Below, in pieces: positions 1-64,000 of a stretch of 64,000 nt of DNA (the stretch's first letter is position 1; every line of letters begins with the position of its first letter). This stretch comes from Caprella mutica (Eukaryota > Arthropoda > Malacostraca > Amphipoda > Caprellidae). The translations under genes and the position numbers were made by a program. The stretch covers positions 124,001 to 188,000 of the forward strand of contig CANNZV010002491.1 of assembly GCA_947561585.1 (NCBI GenBank), read 5' to 3'. The notes beneath the pieces were generated by a model that had not been told where the DNA came from, searched no databases, and saw nothing but the letters and a program-made list of their open reading frames with translations.

Positions 1-10
1 CTTTGTTTTG

Positions 11-1288
11 AATTTATTTAATATTTTCTTTTTTCAGGTGACCATAATTATTAGTCCAGTACATAATTTTTATTTAATTAGTTGAAAATGGGGCGTGGAA
101 AGGACCTTTCAGAGCAAGAAAAAAACCTTATCATCAAGTTAACAGCTAAGAAGAAGCCTCAAGCTGAAATAGCTGCACAAATTGGACGCCATGTAAAAAC
201 CATCAAGCGTTTTTTGGAAAATCCGAAAATTCGTAAAGAACGCAAGGATAAAGGCAAATTGAGGAAACTATCAGAAAGGGATGTGCGCCGCCTGAAGGCT
301 ACATTGAAGAAGAACCCTGGTTCAACAAGCAAGGACATTTTTTCCGCTTCCGGGGTTGCAGATGTGTCTAAATCGACCCGCAATTCAGTTCTTGGAAAAT
401 TTGCTAAACAAAAAAAAGCCACTATAACTCCTCCTCTCACCCTAAAACACAAAGAGAGGCGTCTAGATTGGGCCAAGAGATATATGAGAACCTCTCCAAA
501 GCTTATATTATTCACTGACGAATGTAGAGCAACTTTGGATGGCCCTGATTGATGGTCTAAAGGATGGGTGGTTGGGGATGACCCTTCCCAAATGCGTTTG
601 CGACGTCAGCAAGGTGGTGGAGGGGTGATGTTTTGGGCGGGAATTATAGGGGATGTACTCATTGGTCCTGTGAAGGTGCAAGAAGGTGTTAAACTCGATT
701 CTAAGCGCTACTGTGAGTTCATTGATTCTGCTCTTTCAGACTGGTTAGATGACCTGCCTTTGGAACAACGCCGTTAAATCATATTTATGCAAGATAATGC
801 TCCGTCGCATGCAGCAAAGAAAACCAAAGAGTTCTTGCACTCACTGGGCTTCAAGAATAACACCCTGATGGACTGGCCTGCCTGCTCACCCGATTTAAAT
901 CCCATTGAAAATTTATGGGCCATCATCAAAAGAAGTGTTTACAGCAATGGGAAGCAGTATTCATCAAAAAATGATCTCTGGGCTGCCATACAGAATGCTG
1001 CGAAGGCTGTGGATCCTTCTACTATCAAAAAACTAACAGATTCTGTCACTGAACGAATGTTTCTAGTCATAAAATCCCAAGGATCTCACATTGGGAAATA
1101 ATCATGATTTCTGCCATATTAAATTCACTATTGACTACTTTCTTGTGTTTACAAAGTGTATTTGTATTTGGTATTTGATGTTAAAAGTTTTGTTATTTAA
1201 AAAATTCGTTTATTTATCCTTGTAACAAATTTATAAAGAAACGACTAATAATTCTGGTCACCTGAAAAATGGAAATATTAAATAAATT
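11..1288 (+). mobile_element. Tc1/mariner-superfamily element with DD37E spacing, inactive
   Basis: A complete but dead DNA transposon. Near-identical terminal inverted repeats of about 45 bp lie at 11-56 and 1243-1288; the inner 22 bases differ at one position (core CAGGTGACCA, then a T or G, then AATTATTAG). A transposase reading frame with two stops lies between them (82-1101). Part of the same terminal sequence recurs at 1414-1430, so a second, mostly lost copy or a repeated end lies just outside. I could not settle the outermost base or the TA target duplication because the AT-rich flanks are ambiguous. Confidence 0.85.
82..1101 (+). pseudogene. Tc1-like DD37E transposase, two in-frame stops
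   Basis: One frame of 340 codons from ATG 82 to the stop at 1099-1101, the usual length for a Tc1-like transposase, interrupted by TGA at 550-552 and TAA at 775-777 with no frameshift. Residues 9-50 form a helix-turn-helix of the paired-like DNA-binding type (EIAAQIGRHVKTIKRFLEN). The first catalytic aspartate is in FTDECRATL just before the TGA. The GGGGVMFWAG block follows the first stop. The second aspartate is in MQDNAPSH at 787-810, and the catalytic glutamate is in DLNPIENLW. Counting gives 37 residues between the second D and the E. That is the DD37E spacing, not the DD34E of classical Tc1 or the DD34D of mariner. Two point nonsense changes mean no full-length enzyme is made here. Confidence 0.9.
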
Positions 1289-1413
1289 AAAAATTAAAAA
1301 GAGTTAACCTTCGTATAATGACACGAATGTGTCTTATATTCTTCTATACTTATGGTGAAAATTTCGTAAATTTACCGCTGCCCGTTTTTGAGATATAGTC
1401 AATAAACACTTAG

Positions 1414-1430
1414 GACTAATAATTCTGGTC
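1414..1430 (-). repeat. Extra copy of the DD37E element terminal sequence
   Basis: The 17 bases GACTAATAATTCTGGTC repeat the inner right terminus of the transposon at 11-1288 in the same orientation, about 150 bases beyond it. This is probably a relic of a second insertion. Confidence 0.6.
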
Positions 1431-1830
1431 GCAGTGTAGATATCGGAATGTCTGTTTCTGAATGATTCTGAATTTATATTTCGAGTAGAAACACGAAAAC
1501 CGATGCATGGTTTTAACAGCATCATCTTGACGTCGGCATGCCCGTTTCCAAAAGATATCTGAATTTATACTTCAACCAGAAGTGCGAAAACAGATACGTA
1601 GTTTTAAAAAAATCATTTCAAATTTGGAAATTCATTTTCTTATATTACTGTTTTATAATACGTATAGAAATGTAGGAATTATTTCTATTCAATTGGACGG
1701 TAGCTTTCTATATAACATACGTAGTGCTCCCTTTAAACTATTCCCAATAAATAATACACTTATAGGGGACTATACGGCAGTTGTAACCAATCAAACAATC
1801 CTATTCCAACTCCAATAAATCGCTACAATC

Positions 1831-1917
1831 ACCTGTTTACACGTACTGATAAATTGCAACAACCTCTTTATTACGATAAATTGCTCCAATTTATCGTAGC
1901 GTGTAAACGGGCCTTTT
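1831..1917. repeat. Short palindrome with GTTTACACG ends
   Basis: The left arm reads GTTTACACGTACTGATAAAT and the right arm is close to its reverse complement, ending ATCGTAGCGTGTAAACGGGCC. It looks like a miniature inverted-repeat relic. No coding capacity. Confidence 0.5.
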
Positions 1918-2223
1918 AGGTACGATCGAGCATTGACACGCTAGTGCGATTGTGAACTGGATCAACGAAAAGTAAGCGATACTGGAACATCGGTTGTTGA
2001 ACAGTGTTCCTCCAGTACCGTGAAAATGAAATGGATAACCATTCAAGTGATTTTTCGATGGCCAGTGCATTTAATGTGATGAATCTATTCTAAACTGCTT
2101 ATTGTAAATAAGCCCTGAGTGGTTCGTGAAGCTGTCTTTGGTGAATAGAAGAGAAGTGGGTGGCCTCCCTTGGGTCCCAAACTGTTGTAATTTGGATTTT
2201 GTATTGGCTATTTTATGTTTACC

Positions 2224-2545
2224 ATGTTCTTCATGCAGTTTTAGAGGATAGCGCTAGGGTTATACTCTACAATTACGAGGTCTTAGATTTTGTGTTAGAT
2301 AAGCTCGTAGATTTCATTTACTATTACCTCTTCATTTCCCTCTTCCATCCTTGAGTGCAGCCACCGGTGCTTGTGACCATTTTTGTCACATCCCTCGGTG
2401 AGTGACAGCATTCACGGAGTAGCTTTTCAGCATCGATGAGCGTCGTGACTTTGACCATGGAGCCACTTTCTTTTCTGACTGCTTCTTCCAGTCCCTTGTA
2501 TTTCATTTCCTTTTGACGTCAGCGACATGACCATTGGTTCCGAAG
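2224..2545 (-). repeat. Dispersed repeat with a conserved 60-codon frame, copy 1
   Basis: About 320 bases that recur at 53213-53480 (same orientation) and, for the inner 190 bases, at 46440-46645 (inverted). On the minus strand a 60-codon frame (2324-2506) contains VTTLIDAEKLLREC and ends GCTQGWKREMKR. The phrases AEKLL and the W-K-x-x-M-K end are kept in the other copies, so it was probably once coding. It could be the last exon of a mobile-element protein or of a repeated gene fragment. I do not recognise the family. Confidence 0.6.
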
Positions 2546-4021
2546 CAGACCTCTACTAAGCGTAAATAATTAAAAGTTGATGGGCTATTTAACATGTTCC
2601 ATTTTAGAGTAAATTCAGTGTTATCGGACGGTTTCACATTTTCAAATATGTAAGAAATAAATATAATAATTATCATTATTAAATTCTTACTTAAATTCGT
2701 ATCCATGATACCAGTAAGTAAAATACAAGTTTAGAAATAAAAATCAATACATAAAAAAAAATTTACGTAAAATACTGAACCCCATTTCACCTAGTGCCAA
2801 AAGCTGCAAATGAGACTATTAAAATTCAGTAATTAAACTTGAAGTGGAAATCGGACTCAATAAATCTATATAAAATAACCATTATTTAACTTTTATTTCA
2901 ATTAGTATCATACCTTCAGCTATTATGTTACTAATTAAATAATAGTTATATAATAATGATTATATTTTCCTTTATCACGTGTTCGAAAATATAGACCCTA
3001 TTAATAACTTGGAACATATACCTTATTGCTAAAAATATTTCACAGAGCACAAAATTCCTGATTGTTCAATGAAACACAATTATATAAGTCAAATTATCAG
3101 ACTAATTACTCAACTATTATGACCTATATTTACTGAGTGAGAGTTAATCTATGGTAAAATATTAATTAATGAATTAATTACTTTGAACTTTCATCACAGA
3201 GCTTTCATCTTTATTCTAAGTCGTGGCCTCAAAACATTTTATTTCAATTTGAACTCATAGAGAACGAAATTTTTAAGGAGTTACAATAATTTATATAAAA
3301 ATTTGACCAACTCATTACTAATTGTAATAACAATAAGTTGTGATTTTGGTTAAAAAAGCTGTGCTTGCCTATATTGTTCTATTCACTTTAAAATATCTTT
3401 AAGTATCTCCGGGTCGCTTAATATCAAAATTTTTTTCTAGTAAATTGCATCCACGGTGGCAAAAGGACAGAAGTAGAGGCACGAGGACGGAGGAACCCAC
3501 GATCGAAACCCGGACACATCACTACATTTCTTCCCATTTAATTTATACATAGCATTATGTAACATTAATCAATTTGATATGCATCTTAACGTACAGTACG
3601 TTATATCATTGAAGTAAGAGTTTTCAATTTTAATTTATTTATTTATTGGATGCAAGTGGATATCGTTTCGAAGCATATTAGATATATAATTAGGCGTCTG
3701 TTCGATGCAAAATCCCTATGTATGTTGGATGTCGTAATTTATCTTTCTATTCAACGCTGTTATAACGGTATCGCTTCGATGCCAAATATACTTGATATGA
3801 TGCGGTTTAGCGGTGCAAACGGATATCGGATTGATGTCTACTTGATGTCACCATGTCTAATTTGTTACTGGTATTCGATGTCGGAAGAGAGGTTATACAG
3901 AGTCGTTTAGACATCGAATAGATACATTTATGTTTGCTGGGATCGCTTCTTGCGGGATGCTAAAATCCTCATTTGGGGGTCACGTGACTGGCAATTTAGC
4001 GTCAGTTTAATGGAGAAATGA
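2546..4021. other. AT-rich stretch without a supported gene
   Basis: Both strands are dense in stops. At 3441-3520 a slightly GC-richer piece contains GATCGAAACCCGG, which resembles a tRNA B-box and may be a worn SINE head. Without a clear A-box at the right distance I do not call it. The 86-codon frame at 3650-3910 has no recognisable motif. Confidence 0.5.
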
Positions 4022-4023
4022 TA

Positions 4024-4636
4024 CAGCAAAACCTCGCTATAGACCAGCCTCCTAGTAGACAAACCTCCTATTAGACCGAGAAATTTTGTAACTGTACTGG
4101 AAAAAACCTCGTACTAGACAAAACACGGTTTTTGTCACCTGACAGTTATTTTAGTGTAAATAATACAAGGAGAAATAATTACAATAAAGTTTTAAAGATA
4201 AATCTCTAATTTGACTAATGTATTATATTTATTTACGCTGTTTTTAGGATTAAACATAAGGTAGAATCGATTTCAAATTTAATGGCAGAGTCTGTGCAAA
4301 TAAAAATATGTGAAAAGTTACAGAAAACTAGATACAGTGACGACTATTATAATTTCATAAAATGATAATTTGATTTAAAAAAATATTATATTCATTCAAA
4401 TTGAAACAAAAAAATTCAAACTGTTTCAAAATGTGTTCCTCTTCAAAATTGGTATGTTAGTCACCATTAATTTGGCTTTAAAGTTATCATAAACAAATAG
4501 AGCTATCGAAATGTTAACGTCACCGCTTCACTTGTGAAGAAAACGATTTTGGTCTAGTAGGAAACTAATACAATTTGTTTCTTACTAGACCAAACAAACA
4601 TGGTACGTAACTCTGGTCTACTACGAGGTTTTGCTG
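4024..4636. mobile_element. Pogo/Tigger-like non-autonomous element
   Basis: A 613-bp element with terminal inverted repeats starting CAGCAAAACCTCG and ending CGAGGTTTTGCTG, flanked by TA on both sides (4022-4023 and 4637-4638). The CAGNnnAACCTCG start followed by CTATA-type sequence is characteristic of pogo/Tigger elements. The interior is AT-rich and has no transposase frame, so it is a deletion derivative or MITE moved in trans. Confidence 0.8.
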
Positions 4637-4638
4637 TA

Positions 4639-5780
4639 TAACCGAAACAAAATTTAATGGAGAAATGATACTATAACTGAAACAAAATAAGGTTTTACAC
4701 CGTCTTCCTTAGCGTCCTGCAATCGCTGCGACACTTCCTCTCTCTATAGAGTAGTTTATCATAACTCTATGGTCCTGGTGAAACTTTAGCTAGTGCTGAT
4801 TTTAAAATAAGCTAGTTATGGCGCATATGGCATAGTAATGATACCACGCGATATCAATGAGTATCAGTCAAGCCATTTCAGAGACGAAAAAAGAAGCCAG
4901 TATAAGAGACTTAGAAGAAGAAGACCTAGAAGTGTTTGATTCTGGTAAGCAAACTAATTCCACGGCAATATCAATGATAATAATTTTAGCCACTGAGAGT
5001 ATTTTTGATATGCAAGTCCCAAAACAAATAGAAATATAGCAAAGTCAGAGTTTAGGCTACCCTTTTCATGTTTTCATTTTTAAAACTTCCTAAAATGTAT
5101 AACATAGTGTTGACGCTAAAATAGATGGTGACTGATTAATTATGTTTTATAATATCAATCAAGACGATAGCTACCTATTGAATCATTATTGGAAATCGGT
5201 CACGTTACTATAGCAATTCATTTGCATTTTTTAAATTTACCGATTGGGTGACCATATGGTACACTAGTAATACAACGGTTAATTTAATTAAATCATTTTT
5301 ATAATAGATAATATATAAAAATACATATTCTCCATTTCATCTTTATGAGAATAAATACAAAAGAACTGCTTATAAATCATGAATAAAAAAAATAATATAT
5401 TGACATCATATAAAAATGAAAACTTTATTGAAATCAAAAGAAAATTACACAGAGTATAATGAATGGAATAAATTTACAAATATTTCTCTTAAATGAAATC
5501 AAGCCCATAATAGACCAATGTTGGTCTTTTGGGACCAACCAACAAACGAAAAATTGTACCTACTTCTTTTGTAACCTATCTGGTCAAAGAAAAATATACC
5601 AACAAACAATATTGAGCAACACATAATACTGTAGAAAATAGAGTATATTTTAAGAAAAATGTTTACGATTTTAATAAATCGACAAAACTATTTAAAGTGA
5701 TTTAATGAATTATGTCAGCGTAAATATCATTATGCATTATGGACTACCGATTGAAACTACTGAACATATATTTACATCTC
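4639..5780. other. AT-rich stretch, nothing recognised
   Basis: No gene or clear repeat boundary. A single 60-codon frame at 4857-5039 has no known motif and no splice context. Confidence 0.4.
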
Positions 5781-6049
5781 TCTTTTATGATGGGGCACTA
5801 GGGTAAATAAATAAATGGATGATATATTATTGAATTTGAATAACTTTACCTCAGTGAATATGTTATGAATATTTATTTCAATGTGAATATAACATTCAAT
5901 TTCACACAAACATCTATAACATTAGTTTCACGAGGAAATCGGATTATGTTAATTACTATTTTACTAATTTACTAATTTAGTAAAAAAAATCAATAATTTC
6001 CTGTTCAAACTAAAATTTAAATTAAAAAAAATAATGAATACATGAATTA

Positions 6050-7440
6050 ATCATCACTTTATATCTGTCGAATACAATTTTCACTCGTACAGTATTGTTA
6101 CCAATATATATATATATATACATATATGTTTGCCGTTTAGTAAAGAACTCATATAATCATATTTGTACGTAAAATCAAAAACCAGCATTGAATTTAAATA
6201 AATTCATCGAGATTAAATAATCATAATTCATGCTTTTCAAGTTTATATTTATAATGACTATTATTTTATAAATGTAAAATAATGAATATTGAGAATATAT
6301 ATGTTTTAAAATACCTAAGTGCCCCATCTAATCAGAGTGACACGAAGTGATCAGTAGTTTGAAGTAGGTCTCGGTACTCTGCACTGGGAATTAAGGGATA
6401 CTTCAATAATGTGAAATTACTTTTTAGATATTTTTGTCGATTTAAATATCGAACATAAACCGTTAGATTGAAATACCAAAATATCTAAGTGACACTAACT
6501 CTTCATTTCCGTCACTCAGTGAGTGCACTTCACTCACTATAATTATTGATTTATTTATATTATACATAATATGCAATACATACACAAATGTTTATTACAT
6601 ACACAGAAACTAGAATATATTTTAAGAAAGACCAAGTACGATTGAAAAATCTTCAAAAATATTTTTCAACATATAGGTAGTTGCATGCGCAAGTCACAGT
6701 GACACTCGATTCTCATTGGAGTACTCATTCAAACTACTGATCACTTGGTCATATCTCTCTTTTTGATGGGGCACTGCGGTAAATTCGTAAAACTGATATG
6801 AGTTAATTTTCAATATATTCTGTTCAGTATATAGTAAACTTCAGTTCCAGCTGTCATTTAGAAAATCATATTCTAATTAAGTCTACTTAAAAAATATGAA
6901 ATAGGGAAGTAGATTATGAATTGTTTATATATTTTTAGTTGGTTATATTGTTAACCTAATTATGTGTAATCATATCTTTAATTTTATATAGAAAACTGTT
7001 TTATATAGGCTGATTTACAGAGATAATTACTATTGTATAACAAAAACATTACTATGCCATATAATCTTAATATCAATAATGTTATTGATATTGTCAACTC
7101 CTAATATTATAAACATATTAAAATTATTACTATTCAAAAATAACAATCTAGTGTTCTAATATTGTGTAATATTGAAAACATCTCCGAATTAGGAATATTT
7201 TAATCTAATTATTTTAATGGGATCATCACTTCATATATCTGTTCAATACAATGTTCACTCGTACAGTATAGTTACCAATATAAGTTTGTTTGCCGCTATA
7301 GTAAGGAACGTATATTTATACATAAAATACAAATCCAGTATTGAACTTGAATTATTAATTTTGAATTATTATTATTATTATAAATATTGTATTAAACGAA
7401 TATAATGATTACTTCATGATAATATACGTAATGAATATTA
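6050..7440. repeat. Pair of about 240-bp direct repeats
   Basis: Bases 6050-6290 and 7210-7440 are alignable in the same orientation (shared blocks such as TCACTCGTACAGTAT and GTTACCAATATA), with starts about 1.16 kb apart. They bracket an inverted-repeat element (6317-6776). They could be a local duplication or the ends of a worn element. I found no LTR-type ends. Confidence 0.5.
6317..6776. mobile_element. MITE with AGTGCCCCATC termini
   Basis: The left end AAGTGCCCCATCTAATCAG and the right end GATGGGGCACT are inverted, and matching continues inward in blocks (GTGATCAGTAGTTTGAA on the left has its complement on the right). About 460 bp with no coding capacity. A separate solo copy of the right end (ATGATGGGGCACTAGGGTAA) lies at 5787-5806. 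Confidence 0.65.
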
Positions 7441-8246
7441 TGAGTACTCCATAATATTATATGCAACGAATAACGAATATTACGAGTACCTACTTTTTAA
7501 AAATATACCCTCTGGATGCCTTTTAATCAATAGACACTGTGTCAATATACCTCAGAGTATAATTCCTCTTCAGAAGACGGTGAGAGCAAATCTGAGCCTG
7601 ACACCAAGAATGATTAATGGAAAATCATCCCCCCCTACCTATATAATAGAGAGAGGAAAATGAAGAGCTCTCAGTCCATTATACCGCTTAGCAACAAAAT
7701 ATCCGAACCATTTCTTTCCGAAATCTTCGTCTTCAAAAATTGAATATTTCCTCGATGACAGAAATTTGTAATGAGGCCATAGAAGATCAAGTGGGGAATT
7801 TGATTCATCTTACATAGCCCCGCCACAATCTTATAAGATACTTGTATGGCCCACTACAGCCTTAATAATGAGATATGACATATTTGTTTTCAATTAGTTT
7901 TTACCAACAAATCTAATACTATCTATCACAAGCTTAATTTCTGATAACCAACTGATTTATTCTCTGAAATATAAATTTAATACCTATATATCAATTAAAA
8001 TATTAATATAATTTAAATTAATTTAATTACTGATCACCAATTAATTTAATTCCTCTTGGCAGTAAATTTGATTTTCAGTAAATTCATCTCAGGTAAATTT
8101 CCCCAGCGATTAATTCACACCGATCCCCTAACTTTTGTTCTATACCTAAGTAACATTCCGCCATAATTAGTTTAACTTCTTTGCACCACAGTCATTCAAT
8201 CCTTATTTTAAATCAGAATTATTTGGTTTGTTATTCCTTTTACTGG
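7441..8246. other. AT-rich stretch, nothing recognised
   Basis: No frame, repeat unit or RNA gene that I can support. Confidence 0.4.
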
Positions 8247-8247
8247 A

Positions 8248-8494
8248 CTGAGAAAAAAATGCGAGTCAATCTGACTCATCTCTTGAGTCAAGGCTGGCAA
8301 AACTCCAATACTAGAGTCTTTTTTCTTGATTGACTCTACCTGAGGCAACCTGATTATGAATTAGGAGTCAATATGGCCCTGGTTTTTGAGTAAAATAATA
8401 GGATGAGTCAAATTGACTCACATTTTTGAGTCAGTTTTGGAACAAACTGAAAACTCAAATTTTGAATCAATTTGACTCACACTTTTTTTTCAGT
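8248..8494. mobile_element. MITE with CACTGA(A)n ends, rich in TGAGTCA
   Basis: The left end GGACTGAGAAAAAAATGCGA and the complement of the right end, CACTGAAAAAAAAGTGTGA, form terminal inverted repeats of a short non-coding element. Inside, GAGTCA or TGACTC occurs about ten times in both orientations, several times as GAGTCAAnnTGACTC palindromes. Confidence 0.6.
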
Positions 8495-8989
8495 GCGAAT
8501 GTAAGGTTTTGCCTGTTTTTTCTAAACAATCTAATAGTTTAATTATTTTCTTGGAATTAATTGATAACCGTAAATATTTAGTAACTTTTATTCATCAGCA
8601 CTCATGAGATATAATTATTGAAGAACATAAAATAATAAAATATTTATATGCAATGACTAAACAGAAAATATTAGAACCATTCATTATTATTTTATTGCAC
8701 AACTTTTTTCCATATTTTATATTTTGGTTACAATTTTTTCAAAATTTCTTGTACTTTCGATCTAAACAAAAAAAAATAATAATAATTTACACATGCACAC
8801 GCTTTTTTCTTAATTTTTTTTCAGACCGTCTCCCTAAACAAAAATAATTATTATCTATTATACAAATTTGAAATATTCAGGGTTAATGCGACTATTCAAA
8901 TGGATTAATTTTTATTTACAATTTTTTTCAACTTCGTCCCCTTCACAAGGGGACCCTACCCCACCCCAGTAAACCAACAATTATGGGGA

Positions 8990-9440
8990 TACTTTCAAAA
9001 GGCATCAACTCATACAGTTTTTGAGCTAGACACATATTTCTAGTCCTTTGTACTTTCTAACCTGTAAAGGTTTATTTTTGTAATTTCCTATATTATCTTT
9101 ATTTCCAGAAAATTTTAAATAGCCTCAAAATTGGGAAAAGTATACTCCCGAAACGTTGCCAATATAAGGCTGATTTCATCTTATTCAAAAAATTTAGTTG
9201 TCCACAAAGTTACAGAGCTATTTTTTTTCAAATTCGTCTGAGAAAAATTGTAAAGTAGTTTTTACTAATATTTTTTCGAAAACATTGATTTTTTTCATAT
9301 ATCTCATTGTACCTCCTCACACATTGAGAAATTAGAAAAAAAACGTATGTGTAACTTTATTTATGAAGAAAATGAAACAAACCCCATTTCTCTTGCTCAA
9401 AAACTGAAGGAGTTGATGCCTTTTGCAGTCGAAAAAAAAA
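8990..9440. repeat. Inverted-repeat element, about 450 bp
   Basis: CAAAAGGCATCAACTCATAC then AGTTTTTGAGC on the left has its near-complement (GCTCAAAAACTGAAGGAGTT then GATGCCTTTTG) on the right. No coding frame; probably a MITE of unknown family. Confidence 0.55.
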
Positions 9441-11330
9441 TAACTTTTCATGAGAGCCAATTAACTGATTTTTTCTGGAAAAAATTGTCTAACTCAAATA
9501 ATTCTTGTTCCATAAATTAGCGTGGAAACTCTTGTTTGGGTGCTGTACCTTCTTTTTGATGCATCTAGTCAACTAATCATTTGATGTGAGATCCAAATAA
9601 ACCCTCAATACCTTAATTCCTGTGCTGACAGGTCTTTTGACAGACCTGACAGGTAAAATTTACAATATTGTCCATCTGTTTTTGAAGCACTTCTAGATTG
9701 TTTTTAGCTCTAATATTTGAACACGTTATCCGAGAGACTATAGGACATCATTTCATGCAAAAAGAAAATAATTCGATTTTTTTCAGATTTGAGGTAGACG
9801 GTCCACTTAATGGCAGATAACATATTAATTTAAACAGTATTAGATAAACTAAAGTTTCATTAGATTTATAGCTTAAGAATTAGCATATGAATGTAATTAA
9901 AATATAAACTCTTCAATATTGAATAACTTGTGTATTCAAAGTATTATTAGTAAAAAGCCAGAATTTGTATATTTCTTATGATATATTTCTTAAATTATAA
10001 TAAATCATTCTTTACATGAAAAATTTACATGTAAAGAATATTATATCATTAATATAATAACATTTAAATTATAATACCATATCTTTCACATTTTTCAGTA
10101 ATATTCCACAAAAAAAACGTACTAACATAAAGCTGAATTTAAAAATTAAAATTAGAAGCTTCTCAAAATAAAAACGTTTATGAGACACAATTAAGAATTA
10201 AAGTCAATGATTTTGTATTTCTTTGTTGCTGTTCTATTTTAGTTTTTTGTTGTATTTTCTTAATTGGTTGTTATTTGGGCATTGACTTTGGTTTCGAGTA
10301 ACTCTTGTCTGGGTTTATTTCAGAATAAAAAAATTTAAGCTCCCACGTACCCAAGGCTAGGCAACCAAGTCATATAGCAGCTCTACCACTCCAACAGGGT
10401 TAAACTTAGAGGTCCACCTGGGGAAAGTCTGTCCTGACGAATGTAGCTACATGTGGATATGTGTTGTGTTTCGTGTGGTGTTGTCCTAAAGAGTGGGTAC
10501 TGTGGATTTGGATGTGTGGTTTGAGATATTTTGTATAATTATTCGGGTAGTATCGGTGATTAATTGGTGCGTATTTGAATTTGCCACCCAAAAAAAAACA
10601 GTATTTGCTTTGTGAGATCAATGTTGGGTGGTGCATGTGTCTTGGTATAATTTTACTTTTAGGTCTGGTGTTTAATTTTCGATTTTATCAATGTAAAATG
10701 CTGTTTATTTCAAATATCTTGTATTTGTGGGTTGGAGTGTTATGTGGTATATTGGATAGGGTGACCGGTTCTACCGCCAAAAACACTTTCGCCCCGAAAA
10801 TCTAAAAAACACTATGCGGTATAAATATAAAGAGATGTTGTCCACCTAATGTTAGGAATTAGCGGTCCTCTCTCCCGGCCAGGTTTGATACTGACAAAAT
10901 GTAAACTTTACTTTATTTACTGAGTATAATGATAAGTATTATAATGTATAAATAAGTATACATTATTAAGGTATATAATTGTCATATTTTCAGCACAAGT
11001 GTTATTCGGCGAAAGGACCTAGAACCATTGGATAGTCAAGATGAATTGCTATCATTGTTTCGTGCAATTTTAGATGTTGTTTTATGGGGAGTGTCTGTGT
11101 CTCGTCATTTAAGTGGTTGGTGTTTGTGTCTCCTGTTCATCATGTGGCTATCCGTATGACTGTGTTCTATACTATCTGTAACTTTTTATGTTTGTGTTTT
11201 ATGTTATGGGTGACCATAATTATAGTGTTTACCAATTCTAGTATGGAGCGTATAATAGTTTTGTAAGTGTGATGAGTATTTCTTTGGTCTTCCCTAGCTG
11301 GCTCATGTGGAGAGTGTTTTTAATATTTTA
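9441..11330. other. Non-coding stretch with a few repeat fragments
   Basis: A block at 10825-10890 recurs in inverted orientation at about 17755-17870 (shared pieces AAACCTGGCC and ACATCTCTTTA), so both are parts of a dispersed repeat. The short frames at 10406-10805 and 11084-11266 show no domain. GGTGACCATAATTATAG at about 11210 resembles the terminus of the Tc1-like element at the window start. Confidence 0.45.
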
Positions 11331-13075
11331 AAACCCATAATTTCTATCTGGGTTGTTACGCCCTCTCGTGGCAGACCGATAAACTAACGCTCTTCACTTC
11401 TTTTATCAATCATTTTCTATGTAGATAAATATCCGTATAGAAAATGACATTAGACAACAGGGACTAGCCTATAAGTGAATGATTCACTCCTGGATGTACT
11501 CAAACTGAATCAAGAAAGACCTTACTTATAAAGTTCTAATTCAAACCTCCACACCTAACTTTAAGAAAATTCACACTTCTAAGAAAATCTGAAGTAAAGC
11601 CTATATATATTTCAAATGAATAATAGAGCATATATAGAGCATTTTGAAGTTTGTCGATTTTCACAATCTCGAGAATGAGCTGTTTATTGTTAAAACCCTC
11701 TGATCCCCCAATGCCGAAAGTGCGTTAATACCTTCATTTTATTTATTATCAAATCGAATACCGAAATATATGAATCGGGTAGGCGTGCTGCCTCTCGAAC
11801 AGCCTTGTCAGGTCAATAAAAAATCAAAAAGTTTGCATTACAAAAAACTAGCGGATACAAGAAACTAAGTAACGGTCATTTATGTTAGGAGTTGCAGAAT
11901 AATATTCATTTATATGTATATAATTATATGAAGATTGCTTCGAAGAACTCAACAAATATTACTAAAAATAAATGACGATTACTTTGAAACTCTCAGCATA
12001 AATGGCCGTTTTGTAGTTTGTTGTATCTGCTAATTTGCTGTACTGCACATTTCATGATCGTGATTGTTCGTTCAATGACCTGGCTGTGGGGTTCAGTGAA
12101 GGCACGCCCCCTTTACGCATATATTAAGTTGTATTCGATTTCACAATGTATAAGTTGAATGTACTAACGCACGCTAGGAATTAGTGGGTTAAAAAGATTT
12201 AAAAACGCAAATAGATACACTCTCTTATATTATAAATAGAGAGCTAATTATAATAAACTTGTTTTCGAAAAATGTTGCTCATATTTTTCCTTTCATTAAT
12301 AATCCATTCTAGACTCCAAGAATTACAGTTGGTAGAATATTGAGTTCTAGGATCAATAATCTGAAAAGCTCATAAAAAAGATTATATATTTCCAAAGTTA
12401 CTGATACTCTGAGTGCAACAAACCGGCACTAATAGACGCTGAATAAAGAGATTGTATGCACTTTCATTCAATTTCCAATTTTATTTATTAAAAAAATATG
12501 GTTGGACAGTTTTCGTTTAGGTTTTCATTGATTACCTCCAGTAAACAAAAGTTTATGTAATAAATTTCCAATTGCAATTTTTTCAATAATTATTGTAAAT
12601 CGAATGGCGTACAATCTCTTTCTTTGGACTTGAAACTTGCAACTTGGAAGTAAACCGCCTATTGCAGTGTACTAACTGTAAGAAGAATCAAAATCATATA
12701 GATTCAAATATATGCTACCAAATGCAATTGATGACCGATATTATATGTAATTAATGAAACAATAAGAAAATTGCCTGGAGGGGACCTTTAACCATATGTT
12801 TTTCTTTCAATAATTCTTTTCAAATCCGTTCTTTATATTTAAAATATGTAACGTGAAAAACAATATTGTTTTTTATAGTCAGAATAAATTAAGTACTAAG
12901 GCTATTTTCAAAATTAAAAACTTCGTGGAAAATGATTTGCAAGTTAAAAAACAAGCACTATTTTCCACTCAATCATTTGCTTGTTATATGTTTTAATTCC
13001 TTTGAGTGATAAAACTTCCTATGTTTATATCATCAAAATGATATAATGAGAGTGTGTAAAAATGATCAATGATGT
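11331..13075 (-). other. 3' flank of lectin copy A, shared with other copies
   Basis: Several blocks are alignable to flanks of other lectin copies. TTTCTATCTGGGTTGTTA to TCACACTTCTAAGAAAATCT (11330-11580) recurs at 38270-38520 and 56090-56330, and in part at 25250-25310. The block 12400-12800 (including GACGCTGAA and GGAGGGGACCT) recurs at 38800-39230 and 58560-59115. Just downstream of the coding end a TTGAGTGATAAAA block (12995-13020 on the plus strand) is kept in all copies and probably lies in the 3' UTR. Confidence 0.7.
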
Positions 13076-13439
13076 TCAGTTTTTGATAATCTGACACATA
13101 TAATACATGAAGGTGGAGGTTGTTGAATCCATCACTTTTTGATCGGTGAACAGATAAGCGACATCATTGTCGGATGTAGAAAGTGCATCAGAATGCCATT
13201 CGTCTGAACTCACGGGTCGCCATGAGTTGATCCAAAACCAGTGACCCTCCTTGATGATCCCAACATGGTGTTGATCTGTAAAGGAGAACAAAGAGTACAA
13301 TATATCAAAATTTAAGAAGGATAAAGTAGAAAAAATAATCACCTAAATTTGAACCTACAGTAGTGGCCAAAATATAAGAGTAGGCAAGAGCAAGTTATCT
13401 AAATCTTTAATTTTATAAAAAGTACAAAACACGAAAGGG

Positions 13440-14511
13440 TGACAAAAGCCCACACGACAAATCCCTAGTGACAAAAGCCCACACGACAAAATCCCACACC
13501 GATAAAAGCCCACATGACAAAATCCCACACTGACAAAAGCCCACACGACAAAATCCCTAGTGACAAAAGCCCACACCGATAAAAGCCTACTCCGACAAAA
13601 GCCCACACGACAAAAGCCCACACCGACAAAAGCCTACACCGACAAAAGCCCACACCGACAAAAGCCCATACCGACGAAAATAAAATTAGTATTCCTGCAA
13701 TATAAATAGTCCATATATGTAAAGTTGAAACAAAGGAAGATAATAGTTTAACAGTTTTTTTTCTACGGAATCATTGTAAATTTTTATTATGCCCCAAATT
13801 AGGGCGCTGTTATCGCAGAACTTAATTTTAAAACCCTAGACTATGGAAACTGCGAGTAAATATAAATAAATTGTAGGTTGTTGCTTTCCTGGAACAAGTT
13901 AGATACAATATACAAATAAGGAACTACAAAACATTTCGGTTATTTTACAGTTATATGCTAACTGTTGCTCCACGGTTTGATGAAAAAATAGAATAAAATC
14001 TGTATTCAGGACATCAACCACCATACTAATTGACTAATTACACATGTATAAGGGGCATACATAATTGTAACCAAATAAAGTATTTACGAAGAACTTGGCT
14101 ATAGAATCTAAAACTATAGCTAGCAAAGTCTACAGAGGCTGATGTATGACCTTTCGATCAGTAATCCTACATGACAACTGAACGAGACGTCTGCTGGTTA
14201 CCTGACGTCTGACTAAATGTTCCAGTAGTATATGCTAAAATTTTAGTACTTAAATTAGAGTGTTTTAAAATTAATTGTTCTGCGATAGCAGCGCCCTAAT
14301 TTGGTTCATAATACAAATTTACAATGATTCCGTAGAAAAAAAACTGCAAAATTATTATTGGTACAACTTTACATATATGGATTTATTTATATTGCAGGAA
14401 CACTAATTTTATTTTCGTCGGTATGGGCTTTTGTCGGTGTGGGCTTTCGTCGGTATGGGCTTTTGTCGGTGTGGGCTTTCGTCGGTATGGGCTTTTGTCG
14501 ATGTGGGCTTT
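13440..14511. mobile_element. Foldback-like element with GACAAAAGCCCACAC arms
   Basis: The left arm 13440-13672 is about 15 copies of a 15-bp unit (GACAAAAGCCCACAC and variants with ATC or TAG). The right arm 14417-14511 is about 6 copies in the opposite orientation. Inside the minisatellite the inverted match continues as unique sequence (13673-13850 against 14255-14416, including GTAGAAAAAAAACTG and its complement, and GGGCGCTG). A 400-bp centre (13851-14254) has no frame. It interrupts the left inverted repeat of the Tc1-like element; the intact right repeat of that element shows what the empty site looked like. Confidence 0.8.
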
Positions 14512-14706
14512 CATATAAAGCTCATATTTATTCGTATGAAATTTCAAAGCATTAGGACAAATATTCTATCAATGGTTCTATATTTCACATCCAACAATAA
14601 ATTTTGCTCTAGTCAAAAGTGAAGGGTAGCCATCATAAACGTTGAAATATTCCCGGATATAGGCAATTAACTCAATACTTTGTGAATGATTATTTGCTAT
14701 ATCACT

Positions 14707-15900
14707 TCAATACATCTTCTGCAACAAAATTCTACTAATTTTGCACAAAATGGAGGAGTTATCAATCTTCCATTCATCATCAAGAAATATCCATAATTCT
14801 TCCACATTTGTTGTGTTTTTTCTCTGAGAACTGCCTCCAATTATTATCATTAACCATCTTAATTTGATAGGCCNNNNNNNNNNNNNNNNNNNNNNNNNNN
14901 NNNNNNNNNNNNNNNNNNNNNNNNNNNNNNNNNNNNNNNNNNNNNNNNNNNNNNNNNNNNNNNNNNNNNNNNNNNNNNNNNNNNNNNNNNNNNNNNNNNN
15001 NNNNNNNNNNNNNNNNNNNNNNNNNNNNNNNNNNNNNNNNNNNNNNNNNNNNNNNNNNNNNNNNNNNNNNNNNNNNNNNNNNNNNNNNNNNNNNNNNNNN
15101 NNNNNNNNNNNNNNNNNNNNNNNNNNNNNNNNNNNNNNNNNNNNNNNNNNNNNNNNNNNNNNNNNNNNNNNNNNNNNNNNNNNNNNNNNNNNNNNAAATC
15201 CCAATTCGATTTTCTTCATTTTCTAATAGCGTACGTTGTCATGGATGAAATTTGGTGGTTGAAGGTCAGCTGATTTTAATAGGGGAGAGTATGTTGACGA
15301 AGGAGCTGTTTCATAAGCTGTTTCATACTTCTGCAACAACTCCTTCGTGCAGAAGAACAATGGGACCAGGTCCAGGAGAAGAAATGATCCCCAAACCATC
15401 ACACTACCACCTCCAAACGTAACTGTTTTCTTGACGCAGTCCAGTGTTGACATTTCCCCTACTTTACGTTCGAACCGAAGATATTTAGTTTTCTTTCATT
15501 CATCACTAGAATGTCCTTTCGACCACTGACCAATCGACCAAATGGCTTGCTCATGACAAAACACAAGTAACACTGTCCGTTACTTTTTAGAGATTAAAAG
15601 CTTCGATGCAGAGACGAATGATTGCAATCCAACTTGTTGAAGTCGAAGCGAAAAAGTTGACCGGGATACCGTACCACCAGACAGGACATCTATCTCACGA
15701 GAAATTTGACCAGAATTGTTGAAACAATTTTGCAAGCTTCTTTGAAGTGTTGCATGATCTTTTTTTGTTGTTTCTTTGGGAAGACTACCATTGGAATCAA
15801 CTTCTCCAAACTGCTTATGCTGAGCCACAATATGTTGCACAAACATTTTGGACCTTCATATGGCAATAGAAATCTCTGGCAACGACAATTGGAGACTGTA
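14707..15900 (-). pseudogene. Tc1-like transposase remnant across an assembly gap
   Basis: Minus-strand pieces in the expected order. 15846-15580: N-terminal half with TLQRSLQNCFNNSGQ and the second helix-turn-helix SGGTVSRSTFSLRLQQVGL. About 15530-15490: a broken first catalytic block, S-D-E followed by a TGA and then a frame change before LNIFGS. 15453-15223: the GGGSVMVWGSF block and the second catalytic aspartate in FIHDN. The gap (14874-15195) replaces the glutamate block. 14870-14707 is the C-terminal tail. At least one stop and one frameshift make it inactive. Confidence 0.75.
14874..15195. other. Assembly gap (322 N)
   Basis: An unresolved run of N inside the Tc1-like element, within long inverted repeats that probably defeated assembly. 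The true length is unknown. Confidence 0.98.
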
Positions 15901-17356
15901 CTCAGTGAAAAACTCAACAAATGTGTAAAAATTGTGGACATTTCTGGAGGATGAATGAAAGATAGATAACTCCTTCATATTGTACAAAATTAGAAGAATT
16001 TTGTGCCAGAAGATGTATGAAAGTGATATAGTAAAGAACTATTCACAAAGTATTAAGTTAATTGCCAATATCCGGGAATATTACAAAGTTTATGATGGCT
16101 ACCCTTAACTTTTGACCAGATCAAAATTTAGTGTTTAAAGTAGAGTATGGAACTATTCCTAGAATATTTGTCCAAATGCTTTGAAATTTCATACGATTAC
16201 AAATGAGCTCTATATGAAAATACGTGCGAAATTTATAATAATATGTTTTCAGTTCTTTTTATTAAATTAAAGATTTAGATAACTTGTTCTTGCCTACCCT
16301 TATATTTTGTCCATTACTGTATGTCCATTCTATAGTGTAACATGAAGATAGCAAATTTTCAGTGAACTATCGTTCTATTAACGATGCAATAATGTCTGAG
16401 TTTATTATATCAGGTATTTTACAAATAGATTTTGATTCAAACTGATTGTTATTGTTGGTTGAAACCACTTCACTATCTAAAACACACCTGTACCGGGAAA
16501 TATTTCCAACAGTTGTCCAATCTCAGAGGGTTCTTTTGCAGAGAACAAATCGCCACCTTTATACGTACAATATTTCCATGTATCACAAAATCTCATTTTC
16601 GCAAAGCTCTGCACATAGATGCAACCAAGACTGTTAGTGTCAGTGAACCGATAAGGACATTCAGAGTGAGTTTTCACTGACACTGCTGGAAAATAGATAT
16701 TCCACATGGTGAGAAATTTATTGTAGGAGAAGTTGTTATATTTGACACCTCTATAAATATTGTAAATATGTTACATCTATCAGACTATTTTTAAATTTAT
16801 ACTCTATTTCGCGAATCTATGTCGGATTATATAACTAAAGCTTTTATCGATATATTTACAAAGATTACACATTTAGTTATATTTACCGGTCTCTGAACTC
16901 TTGAAACTGCGCCATCCATATTGGGTGCAGACTGCAACCATTGGACAGATCGAATACTGGTGCCTTGTTCCATAAGGAATCATGTCAGAAGTCGTACCAT
17001 TGTAGCAGCCTGTGATGTAAATATACAAAATAAATATAAATCTTGTACTTTAAGATCATCTCATCTTCGAAATCATGTAAATATATAAATGAATTGATAT
17101 AATTCAGTGTTTCCAAAAATCAAGTGAATAGTAGTAAATGAGTAAATTTGTCTTCAATACATATGTTAATTAGTAACCTAGCCGCTGGTGCAGGCGCGAT
17201 AGTCACCCATTTTAAAATAGTAATAAGTTAAATTTTGAACTGATTTGGATTCTGTTTACTTTTTCACATAATTACATGTGATTAGGCAAAACGAATGTGA
17301 TAAATGGTATGATACTTATAATATGAACATTTATTCAAATTTATTAAGAGTATATC

Positions 17357-18436
17357 GGTGCTAGGAAAATTCCTCAACGGAAAATCTGTCAACTGAAAAT
17401 TCGTCCGTTTTCTTAAATTAGAAATAGAAAGAAAGACATCATTGATTGCTAACAATGTAAGAGATAATTGCAGTCGCATGAAATCTGGTTAAATTAAACT
17501 AACACATATATTCAGCAGTTATAACTGTTGATGAAAATTCATTCTATGTAGCTAATATATTATGTAATTAATTTTTTATTTACAATAAAAAATAAGAAAA
17601 TAAAAAATCCATCAAATATTCAAATTGAATAGCTGGACTTTTTTAACTATCTAAAATATGAGGGGTTATACGTCCTTTCATCGAAAACACTACCCCTAAT
17701 AAGGTATAACCATATACTTATTTTACAGTAAAAAACAGTAAAGTATACACTTTTGTCACTATTAAACCTGGCCTGGATGGCGCATGACCCCCCCCCCCCC
17801 CCCCCTACCGAACCGCTTACCTAACCTTATGTGGACTACATCTCTTTAAATTTTAGTCTTTTACGCTGTTTATCATTTCTCTCTGTTTGAATTCCTTTAG
17901 TTTGGGTTAACTCTTCTTTCTTCATTTTTACACGATTAACTTCCAAATATTAGGATGCTCTTGAACATTCCAAAATTCAACTGGGTATAACGGGTTCCCC
18001 GTCTTCTCCGTTTTGTTCCAATGTACGTAGCTTCAAAGTATTTAAAAATCTCAATTGCCATCCACGCATAAATCTTCATTTACGCCAACAACATTTTCAG
18101 GTGGTAAGAACGCTAATTTCATTATTTCATTTCTATAAATCTTAATGATTCATTAAACAATCATGAATTGTGTATTGTGCAGTAAAACAAACTTAATGGA
18201 TACAACTGTTTTGCGTTTAACGGACGAATTTCCTCTGGATATATTTTCCGTGGATGAATTTTCCGAGGACAAATTTTCCGTGGATGAATTTTCCGTGGAC
18301 AAATTTTCCGTGGACGAATATTCCGTTAATGAATTTTCCGCGGACGAATATTTCGTTGATGAATATTCAGTGGACGAATTTTCCGCAGACGAATTTTCCG
18401 AGTACGAATTTTCCGTCGACGAATTTTCCGGTCACG
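17357..18436. mobile_element. Foldback-like element with GTGGACGAATTTTCC arms
   Basis: The left end GGTGCTAGGAAAATTCC begins a short arm (17357-17406). The right arm 18216-18436 is about 14 copies of a 15-bp unit in inverse orientation, ending CCGGTCACG. It is flanked by a 9-bp imperfect duplication, GAGTATATC (17348-17356) and GAGTATGTC (18437-18445). The related element at 33162-33725 has only one such site. The right arm reads open as a five-residue repeat (DEFSV; 18163-18465) because 15 is divisible by three. I treat that as a by-product. Confidence 0.8.
17788..17805 (+). repeat. Run of 18 cytosines
   Basis: An uninterrupted C18 tract in otherwise AT-rich sequence, inside the foldback-like element. 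Its true length is uncertain because such runs are error-prone. Confidence 0.9.
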
Positions 18437-18501
18437 GAGTATGTCAGAGCTCTCTGCAATCATGAGATGCACGTTTTTGGACGAGTGTTTTTAAGAACGT
18501 A

Positions 18502-18732
18502 AGGCCCCCTTCAAACTTTCATTTCTCAACGCCACCTTTTCAAGAAAAATTTCATGGCAAAAAGTTTAGCTGCAATTGATTTTATCGGAGCCCTTCACAC
18601 TTGCGTTAGAAAAAATGCTGGTAAAAAAAACGCAAGTGTGAAGGGCTCCGTTAAAATCAATTGTAGCTAAACTTTTTGCCATGAACATTATTTTAAAGGT
18701 GGCGTCGAGAAATGCAAGTGTGAAGGGGGCCT
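18502..18732. mobile_element. Palindromic MITE, AGGCCCCCTTCA ends
   Basis: 231 bp, almost one hairpin: the left half from AGGCCCCCTTCA is mirrored by the right half to TGAAGGGGGCCT, with an internal GCAAGTGTGAAGGGCTCCG stem. TA flanks both ends (18500-18501, 18733-18734). The paralogous site near 33390 reads AGAACGTAAGGGTGAATGTC with no insertion, which supports a precise insertion. Confidence 0.85.
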
Positions 18733-19669
18733 TAGAGTGTATGTCTCGCTATAATTAGTTAACTATAACTCTTAGCGGCTTAGTTATATGTGCGAGAATA
18801 TTTGCGCACACCAAGCTCCGTACAGAGTGACAAGCCCCGCCCCTAAAATAATACCTAAGAAATATTTGTTCCTTATCTTTATTTGTTAATGTAATTTTAA
18901 ATAAAAAATAATTCTTTGGCGTCTACCAATGGTTTTGTAAATATCAAATGAAGGTTTTAATGAAAAAAAAATATCGAAAACTCAATTGGTTAAGATCTTA
19001 TAAGTTTTAATGAGGACTGGTACGCTCGCACCAGCAGTTAGGTTAGTGAGCAAAGTTTTGAGGGCTAGGTTACTAGGGTTAACAAAATACATTCCTCAAT
19101 TAGCACCTAGTTTGATGTAAATAAATATTTTAAACATATAGTAATTTTAATCTAATAAATGTATTCTCAGGCCATTCGGGCAAAGAAATTAGTTTGATAT
19201 TAAAAAAATTATAAATCTTACGAAGAATGTAGGAAAAAATTAATTTTACTCTCATAGATATTAAAAAAGTTAAAACTAAACTGAATAAAGAACATTAATT
19301 ATAAGCTAGATTATTGTTTCTCTTATTCTAATAATAATTTTTTCTATTTAAAGTTTTGGATTCATCATTTACTGTGAATGCTCCACCAATTTTTTGTGCT
19401 TTTCGTTTCTCCCGTTAATGTAATTGTATTGCTGACAATTATGTACTTTCTATCCAAGAAGAGAAGTTTTGTTAATCCCATAAGTCATATTCGTTCCTTC
19501 GACAGCAGTGATGTATTTTTCTTGCATCAATATTTTTGGTTTGGAAAATGAATGCTCCTATATTTAATATTTTGATAAAAAAAATTGTAGTTTTCAGTAT
19601 AAATCCAGTCACAGAATCGAATATATCCAAAATATGTAGCCACTACCAATTTTTGTTATTAATGGTAGG

Positions 19670-20240
19670 ATCCCCGCTCGACATTGTGAAGGCGGGTGAG
19701 CACGAGCAGGCCACAGGTGGGCCCCCATTGAAACAATCTAGAGACTAGTCATTGAAATCCTCCAGCCTCCCAATTCTTTCAAGAAAGGTAGGAAGATGCA
19801 AGAGGCTGGGAGTCTTGGTAATTCTGTGGAGGTCTGACAGAAATCCATCCAAAGTAGAGTCCCTAGTCCTGTGATAAGAAGAGCATTCTTCAACAATGTG
19901 ATTCCTTGTCTCTGGACAAGACCACATTGTTAGCAAGTACAATTATTGGTCCATTTTCTAGTAATCCTGTTATGAGATCCAATATTTCCGTGTCCTGATA
20001 AAATTTGAAGGGTTAGACTGCAAGGTTTCATTCTAGTCAACGACAAAAGTCTTAGACAGCCTCTCTTATCAAGAGGCCGCTCAAAGAGCTCTTCTGTCTG
20101 TCTACGTGAAAATAGATTGGCCCAACTTCTTGTGGAGCTATCCGCATTTCACTGGTAAACTGAAAGTCAACATGCACTGTATGGCACAGCTTGATATGAA
20201 TCTGGTCTTTCACATACGGTCTTAGATGGTTCCTTCACGA
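19670..20240 (-). pseudogene. Non-LTR retrotransposon 3' fragment
   Basis: On the minus strand, broken frames read RGCLRLLSLTRMKPCSLTLQ then LSGHGNIGSHNRI and, in 19942-19745, MWSCPETRNHIVEECSSYHR. This matches the end of I/Jockey-type reverse transcriptases, where a GH..L..H..R region is followed by a C..C....H....C knuckle (here CPET..H..EEC). Only the 3' end is present and it contains stops. It lies in intron 2 of lectin copy A. Confidence 0.65.
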
Positions 20241-20647
20241 GAAAATCGGCAACTACCATCCATGTGTTTTAAGAATAAATGTTGTTGTAGAAGATTAAGA
20301 GTGGACCTGACTTCGTCTTTTATGATCCCACATTACCTTTATTTCTCTGGTAATTGTATCTGATCATCAATATAGCGATGGTGGGCACGAGCACCACCAA
20401 TTAAGGACCATATTCGGCTCTGAAAGTTGGCACCTTTAACTCTTACTTTTTCAGTGATTTACACAGGACGAGGTAAACCTATTTTCGTTCAAAATAAAAC
20501 GGTACTTTGACCAGAAATTGTTGGTCTGGAACATTGAAGAATTTGTATTCATCAACTGAAAGGCTAAGTAGATGTAGTACTTGCAGCTTGTTTTGGCCCT
20601 AGAAAAGTCTGACATGCCTAGTGACTACCTTAGATCTAGGTACTCAC

Positions 20648-20762
20648 CTACTCCCCTCAGGGAGGCATTTCGTCTGTAGCAATTCCAATTGGAAGTAGGA
20701 GCTGCAAAGGTGATGATGTCAACCACAAGGTTACCCACGATGCACTCACTTGAAATTTTTTC
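20648..20762 (-). pseudogene. Lectin copy A exon 2, 20-base deletion
   Basis: Acceptor CGACAG then GAAAAAATTTCAAGTGAG, donor GTGAGT. All four paralogues have 135 bases between the same sites; this has 115. With exon 1 ending in phase 1, the joined reading is G-K-N-F-K-stop. The downstream frame (SSECIVGNLVVD) is otherwise intact, so the lesion looks recent. Confidence 0.8.
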
Positions 20763-21507
20763 CTGTCGAGTTGAAATACTTATAAAATAAATTACAGACT
20801 TCATTAACAAAATCTATTACAGAGTGAAAGGTTTTGGAGTTGTTCAGAAGAAGTGACTTAACCATATTGTTTATCACAAAAAAAAAATAATGTGAATAAT
20901 AATGAATTCACCGAATTATTTTTTAGATAATGAATACTTCTTCAAATTTTAATCTTTAGATTCTGTGATTTATAAACACTAAAACGTTCTTTGTATCGAT
21001 AAAAGGGGTTCGTGAATTAATTGGAATAATAAATATTTAAATACAACTAAAATTTAGCATACCTTTTCGATCCGCCATTTTACCACATCGAATTGCTGAA
21101 ATATCCTGGTAGATAATTTGATCTGTTAAAGTCGTCATGTCAATGTACTTATTGAAGTACCAAAGCGTAGCCGAAGATACGGTGAAGGAGTAAATTAAGA
21201 GAAATATCTTACACAAAATACGTATGTTTCCGACCATGATTTTAGCAGTTGAATTTGTTTTCTTCCTATCTTACTACTCAGGTCACAGTCAAACTGGTTA
21301 TGCTGCACTAAAATAGAATAAAGAACATGCGATTAAAATGGCATAATTACTTTATCGACAACCATAGCTACACTAATTATAGAGGACTACATACTGGCAA
21401 GAGAAAAGTTTAAAGAACTCCATCATCAAATAAACTCTTCCATCGAAAAACTATATTATTAATTCAAGCCAAAGAAAGTCGAGTAGCACATGCTATGACA
21501 TGTTATA

Positions 21508-21709
21508 CAGGGTAACCCACAAAAAATGGTACCCAACTTGGAATTAATTTAAATATCGTAGTTATAAGTAATTAAAGAATGAGTTGAAGTATTTTAAAAT
21601 TAGATTGTCAGATCATGTATCCATTCTTCCACAGTCATTGCTTAAGATTGTACGTGTACGATATTTATATTAATTCAAACTTTGGTACACTTTTTTGTGG
21701 GTCACCTTG
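21508..21709. mobile_element. 202-bp MITE, CAGGGTAACCCACAAAAAA ends
   Basis: The left end CAGGGTAACCCACAAAAAAT and the complement of the right end CAAGGTGACCCACAAAAAAG are inverted repeats. TA lies before the left end and CA (a changed TA) after the right end. This type of terminus is common among Tc1/mariner-superfamily MITEs. It lies upstream of lectin copy A. Confidence 0.75.
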
Positions 21710-21982
21710 CATAACTGAAAACTACTTTCTAATTAGTATATCTGTCAGACTTATAAAACTGTTTCCAACGTTAAGAAAATTATTGAATTTGTTTCATCAC
21801 AATTGAATAAAGAATGCCTCTATTTTAATCCAAATCAGTTTCCTTTCATGTGGGATTTTTTATTTAAAAATAAATAAACAGTTTGATAAACTTAAAATTA
21901 CATCTATTACTAGTTGGATAATTAATTTAAGAAACAATTTCGATCTAAGAAAGAAGTTGAATCAAAAAGATTTGTTCTAAAT

Positions 21983-22085
21983 AAGTCTGGGACATTTCGT
22001 CCAACGGACATTTCGTACAACGGACATTGCGTCCAACGGACATTGCGTCCAACGGACATTGCGTCCAACGGACATTTCGTAATGG
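21983..22085. repeat. Solo minisatellite arm, GGACATTGCGTCCAAC
   Basis: Six copies of a 16-bp unit beginning with GTCTGGGACATTTCG. The start resembles the GGGTCTAGGACATTTCG terminus of the foldback-like element at 41949-43094, and the unit is a variant of that element's unit. I find no inverted partner before 24000, so it is a solo or half element. Confidence 0.65.
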
Positions 22086-23261
22086 ATACAGTTTATCATC
22101 GGTACATGATCGACTTAAAAAGTTTTCCGTTGCATCAAAAGAGAACTTTAACCGTTTATTAACTACTCTGGTCGATGGAATAATTATATTCTAATTCCAA
22201 ACTAATTGCTATACTGTTTTTTTTTTTGTAGAGAATATTTAATAATTGCTATAGAAGACTGGAAGGTTTGAATTAATTTCTTTTTATTCACAAATGTCGT
22301 ATTACTCTGCGGTTTCAGTTAATTACTAAATCAATGATATATATTTTACTATTATATTCATGATTTGAATTTATGTATAAAGCTCATAATTTTCAGTAAT
22401 CATTCATTCTCGACTTTTTCAAATTATTTCAAAAATAAAATAAATCAGATTTTAGTAACAACACAAAATCATTAAAATAGCAATGATGGATTTGCCAACA
22501 ATGTCTGTATTATTTAATAAAAGGAACTCTATAAAGTAGAAGAGACAAATCTTCTACCCAATATTGAGGAATTATAATTATCATTTATACATTTATATAT
22601 GTTTATAATTGATTAGCCGAATAGTCAATCCTAATTCATCATAAAATAGTTGAAAGTCTTTCGTCGGACATATATTACAAAACCTTTCACGACGATACTT
22701 TTCGAAATTAGGATATTCGATTACGATTTCATGGATCAATTTTACGCTTCTAGCATTGATTATTATTTTAGATATAAACTTTTAATTCGGTATTCATTAG
22801 ATAATTTATATCTCAAAATATCAAGACCAAGTTTGACCATTAAAATATTCCCTGTACTTTCTTATTGCCTTTAGTTACAATTTATACGATAAGAGCAGAA
22901 TTTACATGTTTACTATATAACTTTATTGGTCTATGGAATAAAGGTTTCATCGAGTTTAATGTTGGCTTCAGTTTAACAATACCCAAATTACTCCTTATTG
23001 TGAATGTCAGTTTATCTGGTTTTAATAACACAGTTCTAGCTTAGTTATAGTTACTTGGTTAACTCTCTAAGATAATACAAACCTCATTTAACGTTAACCG
23101 TATAACAGTATCTCGTACTAGTCTTTGCATTCCTTGGTAGACAATTCGTACTTTAGATATCAGTGAAAAGGGTTCATGATAAGAACAAGATACATCATTA
23201 ACACTGATATTTTTCTAACACATCTTGAGGCTCAATCTACTGTGAACACTTGAGTTTCTAT

Positions 23262-23362
23262 ACTAGTGTAATGCTACTAGTACTAGTGATGCTACTAGTT
23301 ACTAGTGTAATTCTACTAGTCCTAGTGATGCTACTAGTTTCTAGTGTAATACTACTAGTACT
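23262..23362. repeat. 39-bp tandem repeat rich in ACTAGT
   Basis: About 2.5 copies of a 39-bp unit containing CTAGTGTAATnCTACTAG, each unit itself partly palindromic. Confidence 0.7.
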
Positions 23363-23413
23363 TGATGTTAGCCGAAAAGGTGCTCAACGTTCACTTTAGC
23401 TACATGCCAACTA

Positions 23414-23482
23414 AAGGTCGGATTCCAAGCGGTGGCTGAAGCGGTTAGAGCCGCTTCAGCCGCCGCATTGGAAGTCCACCTT
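23414..23482. repeat. GC-rich hairpin
   Basis: AAGGTCGGATTCCAAGCGG then TGGCTGAAGCGGT is mirrored by GCCGCTTCAGCC then GCCGCATTGGAAGTCCACC. A near-perfect stem of about 30 bp, probably a tiny inverted-repeat element. Confidence 0.65.
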
Positions 23483-23994
23483 AACGCGTTCATTCTACAA
23501 GGCTTACATTTAAAGTAAAGTACTATTGACGTACTTAATCATGACTTTAAATATCTCCCTCTTCTAACTTAATTAAAAATCATTTTTAAAATTTTCATTT
23601 TAAAACTTCATTTTTAATTAAAACAAGACTAAAATTTGAAACCATAAACCCCATTTTAATCAATCCTAACATTCACATCATTAAATCTCAATTTAAATTT
23701 TAATAGTTTCAAACTGAACATTCGTAACATCTAACCTTTATAACTGCTTCAATTGTCATCATTGAAATAACTAAAAGATATATTTAATATTTTACTGTGA
23801 TTATTCAATAAAATTATTTCAATTATTGTATGAAATACTATTTAATTGTTTAACAGACAGTTAATTCAATTGTATAATTGGAATTAATTAATAGATGGTA
23901 ATAATCAGTAATTTTATTTAATAGCACTGGTACAATGTAATTATAGAACAAAATATGAAATAACAAAAGATTTATATGGAATGACTATACTTTT

Positions 23995-25007
23995 TACAGT
24001 TCTATTTGATCCAAGAGAAATTGAATTTGATCCAAGAGAAATGGAATATGATCCAAGCGAAATTGAATTTGATCCAAGAGAAATTGAATTTGATCCAAGA
24101 GAAATGGAATTTGATCCAAGCGAAATTGAATTTGATCCAAGAGAAATGGAATATGATCCAAGCGAAATTGAATTTGATCCAAGAGAAATTGAATTTAATC
24201 CAAGAGAAATTGAATTTGATCCAACTGAAATAATAATTGATCCAAGCGAAATTGAATTTGATCCAAGCGAAATTGAATTTGATCCAAGAGAAATGGAATT
24301 TGATCCAAGTAAAATTGAATTTGATCCAAGCGAAATTGAATTTAATCCAAGAGAAATTGAATTTGATCCAAGAGAAATTGAATTTAATCCAAGAGAAATT
24401 GAATTTGATCCAAGAGAAATTGAATTTAATCCAACTGAAATAATAATTGATCCAAGCGAAATTGAATTTGATCCAAGCGAAATTAAATTTGATCCAAGAG
24501 AAATGGAATTTGATCCAAGTAAAATTGAATTTGATCCAAGCGAAATTGAATTTAATCCAAGAGAAAATGAATTTGATCCAAGAGAAATTGAATTTAATCC
24601 AAGAGAAATTGAATTTGATCCAAGAGAAATTGAATTTAATCCAACTGAAATAATAATTGATCCAAGCGAAATTGAATTTGATCCAAGCGAAATTAAATTT
24701 GATCCAAGAGAAATGGAATTTGATCCAAGTGAAATTGAATTTGATCCAAGCGAAATTGAATTTAATCCAAGAGAAATTGAATTTGATCCAAGAGAAATTG
24801 AATTTAATCCAACTGAAATAATAATTGATCCAAGCGAAATTGAATTTGATCCAAGCGAAATTAAATTTGATCCAAGAGAAATGGAATTTGATCCAAGTGA
24901 AATTGAATTTGATCCAAGCGAAATTGAATTTGATCCAAGTGAAATTGAATTGGATCCAAGTGAAATTGAATTTGATCCAAGCGAAATTGAATTTGATTCT
25001 TATCAAC
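23995..25007. repeat. 21-bp satellite with 210-bp higher-order unit
   Basis: About 48 copies of a 21-bp unit (GATCCAAGCGAAATTGAA plus three bases). A distinctive variant (CCAACTGAAATAATAATTG) recurs near 24222, 24432, 24642 and 24810, spacings of 210, 210 and 168 bases, that is ten, ten and eight units. Because 21 is divisible by three and the unit lacks stops, long frames stay open on both strands (a seven-residue DPSEIEF repeat on plus, WIKFNFA/S on minus). I annotate DNA repeat, not protein. It lies between lectin copies A and B. Confidence 0.9.
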
Positions 25008-26519
25008 TTTTGCGAGAAGTTGTACTACTCATCTTGACGGGTGTTTCACAGATTAATTCGTTTGATTCGATCAAATTCTTTTTCTAAGTCAATTACAAGA
25101 GCATAGATGTTGAATGTTGATGCTCCATTTCCAGCCCAACACTATCAATATTGGGTCAAGTGTATTTTCCCTGAATTGACAGGGAAAACTGTATTGACAG
25201 TCACACAAAATGTCCTCGTTAGAAGCCCTTAACTAAAATTAAGACTGTAACATAATCCCCAAAACCGACACACTTAACTCTAATTAAATTCGCACTTCTA
25301 AGAAAATCTGTGACATAGCATACATAGATGTGTAATTAGTATTGTATCGAATAAATAGACTAATAATTAATGTAAGAAGACTGCTATGATGAAAATAATA
25401 ATCATCTAATTTTCTAAAAATGGTAATTCATTCTTTCTTTTCGTCAAATGTCCTCCTTGACTCCAAAAAAAATAAGAATATTTTAAAATATTAGGCAGAA
25501 CTAAGATCTAGGATCAATTAATCGCAAAATTGCATACAATTTGATTCAGTAAATATTGTTAAATAATTGTCTAACTGTATTTCTACCTCTATTCAGATAT
25601 ATATATATATTGATTTAATTATTTTGGTAGCTGCCAACAAAATCTGTTTCTTTTGTCTTAAAATTAACGACTTGGAAGTAAACCGCTTATTGTAGTATAC
25701 TGACTAAAATCTTTAAAATCATGTATAAACTAATATATATATAATAAAAATCATGAGGACAACAAAGATTTGATAGAAAATTGTCGAGGAATAATTTCTG
25801 AACGTATTATATTCCATCAAATTGGATTTTTTTCCAAAATCTTCATATTTAACAAGTATTTATAAAGTTTTATATGCAGAATGAATTAAGTATTAATTGA
25901 CATTTTCAGACTATTGAAAACTTCAGAAAATGTTAGCCAAGTGAGAAAAAGCGTTATCTTCCACACAATCTCTTGCTTGTGATATTTTATGATTACTCTG
26001 AGTGATGAAATTTCCCAGGTTGATATCATCACAAAATAATTATTTATTAAAGGTGTGGAAATGATTGTCATTGATGTTTAATTTTTGAAAATCTGGCACA
26101 CTGATCTTTTAGCCATGTAATTGCTGGTAGCTATGTATTTAGGAGAATGTAAAGCAGTAACGTATCGGGAGGTAGGAGAAGGTAGACCATTTGCGAATTC
26201 GTCAGCACTCACGGGTCGAAATGAGTTGATCCAAAGCCAGTGACCATCCTTGTATGCGCCAACAAAGGAATTTCCTGTGAAGGAGAACAAACAGAACAAT
26301 TTACTAAAATCGATAAAAAATAAAGTGGGAACATATATCAACTAAATTTATTTTAAACTTTGTGTATTTTATCGCGTAAAAAATAGCTAACTGAGAGTGA
26401 ACTATTTACAAAATAACTTTGCCGTATATCCTGAGATATCATATCAGCTAATTTTAATCTTCATCTTATATTTGTTCCAAACTGATATGATACTGTCTGA
26501 ATTGAACAATATTGATAGA

Positions 26520-27762
26520 GGTGTACGGACAACTGCCATGCGGACAACTGCCATTCGGATAACTGCCATGCGGACAACTGCCATAGTGGACAAATGCCAT
26601 GCGGACAACTGCCATGCAATATATTATAATTTTATATTGGGTGAAATGTAATGCACTTGTAAACTTAACCTGATGTGAAGTATATTATTATCCTAACCTA
26701 AATATTAAGTATAATATTAATCGCATAGTCTGAAATTGTGCATAAAGAAGGATAAAAATTAAAATTGACGGTAAATTCATAATTTAAAGTTGAAGTATAC
26801 TAAATTCATCTTTTTGAATCATATTTAACCCATTTAGCTCCTTAAACAATCAAATGGTTAACAAAAAGTGGAAAATCTATAGATGCAAAACTTTCTTTTC
26901 AAACATTTCAAAATACAAAGCATAGTACAAATACAAGCTTTATAAAATTTCCAGTAGGTGTGATTTTGCGTTTTATTATTTAAGAATTTTCATTGGGCTA
27001 ATTAATATTTTTTATTTGTAAAACAAACTTTTCTGTTCGATTCATGATTAGAAACTGAAGTAGTATTTATCTTATTTTTATGTTTAAAAAATCCTTACAA
27101 AGAACACTTTGCTGAATAACTTTGAAATTTGAAATTGTTTTTCTATAGTTTCTTTGTTTTTAGTTTTCACCGATCAGAAACATGTCTTATAAATATTTGA
27201 AAAGTGTCAAGATATGAGAATAATTATTACTGAACTATGTTTTATTAAATTTTTTATTATACTTATAACAACTCATATATGCCCATTGTTGCGTGAAAAC
27301 AACTCTAAAATAGTAAGATGCAAAACCACACTCACTGAAAATTGTAACCTGTAAAGCTTATGTTTGTACTATTCTTTGTATTCTGAAATGTTTGAAAAAA
27401 AAAAATTTGTATCCATAAATTTTAATCTTTTTGTAAACCATTTGATTATTTAAGGCATAAAATGTGAAAGAAAATGATTGTAACAAAGAAAGAAATCTAG
27501 TATTACTTCAGTATTAATTTCAATGCTTCTTCATTCACAATTTTTTACTATACAATTAACATTTTTATGCTTAAATTTTAGGTTGAAATAATAATATACT
27601 TCACATCAAATTAATTCCAAGAAATGCTAGGTTTACAAGTGCATTCATAAAATTAAAATATATTGCATGTCAGTTGTCCGCATGGCAGTTTGTCGCATGG
27701 CAGTTGTCCACTATGGCAGTTGTCCGCATGGCAGTTGTCCTCATGGCAGTTGTCCTAGAGCC
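26520..27762. mobile_element. Foldback-like element with GGACAACTGCCATGC arms
   Basis: The left end GGTGTACGGACAACTGCC and the complement of the right end GGCTCTAGGACAACTGCC start inverted arms of about six 15-bp units each (26520-26615, 27666-27762). The inversion continues inward as unique DNA to about 27000/27290 (for example ACATTTCAAAATACAAAGCA on the left with its complement on the right). A 9-bp duplication flanks it: ATTGATAGA (26511-26519) and ATTGATTGA (27763-27771). It sits in intron 4 of lectin copy B, nine bases short of the exon 4 end. Confidence 0.85.
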
Positions 27763-28676
27763 ATTGATTGATTACACACCTGCACCGGGAAATGCTTTCA
27801 AAAGTTGTGCAATCTCTGAGGGTTCTCTCGCAGAGAAGTAATCGCCACCCCTATTTGTGCAACGGTTCCAAGAGTCACAAAACTTCCTGATGGTCGACTC
27901 TATGTAGATGCAACCAAGACGACTGTTAGTGTCGGTGAAGGCAGCAGGACATACAGAGTGAGTGTGCACTGGCACTGCGAGAAAGAGGATATTCCACACC
28001 GTAAGAAAAATATATTTGTAGAAAGTGTTCTATTTGACATATTTTGATACTCTTTGAAATATTAAATATATATGTTACGTATATCACAATATTTAAAAGG
28101 CTATAATCGATTTCTCGAATCAATGTCGTATTATAAACAGAAATACTATCAAAATTTGTTGACTTAAGTTCCCAGCCTTTTTCCTTCTTACCGGACTCTG
28201 AACTCTCAAAACTGCGCCATCCATATTGGGTGCAGACTGCAACCATTGGACAGACCGAATACTGGTGCCTTGTTCCATAAGGAATCATTTCAGAAGTCGT
28301 ACCATTGTAACAGCCTGTAATGTAAATAATTATTATGATTTTAAAACTTATATTTTACCATGATCCCATCCTGGATCTACTGTAAATAAATAAATGAACT
28401 GATTTGATACAATTTATCCAGAAATCAAGTGATAAATTATTTCTTTTAAACACATTAGCAAAATAGATTCAGTAAATAACACCTAGGTAAAAAAATTTAA
28501 TATCTTCAACATGTAATAATTATAATCTGGTAAAAGGTTTCGAACCATATTCGAAACCTTCTCAGGTATTTGAGTTAGAAAATTTGTCTGATATTAATAT
28601 TTTTTACATGTCAAAAAAATATAAAAAATCATTCATAGATCTCTATGAAACATTTTTGCTACTATACAGGGTGGCG

Positions 28677-29817
28677 CAAAAAAAAGGAAACACATTTTCA
28701 AACTAGTTTATTTTACAAACTATCAAAGCTAGAAATTTTCGATAAACACAGGTTTATTTGTTTACTTTTTTTGCATCTAGCTTGATAATCTGTTAAAAGT
28801 TACGACAAGAATTAAAATTTCTACAGCGAATTAAAAAAAGCTAAATAAAAAGGGCTTGTGCAAGCACGAAATATATGAAAAAATCGTAAGATAATTCATT
28901 TTATATGGATGTAAAAACATTAAATTCTACTATTTTTTGTAACAAATAAGAGAAAAAAACAAATAATTACCATTTGAAAGTTGTTTTTGAAGGTAAAATT
29001 GATATCTTTATAAAATCATCTCGCCATTAATTTTTATCTCCTATTCGATACCCTCAAAATGCAGCTTTCAAAAGAACAAAGAGTTTTTGTTGTTGAATTT
29101 TTTTTTTAACACTAAGTTTTACGCAGGTTCAACCTCATTTTGAACATTGCTTTCCGGACAGATTTCAACCAACTGTAAAATCATATTGACAAATGTTAAT
29201 AAGTTCAAAACTGAAGAAACCACTTTAAATTTGAACAAAAAGTGATCATGTCGCAGGCGAAAAGAATGAACATATGAAAACAATAATCTTTTTCATGAAC
29301 AACATATTGAGAATACAAAAATACAAATCAGAAAGTAAGGACACATTTCACTAAATTGGTAAACACGATTTGAGATATAATCCTTTCAAGATGCATGTAA
29401 GGCTCGAACTCTTGAACTGATTTACCGCACCGTCTAAATTTTGCAAAATGGTTTCTGCAAAAAAATGCACATTTTGTAGAAGATATCGTGATTGGTGATG
29501 AAGATGTATTTCCATGAATGAAAGAGTCGATAACAATAACGTCAATTGAATGAAAAATTCTAGGACTACTACCATATGGAAATAAATCATTCCTATTATG
29601 AGTATTTTTATGTATTTCGTGCTCGCGCAAGCTCTTTATATTTATTTTTTTTAATTCAATGCAGGATGTTTAATTTTAATCGTAACTCTGAACAGATTAT
29701 CAAGATAGATGCAGAAAAGTGAACGAATAAAACTGGGTTTTTAGAAAATTTCTAGCTTTGATAGTTTGTAAAATAACCTAATTTGAAAATGGGTTTCCTT
29801 TTTTTTGCGCCACTCTG
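28677..29817. mobile_element. Mariner/IS630-type element with about 200-bp inverted repeats
   Basis: The left end CAGGGTGGCGCAAAAAAAAG and the complement of the right end CAGAGTGGCGCAAAAAAAAG, with TA outside (28675-28676, 29818-29819). The inverted match continues about 200 bases inward (AACTATCAAAGCTAGAAATT on both). The centre holds broken minus-strand frames (29328-29630) with HFFAETILQNL and YMHLERIIS, reminiscent of the C-terminal end of a mariner-like transposase. Non-autonomous. It lies in intron 2 of lectin copy B. Confidence 0.8.
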
Positions 29818-29912
29818 TATATTTGATTCAATTTAGTAAGTATTTTTAAAATTTTCTTACAATAATATCGTATGAATTTATTTCCCTGAATTTGGACTGG
29901 TAAACTACTTAA

Positions 29913-30905
29913 CACGTTGCCAGCGTATTGTACCATATGTGTACCATGAGGTACTATCCACAATTGCGTATTGGTACACATGTGGCCCAAGTCCGCAAAT
30001 TTACAAACATCGGAATAAATGGAATACACATGAAAACTTAAGTTCATTTGATTATTCCAGGGTTAGGAATACATAAATAGATTTCAGATGATTCGAAAAA
30101 TGTAATGTACTATCAAAACAAATACATTGTCCTCTTAGAACATTTTCTAAATTAGAAATTTATTTTTTCCTAAAACTATAAAAATTCATAAATAACGAAA
30201 CCAAATATTTAATTCAGTCATTTCCAATAGTACAAATATATTCATCCTCTATAGCTATTAGGAAAAAAATCGATCAAAAAACGAAACATTTGAACAATTC
30301 ATAAAGTATGAAAATATATTTTCCTCAAAAATAATGGAATATAAACAATACTCAAAGAACTAAACAGAATATTGCATACGATATAAACATAAATTTCTAC
30401 AAACTGAACAATATTTCACGAAATAAACTAACAATTGTTCATTTCCTAAGAAGGAGAATAGACAATCTCTTGCAGTCACTGATTGCCATTCATTTTCTTC
30501 ATCCAGATTTTGCAGTGCATCATCTTAGGATGAAATAGGATTCGCAGAGATAGTATTTGATGTATCCTCACCAAAATCATCATCAGAATCACTAGATTCT
30601 AGTACTAAAGGTTCTTGCGAAAATTCCTCACCCGAAGAATCATTTTCAAATTCATTTTCATCATCTTTCTCAGGAAAAAAGATCAGTGATAATCTTGCGA
30701 GGGAAATGAACCATTTTACTTGTGTTTCGTTGTTTTCCGTAAAACGACCCAGCTTCCATGATGTTGAAACCAATGGACAAAGAATTAATGGCTTATATAC
30801 TAGTTTATAACACGAAAGGTAATAAAAAATATAAGAACACACTAGTCATCGTGGGATAAGCCTGTAAAACACATGGTACACATATGGTACAATACGCAAT
30901 ATACT
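29913..30905 (-). mobile_element. PiggyBac-like element, non-autonomous, TTAA flanks
   Basis: Inverted ends share GCGTATTGTACCATATGTGT then ACCATG (29923-29951 against 30868-30897), with TTAA immediately outside both ends (29909-29912, 30906-30909). A minus-strand frame (30842-30525) carries an acidic serine/aspartate-rich stretch (ESSDSDDDFGED), as is usual near the N terminus of piggyBac transposases. The catalytic core is missing. Confidence 0.7.
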
Positions 30906-30924
30906 TTAACAAGTTCCTTCTATA

Positions 30925-31235
30925 TCTCTCATCTCACTAAATTCTAACAACTCTCATCTCATTTCTCTCATTTCATTTCTCTCATCTCAATTCTCTCATT
31001 CCCTCCAATTACTAATATAATGGTATTAGAGCAGAGCTTCCTATGTGTGATATCGAGAGCCCATAAAATTATATTTTTAAATTAAACTTCATTTTTTTAA
31101 ATAAAACTTGAACTTTTTAAGATTAAAGTTGAACTATTTTAAATATAACTTGACTTATTTTAAATATAACTTGATTGATTTAAAATATAACTTGATTAAA
31201 TTAGATTGACTTATTTTAAATCAATCTTGAATTGT
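30925..31235. repeat. Degenerate tandem repeats (TCTCATCTCATT, then TTTTAAATATAACTTGA)
   Basis: 30925-31010 is a pyrimidine-rich TCTCATCTCATTTC series. 31085-31235 is a 21-23-bp series around TTTTAAATATAACTTGA. Both are imperfect; intron 2 of lectin copy B. Confidence 0.55.
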
Positions 31236-31324
31236 TTTGAATTAAAGTTAAAATGGTGTAGTGAAAATAGTTTTAGATTCATCAATTATTATGTTAGTTA
31301 TACTCATTTGAGATTACCCTTTTT

Positions 31325-31345
31325 TGTATTAGCTCCACCATTTAA
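31325..31345 (+). repeat. Single unit of the intron-2 21-bp satellite
   Basis: TTGTATTAGCTCCACCATTT is present once here in intron 2 of lectin copy B. The equivalent in copy A (ACTGTGAATGCTCCACCA, 19372-19389) is also single. In copies C and E the same unit is tandemly expanded. Confidence 0.6.
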
Positions 31346-33161
31346 TGTTATTGTACTGCTGTCAACTCTGCATACACGCTATCCCTACAGAGAGTTATTG
31401 AAAATTATATTCTTTTCTTCGACAAAAAAAAAGAGAAATTCTTATTGCGTTAATATTTTCGGTCAGGAAAATACGTTCTCCAATATTTTGCATTTTAATA
31501 TTTACCAGATTTTAAAATATTTTCTTTTACAAATCCTTTCGTAAATCCGAGTCAATCGAAAATAATTAGCCACTAACAGTATACATGTGATTGAAAATAT
31601 TTTCATACTTTTCTCTACAAATATGAAAATTTGTAAATATTCTCTACTCTACTTGGCCTATATTAAAGTTATGGTGGGGATCCATAAGATCACAAGAATA
31701 GGGATAAGAAGGGACCTAGTCCATTCATTTATGATTCCACCTTAACTTTCATGCTCTGGTAATGATCTTAGATCCAAGATGATCCCCGTTTACCCATTTA
31801 ATTTTTTTTGTGATTTACATGAAAAAATGGTACTCTCGACATATAATATATTAACGTTCCGTAATTGAAGAGTTAAGTAGTCACTGTACTTACAGCTTGT
31901 TTTGGCCACCTTAGATCTAGGTACTCACCTACACCCCTCAGGGAGGCATTTCGTCTGTAGCAATTCCAATTGGAATTAGGAGCGTCAAAGGTGATGATGT
32001 CAACCACAATGTTACCCACGATGCACTCACTTGAAGTTTTCGCCAAACAAAACGCATTCAGTCCTGTCGAGTTGAAATATTTTATTACTATTATCACATA
32101 TTTCAATAATATAATCTATTTCAGAGAAATATTTTGTAGTTGTTTAGATTAGGTGAGTTTAACATGATATTCAGAAAAGAATTTTGATAATCTATGCATT
32201 AAATAATTCATAGAATATTTCTCTTAAATATTTCAAATATTGAATTTTTCAATTATTCTTTGCCATTTATAAAAAAAAATTGTAAAAAAGGAGAGTCTCG
32301 TGAATTAACTAGTGTTTTAAATATATAAATACAACTACAATGATAATTTACATAAATTTTTGATCCGCCATTTTGCCACATCGAATTGCTGAAATATCCT
32401 GGTAGATAATTTGACCTGTTAGAGTCGTCATGTCAATGTACTTATTGAAGTACCAAAGCGTAGCCGAAGATACGGTGAAAGAGTAAATTAAGAGAAATAT
32501 CTCACACAAAATACGTAGGTTTCCGACCATGATTTTAGCAGGTATATTTTGTTCACTTCCCAACCAGAATAAAGTCAAACTGGTTATGATATGATAGAAT
32601 AAAAGGCAGAACACGCGAGAAAGTTGAAGTAATTGCTAAGCGTAAACCATAATTGCAGATGACAATATGCTTGGAAAGAAAAGTGAGGGAACTCTTCAGT
32701 CTTCATTCGATGCTAAAAAGTTTCTAAAATTGATAATGCAGACCTGATATCCATGGAATAGTTTAAGGGTCATTTAGGTATTGTTTGCCTATTACTATGG
32801 ATACGAAGTATTTCTATGAAATTCTGTATAAGATAAATCATCAAATAAAATCAGTTATTATACAATTAAAACTAATTTTTATTCCAATATAAGTAAAGTA
32901 GAGTACCCCATGATCTATAACTGTAAGCTGTTTAGTCCTCTTGGGAAACATATAAAACTGTTTTCAAAGCAAACAACTTAAATATTTTTAGTTTCTAATA
33001 ATGATGATTACCGATATTTTGGTTGTCATTATTTCCTCTCCTCTTTCTTGTGAGAATAGATTATTTTCTCACTTTCTCTAAGACTATTCTTTATGTCACA
33101 AAGCTACAAGATACCTATAATTAGAGAAACTTGAAGGCAGCTTTTCGATTAACCTTGGTAT

Positions 33162-33725
33162 ACCTAGCCGCTGCCGCAGGCGGACTAGTCCTCATAAAAA
33201 AATCTAATTTTAAACGCGATTTGGAAACTGTTTTTTTATGAATCTAACTTTTTGTCATAATTACATGCGATTAAACAAAAATGAAGGTGATAAATGATAA
33301 GATAGTCATATTATAAGCATTTATTTCAATATATTAGGAGTATATTAGAGCTGTCTCCAGTCATGAGATGCAATAGTGTGTTTGAGAACGTAAGGGTGAA
33401 TGTCTCGCTATAATTAGTTAACTGTAACCCTTATAGAGGCTTACTGAGTCTTTGTGAATCCGCACCTCGCTAAGCTCCGTACACAGTGATAAGCCCCGCC
33501 CATACAATAATATCTAAGAAACATTTGTTTGTTACCTTCGTCTGTCACTTATTTTAAATGGAAAATTATTATTTGGCGTTTACCAATGGATGTGTAAATA
33601 TCAAATTAAGATTTTCATGAAGAAAAATTATCGAAATGTCAATTGCTTAAGATTATTTAAGAGTGTAATAGGATGCGCCAGCGCCTAAGTTAGTAATCAA
33701 ACTTTTTGAGCACTACGTTACTAGG
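33162..33725. mobile_element. Second copy of the AGTAACCTAG TIR element
   Basis: CCTAGCCGCTGCCGCAGGCG on the left and GCGCCAGCGCCTAAGTTAGT to CTACGTTACTA on the right are inverted. The interior aligns to 17171-19076 (AATTACATGCGATTA and CTCGCTATAATTAGTTAACT) but lacks both nested insertions. It lies upstream of lectin copy B. Confidence 0.7.
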
Positions 33726-33869
33726 GTTAAAGAAACAAAAAAATTGCTCCAGACGCAGACTCATAAGAAATATTCAATGAAAAATCAAAATATCGAGCCA
33801 AATTAAACAAAGAAGTAACAATTTCTAACTAATATTGAAATTGAAAGAAATATCTTTGTTTTTAAAAGA

Positions 33870-34770
33870 GTTAGGGTCGGACGGGGTATCACTGCGCACA
33901 ATCCCGTAAACTCTGTATTTACTCATAAACTAAATGTAGTAGAAAAAACCTTTTTCTCGTGATGAAATGGTCCTGAATGAAGATGGTTCTCAACTAATTT
34001 CGAAATAATGCCTAAATAAATGAAATACTTAATGACAATTTTTCGTGCGTAATTTTTTGTGAGTGTATAGGGGTATCACTGCGCATTGCATAAATATAGC
34101 ACTTATCTCCCACACCTAAAAATCTCCTCTCCCCATTTTAATACCCCTCCTCCCCCCTATCTAAACCTCTTTATTTACCATCTAAATATACCTCTCCTCC
34201 CATCAAAATCCCCTTCTCTTCCCATTTAAATTCCCCTCTCTTCCCATCTAAATCCCACTCTCCCAATCTAAAATTTCTCTCTCCCCCATCTTTTCCCCCT
34301 CCCCCATCTAAATCCCCCTGTCCTCCATCTAAATGTCTGTGATTCACTCTCTAATTGACCTCTCCCAATCTAATTGTCCCGTACCTCTTCAACACATATT
34401 TAGTGAATCTGCAACAAATTTAACACTTAAATTTTACGTATCTAGTTAACTACTTATATCAAGTAATATAAATAGATGGTAGGTATATTGTTAATCAATA
34501 TTTAATTCAGTAACCACTCACCACCACCTAAATACCCCCTCTCCCTATATTAATACCCCTCATCAAGTAGCATAGCTACTACGATCGTAAGTTTATTGTC
34601 AATCAATATTATAATTAAATAACACCTTATTCAATATTTATGCCTTTATCAAAAGCTAAAAACTCATATTTTTTTATATTTATTTACATACAAAGATGTT
34701 TATTAATGATGCGCAGTGATACCGCTTTATCTCTATATTATCTGGGGTATCACTGTGCACGGTTGTGGCG
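33870..34770. repeat. Repeat with GGGGTATCACTGCGCA motif and a polypyrimidine array
   Basis: GGGGTATCACTGCGCA occurs at 33878 and 34069 and, as GGGGTATCACTGTGCACGG, at 34743. Its complement GCGCAGTGATACCGC is at 34711. Between them 34105-34385 is a degenerate pyrimidine-rich series (CCCATCTAAATCCCC and variants, roughly 20 bp). No coding frame; probably one worn mobile element. Confidence 0.55.
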
Positions 34771-35719
34771 GGAAAACCGGTGAAACTGAGAAGTTGAAAA
34801 TTTGACATAATGTAACTGTTGATGTTTGTGTTAACATGTTGAAACAATATGAATATCTATACCTCAGATCTAGAGTTATTGGAGAGTTTGCGGGAATTAA
34901 AAATCACCAGCGCAAACTTTTTTCAGATCGTTTTGAGAGCTTCACATATGTACATCGCGACTTAACTTTAGAAATACTAATAGAATAATGGTACGTCATG
35001 ATGTTTATGGGAGAAAAGAAGATGTTTGAAATGATGGACTAATCAGATTTAGGCTAAACCAAATGGTTTCAAAATTATAAGAGGTGCGAAGTAATACCCC
35101 ATAAAAAGAATTAGATATTACATTTATGTTAGAAATATTAATTCTTGTAACAGAATGTTTCGGGAGTACTGATCTAATGTAGATATTGGCATGCAGAAAT
35201 TCTTTAATAAATCATTCAATAAAACAACGATTATTGTAAAGTTAGCACCATATTAGACTCTGGAAGGTTTCATATCTTATATTTTTTTATACATGTATAG
35301 CTGTAGACAGTCACGTGAAACTAGTATTTGGAACAAATCTAATGTTTTTTTTTAACATTTTGTCAAAAAATATACTTACCAAACAAAACTATTGATATAT
35401 TTTTACATTATATAAATGGATAAATCTAATAGGAACTAAACATGTATTAAATATATACTATTTATATGACATATCTTGTAATATGCAGTGATAGAACTAT
35501 TTGGAAAGGGACAAAAAATAATGCTTTATATTCTTGTTATAAGTTGAAAGAATTATCGATACACATCACTAAAACTTACTCCTCGATGAACTTTCGGGCA
35601 GTGAACTTACCTGTAATCATTGAAAGGTTTCACGATGGCAAATTATATCGAAAAGAAATAACTTATTCTCTATAAACCATAAAAATTGACTAAATATCAC
35701 TCTCATTCTATCCCTGGAC

Positions 35720-36325
35720 CAGTGTACCATTTCTCTCACTGTACTATTTCTCTCACTGTACTATTTCTCTCACTGTACCATTTCTCTCACTGTACCATTT
35801 CTCTCACTGTACTATTTCTCTCACTGTACCATTTCTCTCACTGTACCATTTCTCTCACTGTACCATTTCTCTCACTGTACCATTTCTCTCACTGTACTAT
35901 TTCTCTCACTGTACCATTTCTCTCACTGGACCATTTCTCTCACTGGACCATTTCTCTCACTGTACCATTTCTCTCACTGTACCATTTCTCTCACTGTACC
36001 ATTTCTCTCACTGTACCATTTCTCTCACTGTACAATTTCTCTCACTGTACCATTTCTCTCACTGTACCATTTCTCTCACTGTACCATTTCTCTCACTGTA
36101 CAATTTCTTCCACTGTACCATTTCTCTCACTGTACCATTTCTCCCACTGTACCATTTCTCTCACTGGACCATTTCTCCCACTGGACCATTTCTCCCACTG
36201 TACCATTTCTCTCACTGTACCATTTCTCTCACTGTACCATTTCTCTCACTGTACCATTTCTCTCACTGTACCATTTCTCTCACTGTACCATTTCTCTCAC
36301 TGTACCATTTCTCTCACTGTACACT
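35720..36325. repeat. 17-bp satellite CTGTACCATTTCTCTCA, array 1
   Basis: About 35 copies of a 17-bp unit with few variants (CTGGACC, CTCCCA). The period is not a multiple of three, so the 229-codon open frame (35686-36375) is a 17-residue cycle reading all three phases, with no sign of selection. The unique sequence after it (ACTCATCTTCAGCTCATTAT through GCCAGTCATCGC) recurs after the second array at 45635. Confidence 0.9.
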
Positions 36326-36479
36326 CATCTTCAGCTCATTATTTATTGTCTTCATATCAGTTTATGTTTCGCTGAATTAGGGAAGACAAAGTCTGAAAAT
36401 GGCGGGATTATCTCCGTAGATTATCCGTATTTGGAGTTAAGATATCTTGTGCCAGTCATCGCAGTATCCTCTCAATGAA

Positions 36480-36720
36480 TAGGTTTATATTTATGAGGTG
36501 AATGAGGAGGCACATGCACGGTAGAGGAACTGTTCGGTAATAGGGAATTGCACCTTTTGGAATTTAGATAATTAAGTCTACGGAATTGACATCTAATATT
36601 TGATTTACTTTTCATTAACTTCAGCAAATAAAAAATCAATTTGCTTGTTTGCAACATCAACGTCATAAACACAAAAACATGTATTTTAGAGTTATCCATA
36701 TAGACATACAAATCATAAAA
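36480..36720. repeat. Duplicated block, GGCACATGCACGGTAGAGG
   Basis: The block GGCACATGCACGGTAGAGGA to TCTACGGAATTGACATCTAA recurs at about 54700-54830 with roughly 90 percent identity, marking paralogous segments of the lectin array units. Confidence 0.75.
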
Positions 36721-37831
36721 TGCTGATTATTTTGGTAAAAAAATCATCATTGAAACTTTAAAATGTACCGCTATAGAGGCTAAATGTCCTAACGATATAC
36801 CATTAAATGTATGTACATTAAATGTACTAAAATGCCTCTCCTGAAGAATAGTTTTTTTGAAGTTATGACAGTGTTCTTGCAAACAAGTGAATTCTGCAAC
36901 TGACGGATTTAATGCTTTCTATCGTTTATATTGACTGATTAAATTTAATAATAAAATTCACAATCTATTTATTATTTGAAACATACACAAAAATCATTAT
37001 TATTATTTTAAATTATTATATAACTATTATTCATTTCAAATATCACTATAGATATTACAGAAATTATAAACATTTTCTGATTGAGAATTTCGTCCATAAA
37101 TGAAATTAGAGAACATTATTTAATTGGAATTAATTGTAAGCTGTAATGATCTGTAAATTTTATTCATTAGCACTCGTACAGTAAAAATATTTGAAAATAT
37201 CAAATATCCAAATTATGGTTACAATTTTTCTCAGAATTTCCTGTACTTTCGATGCAATCAAAATAGAATAACAAACACACACACAAATACACTTCTTAAT
37301 TTAATGGGAGATACATTAATTAAAACAGTACAAGAGAAAATTGAAGAAACTAAATTGTGACTTATTTTCTGGAAAGAATTTAACCGATGAATGAATAAGA
37401 AAAAGATTATATTAAAGTTAACTAATAATTACAATAGATATTTTCTTACGTGTCTGAAAATGTGGAACCGTTTGATAACTTAGAACATACCCTATTCTCT
37501 TTTTGGAACTTATAAAGTTAGAAATTAAATATCAATAGATAGAAAAGATGGAAATTAAATTAAAATTGAGTACCACTAAGAATATAGTTTTGAAATATTG
37601 TTCCATGTCGATAAGTTTTAGGATAATGTTTTTAAGATTACTAACTCATTGTGGCTATATAAAGATTGACCAAAAGTGTATCGGGTGCATGCCGCCCAGC
37701 CAGCTGATTAAACACTCATGAAATATACTGTATAACAAAGTAGGGATACAAAAAACTTTGTTACATCCACCTATGAACAGAGTTTAGAAATTATTATTCT
37801 CTGTATTGCAATTTAATTAATAACTGTGAGC

Positions 37832-37908
37832 AAGGAGGTGGAGCCAACATGGGAGGGGCTGTAGCACTAATGGTTCAAGGCTCCTCCCCTTGTTGGCTCT
37901 TCCTCCTT
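37832..37908. repeat. GC-rich hairpin upstream-unit copy 1
   Basis: AAGGAGGTGGAGCCAACATG and GGAGGGGCT pair with GGCTCCTCCCC and TTGTTGGCTCTTCCTCCTT across an 18-base loop. The paralogous site at 55653-55700 has an equivalent stem. Confidence 0.7.
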
Positions 37909-38219
37909 TCCGACCAATCAGAGAAGAGTTAACTTCAAAAACATTAACCGTAAAAACATTATCGATAGAAACCTATGCGGTAGAGACAATATCTCAAAAA
38001 ACTTATGTGATGTTCATTATATTCAGAAGAAACCTAACCTTTTTGTGCCTATACCGTTTCTATGATATTGAATAACTTGTGCCAGAGTAAATACTATTAT
38101 TATACACACGAAGAGTAAATAATATTAAATACGATTATCTATATATAATATTTTACCAAATGACTCCATTAAACAATAGAAAGGTACGCTTATCAAACCT
38201 CTTGGGAATTTATACTGGG

Positions 38220-39476
38220 GTCATAGTAGATTATGTGAGATCCCTCCTTCATCTTCTATAACCTAACCATAATTTCTATCTGGGTTGTTATGCCCTTTAG
38301 TTGCAGACTGATAAACTAACGTTCTTCACTTTATAAATTTCTGTTATTTTTTAACAGTAAAATATCCAAAATATTAAATAATTAATATATCAAAGACGAG
38401 TCTATAAGTGAATATTTTACCCCTGGATTGACTCAAACTAAATCAAGAAAGATCTTACTTAAAGTTCTAAGTCTAACCTCCACACTTAACTCTTATAGAA
38501 TTCACACTTCTAAGAAAATCTGCAGTATATTATATAGGTTTGAAATGGAAAATAGAACATATATGGAACAATTAATGTAACGATTAAATACACTCCTTAA
38601 TATTATAAATGGCAATTGTGACGTTTATGATAATCAAGAAAAATAATGAAAAAACATAATCAATATTTATACTTCCCTTATGGTTTTCTCAAGACTAGGT
38701 GAAAAAAATTTATAACATAATATGGTAAAATTATCATCAGGATCATGTATCTGAAAACAGCGAAAAAATGATTCAGTTTAAATATTTTAAAGTTTTAGAT
38801 ACACTGTATGCAACAAACGTACGACACACTAATAAGACGCTGAAGAAAAAGATTGTACGTTCGTTCTTTAATTGTTTTGATTTATGATTTGAATTTCATT
38901 TAACCCTGTCAATTATTATCTCAAAAAAGAAAAAAAAATGTATCAAATTTTCAACTATTATAAATCTACCCAAATTTATATTGACTCGATTACCTCCCCA
39001 TAGCTGACAAAAAAAACACATTCAATTTTAACTATATCTACCTTAAATTAACATCTCGGAAGGAAACCGCAGATTTCAGTGTACGTATTGACTATAAAAA
39101 CCTTTAAAAGCATATAGAAATGAATAGATGCTATAAAATTTCATGAAATTAACAGCAAAATGGTGTGGGTCGTTAGTTGTAAGGATTAGATCAATAGTAA
39201 AATTTGCCTGGAGGGGACCTTTAACCTTATTTTTTTCTATTAATCACTTTTTTTCAAATATTTGCTTCTTACCTCAATAATGTTTAGATAGTCTGAATGA
39301 AATAAATAAGCTCTAAATAAATTTATAAAAAATATTAGCCACTGAAATAAAAGCGCCATCTTCCACACAATCATCTGCTTGTTAAATTTTCTGATTATTA
39401 TAATTAATAAAATTTTCGAGGTTGACATCATAGAAGAAGAATCTAGTTTTAGTGAGGAAATAATTGTATAATCTGT
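38220..39476 (-). other. 3' flank of lectin copy C, shared blocks
   Basis: Aligns in order to the 3' flank of copy A: TTTCTATCTGGGTTGTTATG (38272), TTCACACTTCTAAGAAAATC (38501), AGACGCTGAAGAAAAAGATT (38836) and GCCTGGAGGGGACCTTTAAC (39206). No separate gene. Confidence 0.7.
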
Positions 39477-42400
39477 TCAATTTCTGATAATCTGACACAC
39501 AGATTGACGAGATACGAAATATGGAACATCTGTTATGTGTTGTGTCCCAACTAGTATCCCATAACTTCTTCTGTGGGTTCCAAAAGGTTTATACCTTTCT
39601 TCGGGACTCACGGATCTGTGGGAATAGATCCAAAACCAGTGACCCATAGTGACTGCCCCAACAAAGTGTTCTTCTGTGAATGAGAATAAAGATTACAATT
39701 TACTGAAATTGATAAAAAGTAAGTAGTGAAATATATCAATTAGAATTGAACCTCTATATAAACTTCAGCCTTTTACTATTCAACAGATAGCGAACTGATA
39801 GTTTACTAACGACAAAATAACTGCGCAAAATTCATAGCAAGCATCTTACAATCAAATTTTGATTCAAACTGATGCTATTGTCGGTCAAACCACTTCACTA
39901 TCTATTACACACCTGAACTGGGAAACTTTTCCATCAGTGTTCCAATCTCAGCGGGTTCTTTTGCAGAGAACAAATCGCCACCTTTCTGCGTACAAGATTT
40001 CCATGCATCACAATAATACTTATAAGACTGCAAATAGATGCAACCAAGACTGCTAGTTTCGGTGAAGTTAGAAGGACATTCAATTTTCAGTGACACTTCT
40101 ATAAAAAGGAGAAAAATATAATTGGATATAGTGTTGTACTTGACCCCTCTAGGATGATTGTATATATGTTTGGGAATTCGCCATATTTTTAAACAGATAA
40201 TAGATTTCTCAAATATACATCTGACAGTATCGATATCGATAAAACACATTATAATTTTTTCACAGTCTCAGTAACTATTACCGGATTGTTTTCTCTCAAA
40301 ACTGCGCCATCCATATTGAGTGCAGACTGCACTCATTGCACAGAACCAATACGATTGTCTTGTTCCATAAGGTACCATGTCAGAAGTCATACCATTGAAG
40401 CAGCCTGTATTGTAAATATATATTTATCAATTCTAACAAAGGTATCTTAACATAAATCCATCTTCGATATAAATATATGTGAGTAGATCTAATTCATCCA
40501 GAACTCAATTAAAAATAGCATTACAGATGTTATCAATTTTAATATGATTGATAATTGATTTCCTCATTATTGAAATAGGATTTTCCTCCTATTTTATTAT
40601 ATTAATAATAACCTATTATTTTATAGTGTTAGCTCCACCCATTATTGTGTTAGCTCCACACATTATTGTGTTAGCTCCACCCATTATTGTGTTAGCTCCA
40701 CACATAATTGTGTTAGCTCCACCCATTATTGTGTTAGCTCCACCCATTATTGTGTTAGCTCCACACATTATTGTGTTAGCTCCACCCATTATTGTGTTAG
40801 CTCCACACATAATTGTGTTAGCTCCACTCATTATTGTGTTAGCTCCACACATTATTGTGTTAGCTCCACCCATTATTGTGTTAGCTCCACACATTATTGT
40901 GTTAGCTCCACCCATTATTGTGTTAGCTCCACCCATTATTGTGTTAGCTCCACTCATTATTGTGTTAGCTCCACTCATTATTGTGTTAGCTCTACTCATT
41001 ATTGTGTTAGCTCTACTAATTATTGTGTTATCTCCACTCATTATTGTGTTAGCTCTACTCATTATTGTGTTAGCTCCACTCATTATTGTGTTAGCTCTAC
41101 TCATTATTGTGTTATCTCCACTCATTATTGTGTTATCTCCACTCATTATTGTGTTAGCTCTACTCATTATTGTGTTAGCTCTACTCATTATTGTGTTATC
41201 TCCACTCATTATTGTGTTAGCTCTACTAATTATTGTGTTAGCTCTACTCATTATTGTGTTATCTCCACTAATTATTGTGTTAGCTCTACTCATTATTGTG
41301 TTATCTCCACTCATTATTGTGTTAGCTCTACTAATTATTGTGTTATCTCTACTCATTATTGTGTTAGCTCTACTCATTATTGTGTTAGCTCCACCCATTA
41401 TTGTGTTATCTCCACTCATTATTGTGTTAGCTCCACTAATTATTGTGTTATCTCCACTCATTATTGTGTTAGCTCTACTAATTATTGTGTTATCTCTACT
41501 CATTATTGTGTTAGCTCTACTCATTATTGTGTTAGCTCCACCCATTATTGTGTTATCTCCACTCATTATTGTGTTATCTCCACTCATTATTGTGTTAGCT
41601 CCACCCATTATTGTGTTATCTCCACTCATTATTGTGTTAGCTCCACCCATTATTGTGTTATCTCCACTCATTATTGTGTTATCTCCACTCATTATTGTGT
41701 TACTTATTTTATTGATTTACATAGGTACAAAGTAAACCTTCCTTTGCACAACAGATAACGTTATTTTCAGCAGAAACTGTTGTTCTCGACACTAGTTAAA
41801 GATTTATATTCATTAACTGAAAGAAACTGATTTATGTTCATTACTTTTGTTCCATTTAGGCAATGTTTATTTGTCTAAGTAGACGCATTACTTGTAGCTT
41901 GTTTTGTCCCTGGAAGAGTCTGATCTGCCCATTTTATATCTAGATACTGGGTCTAGGACATTTCGTCCACGGACATTTCGTCCACGTACATTTCGTCCAC
42001 GGACAATTCGTCCACGGACATTTCGTCCACGAATTGATAATTTTGTATTTTAAAGTGTATATGGGATATATTTCACAATATTTTTCACTATTACATTAAT
42101 AGGCATGTATAAATACATAATAGTATTAGGTATAGTAGTTTATTCCGGACAATTCCATATGAACACAAAAAAATATTTACCCTTCGATTAGTTATGAAAT
42201 TAGACATGATAAACGGTTTTACTGTATATTTAAGTTACATATCTCCTTTAATATTTTGCATAAATAATTAATGAGTTATGAGTATCCAAAATATGGAACT
42301 GAAATAACAGGGTGAAATGAAATAATTACAATAGGTAAATAATAATGATTATATATGGTTTTATTATGAGTCCGAAAATATGGAACAGTACAGTAGCATG

Positions 42401-43703
42401 GACGGTTTTACGTTTAAATAAGTAAAGGCAACACTAGAAAGTACCAATATCCACCTAATTCTTTTATAACATAATTCATTATCAATCACTTGTTAAGCAA
42501 TATATTATATACTTGTATCATGTATGAATTTTCATTCAATCACTGTTAAAAAATGTGTTATAAAAAAGTAATTTCTGTACCAATATTGCTTCTAATAACC
42601 TAATCTGAGTAATAATATTGATGTTTATTGTAGTTATTGTTATTTTGTCCACTATTTTCCATGTTTATATATACTCTAATAACTTCGAGACATGCCTCGC
42701 TATTATTACAGATTTTATAAAATAGTGGAATAATAAAAGTGAGGCCTGCCTGTATATCATTAAAAAGTTTTCAGTTATATTATTTTACTGTTCCCGGCCA
42801 GTAGGAGCAGGAGAAGAAGATTACAATAAGAATTATGGCAAAGACCATGAATTTATAATTACCATCAACAAATGGTGTTTCTACTCTTATATTGCAAAAT
42901 ATCTGTAGATAATATTCAATATAAATTATATACACATTATAAATATAATACAAAATACAGCATTTCGTGAATGAATTGTCCGTGGACGAAATATCCGGGG
43001 ACGAAATGTCCGTTGGACGAAATGTCCGTGGACGAAATGTCCGTGGACGAAATGTCCGTGGACGAAATGTCCGTGGACGAAATGTCCGTGCACGCTAGGG
43101 ACTCACTTACTCCCCTCAGGGAGGCATTTCGTCTGTAGCAATTCCAATTGGAATTAAGGGCTTCGAAGGTGATGGTGTCAACCAGAATGTTACCCACGAT
43201 GCACTCACTTGAAGTTTTCGACAAACAAAACGCATTTAGTCCTGTCGAGTTAAAATACTCTATTAATATTTTCACATATTAAAATAATAAAATCGATATC
43301 AGAGATGTTTTCTAGTTGTTCAGAATAGGTTACTTGACAATCGATTTAAAAATATTGATAAAGTAAGTAGGTTAAATAATTACAGAAATTGCTTATTAAG
43401 TACTGAATAATAATTCAAATATTTTATCTCTGAAACTCTGTCATTTATACCCAAAAATACTTTCTGATATTTAAATATTAGAGATTGTTAGGTAATAAAA
43501 TATAATTATAAGATTAAAATTTAAATACCTTTTTGATCCGCCATTTTGCCACATCGAATTGCAGAAATATCCTGGTAGATAATTTGACCTGTTAGAGTCG
43601 TCATGTCAATGTACTTATTGAAGTACCAAAGCGTAGCCGAAGATACGGTGAAGGAGTAAATTAAGAGAAATATCTTACACAAGATACGTAGGTTTCCAAC
43701 CAT
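39477..43703 (-). CDS. Lectin copy C: secreted PAN-like plus C-type-lectin-like protein, intact
   Basis: Exons on minus: 43703-43529, 43241-43107, 40404-40282, 40098-39913, 39673-39477. All boundaries are GT-AG, all phase 1, total 816 bases, 271 residues. Residues 1-23 are a signal peptide (MVGNLRILCKIFLLIYSFTV then SSA). About 40-103 is PAN/apple-like, with cysteines 51, 64, 72 and 93 in ISAIRCGKMADQKGLNAFC and SSECIVGN. 104-144 is a small cysteine module (CFNG..., AVCTQYGWRSF). 145-271 is a CTLD: ECPSNFTETSSLGCIYL, CDAWKSCTQKGGDLFSAKEP, GHWFWIYSHRSV, closing VCQIIRN. The EPN/QPD and WND calcium-sugar motifs are not visible, so classic calcium-dependent sugar binding is doubtful. Probably a secreted recognition protein. 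Intron 2 contains a 51-copy satellite and a foldback-like element placed at the exon 2 donor. Confidence 0.82.
40624..41703. repeat. 21-bp satellite in intron 2 of lectin copy C
   Basis: About 51 copies of a 21-bp unit (GTGTTAGCTCCACCCATT plus ATT). Variants are arranged in blocks: CCC/CAC units at the left, CTCT and TATC units at the centre and right, and composite repeats of several units such as GTTATCTCC followed by GTTAGCTCT. The period keeps both strands open (395 and 358 codons), an artefact of the unit. The same unit is single in introns of copies A and B and about six-fold in E. Confidence 0.9.
41949..43094. mobile_element. Foldback-like element with GGACATTTCGTCCAC arms, at a splice donor
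   Basis: The left end GGGTCTAGGACATTTCG begins about 5 units (41949-42032). The right arm (42965-43094) is about 9 inverted units, ending TGTCCGTGCACG. A 9-bp duplication flanks it: CTAGATACT (41940-41948) and CTAGGGACT (43095-43103). Empty paralogues read CTAGGTACT. The right duplication overlaps the exon 2 donor (GTGAGT on minus, 43106-43101), so the donor is rebuilt by the duplication. The 930-bp centre has no frame. Confidence 0.85.
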
Positions 43704-43740
43704 GATTTTAGCAGATGAATTTAATCTCTTCCTATCCAGA

Positions 43741-43790
43741 CTGAAGTCAAACTGGTTATAGTTATTTAAAATAAAACGCAGAACACGCAG
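43741..43790 (-). promoter_or_regulatory. Conserved block upstream of exon 1, possible promoter or 5' UTR
   Basis: In all five copies the 30-100 bases before the start codon keep AACCAGTTTGAC (on minus) preceded by a T/A-rich stretch (for example TTTTATTTTAAATA here) and GTTCTGC. Equivalent positions: A 21285-21335, B 32568-32615, D 51355-51400, E 59472-59520. I infer a promoter-proximal element or 5' UTR; the start site is not defined. Confidence 0.4.
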
Positions 43791-44308
43791 GTAAGTTGCC
43801 GTAATTACTGAACAATAACTATAATTACAGATTGCAATATGCGTGCAATAGAAAACTAAAACCCCTACTCATATAACGTTAAAAAGTTTCTAAAAATGAT
43901 TATGCAGTACATATATTAATGGAATAACTTGTGTGCCATTTAAGTATTGTTTATTTGTTGCTGTTGAAGGTGGATTGTACCTTCAACACTGTCTGAATGT
44001 TTCCCGTTAACTTTATCCATTTCAAGCTGAGTAATAATTACATATAGAGAAATAAATGAATAACTAGAAAATAGCACATTTATATTCTATAAGCTTTCTA
44101 AAAATATAAGGCTATACTGATAAAATAGGATTACATGTTGTGGGTTATTTAAACACTTTATATTCTGAAAACGTGTTTTTCGAAAACGAAATATTTCAGT
44201 AAAAATAAAAACGAATAAATAAATCATCCAATGAAATCAGTGATTTCACATCAGAAAGCTAATTTTAAATCAATGATAAGGACTGTTGAATACCAAATTG
44301 TCTCTTAA

Positions 44309-44564
44309 GGGCCGTACACATGTAAGTTTTTTAAGTCTTTCCACCAGACTTTTTGCTAAGCTCCTCCTACTTTTTCCACAAGAATATAAGAAAAAACGAT
44401 ATAATTATTATTTAATTTAGTTTGTATCCATGATACCTGAAGGTATCACCAACTAAACTAAATAATTATTATATCGTTTTTTCTTATATTCTTGTGGAAA
44501 AAGTAGGAGGAGCTTAGCAAAAAGTCTGGTGGAAAGACTTAAAAAACCTACGTGTGTACGGCCC
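44309..44564. mobile_element. 256-bp palindromic MITE with TTAA flanks
   Basis: The left half GGGCCGTACACATGTAAGTT is mirrored at the right end by ACGTGTGTACGGCCC. The arms are nearly perfect for about 115 bases (shared AGCTCCTCCTACTTTTTCCA and its complement), with a short centre. TTAA stands directly outside both ends (44305-44308, 44565-44568). The flank suggests movement by a piggyBac-type transposase. It lies upstream of lectin copy C. Confidence 0.88.
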
Positions 44565-45169
44565 TTAACTGAAAACTCTTTAGTCCATTTGATGAATATA
44601 TAATAAGTACAGTTTCAAACGATTCAAGACGTTAAAATAGTTCTAGCTTCAATGAAATAAGAATACCAATATTTTGGTCACCTTAATTTAAATTATTTTA
44701 TGTGATTATTCCATTTAATTCGTTTCTAGTAATTAGATTAATATGAAAAAATTCTTACCATGTATTTTTAATTTCAATAAAAATAAGCACACAATAGAAC
44801 CAAATCAATACAAAAAAAATAGCCTATTTTAACTAAGAGTTAAATTGAGAAAAAAAAACTTTATTCTAAATTGAGTTCAATGAAATGTTTTGTAAATTAT
44901 ATATCTACTTGAAATATCTATTCTGAATCAAAATTTAGTCTATTACTTTCAGTACTACCTATTTAATAAAGATATTAATGCGCAGTAACTTCTTCAATCA
45001 ATCAATCAAATAAATGTTGAATGTTGTAAAAGTCAGCAACAAATTAGACTGTGCAAGGTTTTTTACCTTTCTAATTTATATAAAAGTAAAAAAATTAATA
45101 CTTCGCGATAGCAAATGATAAAGAACAAAAATAACTTCATCTTTATGAACCATAATAATAGACTGAATA

Positions 45170-45636
45170 TCACTGTACCTTTTCTCTCACTGTACCATTT
45201 CTCTCACTGTACCATTTCTCTCACTGTACCATTTCTCTCACTGTACCATTTCTCTCACTGTTCCATTTCTCTCACTGTACCATTTCTCTCACTGTACCAT
45301 TCCCCTCACTGTACCATTTCTCTCACTATACCATTTCTCTCACTGTACTATTTCTCTCACTGTACCATTTCTCTCACTGTACCATTTCTCTCACTCTACC
45401 ATTTCTCTCACTGTACCATTTCTCTCACTGTACCATTTCTCTCACTGTTCCATTTCTCTCACTGTACCATTTCTCTCACTGTAGCATTTCTCTCACTGTA
45501 CCTTTTCTCTCACTGTACCATTTCTCTCACTGCACCATTTCTCTCACTGTGCCATTTCTCTCACTGCACCATTTCTCTCTCTGTACCATTTCTCTCACTG
45601 TACCATTTCTCTCACTTTACCATTTCTCTCACTGTA
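45170..45636. repeat. 17-bp satellite CTGTACCATTTCTCTCA, array 2
   Basis: About 27 copies of the same 17-bp unit as at 35720-36325, followed by the same unique sequence (ACTCATCTTCAGCTCATTAT to GCCAGTCATCGCAATATCC). The two arrays are paralogous parts of duplicated units. Confidence 0.9.
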
Positions 45637-45794
45637 CACTCATCTTCAGCTCATTATTTATTGTCTTCAAATCAGTTTCTGTTTCGCTGAATTAGGGAAG
45701 ACAAAGCCTGAAAATGGCGGGATTATCTCCGTAGATTATCCGTATTTGGAGTTAAGATATCTTGTGCCAGTCATCGCAATATCCTCTCAATGAA

Positions 45795-46777
45795 GGTATC
45801 CGGAAAATTGATCGAAAGCAATTGATCGAAGGGAAAATTGGTCGAATGGAAAATTGGTCGAATGGAAAATTGATCGAAGGGAAAATTGGTCGAAAGGAAA
45901 ATTGTTCGAATGGAAAATTGATCGAATGGATAATTGATCGAAAGCAATTGATCGAATGGAAAATTGATCGAAGGGAAAATTGGTCGAAAGGAAATTGATC
46001 GAATGGAAAATTGGTCGAAAGGAAATTGATCGAATGGAAAATTGGTCGAAAGGAAATTGATCGCATGGAGAATTGACCGAAACAAAATTGATCGAAAATG
46101 ATATTGGATCTATTTACACTAATTGAAAATGATAACTAAAACCATGGATTTCCAGAGAAACTTACTTGCAATATATTACAGCTGGTAGATCTTGCTACCA
46201 TGATTTATATATAATAATAATAATTTATATAATAATATATAATAATAATTTATGTATAACATTTCTTTAATCTACTGTTTTTCTATAACAGGGAATTATA
46301 TGCATTGAAATATATTATAATTTGTAGAACTTTAAGTTTTCTTAGTTCTAGAATTTAGATAGTTCTAGATAACTTGTGAAATGAAAGTTAATAATTAATT
46401 AATTTAGTATAGGTTAGACGTCTGTTTCGGAACAAAAAGCCATGTCACTGACGGCAAAATGGAATTAAATACAAGAGATAGGAAGAAGCAGTCAGAAAGG
46501 AAAGTGGATTCATGAACAAAGTCATTTAACACCGTCGGTGACAATGCTCATGGATGTAGAAAAGCTACTCTGTGAGTGCAGTCACTTACAAAGGAATGTA
46601 ACAAAAGGGACACTAAGCACCGGTTACTGCACTCACAGATGGAAGAAAATAATGAAGCTGATCTATTCGATCAATTTTCCTTTCGATCAATTTTCCATTC
46701 GACCAATTTTCCATTCGATCAATTGCTTTCGATAAATTGTTTTCGGTCAATTGCATTCGATCAATTTTCCTAGACCC
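45795..46777. mobile_element. Foldback-like element with GAATGGAAAATTGATC arms
   Basis: The left end GGTATCCGGAAAATTGATCG begins about 19 units of 15-16 bp (45795-46100). The right arm 46664-46777 is about 7 inverted units ending TTTTCCTAGACCC, so the complemented right end is GGGTCTAGGAAAATTGATCG. No target duplication is recognisable. Next to the right arm, 46440-46645 is a copy of the dispersed repeat also seen at 2224-2545. The left flank is the unit shared with 36330-36475, where no insertion is present. Confidence 0.8.
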
Positions 46778-46894
46778 ATATAAAAAGTCTGCTTTCTCTT
46801 TTTATCAGTATCCTTTTAACGAGGGTTGGAGAATGACCCTGGCAATTATTGTGATGATCACTGCATGGGGTTCTGAAGCCAAGTGTTGAAAATA

Positions 46895-47012
46895 TAATTG
46901 ACGGCGACAATTCCTTACGGCGAATTTTCTTGCAGCGAAATTTCCTATTGCGAATTTTCTTGCGGTGAAAATTCCTATTGCGAATTTTCTTGCTGCGAAA
47001 ATTCCTAATACC
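46895..47012. repeat. Short minisatellite, TTGCGGCGAAAATTCC type
   Basis: Alternating 14-16-bp units GGCGAAAATTCCTA and TTGCGAATTTTCT, each the rough complement of the next, so the block is itself foldback-prone. It lies just 3' of lectin copy D and lacks a distant inverted partner. Confidence 0.6.
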
Positions 47013-47084
47013 GTATTTTCTGATTTCTTTGAGTGATAAAATTTCCTCTGTTTATATCATGAAAATTTAATTAAAAATGTGTGT

Positions 47085-50000
47085 TCAATTTTTGTAAATT
47101 TGACACACAGATGGCAGTGCGTCTGGAGATCGCCAATCTTGTAATTCTTGTTCGAGAAGTATAGAAGCGACTCTGGTATCGGTTCTAACGAGTGCGTAAG
47201 AATTCCATTTTTCGGAGCTCGCAGGTCGCCATGAATTGATCCAAAACCAGTGACCCTCCTTGATGATTCCAACATAGTGGTATTCTGTAAATGAACATAA
47301 AGAGAACAATATATTAATATTTATGAAAAATAAAGTAAAAAATGTTTTTGCTTAATTTAACCTCTGTCCATTTTATCGTATACCAAATAACTAACTGATA
47401 GTGAGCTGACTACCTGATAACGATACGATTTTGTCTAAAATAGGATATCAGGTTCTGTTTCAAACTTGTAGATATCGTTCGTTAAACCCACTTCTATATC
47501 TATAGTTAACCTGTATCGGGAAAGGTTGCCATCAGTTGACCAAACTCAGAGGGTTCTTTTGGAGAGAACAAATCGCCACCCTTCTGCGTACAAGATTTCC
47601 ATGCATCACAATATCCCAAGTTAGTTGCATCCAAATAGATGCAACCAAGACTGTTAGTGTCGGTGAAGTCAGAAGGACATTCAGAGTGAGTTTTCACTGA
47701 CACTGTTAGAAAATAGATATTGAATACGGTTATAATTCAAATATTTAAATATTTTGTTATATTTCACACCCTTATAATGATTGTATATATATGTTAGGTA
47801 TATCACCAAATATTTAAATCTATAATCAATGTCTGATTAGGACAAATTTCATTAAAATTTTGTTGACTTCAATTGAAAGTCTTAGTCATTTTTACCGGAA
47901 TCTGAACTCTCAAAACTGCGCCATCCATATTGGGTGCAGACTGCAACCATTGGACAGACCGAATACGGTCGACTTGTTCCATAACGTACTATGTCAGAAG
48001 TCGTACCATTGGAACAGCCTGTGATATAAATAAGTAAAGTAATTTTCTCAACCCATATTCATTATACTGTGAATATTCATTGTAAATTAATTGATTTATT
48101 TCAATTTATCCAAAAATCAAGTGAATATTATTAATCAAATATCTTTCTTGAAAACACATTACCAAAACATACATTCAAAAGGAAGTAAGTATATTCAACA
48201 TATAATAATATAAATCTAATAAATGGACAAGCCCATATATGAAACTTTCTCAAGCCAAGTGGGTAAAGAAATTAGTCTGCTATAAATATTTCACACATCA
48301 ATGGGAAAATGTAGGTAAAATTAATTTTGCTTTCATAGAAAGAATACAGAGCAAAACTAAACTGAAAAAAATAACATTTATAAATCACTATGAAATAATC
48401 AATATCTATTTATTTGATTCAATTGATGAACTATTTTCTATGTTTTCTTATAATAATATCTTATGAATATAATTCCCTGAAGCTTATTCTTCTTGGTGAA
48501 CATGTGCTGAGGTCGGAGACAGGTATCCAGCAGGTTGACCCTTTTGGACCGGCTATGTTTGGACCTCTAGAGTTTAGTCAAAGTTCAATGTTTGGTATCA
48601 GGATGACGACACCTGGGAGATAAACCGGAGAGAGTTCTGTAGGACGTAACAATCCTGATAAATGGTTTAGTGTCATTGGACTTCAAGTTAATAGCGAAAA
48701 ATGTGTGCTGACCAACCACGATGATACTGCCCCTGGTGAAACAGAATTCACGTTCTAGGTAGTGCTTCATAATGTCAGGGTGGTTCATAAGTACAATTGC
48801 TCTTTGTTGGGAGCGCCGTTAAGTGATTTTTGTAATTCTACAAAAATTTTAAGGAGGAAAGTGGATCTAGACTTAACTGTCTTTCGGTTGCGGTTTGTCG
48901 ATGATAACCGTTAAGCCTTCTTTTTGTTCAGAAATGTTTTCTCCATTCCAAAGCTGTAATATGTTCTTCGGGCTTCTACAGCTTACAAGTACACAGTCGA
49001 TTTTAGCTTTTTTGACGAATCACTTAGATCTGCCATTGCAAGTCGTACCAATATAGAGATGTCAGCTGGTTCTTGGGTTCAGGTTCAGGCAACTCTACTG
49101 GTTGGCCTTGGTGGACTAGGTTGTAGTAGATCTGGAGAGATTGCTTTAACTTTTTGTGTTTTCAATGTATTTTGTGAGTAATTTGATTTAACATATGCTT
49201 TCTAATAATAATGTAATTGATACCGTAGATCGTACGAATGCAGCTGGGACATGGAGGCGGAGTTCCGGTACCAGTCCATGAGTCCCGTCAAAAAGAAGGG
49301 GATACACCACGGGCTCATTCATTAATGGAGAGCCTGTTGGCTAGAGCTGAGAGCACGACATTTATCCTGATCTCTTAAGGAAAATGGAGTGTGGTTAAAT
49401 ACGATTCCCATACCGTCATAGGGTACACAGCTTGATCCAGAGGTCCTGGTGATAGCCATTGATCTCCGAGTGGGCGCCAGAATCATTTAAATTATAGGTA
49501 TCCATTTATAAGAAATTTAAAAAAAAACCATGTCCAGGATGGCTCAGTGGATGTGTCGCAGCCATCAATTCTACAGGAGACTACAGTTGCCAATTCCACC
49601 ATGTCCAGGATGGCTCAGTGGATGTGTCGCAGCCATCAATTCTACAGGAGACTACAGTTGCCAAATCACGTCCAGGACACACCACTTCATTTATTTCCAT
49701 TGAATATGTATATAAAAATATGTAACATTAAACATTATAAAGCCAAGCGGGCGTATACACTACAGTACGTATACACTGTTTATACTATAAAGTAAAAAAT
49801 GAAAAGAATTGTAATTGCATTTTTTTTTCATTTCTTATATACGGAGATATATATTATGGGTATACTCCAATTAAACGAAAGCAGCTAGAAACTGAAGAGG
49901 GATAGCCTCGCTGTCCCGCGCTTACAAGATGTGGGACATCGAGGGACATTCCTTTTCTGTCCCACGTCTCTTTTCCCTTGCTGTCCCGCGTCTACAAGAC

Positions 50001-51315
50001 GTGGGACAGCGAGGGACGCAAGACGTGACAGTGAGGGACATCCTTCTCCGGTCACACATCTTGTATCCCTCACTGTCCCACGTCTTGGATCCTTCGCTGT
50101 CCCACGTCTTACAAACGGAATGGGATTAGACGTGTGACATGCACTTGTCCCTTGCTGTTCTACGTCTTGCAAGACGTAGAATTAGACGTCTGACAGCGAG
50201 GAACCCCTGTACAAAACGGCGAGAGTTAGACCCTTTATACTTTATAGCGAGGGGTAATAGACGTCTTAATGCGTGGAACACAGTGCTTTTGATTAGCCGG
50301 GTTCTTATTCAATGTGATAGCTCTTTGTGTCCGCTTGGTCTCACTTATTGGTAATTAGAAATCTTTGTCCACTTTTCCCATACTGGAAATATGTTTACAA
50401 TGCATTTCGTTCGTTAGTCAATTTGTCCGTTAGCCATTTGGTTCGTATGCTCTTTTTTCGTAAGCATTTTGTCCGTATGCCCATTTTTCGTAGCTATGTT
50501 GTCTATAGAAATTCTGTCCGCTCACGATTTGATCATCTATATCAGAGGTGGGTAAAATTTAAGCAGCACCAAGGACGATATATTTTGCTCTGAGGGTGAG
50601 CAAATCCAACTGGTTTTTTTAGTGATTGACATAGGAAAGAATCAAACCTTCTTCCGTACGAAAGAAAACCTTAATATTAACAGTATTTGAAGAGTTAGGT
50701 GATCACTGTAATTGCATCTTGTTTTGACCCTGGAAGAGTCTGATCTGTCCATTTTAGATCTAGGTACTCACCTACTCCTCTCAGGGAGGCATTTAGTTTG
50801 TAGCAATTCCAATTGGAATTAGGAGCTTCGAAGGTGATGGTGTCAACCAAAATGTTACCCACGATGCACTCACTTGAAGTTTTCGCCAAACAAAACGCAT
50901 TCAGTCCTGTTGAATTTAAATACTAAATTTATACTATCACAGACTTTAATAATGATCAAATAATTTTTATTATGTAAGTTTTGATGAAAACTAATACTAT
51001 GCATAATGAAATGATATTTCAAAGGTTTTATTTTTCAAAATCTTTGTAATTTGTACTAAAAAAAAATATTGTAGCAATAAAAGAGTCTCGTTAATTGACT
51101 GAAATCTTAAATATTTAAAAACAACTAATGTTATATATACCTTTTTGATCCGCCATTTTGCCACATCGAATTGCAGAAATATCCTGGTAGATAATTTGAC
51201 CTGTTAGAGTCGTCATGTCAATGTACTTATTGAAGTACCAAAGCGTAGCCGAAGATACGGTGAAGGAGTAAATTAAGAGAAATATCTTACACAAAATACG
51301 TAGATTTCCGACCAT
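47085..51315 (-). CDS. Lectin copy D: secreted PAN-like plus C-type-lectin-like protein, intact
   Basis: Exons on minus: 51315-51141, 50906-50772, 48018-47896, 47702-47511, 47284-47085. GT-AG, phase 1 throughout, 825 bases, 274 residues. The signal peptide and PAN-like part are nearly identical to copy C (SSECIVGNILVDTITFEAP). The exon 3 module reads CSNGTTSDIVRYGTSRPYSV then CPMVAVCTQYGWRSF. The CTLD carries SECPSDFTDTNSLGCIYLD, YCDAWKSCTQKGGDLFSPKE, YVGIIKEGHWFWINSWRPAS, final SVCQIYKN. I chose the internal ATG at 51315 because it matches the other copies and starts the signal peptide; an upstream in-frame ATG exists in a repeat. As in copy C, EPN/QPD and WND motifs are not evident. Intron 2 (2.75 kb) holds a reverse-transcriptase relic, a tRNA-like pair and palindromes. 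Upstream, a promoter-proximal block is repeated. Confidence 0.83.
48470..49170 (+). pseudogene. Non-LTR reverse transcriptase fragment
   Basis: Plus-strand pieces: SETGIQQVDPFGPAMF corresponds to the conserved GVQQGDPLGP motif of non-LTR reverse transcriptases. VIGLQVNSEKCVLTNHDD matches the L-N-x-x-K-C element. NVFSIPKL matches the FSIPK-L-Y-LR element after the catalytic domain. Several stops and frame changes; the catalytic YADD region is absent. It lies antisense in intron 2 of lectin copy D. Confidence 0.7.
49528..49668 (+). repeat. Tandem pair of tRNA-like 71-bp units
   Basis: Two copies of a 71-bp sequence beginning CCATGTCCAGGATGGC. Each holds TGGCTCAGTGG, a good RNA polymerase III A-box, and about 35 bases later GTTGCCAATTCCACC, a weak B-box. 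Probably a tRNA-derived SINE head or tRNA pseudogene duplicated in tandem. The cloverleaf is not convincing enough to call a functional tRNA. Confidence 0.5.
49900..50205. repeat. Cluster of CTGTCCCACGTCTT palindromes
   Basis: At least ten copies of CTGTCCCACGTCTT in both orientations. Adjacent opposite copies form hairpins (for example 49976-50015: CCTTGCTGTCCCGCGTCT against AGACGTGGGACAGCGAGG). GC content is far above the surroundings. Several short frames stay open, but no protein is indicated. Confidence 0.75.
50400..50530. repeat. Degenerate 15-16-bp series, CATTTTGTCCGTATGC
   Basis: About eight diverged units alternating TTTGTCCGT and TTTTTCGTA cores. The style is like the arms of the foldback-like elements, but I find no inverted partner. 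Directly after it CAGAGGTGGGTAAAAT (50542-50557) resembles a hAT terminus. Confidence 0.5.
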
Positions 51316-51354
51316 GATTTTAGCAGTTGAATTTGTTCTCTTCCTATCCAGACT

Positions 51355-51580
51355 GAAGTCAAACTGGTAATAATTTGATAGAATTAACAGCAGAACACGC
51401 GTGTATGTAGTCGTAATTGCAAAGTAAAAGAATAAAGTATCCAGAATAAAGGCAAACTGATAATAATATGATAAAATAAAATACAGAATGTACGACTGGT
51501 AATAATATGATAAAATAAAATACAGAATGTACGACTGGTAATAATATGATAAAATAAAATACAGAATGTACGAATAAGTT
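51355..51580 (-). repeat. Tandem copies of the promoter-proximal block of copy D
   Basis: The block conserved once upstream of every lectin copy (AAACTGGTAATAATTTGATA here) is followed by a 39-bp repeat in about 3 near-identical tandem copies plus a partial one. Each begins ACTGGTAATAATATGATAAA and ends ACAGAATGTACG, which resembles the ACAGCAGAACACGCG end of the single block. Confidence 0.7.
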
Positions 51581-52463
51581 GCCATAATTACAGAGCGAAA
51601 ACCTGTAATTACCCAAAGCCTTATGAATATTAGACAAAAAGTAAAAGAACTTCGTCATGTGATGTCAAAAAGTTTCTAAAAATATAATAAAAACTTGTTA
51701 TTCATGTTATACCTTGGTGACATTTAGGAATGTTTATTTATTGCTATGGAAACGGAACATTCCAATTGAAGACCTAATTATTGATAACTAATCCAATAGA
51801 GCTGCAAATGACTAGCGTTACTTTACGTTAAAATATTTAAATTAATTCAAAATAAAGAAAATTGACTACCACGATCTATAACTTAAAAACTGTTAAATTA
51901 GAAAATCTGTTAGAAAACATTAAAATGGTTTAATTGTTTAGTGTATTAACAATTCAACTCCTGTATTGTGTTGGTGGTAAATTTTCTTTAACCAGTTTAA
52001 AATTGATATATTTAAAATCAACCCTATTGACAGTTGGTATAACAATATAATGAGACAAATTCTAAATATGAGAGAAATTGGATAAGGTTACATAAGATAC
52101 ATAAATTATGTATCTTTCAGATATATTGATTTTGGTTACACATTGTAATACATTATTTTCACGAGTGCCACGAGTGCCTATAAAATGAACATGTCAATTA
52201 TACATTGAATATTGTATTATACAGTGAAACTCCTGAGTTATGAAATATTGGTTCCTATTTAACTCAGAGCCATTTCATATCTCGGGGACACTGATAGTTT
52301 TCTATGATTAAAATATTGGAGAAAACTATAGTTTTTGAGGGATAAGTAAGACGAAATTCGTGACTTGTATCGTTTTCTATAATTTAAACATAGAAAGTAC
52401 TTCATAACGCAGGTGCATTTCATAACTCAGGTCTTTCATTACTCGAGTGCTTCATAACTAGAG

Positions 52464-52640
52464 TCAGAGATGGGCGGGATTGTACTTCCCAAGTACCAAA
52501 TAAAAGTACTAAGTACCAAGTAAGTACTTCAAGTACTACTTGAAGTAATTTCTAAAAAGTACTTTGAATAAATACATAGAAGTACTTTTTACAAGCACTT
52601 GTTACTTTCCAAGTAAAAAGTATCTTATAAAGTACATCCT
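52464..52640. mobile_element. hAT-like terminus with AAGTACTT palindromes
   Basis: CAGAGATGGGCGGGATTGTA followed by many AAGTACTT and CAAGTA repeats in both orientations is typical of one end of hAT-type MITEs. I did not find the other end. Confidence 0.5.
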
Positions 52641-53061
52641 CTTTATAATAAAATGACAGTCAAACTTACGACGATGTCGCTACAGTTGCTAGATGTTGCC
52701 AATGGGATTCAAGATTAGTTCTATAATCTCTGTAAAATTGAATCTTTTTCCCATCTAGAAATGTATTTACAGCACCGTACACACTAACAAACTGGATAAA
52801 AACTGTTGGATTTTAATGTTGTCAAAAAATAAAACCTAGAGTTTGAAGAGCCAGAAGAGGTCCAACATGTTGGAAAATTGTTTGTCAAACAGTAGAATCG
52901 AAACCAAGACATTGTATACTTCTATGTGAAGATGATATTTTATATATTTTGAATTACGATCATGTACATGAGTGAGCTATATTGACCAATTGAAGTACAA
53001 TGTCTAAAATTATTTTATGATACCTAAATATCGCAACCAATATTTGCCAAACGCGAACATT

Positions 53062-53160
53062 GAAAAGAGTCACTGTGATGATGTACTATCAGAGAAAAGA
53101 GTCACTGTGATGATGTACTATCAGAGGAAAGAGTCACTGTGATGATGTACCATCAGAGAA
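53062..53160 (+). repeat. 32-bp tandem repeat, three copies
   Basis: Three near-identical 32-bp copies containing GAGTCACTGTGATGATGTAC. No coding significance seen. Confidence 0.85.
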
Positions 53161-53212
53161 AACTCTCTATTACTTGTACTAGTTGCTCATTATTATTTTT
53201 TTTATTTCAACG

Positions 53213-53480
53213 TTTATAATTTCTTTATGCTACTTGCAGTTTTAGAGGATAGCGCTAGGGTTATGCTCTTCAACTAAAAGGATTTAGATTTTGTGTTAGG
53301 TAGGCTCGTTTAATCCATTTACTATCGCCTCTTCATTTTCCTCTTCCATCCTTGAGTGCAGTCATTGGTGATTGTGTCCGTTTTCGTCACATTATTTGGT
53401 AGGTAACTGTATTCTCGGAGTAGCTTTTCTGCATGATAGGTGACTTAACGTCGGTGATATAATCAGCAAATTGGTAGAAG
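53213..53480 (-). repeat. Dispersed repeat with conserved frame, copy 3
   Basis: Aligns to 2224-2545 in the same orientation (GTTTTAGAGGATAGCGCTAG, CTCTTCCATCCTTGAGTGCA, GGAGTAGCTTTTC). On minus the recognisable residues AEKLLRE and CTQGWKRKMKR persist, with a damaged middle. Confidence 0.6.
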
Positions 53481-54690
53481 TTGACGTTAAACCCCAAATA
53501 AATCAAATTATATTACTTCCAACTAAATTAGTTAATAAGAGTCACTAGTTTTCTTTTTAGTGTCTATCTGTGTATTAGATTTAACTGTGCTTACGAAATT
53601 TTAAATATATTTAGATTTGAAAGCCCTAGAAGCGAAAGCTTATCTAAAGTTCCTTTTAAGAGCAATTATCTCCCGAATTTTTGCTCTAATTGTAAGGGAA
53701 TTTTAGTTTGATAAATAAATGTTGTAATTATCTTATGCTTCAATATAAATATAACAATAATTAAATTATCGAACTTAATCGGGACAAAGAATAAAAAATA
53801 AATTAAAAATTTATAATCCGGTAATAGTCAAACAAAAATATTAAACTAGACCGGTAACTATTATCAAATATCCTATTTTCGAATGTTATATTCGGAAATG
53901 TTCATGTTATAAATGGGTCATCGAAAAATCATTTACAATTATTATGCCAATAAAATCCACTATCGACACATATAATGATATAGATGGTAATTTACTATCG
54001 AATATAAATATATAAATAATCTAATGATCTCTTATTATAATTTCACGATTGGAGGTAAATGATTTCTGTCGCACTTTTTTCCCTCTAGGTAAAATAATAA
54101 TCTTGTTTACTGAAGTCTAATTTAGATTATTTTTTTGAGAAAGTTTTTGAAAAATTTAAGATTGAGTGATTGCCCCAATTAATGAACTTCAAAATTTAAA
54201 TCATCTATGTTAATAATTTCCCTCGTGTGTGTGTGTATTTTTTTTATGTCCGCTTTTACACGATGGGTATTAAACAGGAATAATGTAACTATGATACGCA
54301 CGAAAATATATTGACTTGATATTTAAATTCCCCTTTTTTTATTCAATTTTTTAATGTGTTTTAACTATGAAATAAATTAGACTATGCAGAAAAATAAAAT
54401 TTAATTTAATTCATTAAAAGTAACCTATTAACGGGTAATAAATTTGTATTGATGATGACCGGTTATTTTTAATGGGAAAGTACACTAGTCAAATTACAAT
54501 TCTGCTTGTTCCTTCTTTAAGCAAAAACGGTATGCATGATACCGCAAACTAAACATCTTATTACTGTCTCTTATATTTTGTTCCCCTTATTTTCATTGTG
54601 TGCCTCAATTTGCTTTTATCTAATTACTGATTAAAAAGTGGGGGGAATTGAATATGGGTAAAGTGAAGGAAGGGGGTTTTGAAATGGGGG
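53481..54690. other. AT-rich stretch, nothing recognised
   Basis: No gene or repeat boundary supported. Confidence 0.4.
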
Positions 54691-55652
54691 AAGTATAGGT
54701 GGGGCACATGCACGGTAGAGGAACTGTTCGGTAATAGGGAATTACACCTTTTGGAACTGGGAGAATATAGTCTACGGAAATGACATCTAACATTTGATTT
54801 ACTTTTACTTATCTTCAGCAACGAATGAATTTAATGCTTCTACTGGTTTCAATTAAATGATTGTAATTAATTATATAATCACAATTAATTATAAAAAGCA
54901 AATACGAAAAATATAATATTTAATTTTAAATAGGAATATTTATAATACAAAAACTAATAAGATTCTCAGATAGAGAATCAATTAGATATGTAATTAAAAG
55001 ATTAGTAATTATATAATTTCTTCAAATACATGAAAGTATAGAACACAGTTTTATTGGAATTAATTGATATCTGTTGATAATCAGTAACCTTTACTTATTA
55101 GCACTCGTACAATATAAATATTGAAAAATGTCAAATGAAAAAATTTAATTCAACATAAGGTATGAACAGAAAAATAGTAGAATAATTCAATATAACTTTA
55201 TTACTCAACTCTTTTTCATAACTCATATTATGGTTACTAATTTTATCAGAATTTCCTGTACTTTCTATGCAATCAAAATAGAACAAACAAACACACAAAC
55301 ACGATTTTTTCTTAATTTAATGGTAGAAAACATTAATTAAAACAGTACACGACAAATTAGTGGAGAAAAAACTAAAGTTTCACAAGTTTTCTTGGTATTT
55401 AACCAAGAAATTTAGTTAAATAATATAGGGTAGTTAGCGAGCAATAATAAATAAAATATAAATTAAAATAAAAGTTATATAATAATTATATATTTTTTTT
55501 TTCTTACGTGTCTAAGAATGTGGAACCATCCAATAACTGAGAATTTACTCTATTCTTTTGTGGCACCTCTAAGGTTTGAAATAGGATAAGTAATTTAGGA
55601 TAATTCTTTTAAGGTTACTAACTCATTGATTGGCTGGAACGCACCCGCCAGG

Positions 55653-55700
55653 CAACAGGGGGCGGAGCACTAACGGTGTGTAGTGCTCCGCCCCTTGTTG
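55653..55700. repeat. GC-rich hairpin, copy 2
   Basis: CAACAGGGGGCGGAGCACTA pairs with TAGTGCTCCGCCCCTTGTTG over an 8-base loop, one mismatch. It sits at the position paralogous to 37832-37908, in the same duplicated context (TTTAAGGTTACTAACTCATT before it). Confidence 0.8.
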
Positions 55701-57689
55701 GATCCCCTCCCCCTTGAAGACGCCAATTCAGAGTAAATTTAACCTTAAAGATATTATCATAAAAACATTATGCTTGCAGCACCGTATCAACAGAAACTTA
55801 TGCGGTAGAGAAAATAGCTGTAAAACCTATATTTTAGAAGATAGAAACATTACCTTTCGGACTCACGGATACTCTCTGATCTTGAATTACTTGTGCCAGA
55901 ATGAAAACTATGATTATACACACGAAGAGGAATTTATATCAAATACGATTATCTGTGAATAATATGTTAACGTATAATTCCATTAAATACTAGAAATGTA
56001 CGCATATCATACCTCATAGGAATGGAATTTATATTGGTGTAATAATAGATTAAGTGATATCCCTTCTTTATCTTTTATTTCTCCACCATAAATTCTATCT
56101 GGGTTGTTACACCTTTTGTGTCAGACTGATGAACTAATGTTCTTCACCTCCTATTATTTTCTGTATATTAAATTATCTAAATATGAACTAAATTTGATAT
56201 CAAAGACAAGTCTTTAAATGAATACTTTACTCCTGGATAGACTCAAACTAAATCCAGAAAGATCTTACTTAAAGTTCTAATTCTAACCTCCACACTAAAC
56301 TCTTTTAGAATTCACACTTCTAAGAAAATCTATAATTGCATCTGGATGTGGAATAAATAATGGAATATCTATGGAATAATTATTCTATTCAGTTGCGAAG
56401 TTTGCCTATCAAAATCTTTTTAAATCACACCGCAGCAGATATATGATCAAATTTCTTGGGATTTAGATTGATAAGGAAAAATTGATAAGGAAGCTTAGCT
56501 ATATTGATTATAATCTTTAAAAAATTTACTCTAGTGACCTTAAATCATATTTATCTAGCAAACTGATTGTTTTCTAACCCTTGCTTCATTTTTTACATGT
56601 AAATATCTAACGTTTATAGTCAGAAACTCAGAATGCATTAAAGATTGAATGGTATTTTCAAATTCTTAATAAATTTATAAAAATAATAACCAAATTTATT
56701 ATTCTGAGTGATAAAATAATCTATGTTGATATCAAAGAAGGGGATTCTCAAGATGGCTTGGAAATAATTTCACTCGTCTAATTTTTGATAATCTGACACA
56801 CAGAATTCATTGTGCCACTAGTTTCTTGTTTCTTTACGTAATGTGTATCATCCAAGTGAGCGACCTCAGCATCTGTGTCATATGGAGCCTATTCCTCTGT
56901 ACGTGGATGCCATTCTTTGGAACTTACGGGTCGCCATGAGTTGATCCAAAACCAGTGACCATCCTCCTTGATAACACCAACATAGTCGCCAGCTGTGAAT
57001 GATAAAAAAAATTAATTTGCCAAAAATGAATGATAAATAAGGTAAGGAAGTATATCAACAAGATTTGAAAATCTACATAATCCTCAATCTTTATTTCATA
57101 ACAGAAAACTAACTGATGGGGAACTAACTATTAAATTTCGCCACAACATCTTTGGTAAGAATAATTTTTAATATATATTACACACATGAAAAGGGAAAGT
57201 TATTCGAAAGTCTTGTAACTTCTGAAGGTTCTTTTGCAGAGAACAAATCGCCTCCTTTCTGCGTACAAGATTTCCATGCATCACAAAATGGTATATGTTT
57301 TGTCTCCAAATAGATGCAACCAAGATTGTTATTGTCGGTGAAGTCCGTAGGACATTCAGTTTTCAGTGACACGGCTAGAAAGGTGATATTTGACAAAGAT
57401 AGAAATCTATTTGGAGGTGTTATATTTCACATATTCGAAATGATTGTATAATTGTTACGTATATCACCATATTTTGAATATAAATTCTTCTTTTAGAATC
57501 TATGTTTGATTCACAGCTTTAGTTATTTTTTTTTACCAGAATCAGAACTTTCAACAGTGCGCCATCCATTTTGGGTGCAGACTGCAACCATAGACGGACA
57601 GATTGCATACGGTTGCCTTGTTCCATAAGGTACCATTTCAGAAGTCAAGCGATTGTCACAGTCTGTAATGTAAATAGATATAGTAATCA

Positions 57690-57830
57690 TATATCTTAAC
57701 ATATTATTGTAAATATTCCACCTATTATTCTAAATTCTTCACCTATTATTGTAAATGCTCAATCCATTATTGTAAATGCTCAATCCATTATTAAAAATTC
57801 TCCACCTATTATTCTAAATGTCCCTATTAT
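57690..57830. repeat. 21-bp satellite in intron 2 of lectin copy E
   Basis: About six units (ATTGTAAATGCTCAATCC plus ATT and variants) of the same length and pattern as the large array in intron 2 of copy C. Confidence 0.75.
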
Positions 57831-58017
57831 CTACCTTAGATCTAGATACTCACTTTTTCCCGTCATTGTGACATTTCGTCTGTAGCAATTCCAATTGGAA
57901 TTAGGGGCTTCAAAGGTGATGGTTTCAACCAGAATGTTACCCACGATGCACTCACTTGAAGTCTTCGACGAACAAAACGCATTTAGTCCTGTCGAATTTA
58001 AATACTCTATTAAAAAT

Positions 58018-58425
58018 AGAACGGACACTCGCAGATCACCTTACTTCGATGCCACTAAATGTTTTATGTTCATTTTGACCTTTTCGTGATCTTGACCTTT
58101 CACCCAATCGGTCCCAAATTCTGATCAAATGATTCCTGTATAATAATTTATCATCCTACCAAATGTTGAGCAGTTTATTTGATTACTTTTTGAGTTATAA
58201 TTGACCATGACCTTCACTTTACGCCCGGTTGCTCCCAAAATCCAATAAAATGGTTTATGGATAATGACCAATCGTCCTACCAAATTTCAGAAAATTGAAT
58301 CCAATACTTTTTGAGTTATGCGAATAACAAGATTCTATATCAGGATTACAAATAAGTAAATAAATGCAATTAAAACCTTACCTTCTGCAATTTTACGACG
58401 GTTATTATCATAGACTTCAATAATT
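58018..58425. mobile_element. Inserted repeat with two about 110-bp units
   Basis: Interrupts intron 1 sequence that is continuous in copies C and A (AATACTCTATTAA before, ATCAGTTTCAGAG after). Two diverged direct units, each running from a GACCTT...CACCC/CGCCC-GGT-GCTCCCAAAAT-type start through ATCGTCCTACCAAAT to ACTTTTTGAGTTAT. Repeats of this style are scattered in many invertebrate genomes. No frame; probably a SINE or retro-fragment. Confidence 0.55.
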
Positions 58426-58559
58426 AAATCAGTTTCAGAGTGGGAGGTTTTGGAGTTGTTCAAAATAGTGGCTTGACCATCAAATTCATCAAAAGAATTT
58501 TCATAATGTAGGTATTAATTAATACACAGAATTTAATTCTTAAAGGTCCTTTCCAGGCT

Positions 58560-59115
58560 CCAGAAAAAATTATTAGTTTATTACCTAATAGTATAGAACT
58601 AAGATCATAATTGTGCAAACCATATACAATTCGGTTCGGTAGATATTATATTATTTGCGTTTAATCTTTTTTTACTATGTGTGCAACAATTATACGAATC
58701 ACTAATCTGACGCTGAAGAAGAATATTGTACACTCTTTGTTTTGATTTGCAATTTGAGTTTCATAAACAAATCATGCGCTTTCAGTCTGTTTTAAGACAT
58801 TGTTTTCTCAAGTATTTAAACGTTACTATAAAAAGTTTATCCAATTTTATACTTTTAAACGAATGTCAAATATATTTAATATACCTAATACCTAGTTGAC
58901 AATCATAACAAATGGTGTACATTCTTTTTCAAACTGAAAATTAGTAGCAAGTCGGAAGCAAAATAGGTATTGAAGAGTTTTGATTATTGAAATATTTAAA
59001 AGCATATAAAGTTAAAAATATATGCTATCAAGTTTAATGCAGTTTGCGGAAAAATGATTATAAAAAACGCTAGCCTCGTTGATTTCAGCAATAACAAATA
59101 TTTGCTTGGAGGGGA
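58560..59115. repeat. 3'-flank block of the lectin unit, here in intron 1
   Basis: GACGCTGAAGAAGAATATTG, the AAGTCGGAAGC block, ATTTAAAAGCATATA and TTGGAGGGGACCTATG follow the order seen downstream of copies A (12400-12800) and C (38800-39230). In copy E this block lies upstream of exon 2 and about 140 bases from exon 1. Confidence 0.65.
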
Positions 59116-59431
59116 CCTATGAGTAATGAATAATATTTCAAATAATCTATTTTTTCGAAATCTTTGTCATTTGCACCAACAAATGAGAGTCTCGTGAACT
59201 TAGTTGAATTAGTTAGCTTAGTTAGTTGAATGCAAGTACAATTATATTTTACATACCTTTTTGATCCGCAATTTTGCCACATCGAATTGCAGAAATATCC
59301 TGGTAGATAATTTGACCTGTTAGAGTCGTCATGTCAATGTACTTATTGAAGTACCAAAGCGTAGCCGAAGATACGGTGAAGGAGTAAATTAAGAGAAATA
59401 TCTTACACAAAATACGTAGGTTTCCGACCAT

Positions 59432-60800
59432 GATTTTAGCAGATGAGCTTGCTCTCTTCCTATCCAGACTGAAGTCAAACTGGTTATGATATGATAGATT
59501 TAACAGCAGAACACGCGTGTAAGTAGTCGTAATTGCTAAGTAAAAGTAATAGTAACTAATTGTGCTGTACTAAAAAGTTTCTGAAAATATAATACAGAAC
59601 TGATATTCGAGGTATAACTTCTAAGCCTTTTAGGTTATGTTTATTTATTACTATGGAAACGAAGTATTTTTATAAACGACTGAATAGATAACCTCATTCA
59701 GTAGAATTAAAACTCTCTAATTATTTTACATGCAACTAACTTTTAAACTTTGCTCCAGAAGAATTTTTTCAAACTCAATAAAACTGTAACTGCAAACTGT
59801 AGAAGCAAACTCATAGAAACAAGGTTTCATTTCAATTTCTGAATACTTCAGAATACAGTTAGTTGGATATTAACATGCATGCAGTAACTTCTTTAACAAA
59901 TCAATCGTAATTGTCAGGAAATTATTAGACTCTGTACGTTTTTATGCCTCATACATTTATGTACCTGTATATATAGTGAGCAGGTTGTAACACATAATCT
60001 TTTTTAATATATAATCTAACCCAATTCATCAAGTAATATTTTCAAATATAGAATACGGACAATATTTAAATCATCGAACTTTTCTTTAAAAATATATTAG
60101 ATTAAATTCAGAGTTAGGATTAAACATTCGACTAATCAACTATCGAAAAATACAAATTATAATTTACTAACGAATATAATCTATTCTACTGATTTGTAAT
60201 TACAATTTCCCAATATTGAGTAGAACTGGTCATCGTATTCTTTTTTACTAAAGAGTTGATGATCATCATTGTTTTTTGATTATTATGAGTTGTTACTAAA
60301 AACTGATTTTAGTGACCAACCTACACTAGTGTAATACCCGACAAAAATGACGGCGTATAATTTCATTCTCATTTTTAAATTATCTGAATAAAGTTATTAA
60401 GATTTTCAGAAAATTATTCAATTTATTGTAATATAGATTAGATATCTGAATTTTCAGTATCTGATTTCACCAATTATTCGTATTTTTTGGTCTTCCTGAT
60501 TTTAAATTCTAAAAAACGTAATTTTCATCCAGGTTTTTATCATCCAGAATTGTCATTTTCTGCTATCCGGATTTCGCTAGTGCATCACCTGTTAAATTAC
60601 GGACTCTAATTTTATTTCAATATCCGGATATTTTGACTTGCCTATTTTTTCAGTGTTTAGTTTTTTTTAATTAAATTTTTCTGTCCTGTAAAGTAATAAA
60701 AGACAGATAAGAAAGAAACAGATTTTGAAGTACATAGAATTAAAAAACATAATCCAAGAAATGAAATAATGAAAAGATATGCATAAAGCATTAAAAATAC
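59432..60800. other. 5' flank of lectin copy E, otherwise nothing recognised
   Basis: 59432-59990 aligns to the 5' flanks of copies B and C (TATTACTATGGAAACGAAGT, GCAGTAACTTCTTTAACAAA). Beyond that AT-rich DNA with no exon of a further copy. Confidence 0.55.
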
Positions 60801-60810
60801 ATACCTAGGT

Positions 60811-60910
60811 AGCAATGTTTCTCGGAGAAACATTTTTCCATTATTGACAATGTTGTAACAATGTTAGATCAATGTTACTACAAGAAACATGATAACATCG
60901 CTACCTGGGA
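60811..60910. mobile_element. 100-bp MITE, AGGTAGCAATGTT ends
   Basis: The left end AGGTAGCAATGTTTCTCGG and the complement of the right end AGGTAGCGATGTTATCATG form inverted repeats around AATGTT-rich DNA. Confidence 0.6.
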
Positions 60911-61130
60911 TTCAATAATACAAATATCGACAAGAAAACATAACAAATTAATCCTCTGCTTTACCATGTCTTTAATTGTTTCTAATTCGCTTCAAATCAG
61001 ACCAAAGTGTTAGTCAATTTCTCTGCCGAGTAGTCACTTTAAATGCAAATGAGAGAAATTCACAACAAGATGCCACCACAAACAGAAATTGGAACAATCG
61101 GTTTGATTGAAGTGAGCAGTTAAAGTAACT

Positions 61131-61466
61131 GTGATTGGTAGTACTGCTTGTGATTGGTAGTACCGCTTGTGATTGGTAGTACTGCTTGTGATTGGTAGTA
61201 CCGCTTGTGATTGGTAGTACTGCTTGTGATTGGTAGTACCGCTTGTGATTGGTAGTACTGCTTGTGATTGGTAGTACTGCTTGTGATTGGTAGTACCGCT
61301 TGTGATTGGTAGTACTGCTTGTGATTGGTAGTACCGCTTGTGATTGGTAGTACTGCTTGTGATTGGTAGTACCGCTTGTGATTGGTAGTACTGCTTGTGA
61401 TTGGTAGTACCGCTTGTGATTGGTAGTACCGCCTGTGATTGGTAGTACTGCTGGTGATTGGTAGCA
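61131..61466. repeat. 19-bp satellite with 38-bp dimer structure
   Basis: About 17-18 copies of GTGATTGGTAGTACTGCTT. Units with ACTG and ACCG alternate for most of the array, giving a 38-bp higher-order unit broken in two places. Minus-strand frames stay open in all three phases. Confidence 0.92.
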
Positions 61467-62039
61467 TTTATAATTAAGGCACACATTTATTAATTAAGTT
61501 GATAAATTATATCTTAAATTGAAATGCAACGTAAGTTAAATTAAGTATTATCGTATAGTACAATCACTGATAATTTGTTTCGGGAAAATCTACTTCTGTA
61601 CCTAAATAATAGTTAAATTGATAAAAATAACAACCAGTAAAAAAATGAAATGTTTATGTGTTTAGTGATGAGTTTCATATAAAAGGAAATTCTCCTTTTT
61701 AGAGAAAATGTGTTTGTTGTTCTAAATAATCTTTTAAACGTTTTAAATGAAATACCTATAAATTTACGTCAATGAACAATAAAAACGAACTTTAAAAACT
61801 ATTTTATTGCTCATTTTGTTAATTTATGCTAATACTTAGGTAATATGTCCGTGGAATTTATTGTTTGTCATTTTTGTAGTACTTTCATGTTATTCTTTAA
61901 TGTTTTTATTGAATAAAAGTTATTTATTGTACGTATATAGATAGCAATATACACTATACAGTTGCCTTATTATCTATTTTCGTTCAATATGGCTTAGTAA
62001 TTGATATCTGAAGATATAATATAATTAAATTCATATTTT

Positions 62040-62145
62040 AAAATTAAAAATTAAAAGAAAAATTAAAAAAAAATTTAAAAAAAATTAAAAAAAATTAAAA
62101 AAAAAAATTAAAAAAAATTAAAAAAAAAAAAAAAAAAAATTAAAA
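62040..62145. repeat. A-rich simple sequence
   Basis: Runs of A separated by TT (AAAATTAAAAAAA). Its length is likely uncertain; it may be the tail of a retroelement, but no body is recognisable. Confidence 0.85.
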
Positions 62146-62401
62146 TCATATTTTATTGAATATCAATTCCATTGAATGACTTAACTATTCGTGTATATGG
62201 AAACACAATTCGTCAGCATAGCAATGAAATTAATTAACCTCAATGTAACACTAAATTATACCATAAATATTAGCACTGAATAATCATTTTTAGTAACGTT
62301 TCAATATCACACGAAGAGTTCTTCATGCTCTTATCTTGCCAGGTAATATAGCCATCAACCCATCGTAATTATGGTTATAGCTCAACAATTACGGCAAATA
62401 A

Positions 62402-62494
62402 AAAGTCCACAGGAAAAGCGCCCTCTAGGAAAAATGCCCACAGGAAATATGCCCCTGTGGTCATTTTTCCGGTGGACTTTTTTCCGGTCACATA
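62402..62494. mobile_element. Miniature foldback of CCACAGGAAAAATGC units
   Basis: About three and a half 15-bp units (62402-62454) meet two inverted units (62455-62494) with no centre. The complemented right end reads TGTGACCGGAAAAAAG, like one end of the element at 17357-18436 (CGTGACCGGAAAATTC). Confidence 0.6.
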
Positions 62495-62956
62495 TATGTA
62501 TAACCAGTTTGATAGGAATCGAGAAGATTAATAAACTAAAATAAATGTTGGTAGGTATGCAGTAAAATGGTGGACCAAAAAGGTAAGTAAATTATATATA
62601 CCGTATGTATACGTATGTCACAACATTCGTTGGAGGATAAGTGGCATCTAGTATTAATGCGTGTTTTTCTATTGTTCTAATTGATATTTAATTTTATTTG
62701 ACATTATTTCTAGGTCGATTTTTCAAGGCCAGAAATTGTACAGCCTTCATTTTTTTATGTAAATAAATGTTTATTATATGAACAAAAGGAAAATCGTAAT
62801 GATGATGTAAAGCATTTAAATTTTATATATTAGTGTTAAGATGCGAATTTAGTGAATTCATTAATAGAGGTTGCATTTGAATAATTAGAGCCTGGACTTA
62901 TAGTTCTTACGAAACAAGTTGAAATAAAACTGAAAAGAGTTTAAATTGTTTTCAAA

Positions 62957-63332
62957 AAGTAGTCATATAGTCGGAAAACTATAGTCATATAGGCGGAAAA
63001 AGTAGTCATATAGTCGGAAAAGTAGTCATATAGTCAGAAAAAGTAGTCATATAGTCAGAAAAAGTAGTCATATAGTCTGAAAAGTAGACATATTTTTGGA
63101 AAAAGTAGTCATATAGTCAGAAAAAGTAGTCATATAGTCGGAAAAGTAGTCATATAGTCGGAAAAAATAGTCATATAGTCGGAAAAGTAGTCATATAGTC
63201 AGAAAAAGTAGTCATATTTTCGGAAAAAGTAGTCATATAGTCAGAAAAAGTAGTCATATAGTCGGAAAAAATAGTCATAAAGTCGGAAAAAATAGTCATA
63301 TAGTAGTCAGATGAAGTAGTCATATAGTAGAA
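62957..63332. repeat. 20-21-bp satellite AGTAGTCATATAGTCGGAAA
   Basis: About 18 copies of a 20-21-bp unit, with variants GTCAG, GTCTG and TTTTCGG. AT-rich, no frame. Confidence 0.9.
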
Positions 63333-64000
63333 AAAAAATTGTTATTGACTGACTCCAAAAATTTACTCATTTTATTCCACATTATAGAAGCCTTTGTTAA
63401 AATTGTTCCAGATTAACCGTGACAATCTAATATATCATGTTTATTTATGAATAGGGAATAGACTATAATGTTTAATTATTAGCAATAAAGCCAACGCACC
63501 ATTCACTGTGGCTGTGTATATGTGTTTAACTGCTCAGTATAGACTATAATAAATAAACAATATTTCTTTTTTTTCTTTATTGCCAAGCGTATTATTAATT
63601 TATTATGTATAGTGTGATTCCCCTCAACCGAAATATACTCAATATAGTTACTTATTCGTCCTTTTTAAGTATTATTCTACCAAACCTAGAAGTGAATGAA
63701 TTCTCCCTTCACCATTTCGACAACTATAATCTCCCCCCGTCCCCCGGGAGTTCGCATGAGGGTCAGACCCAATTCCCGGTACTAGTTTCTGCTATTTACT
63801 TTCAGTATTCCTAATGAAGAGTGAAACGTTCAATGACAGTCTTGGATTCGTCGGTAAGTTTTCGAACATTTTGATCGTGAAATAAAATGTAGCAACTAAA
63901 ATCAGAACTCAATTTGTATTTACTGAAAAGTAGAATAAATTTTGGCAGTTATCTTTAATTCAATGAAATTATACTTAATCTTGCAGTACTTTTATCTTAC
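63333..64000. other. Right edge, nothing recognised
   Basis: A GC-richer patch at 63733-63780 (CCCCCCGTCCCCCGGGAG) stands out, but I could not assign it. Confidence 0.35.

Follow-up and report, generated by a model that had tools for sequence, protein, structure and literature searches.

What are the inverted minisatellite arrays that recur in this stretch of the Caprella mutica genome, and what moves them? Analysis of the window (the whole 64-kb stretch of DNA) and of further loci of the same genome indicates that its elements are very probably non-autonomous cut-and-paste transposons of the Mutator superfamily, of the Phantom/Tm1 type and in foldback form. Several families are present, which differ in their repeat units and have two short, unequal end signals in common.

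Tandem Repeats Finder (TRF), run on the 64-kb window, located inverted arrays of 15-16-bp units at all the places named in the initial annotation. The outer ends quoted there are present as well, and the two groups into which they had been sorted correspond to the two unlike ends that every element has, here called A and B. The strand of an element is given as the direction from its B end to its A end.

17357..18436, minus strand: W1, non-autonomous; A end GGTGCTA left, B end CGTGACC right (reversed); unit GGAAAATTCGTCCAC, 3 units in the left arm and 14 in the right; target duplication GAGTATATC/GAGTATGTC, 8/9 letters agreeing
26520..27762, plus strand: W2, non-autonomous; B end GGTGTAC left, A end GGCTCTA right; unit GGACAACTGCCATGC; target duplication ATTGATAGA/ATTGATTGA, 8/9 letters agreeing
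41949..43094, minus strand: W3, non-autonomous; A end GGGTCTA left, B end CGTGCAC right; unit GGACATTTCGTCCAC; target duplication CTAGATACT/CTAGGGACT, 7/9 letters agreeing
45795..46777, plus strand: W4, non-autonomous; B end GGTATCC left, A end GGGTCTA right; unit GGAAAATTGATCGAAA, 19 units left and 7 right; target duplication not recognisable in its own flanks (4/9 letters agree)
10760..11026, plus strand: further element of 267 bp, absent from the initial annotation; B end GGTGACC, A end GGTTCTA; target duplication ATTGGATAG, 9/9
13441..14512, no strand assigned: degenerate or different element; inverted 16-bp arrays GACAAAAGCCCACACC and an inverted inner domain
21983..22086, plus strand: one-armed remnant, read by eye; unit GGACATTGCGTCCAAC; outer end AAGTCTG, then GGACA
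50380..50527, minus strand: one-armed remnant, read by eye; B-like end CGTGAGC, then GGACA (reversed)
62407..62493, no strand assigned: small inverted array, read by eye; B-like end TGTGACC, then GGAAAA (reversed); no target duplication recognised

Among stop-to-stop frames of at least 110 aa, W1 to W4 contain only frames derived from their arms and encode no transposase, and are thus non-autonomous. Their units had been described as different from element to element, which holds within the window but not beyond it, since relatives of W1 occur genome-wide, a copy in locus L006 matches W2 at 86% over 1019 bp, and positions 997-2001 of L018 match W4 at 86% identity along its length. The L018 element (998-2145) lies in flanks unlike those of W4 and has a perfect target duplication, CCTGGACGA. 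The element at 10760-11026 was located by the end-grammar scan described below; its arms hold scarcely one unit each and hardly count as tandem arms. The array at 13440-14511, previously listed as a less clear member, has the inverted 16-bp arrays and inverted inner part of one, but neither 7-bp ends nor a target duplication was seen in its flanks. It is an insertion within a dispersed repeat, whose uninterrupted copies at 16028-16327 (minus strand) and L017 31-197 match its flanks and contain 24 bp that are absent here. The outer end at 21983-22086 fits neither A nor B exactly, and a search with its unit showed no partner arm nearby. TRF also found the window to be rich in other tandem arrays.

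The A end resembles GGNNCTA followed by GG, and the B end [GC]GTGN[CA]C followed by GG, with A or T as the next base after the GG. Each of the 15 elements counted has one end of each type; for L038 this includes an end with GA in place of GG, which was assigned to B by judgement. Outside the 15 are L003, L007 and the outer L004 element (relatives of W1 with A- and B-like ends and with a duplication that is shifted, gapped or lacking), L008 (A end present, other end not recognisable), L002, L005, L006, L029, L033, L039 and the transposon common to L030 and L031 (not delimited on both sides within the sequence analysed), and L040 (no ends seen). The 5' side of the L030/L031 transposon ends GGATCA, then GTG, and so departs from the grammar in lacking the final C before GG. 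The ends of W1, GGTGCTA and CGTGACC, recur identically in L034 beside unlike arm units, so a given pair of ends is not tied to one unit.

The initial annotation had proposed foldback transposons with short shared ends and 9-bp duplications, and this is borne out by the flanks. Duplications of 9 bp lie outside the fixed 7-bp ends in three of the four clear window elements (7-8 of 9 letters). Across the window and loci L002-L040, after removal of flanks composed of no more than two different letters, 8 of 778 inverted GG-11-mer pairs have 9-bp flanks matching in at least 8/9 letters at an offset of 7 bp, against 0-3 pairs at each of the other 30 offsets tested in the range 0-30; at 9/9 there are 3 pairs at offset 7 and 4 elsewhere in total (two at offset 22, one each at 29 and 30). 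We also scanned the window, 19 sampled host loci and 12 MULE loci for an A core (TAGG[AT]) and a B core ([AC]CGG[AT]) 200-6000 bp apart, each 7 bp from a 9/9 duplication. This gave 6 hits at offset 7, against 3 for the 19 control offsets together. With 8/9 allowed there were 11 and 29, respectively; two of the 11, in L023 and at L036 4422-5120, have dissimilar arms and are apparently chance hits. Core, 7-bp spacing and 9-bp duplication thus form a simple rule that picks up elements even with short arms. The duplication is 9 bp long, and once 8 bp (L036).

Sites related to the joined flanks of two window elements, each with a single copy of the duplicated sequence, occur in the window itself:

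33247..33395, plus strand: empty site related to W1; single GAGTATATT; 77% across the joined-flank junction
50709..50924, plus strand: empty site related to W3; single CTAGGTACT; 91%
31903..32085, plus strand: empty site related to W3; single CTAGGTACT; 90%
20564..20759, plus strand: empty site related to W3; single CTAGGTACT; 85%

Related empty sites were also found for the L031 and L034 elements. For seven of 15 joined flanks, W2 and W4 among them, and likewise for two further ones, including 10760-11026, no empty site was found in the window and the fetched loci; in this search the coordinates of L036, L038, L003 and L007 deviated by between one and a few bases.

The initial annotation had suggested, as a check, looking for a copy with a transposase gene between arms of this kind, and the genome does contain such transposons. 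At E ≤ 0.05 it has 59 matches to PF10551 and 34 to PF04500, and comparison of the two lists places a FLYWCH match within 2 kb of 17 of the 59 PF10551 matches. Six of the 12 MULE loci are delimited by ends and a duplication:

L032: duplication 9/9; FLYWCH and MULE
L034: duplication 8/9; MULE match, no FLYWCH match
L035: duplication 7/9; FLYWCH and MULE
L036: duplication 8 of 8 bp; FLYWCH and MULE
L037: duplication 9/9; FLYWCH and MULE
L038: duplication 8/9; FLYWCH and MULE

FLYWCH is thus present in five of the six, and by Pfam it shares one frame with MULE in L029, L035 and L032. End B lies 5' of the gene and end A 3' in all six, which represent only three families. Transposases are 88-96% identical within a family and 38-48% between the three delimited families (L030 and L040 were excluded from the protein comparison), and in these families like arms go with like transposases. 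The visible B arm of L037 is 10 bp long and adjoins a run of N; its unit, GGAAAACTCG, is unlike the A-arm unit. L029, L030, L031, L033, L039 and L040 could not be delimited within 6 kb. L029 holds the sole uninterrupted FLYWCH-MULE frame (466 aa), with an A-type array on its 5' side; we do not take this array for an arm of the gene, because both it and the sequence on its inner side have matches in non-autonomous elements of L031 and L004, and assign it to an element of that kind lying next to the gene. An array of the W4 unit in L033 was similarly rejected as an arm of the MULE gene, since it belongs to an adjacent W4 copy, of which it forms the A end. A module of about 380 bp occurs in nine of the 12 MULE loci (in one only 117 bp of it), in W4 and in four of the 19 sampled host loci, one occurrence lying within the L018 relative of W4; it was considered as a second gene and rejected, having no consistent frame, and is left as a dispersed repeat. 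We found no autonomous copy that carries the exact W1, W3 or W4 unit. A homology search with the L029 protein has FLYWCH-MULE proteins of aphid, firefly and shrimp among its named hits. In viral_contigs, queried with the L029 protein and a 16-protein alignment, and in genome_contigs, queried with the alignment, no external relative of the transposase was confirmed.

The initial annotation explained the diversity of the arms by one transposase that recognises the outer ends while the arms are homogenised independently in each copy. Identical ends beside unlike units in W1 and L034 would fit this, as would runs of identical units in the right arm of L031 and in L033, and the two arms of W2, which are more alike than W2 is to L006. 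Mean unit similarities within an arm and between copies of five families are, however, 0.787 and 0.788, 0.797 and 0.797, 0.825 and 0.829, 0.850 and 0.813, and 0.857 and 0.856. Units within an arm are therefore no more alike than units of different copies in four of the five families; the fourth, with three copies of which one has a run of identical units, is the exception in favour of homogenisation per copy, and in the fifth a single copy has both arms, and these resemble each other (0.891) more closely than the copies do. By eye, outer unit variants keep the same order across copies. Arm units characterise the family and not the single copy, and the low identity between the transposases of the delimited families, which track the arm unit, argues against a single enzyme. 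We consider the model of one transposase and arms evolving in concert per copy very improbable.

An enzyme of the Rehavkus/NOF type, with a PHD finger, is suggested by the 9-bp duplication and minisatellite listed for Rehavkus in Table 1 of PMC6446971, but the genes found between such arms by the PF10551 and PF04500 searches are MULE genes, five of six with FLYWCH, and this alternative is very improbable. That local satellites were inverted by chance, with no transposition, is hardly credible for the window as a whole: other tandem arrays are indeed abundant in it, but empty sites, duplications at a fixed offset and full-length copies with other flanks speak against such an origin. It is refuted for the elements that have empty sites and possible for the one-armed arrays.

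The Phantom/Tm1 reading also changes the nearest kin, for which Drosophila FB had been proposed. Drosophila FB/NOF and sea urchin TU are likewise foldback elements whose arms contain tandem units, and TU elements are modular with outer units of about 15 bp. The FB transposase is of the NOF type and not FLYWCH-MULE, whereas here MULE with or without FLYWCH lies between the arms. Galileo has a P-type transposase with a THAP domain and a 7-bp target duplication, unlike the 9 bp, once 8, found here. Its long, internally repetitive inverted ends, as described for this P-superfamily element in PMC3688188, are alike.

Phantom/Tm1 and the Muta elements of Aedes aegypti are nearer. The passages on Tm1 of root-knot nematodes in PMC3169594 describe a Phantom subclass of Mutator with a 9-bp target duplication, a FLYWCH-MULE transposase, MITE-like derivatives, and unlike 7-bp motifs outside the inverted repeat (CGGTTAA or CGGATAA at one end, CCTACCC at the other), followed by GGA; the tandem units are mostly 14 bp (8-21), and a purine-rich motif D is also present. 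As far as described there, the architecture is the same in duplication, unlike ends, tandem units, transposase and derivatives; the Caprella elements differ in that several families with different units share one genome, in the end sequences, and in having GGT besides GGA. FLYWCH with MULE (five of six delimited transposons), a duplication within 8-10 bp (W4 excepted), unlike 7-bp ends and tandem arms were all found here. For Muta, PMC5225508 describes 14 MULE families in one genome with 8-9-bp duplications and derivatives with foreign middles; of 12 long-TIR families, 10 have subterminal tandem repeats of 9-15 bp, outside which lies a short terminal motif. Both genomes thus harbour several MULE families that differ in their subterminal tandem repeats; the motif of Muta1 is given as a 10-bp imperfect palindrome, unlike the ends found here. 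The kind of element is therefore already described among Phantom-type relatives of Mutator, and what is possibly new is the shared end grammar and its polarity.

In the mechanism that we propose, the transposase would bind the 15-16-bp units, probably through its FLYWCH zinc finger, so that each arm would be a row of putative binding sites. It would cleave 7 bp outside the outermost unit, distinguishing A from B, and the target would receive a 9-bp staggered cut. Drift of the units would be family-wide and in step with the transposase, and slippage or unequal exchange would change how many of them there are. The window elements would be deletion or replacement derivatives mobilised in trans by the Phantom transposases of this genome; for W1, W3 and W4 the shared ends and the length of the duplication are what points to such a transposase.

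A broader rule, that Phantom transposons keep an end polarity with A (as ..TA) before the inner GG at the 3' end and C at the 5' end, is doubtful and is offered tentatively. It holds in the three delimited families despite their divergent transposases, and the Tm1 motifs given in PMC3169594 likewise have A or C before GGA (CGGTTAA, CCTACCC), assuming that both are printed from outside inwards and leaving gene orientation aside. A conserved polarity would mean that the transposase distinguishes one end from the other when it reads them, and that the tandem arms are interchangeable rows of binding sites specific to each family. The rule can be checked in any animal genome with Phantom elements. 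Under the Phantom/Tm1 reading, inverted minisatellites of this sort are settled as transposon ends, and minisatellite arrays are carried and moved by Phantom-type transposons.

Inverted pairs of 15-16-bp arrays were detected with Tandem Repeats Finder in the places where the initial annotation had put foldback-like elements with minisatellite arms and shared outer ends. The features concerned are the following:

17357-18436, minus strand: non-autonomous foldback element W1
26520-27762, plus strand: non-autonomous foldback element W2
41949-43094, minus strand: non-autonomous foldback element W3
45795-46777, plus strand: non-autonomous foldback element W4
13441-14512: fifth element, in which both the 16-bp arrays and an inner part are inverted

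When the ends were read, each arm started with GG directly after a 7-bp block, and the 9 bp beyond each block resembled each other across the element. The proposed 9-bp target duplications are present in W1 (8/9), W2 (8/9) and W3 (7/9), but W4 (4/9) has none. We examined the boundary in the window and 39 other loci of the genome (L002-L040), using inverted 11-mer pairs that start with GG, differ by at most one mismatch and lie 150-5000 bp apart (n=778), and leaving the letters of the 7-bp blocks unused. The outer 9 bp were compared at offsets 0 to 30, excluding flanks with two or fewer different letters. Agreement of at least 8/9 was found for 8 pairs at offset 7 versus 0 to 3 at each other offset, and agreement of 9/9 for 3 pairs at offset 7 versus 4 summed over the other offsets. 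One of the eight offset-7 pairs, L031 715-924, is without the end motifs and represents either a coincidental match or an internal palindrome.

The two 7-bp blocks are unlike. One A end and one B end were present in each of 15 delimited elements (W4 and 14 whose duplication agrees in 7/9 or more, L036 with 8 of 8 among them), the A end being mostly GG[CTG][TG]CTA and the B end mostly [GC][G][TG][GA]N[CA]C, each followed by GG. Position 7 was A in 15/15 A ends and C in 15/15 B ends, where the L038 B end, with GA in place of GG, was untyped by the script and counted as B by us. A fairer count is 13/13, some of these elements having been delimited by eye, since the 267-bp element at 10760-11026 and L037 came from a scan that required these cores. 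Left out of the set were L002, L003, L005-L008, the outer L004 element, L029, L033, L039, L040 and the transposon of L030/L031. Besides the window, the scan took in 19 host loci from the sample and the 12 MULE loci (L029-L040); with 9/9 duplications it gave 6 matches at offset 7 versus 3 summed over 19 control offsets, each of these 3 at offset 2, and with 8/9 allowed 11 (2 with unlike arms) versus 29. Because it recovered 10760-11026, in which the array is nearly absent, the result suggests that the element is defined by its ends rather than its arrays.

To look for empty sites, the flanks of 15 elements were joined with a single duplication copy and compared with the available sequence. The joined flanks matched across the junction in 8/15 (W1, W3, the inner L004 element, L031, L034, L036, L038 and L007); in the same sequence no junction-spanning match was found for W2, W4, L018, L032, L035, L030s or L003, nor for 10760-11026 and L037. 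Alignments were inspected for five of the eight, and those of the inner L004 element were weak at the junction. The other four are listed here.

Related empty sites (relative continuous across the junction, one copy of the 9-bp target)
W1: window 33247-33395
W3: window 50709-50924, 31903-32085 and 20564-20759
L031: at least five places
L034: the tandem array of L034 itself

By these empty sites, the elements are insertions. Copies also occur elsewhere: L018 carries, at 998-2145, an element with a perfect duplication that is 86% identical to W4 along the W4 length, a piece in L006 is 86% identical to W2 over 1019 bp, and the W1 family gave at least 160 matches (40 of 1769 first-look candidates scored). 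The fifth element, which had been grouped with the others as a less clear case, stands as an insertion with inverted arrays, since the sequence on either side of it matches a dispersed repeat that is found uninterrupted at 16028-16327 and L017 31-197; 24 bp of these copies are absent at 13441-14512. Its inverted inner part spans 263 bp at 88%, including part of the arrays, but neither a 7-bp end nor a duplication was seen at the ends inspected, and the element is left unclassified.

A transposase gene between such arms, as the initial annotation had anticipated, was found. For the MULE domain (PF10551), 150 of 153 candidates were scored, yielding 59 matches, and for FLYWCH (PF04500) there were 34 at E<=0.05, with FLYWCH within 2 kb of 17/59 PF10551 matches when the two lists were compared. 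Twelve MULE loci, picked for strong matches or a FLYWCH close by and thus not random, were fetched; FLYWCH adjoins MULE in 11/12, the exception being L034, and six could be delimited at both ends.

Delimited MULE transposons and their target duplications
L032: AAATTATGT, perfect
L034: 8/9
L035: 7/9
L036: 8 bp, perfect; 3/9 when taken as 9
L037: GTAGTGAAC, perfect; right arm visible only in part, as a short piece beside a run of N, its unit unlike that of the left arm
L038: 8/9

The B end lies 5' of the gene in 6/6, which represent three families (L032/L037; L034; L035/L036/L038). No delimitation on both sides was obtained within 6 kb for L029, L030, L031, L033, L039 and L040. One transposon is common to L030 and L031 (96%), and its 5' side ends in GGATCA|GTG, a departure from B. 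L029 holds the sole uninterrupted full-size FLYWCH-MULE frame seen (466 aa), with an A-type array on its 5' side that matches neighbouring-type elements; in L034 a MULE frame is open over 430 aa. Searching a database with the L029 protein retrieved 408 homologues, and most of the 120 matches listed have FLYWCH and MULE; we take the organisms named among them to be all arthropods. No autonomous partner with the exact W1, W3 or W4 units was found in the window and about 300 kb of genome read outside it.

Protein identity is 94-96% within L035/L036/L038 (unit GGAAAACTCACACCC) and 88% between L032 and L037, whose units are of the GGACAACTGGTACCC kind, versus 38-48% between the three delimited families and 29-50% between groups across ten proteins compared, all from partial frames of unequal lengths. 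In the three delimited families, arm unit and transposase correspond. It had been proposed that arms are homogenised anew in each copy; this is contradicted for most families compared, as mean unit similarity is as high between copies as within an arm in 4/5 families. The fourth listed family (GGTAAATTGCTCGAAA, three copies) gave 0.850 within arms versus 0.813 between copies, at least partly because of an identical-unit run in L031; in the fifth, of two copies, one represented by a single arm, the W2 arms agree with each other at 0.891 versus 0.856 for the copies. Outer unit variants follow the same order, by eye, in W4, L018 and L033. Arm homogeneity therefore comes mostly from the family, supplemented by local expansions, rather than arising separately in each copy.

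Twenty stretches (bases 60001-70000 of contigs chosen by number, C10 to C650, hence not strictly random) were sampled. A delimited element occurs in 1/19 host stretches (L018) versus five in the 64-kb window, which is probably enriched for them. The remaining stretch, L009 (G000:C10:60001-70000; contig of 2,671,627 bases), reads as bacterial, with adjoining open frames that, read by eye, resemble a sensor kinase of the LytS type, peptidases of family M16 and an enzyme like ACC deaminase; a large contig of bacterial origin, either symbiont or contaminant, seems to be included in the assembly. A module of about 380 bp is present in 9/12 MULE loci, the W4 family and 4/19 sampled host loci (window 46391-46657, 53212-53446 and 2234-2550; L029, L031, L032, L033, L034, L035, L037, L039, L040, L010, L018, L023 and L027). 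Its reading frames are inconsistent among the copies compared, and it is either a dispersed repeat or an internal part common to these transposons.

Other features were observed. In L038 681-1679 a 15-bp unit (ACACTTGGCCCAATG) is repeated 67 times, perhaps as the over-expanded arm of another element, and the L038 Phantom copy is inserted at the array edge. A 17-bp unit (TGTACCATTTCTCTCAC) forms two long arrays in the same direction about 9 kb apart (window 35723-36322 and 45170-45637). Two minus-strand frames (window 43521-43868 and 51115-51654) have a long near-identical stretch in common (SSATLWYFNKYIDMTTLTGQIIYQDISAIRCGKMADQKGI) and no Pfam match, and are perhaps exons of a duplicated gene. 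A Tc1/mariner-type transposase fragment (HTH_Tnp_Tc3_2) lies at 82-552 on the plus strand, and runs of N, either gaps or withheld sequence, at window 14874-15195 and L037 4238-4689.

The anatomy is that of Tm1 of root-knot nematodes, for which the accessible text describes 9-bp duplications and two unlike 7-bp motifs, A1 (CGGTTAA, CGGATAA) and A2 (CCTACCC), that flank the inverted repeat; GGA follows the motif and leads into repeat units 8-21 bp long, most often 14 bp, and the transposase, of FLYWCH-MULE type, belongs to the Phantom subclass (PMC3169594); even the A and C preceding GGA are alike. A diverse-arm set within one genome is already published for Aedes aegypti, with 14 MULE families and 9-15-bp subterminal tandem repeats in 10/12 long-TIR families, according to the part available (PMC5225508), and extracts of another paper give a minisatellite for aphid Phantom and for Rehavkus (PMC6446971). 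The words "tandem", "subterminal", "foldback" and "asymmetric" are absent from the main text, as available, of a 2026 arthropod MULE survey (PMC13359780). A literature search, with the Phantom original and most subscription papers outside its reach, found no statement of a fixed end order relative to the gene or of an A/C end difference common to different phyla.

We conclude that these elements insert with a 9-bp duplication and a boundary 7 bp outside the arm, with unlike ends and family-specific units, and that six elements carry a Phantom-type gene in fixed orientation. In the mechanism we propose, the FLYWCH finger would bind the arm units, with the arms serving as arrays of its binding sites. 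One A and one B end would be needed to form the catalytic complex, and the window elements may be mobilised in trans.
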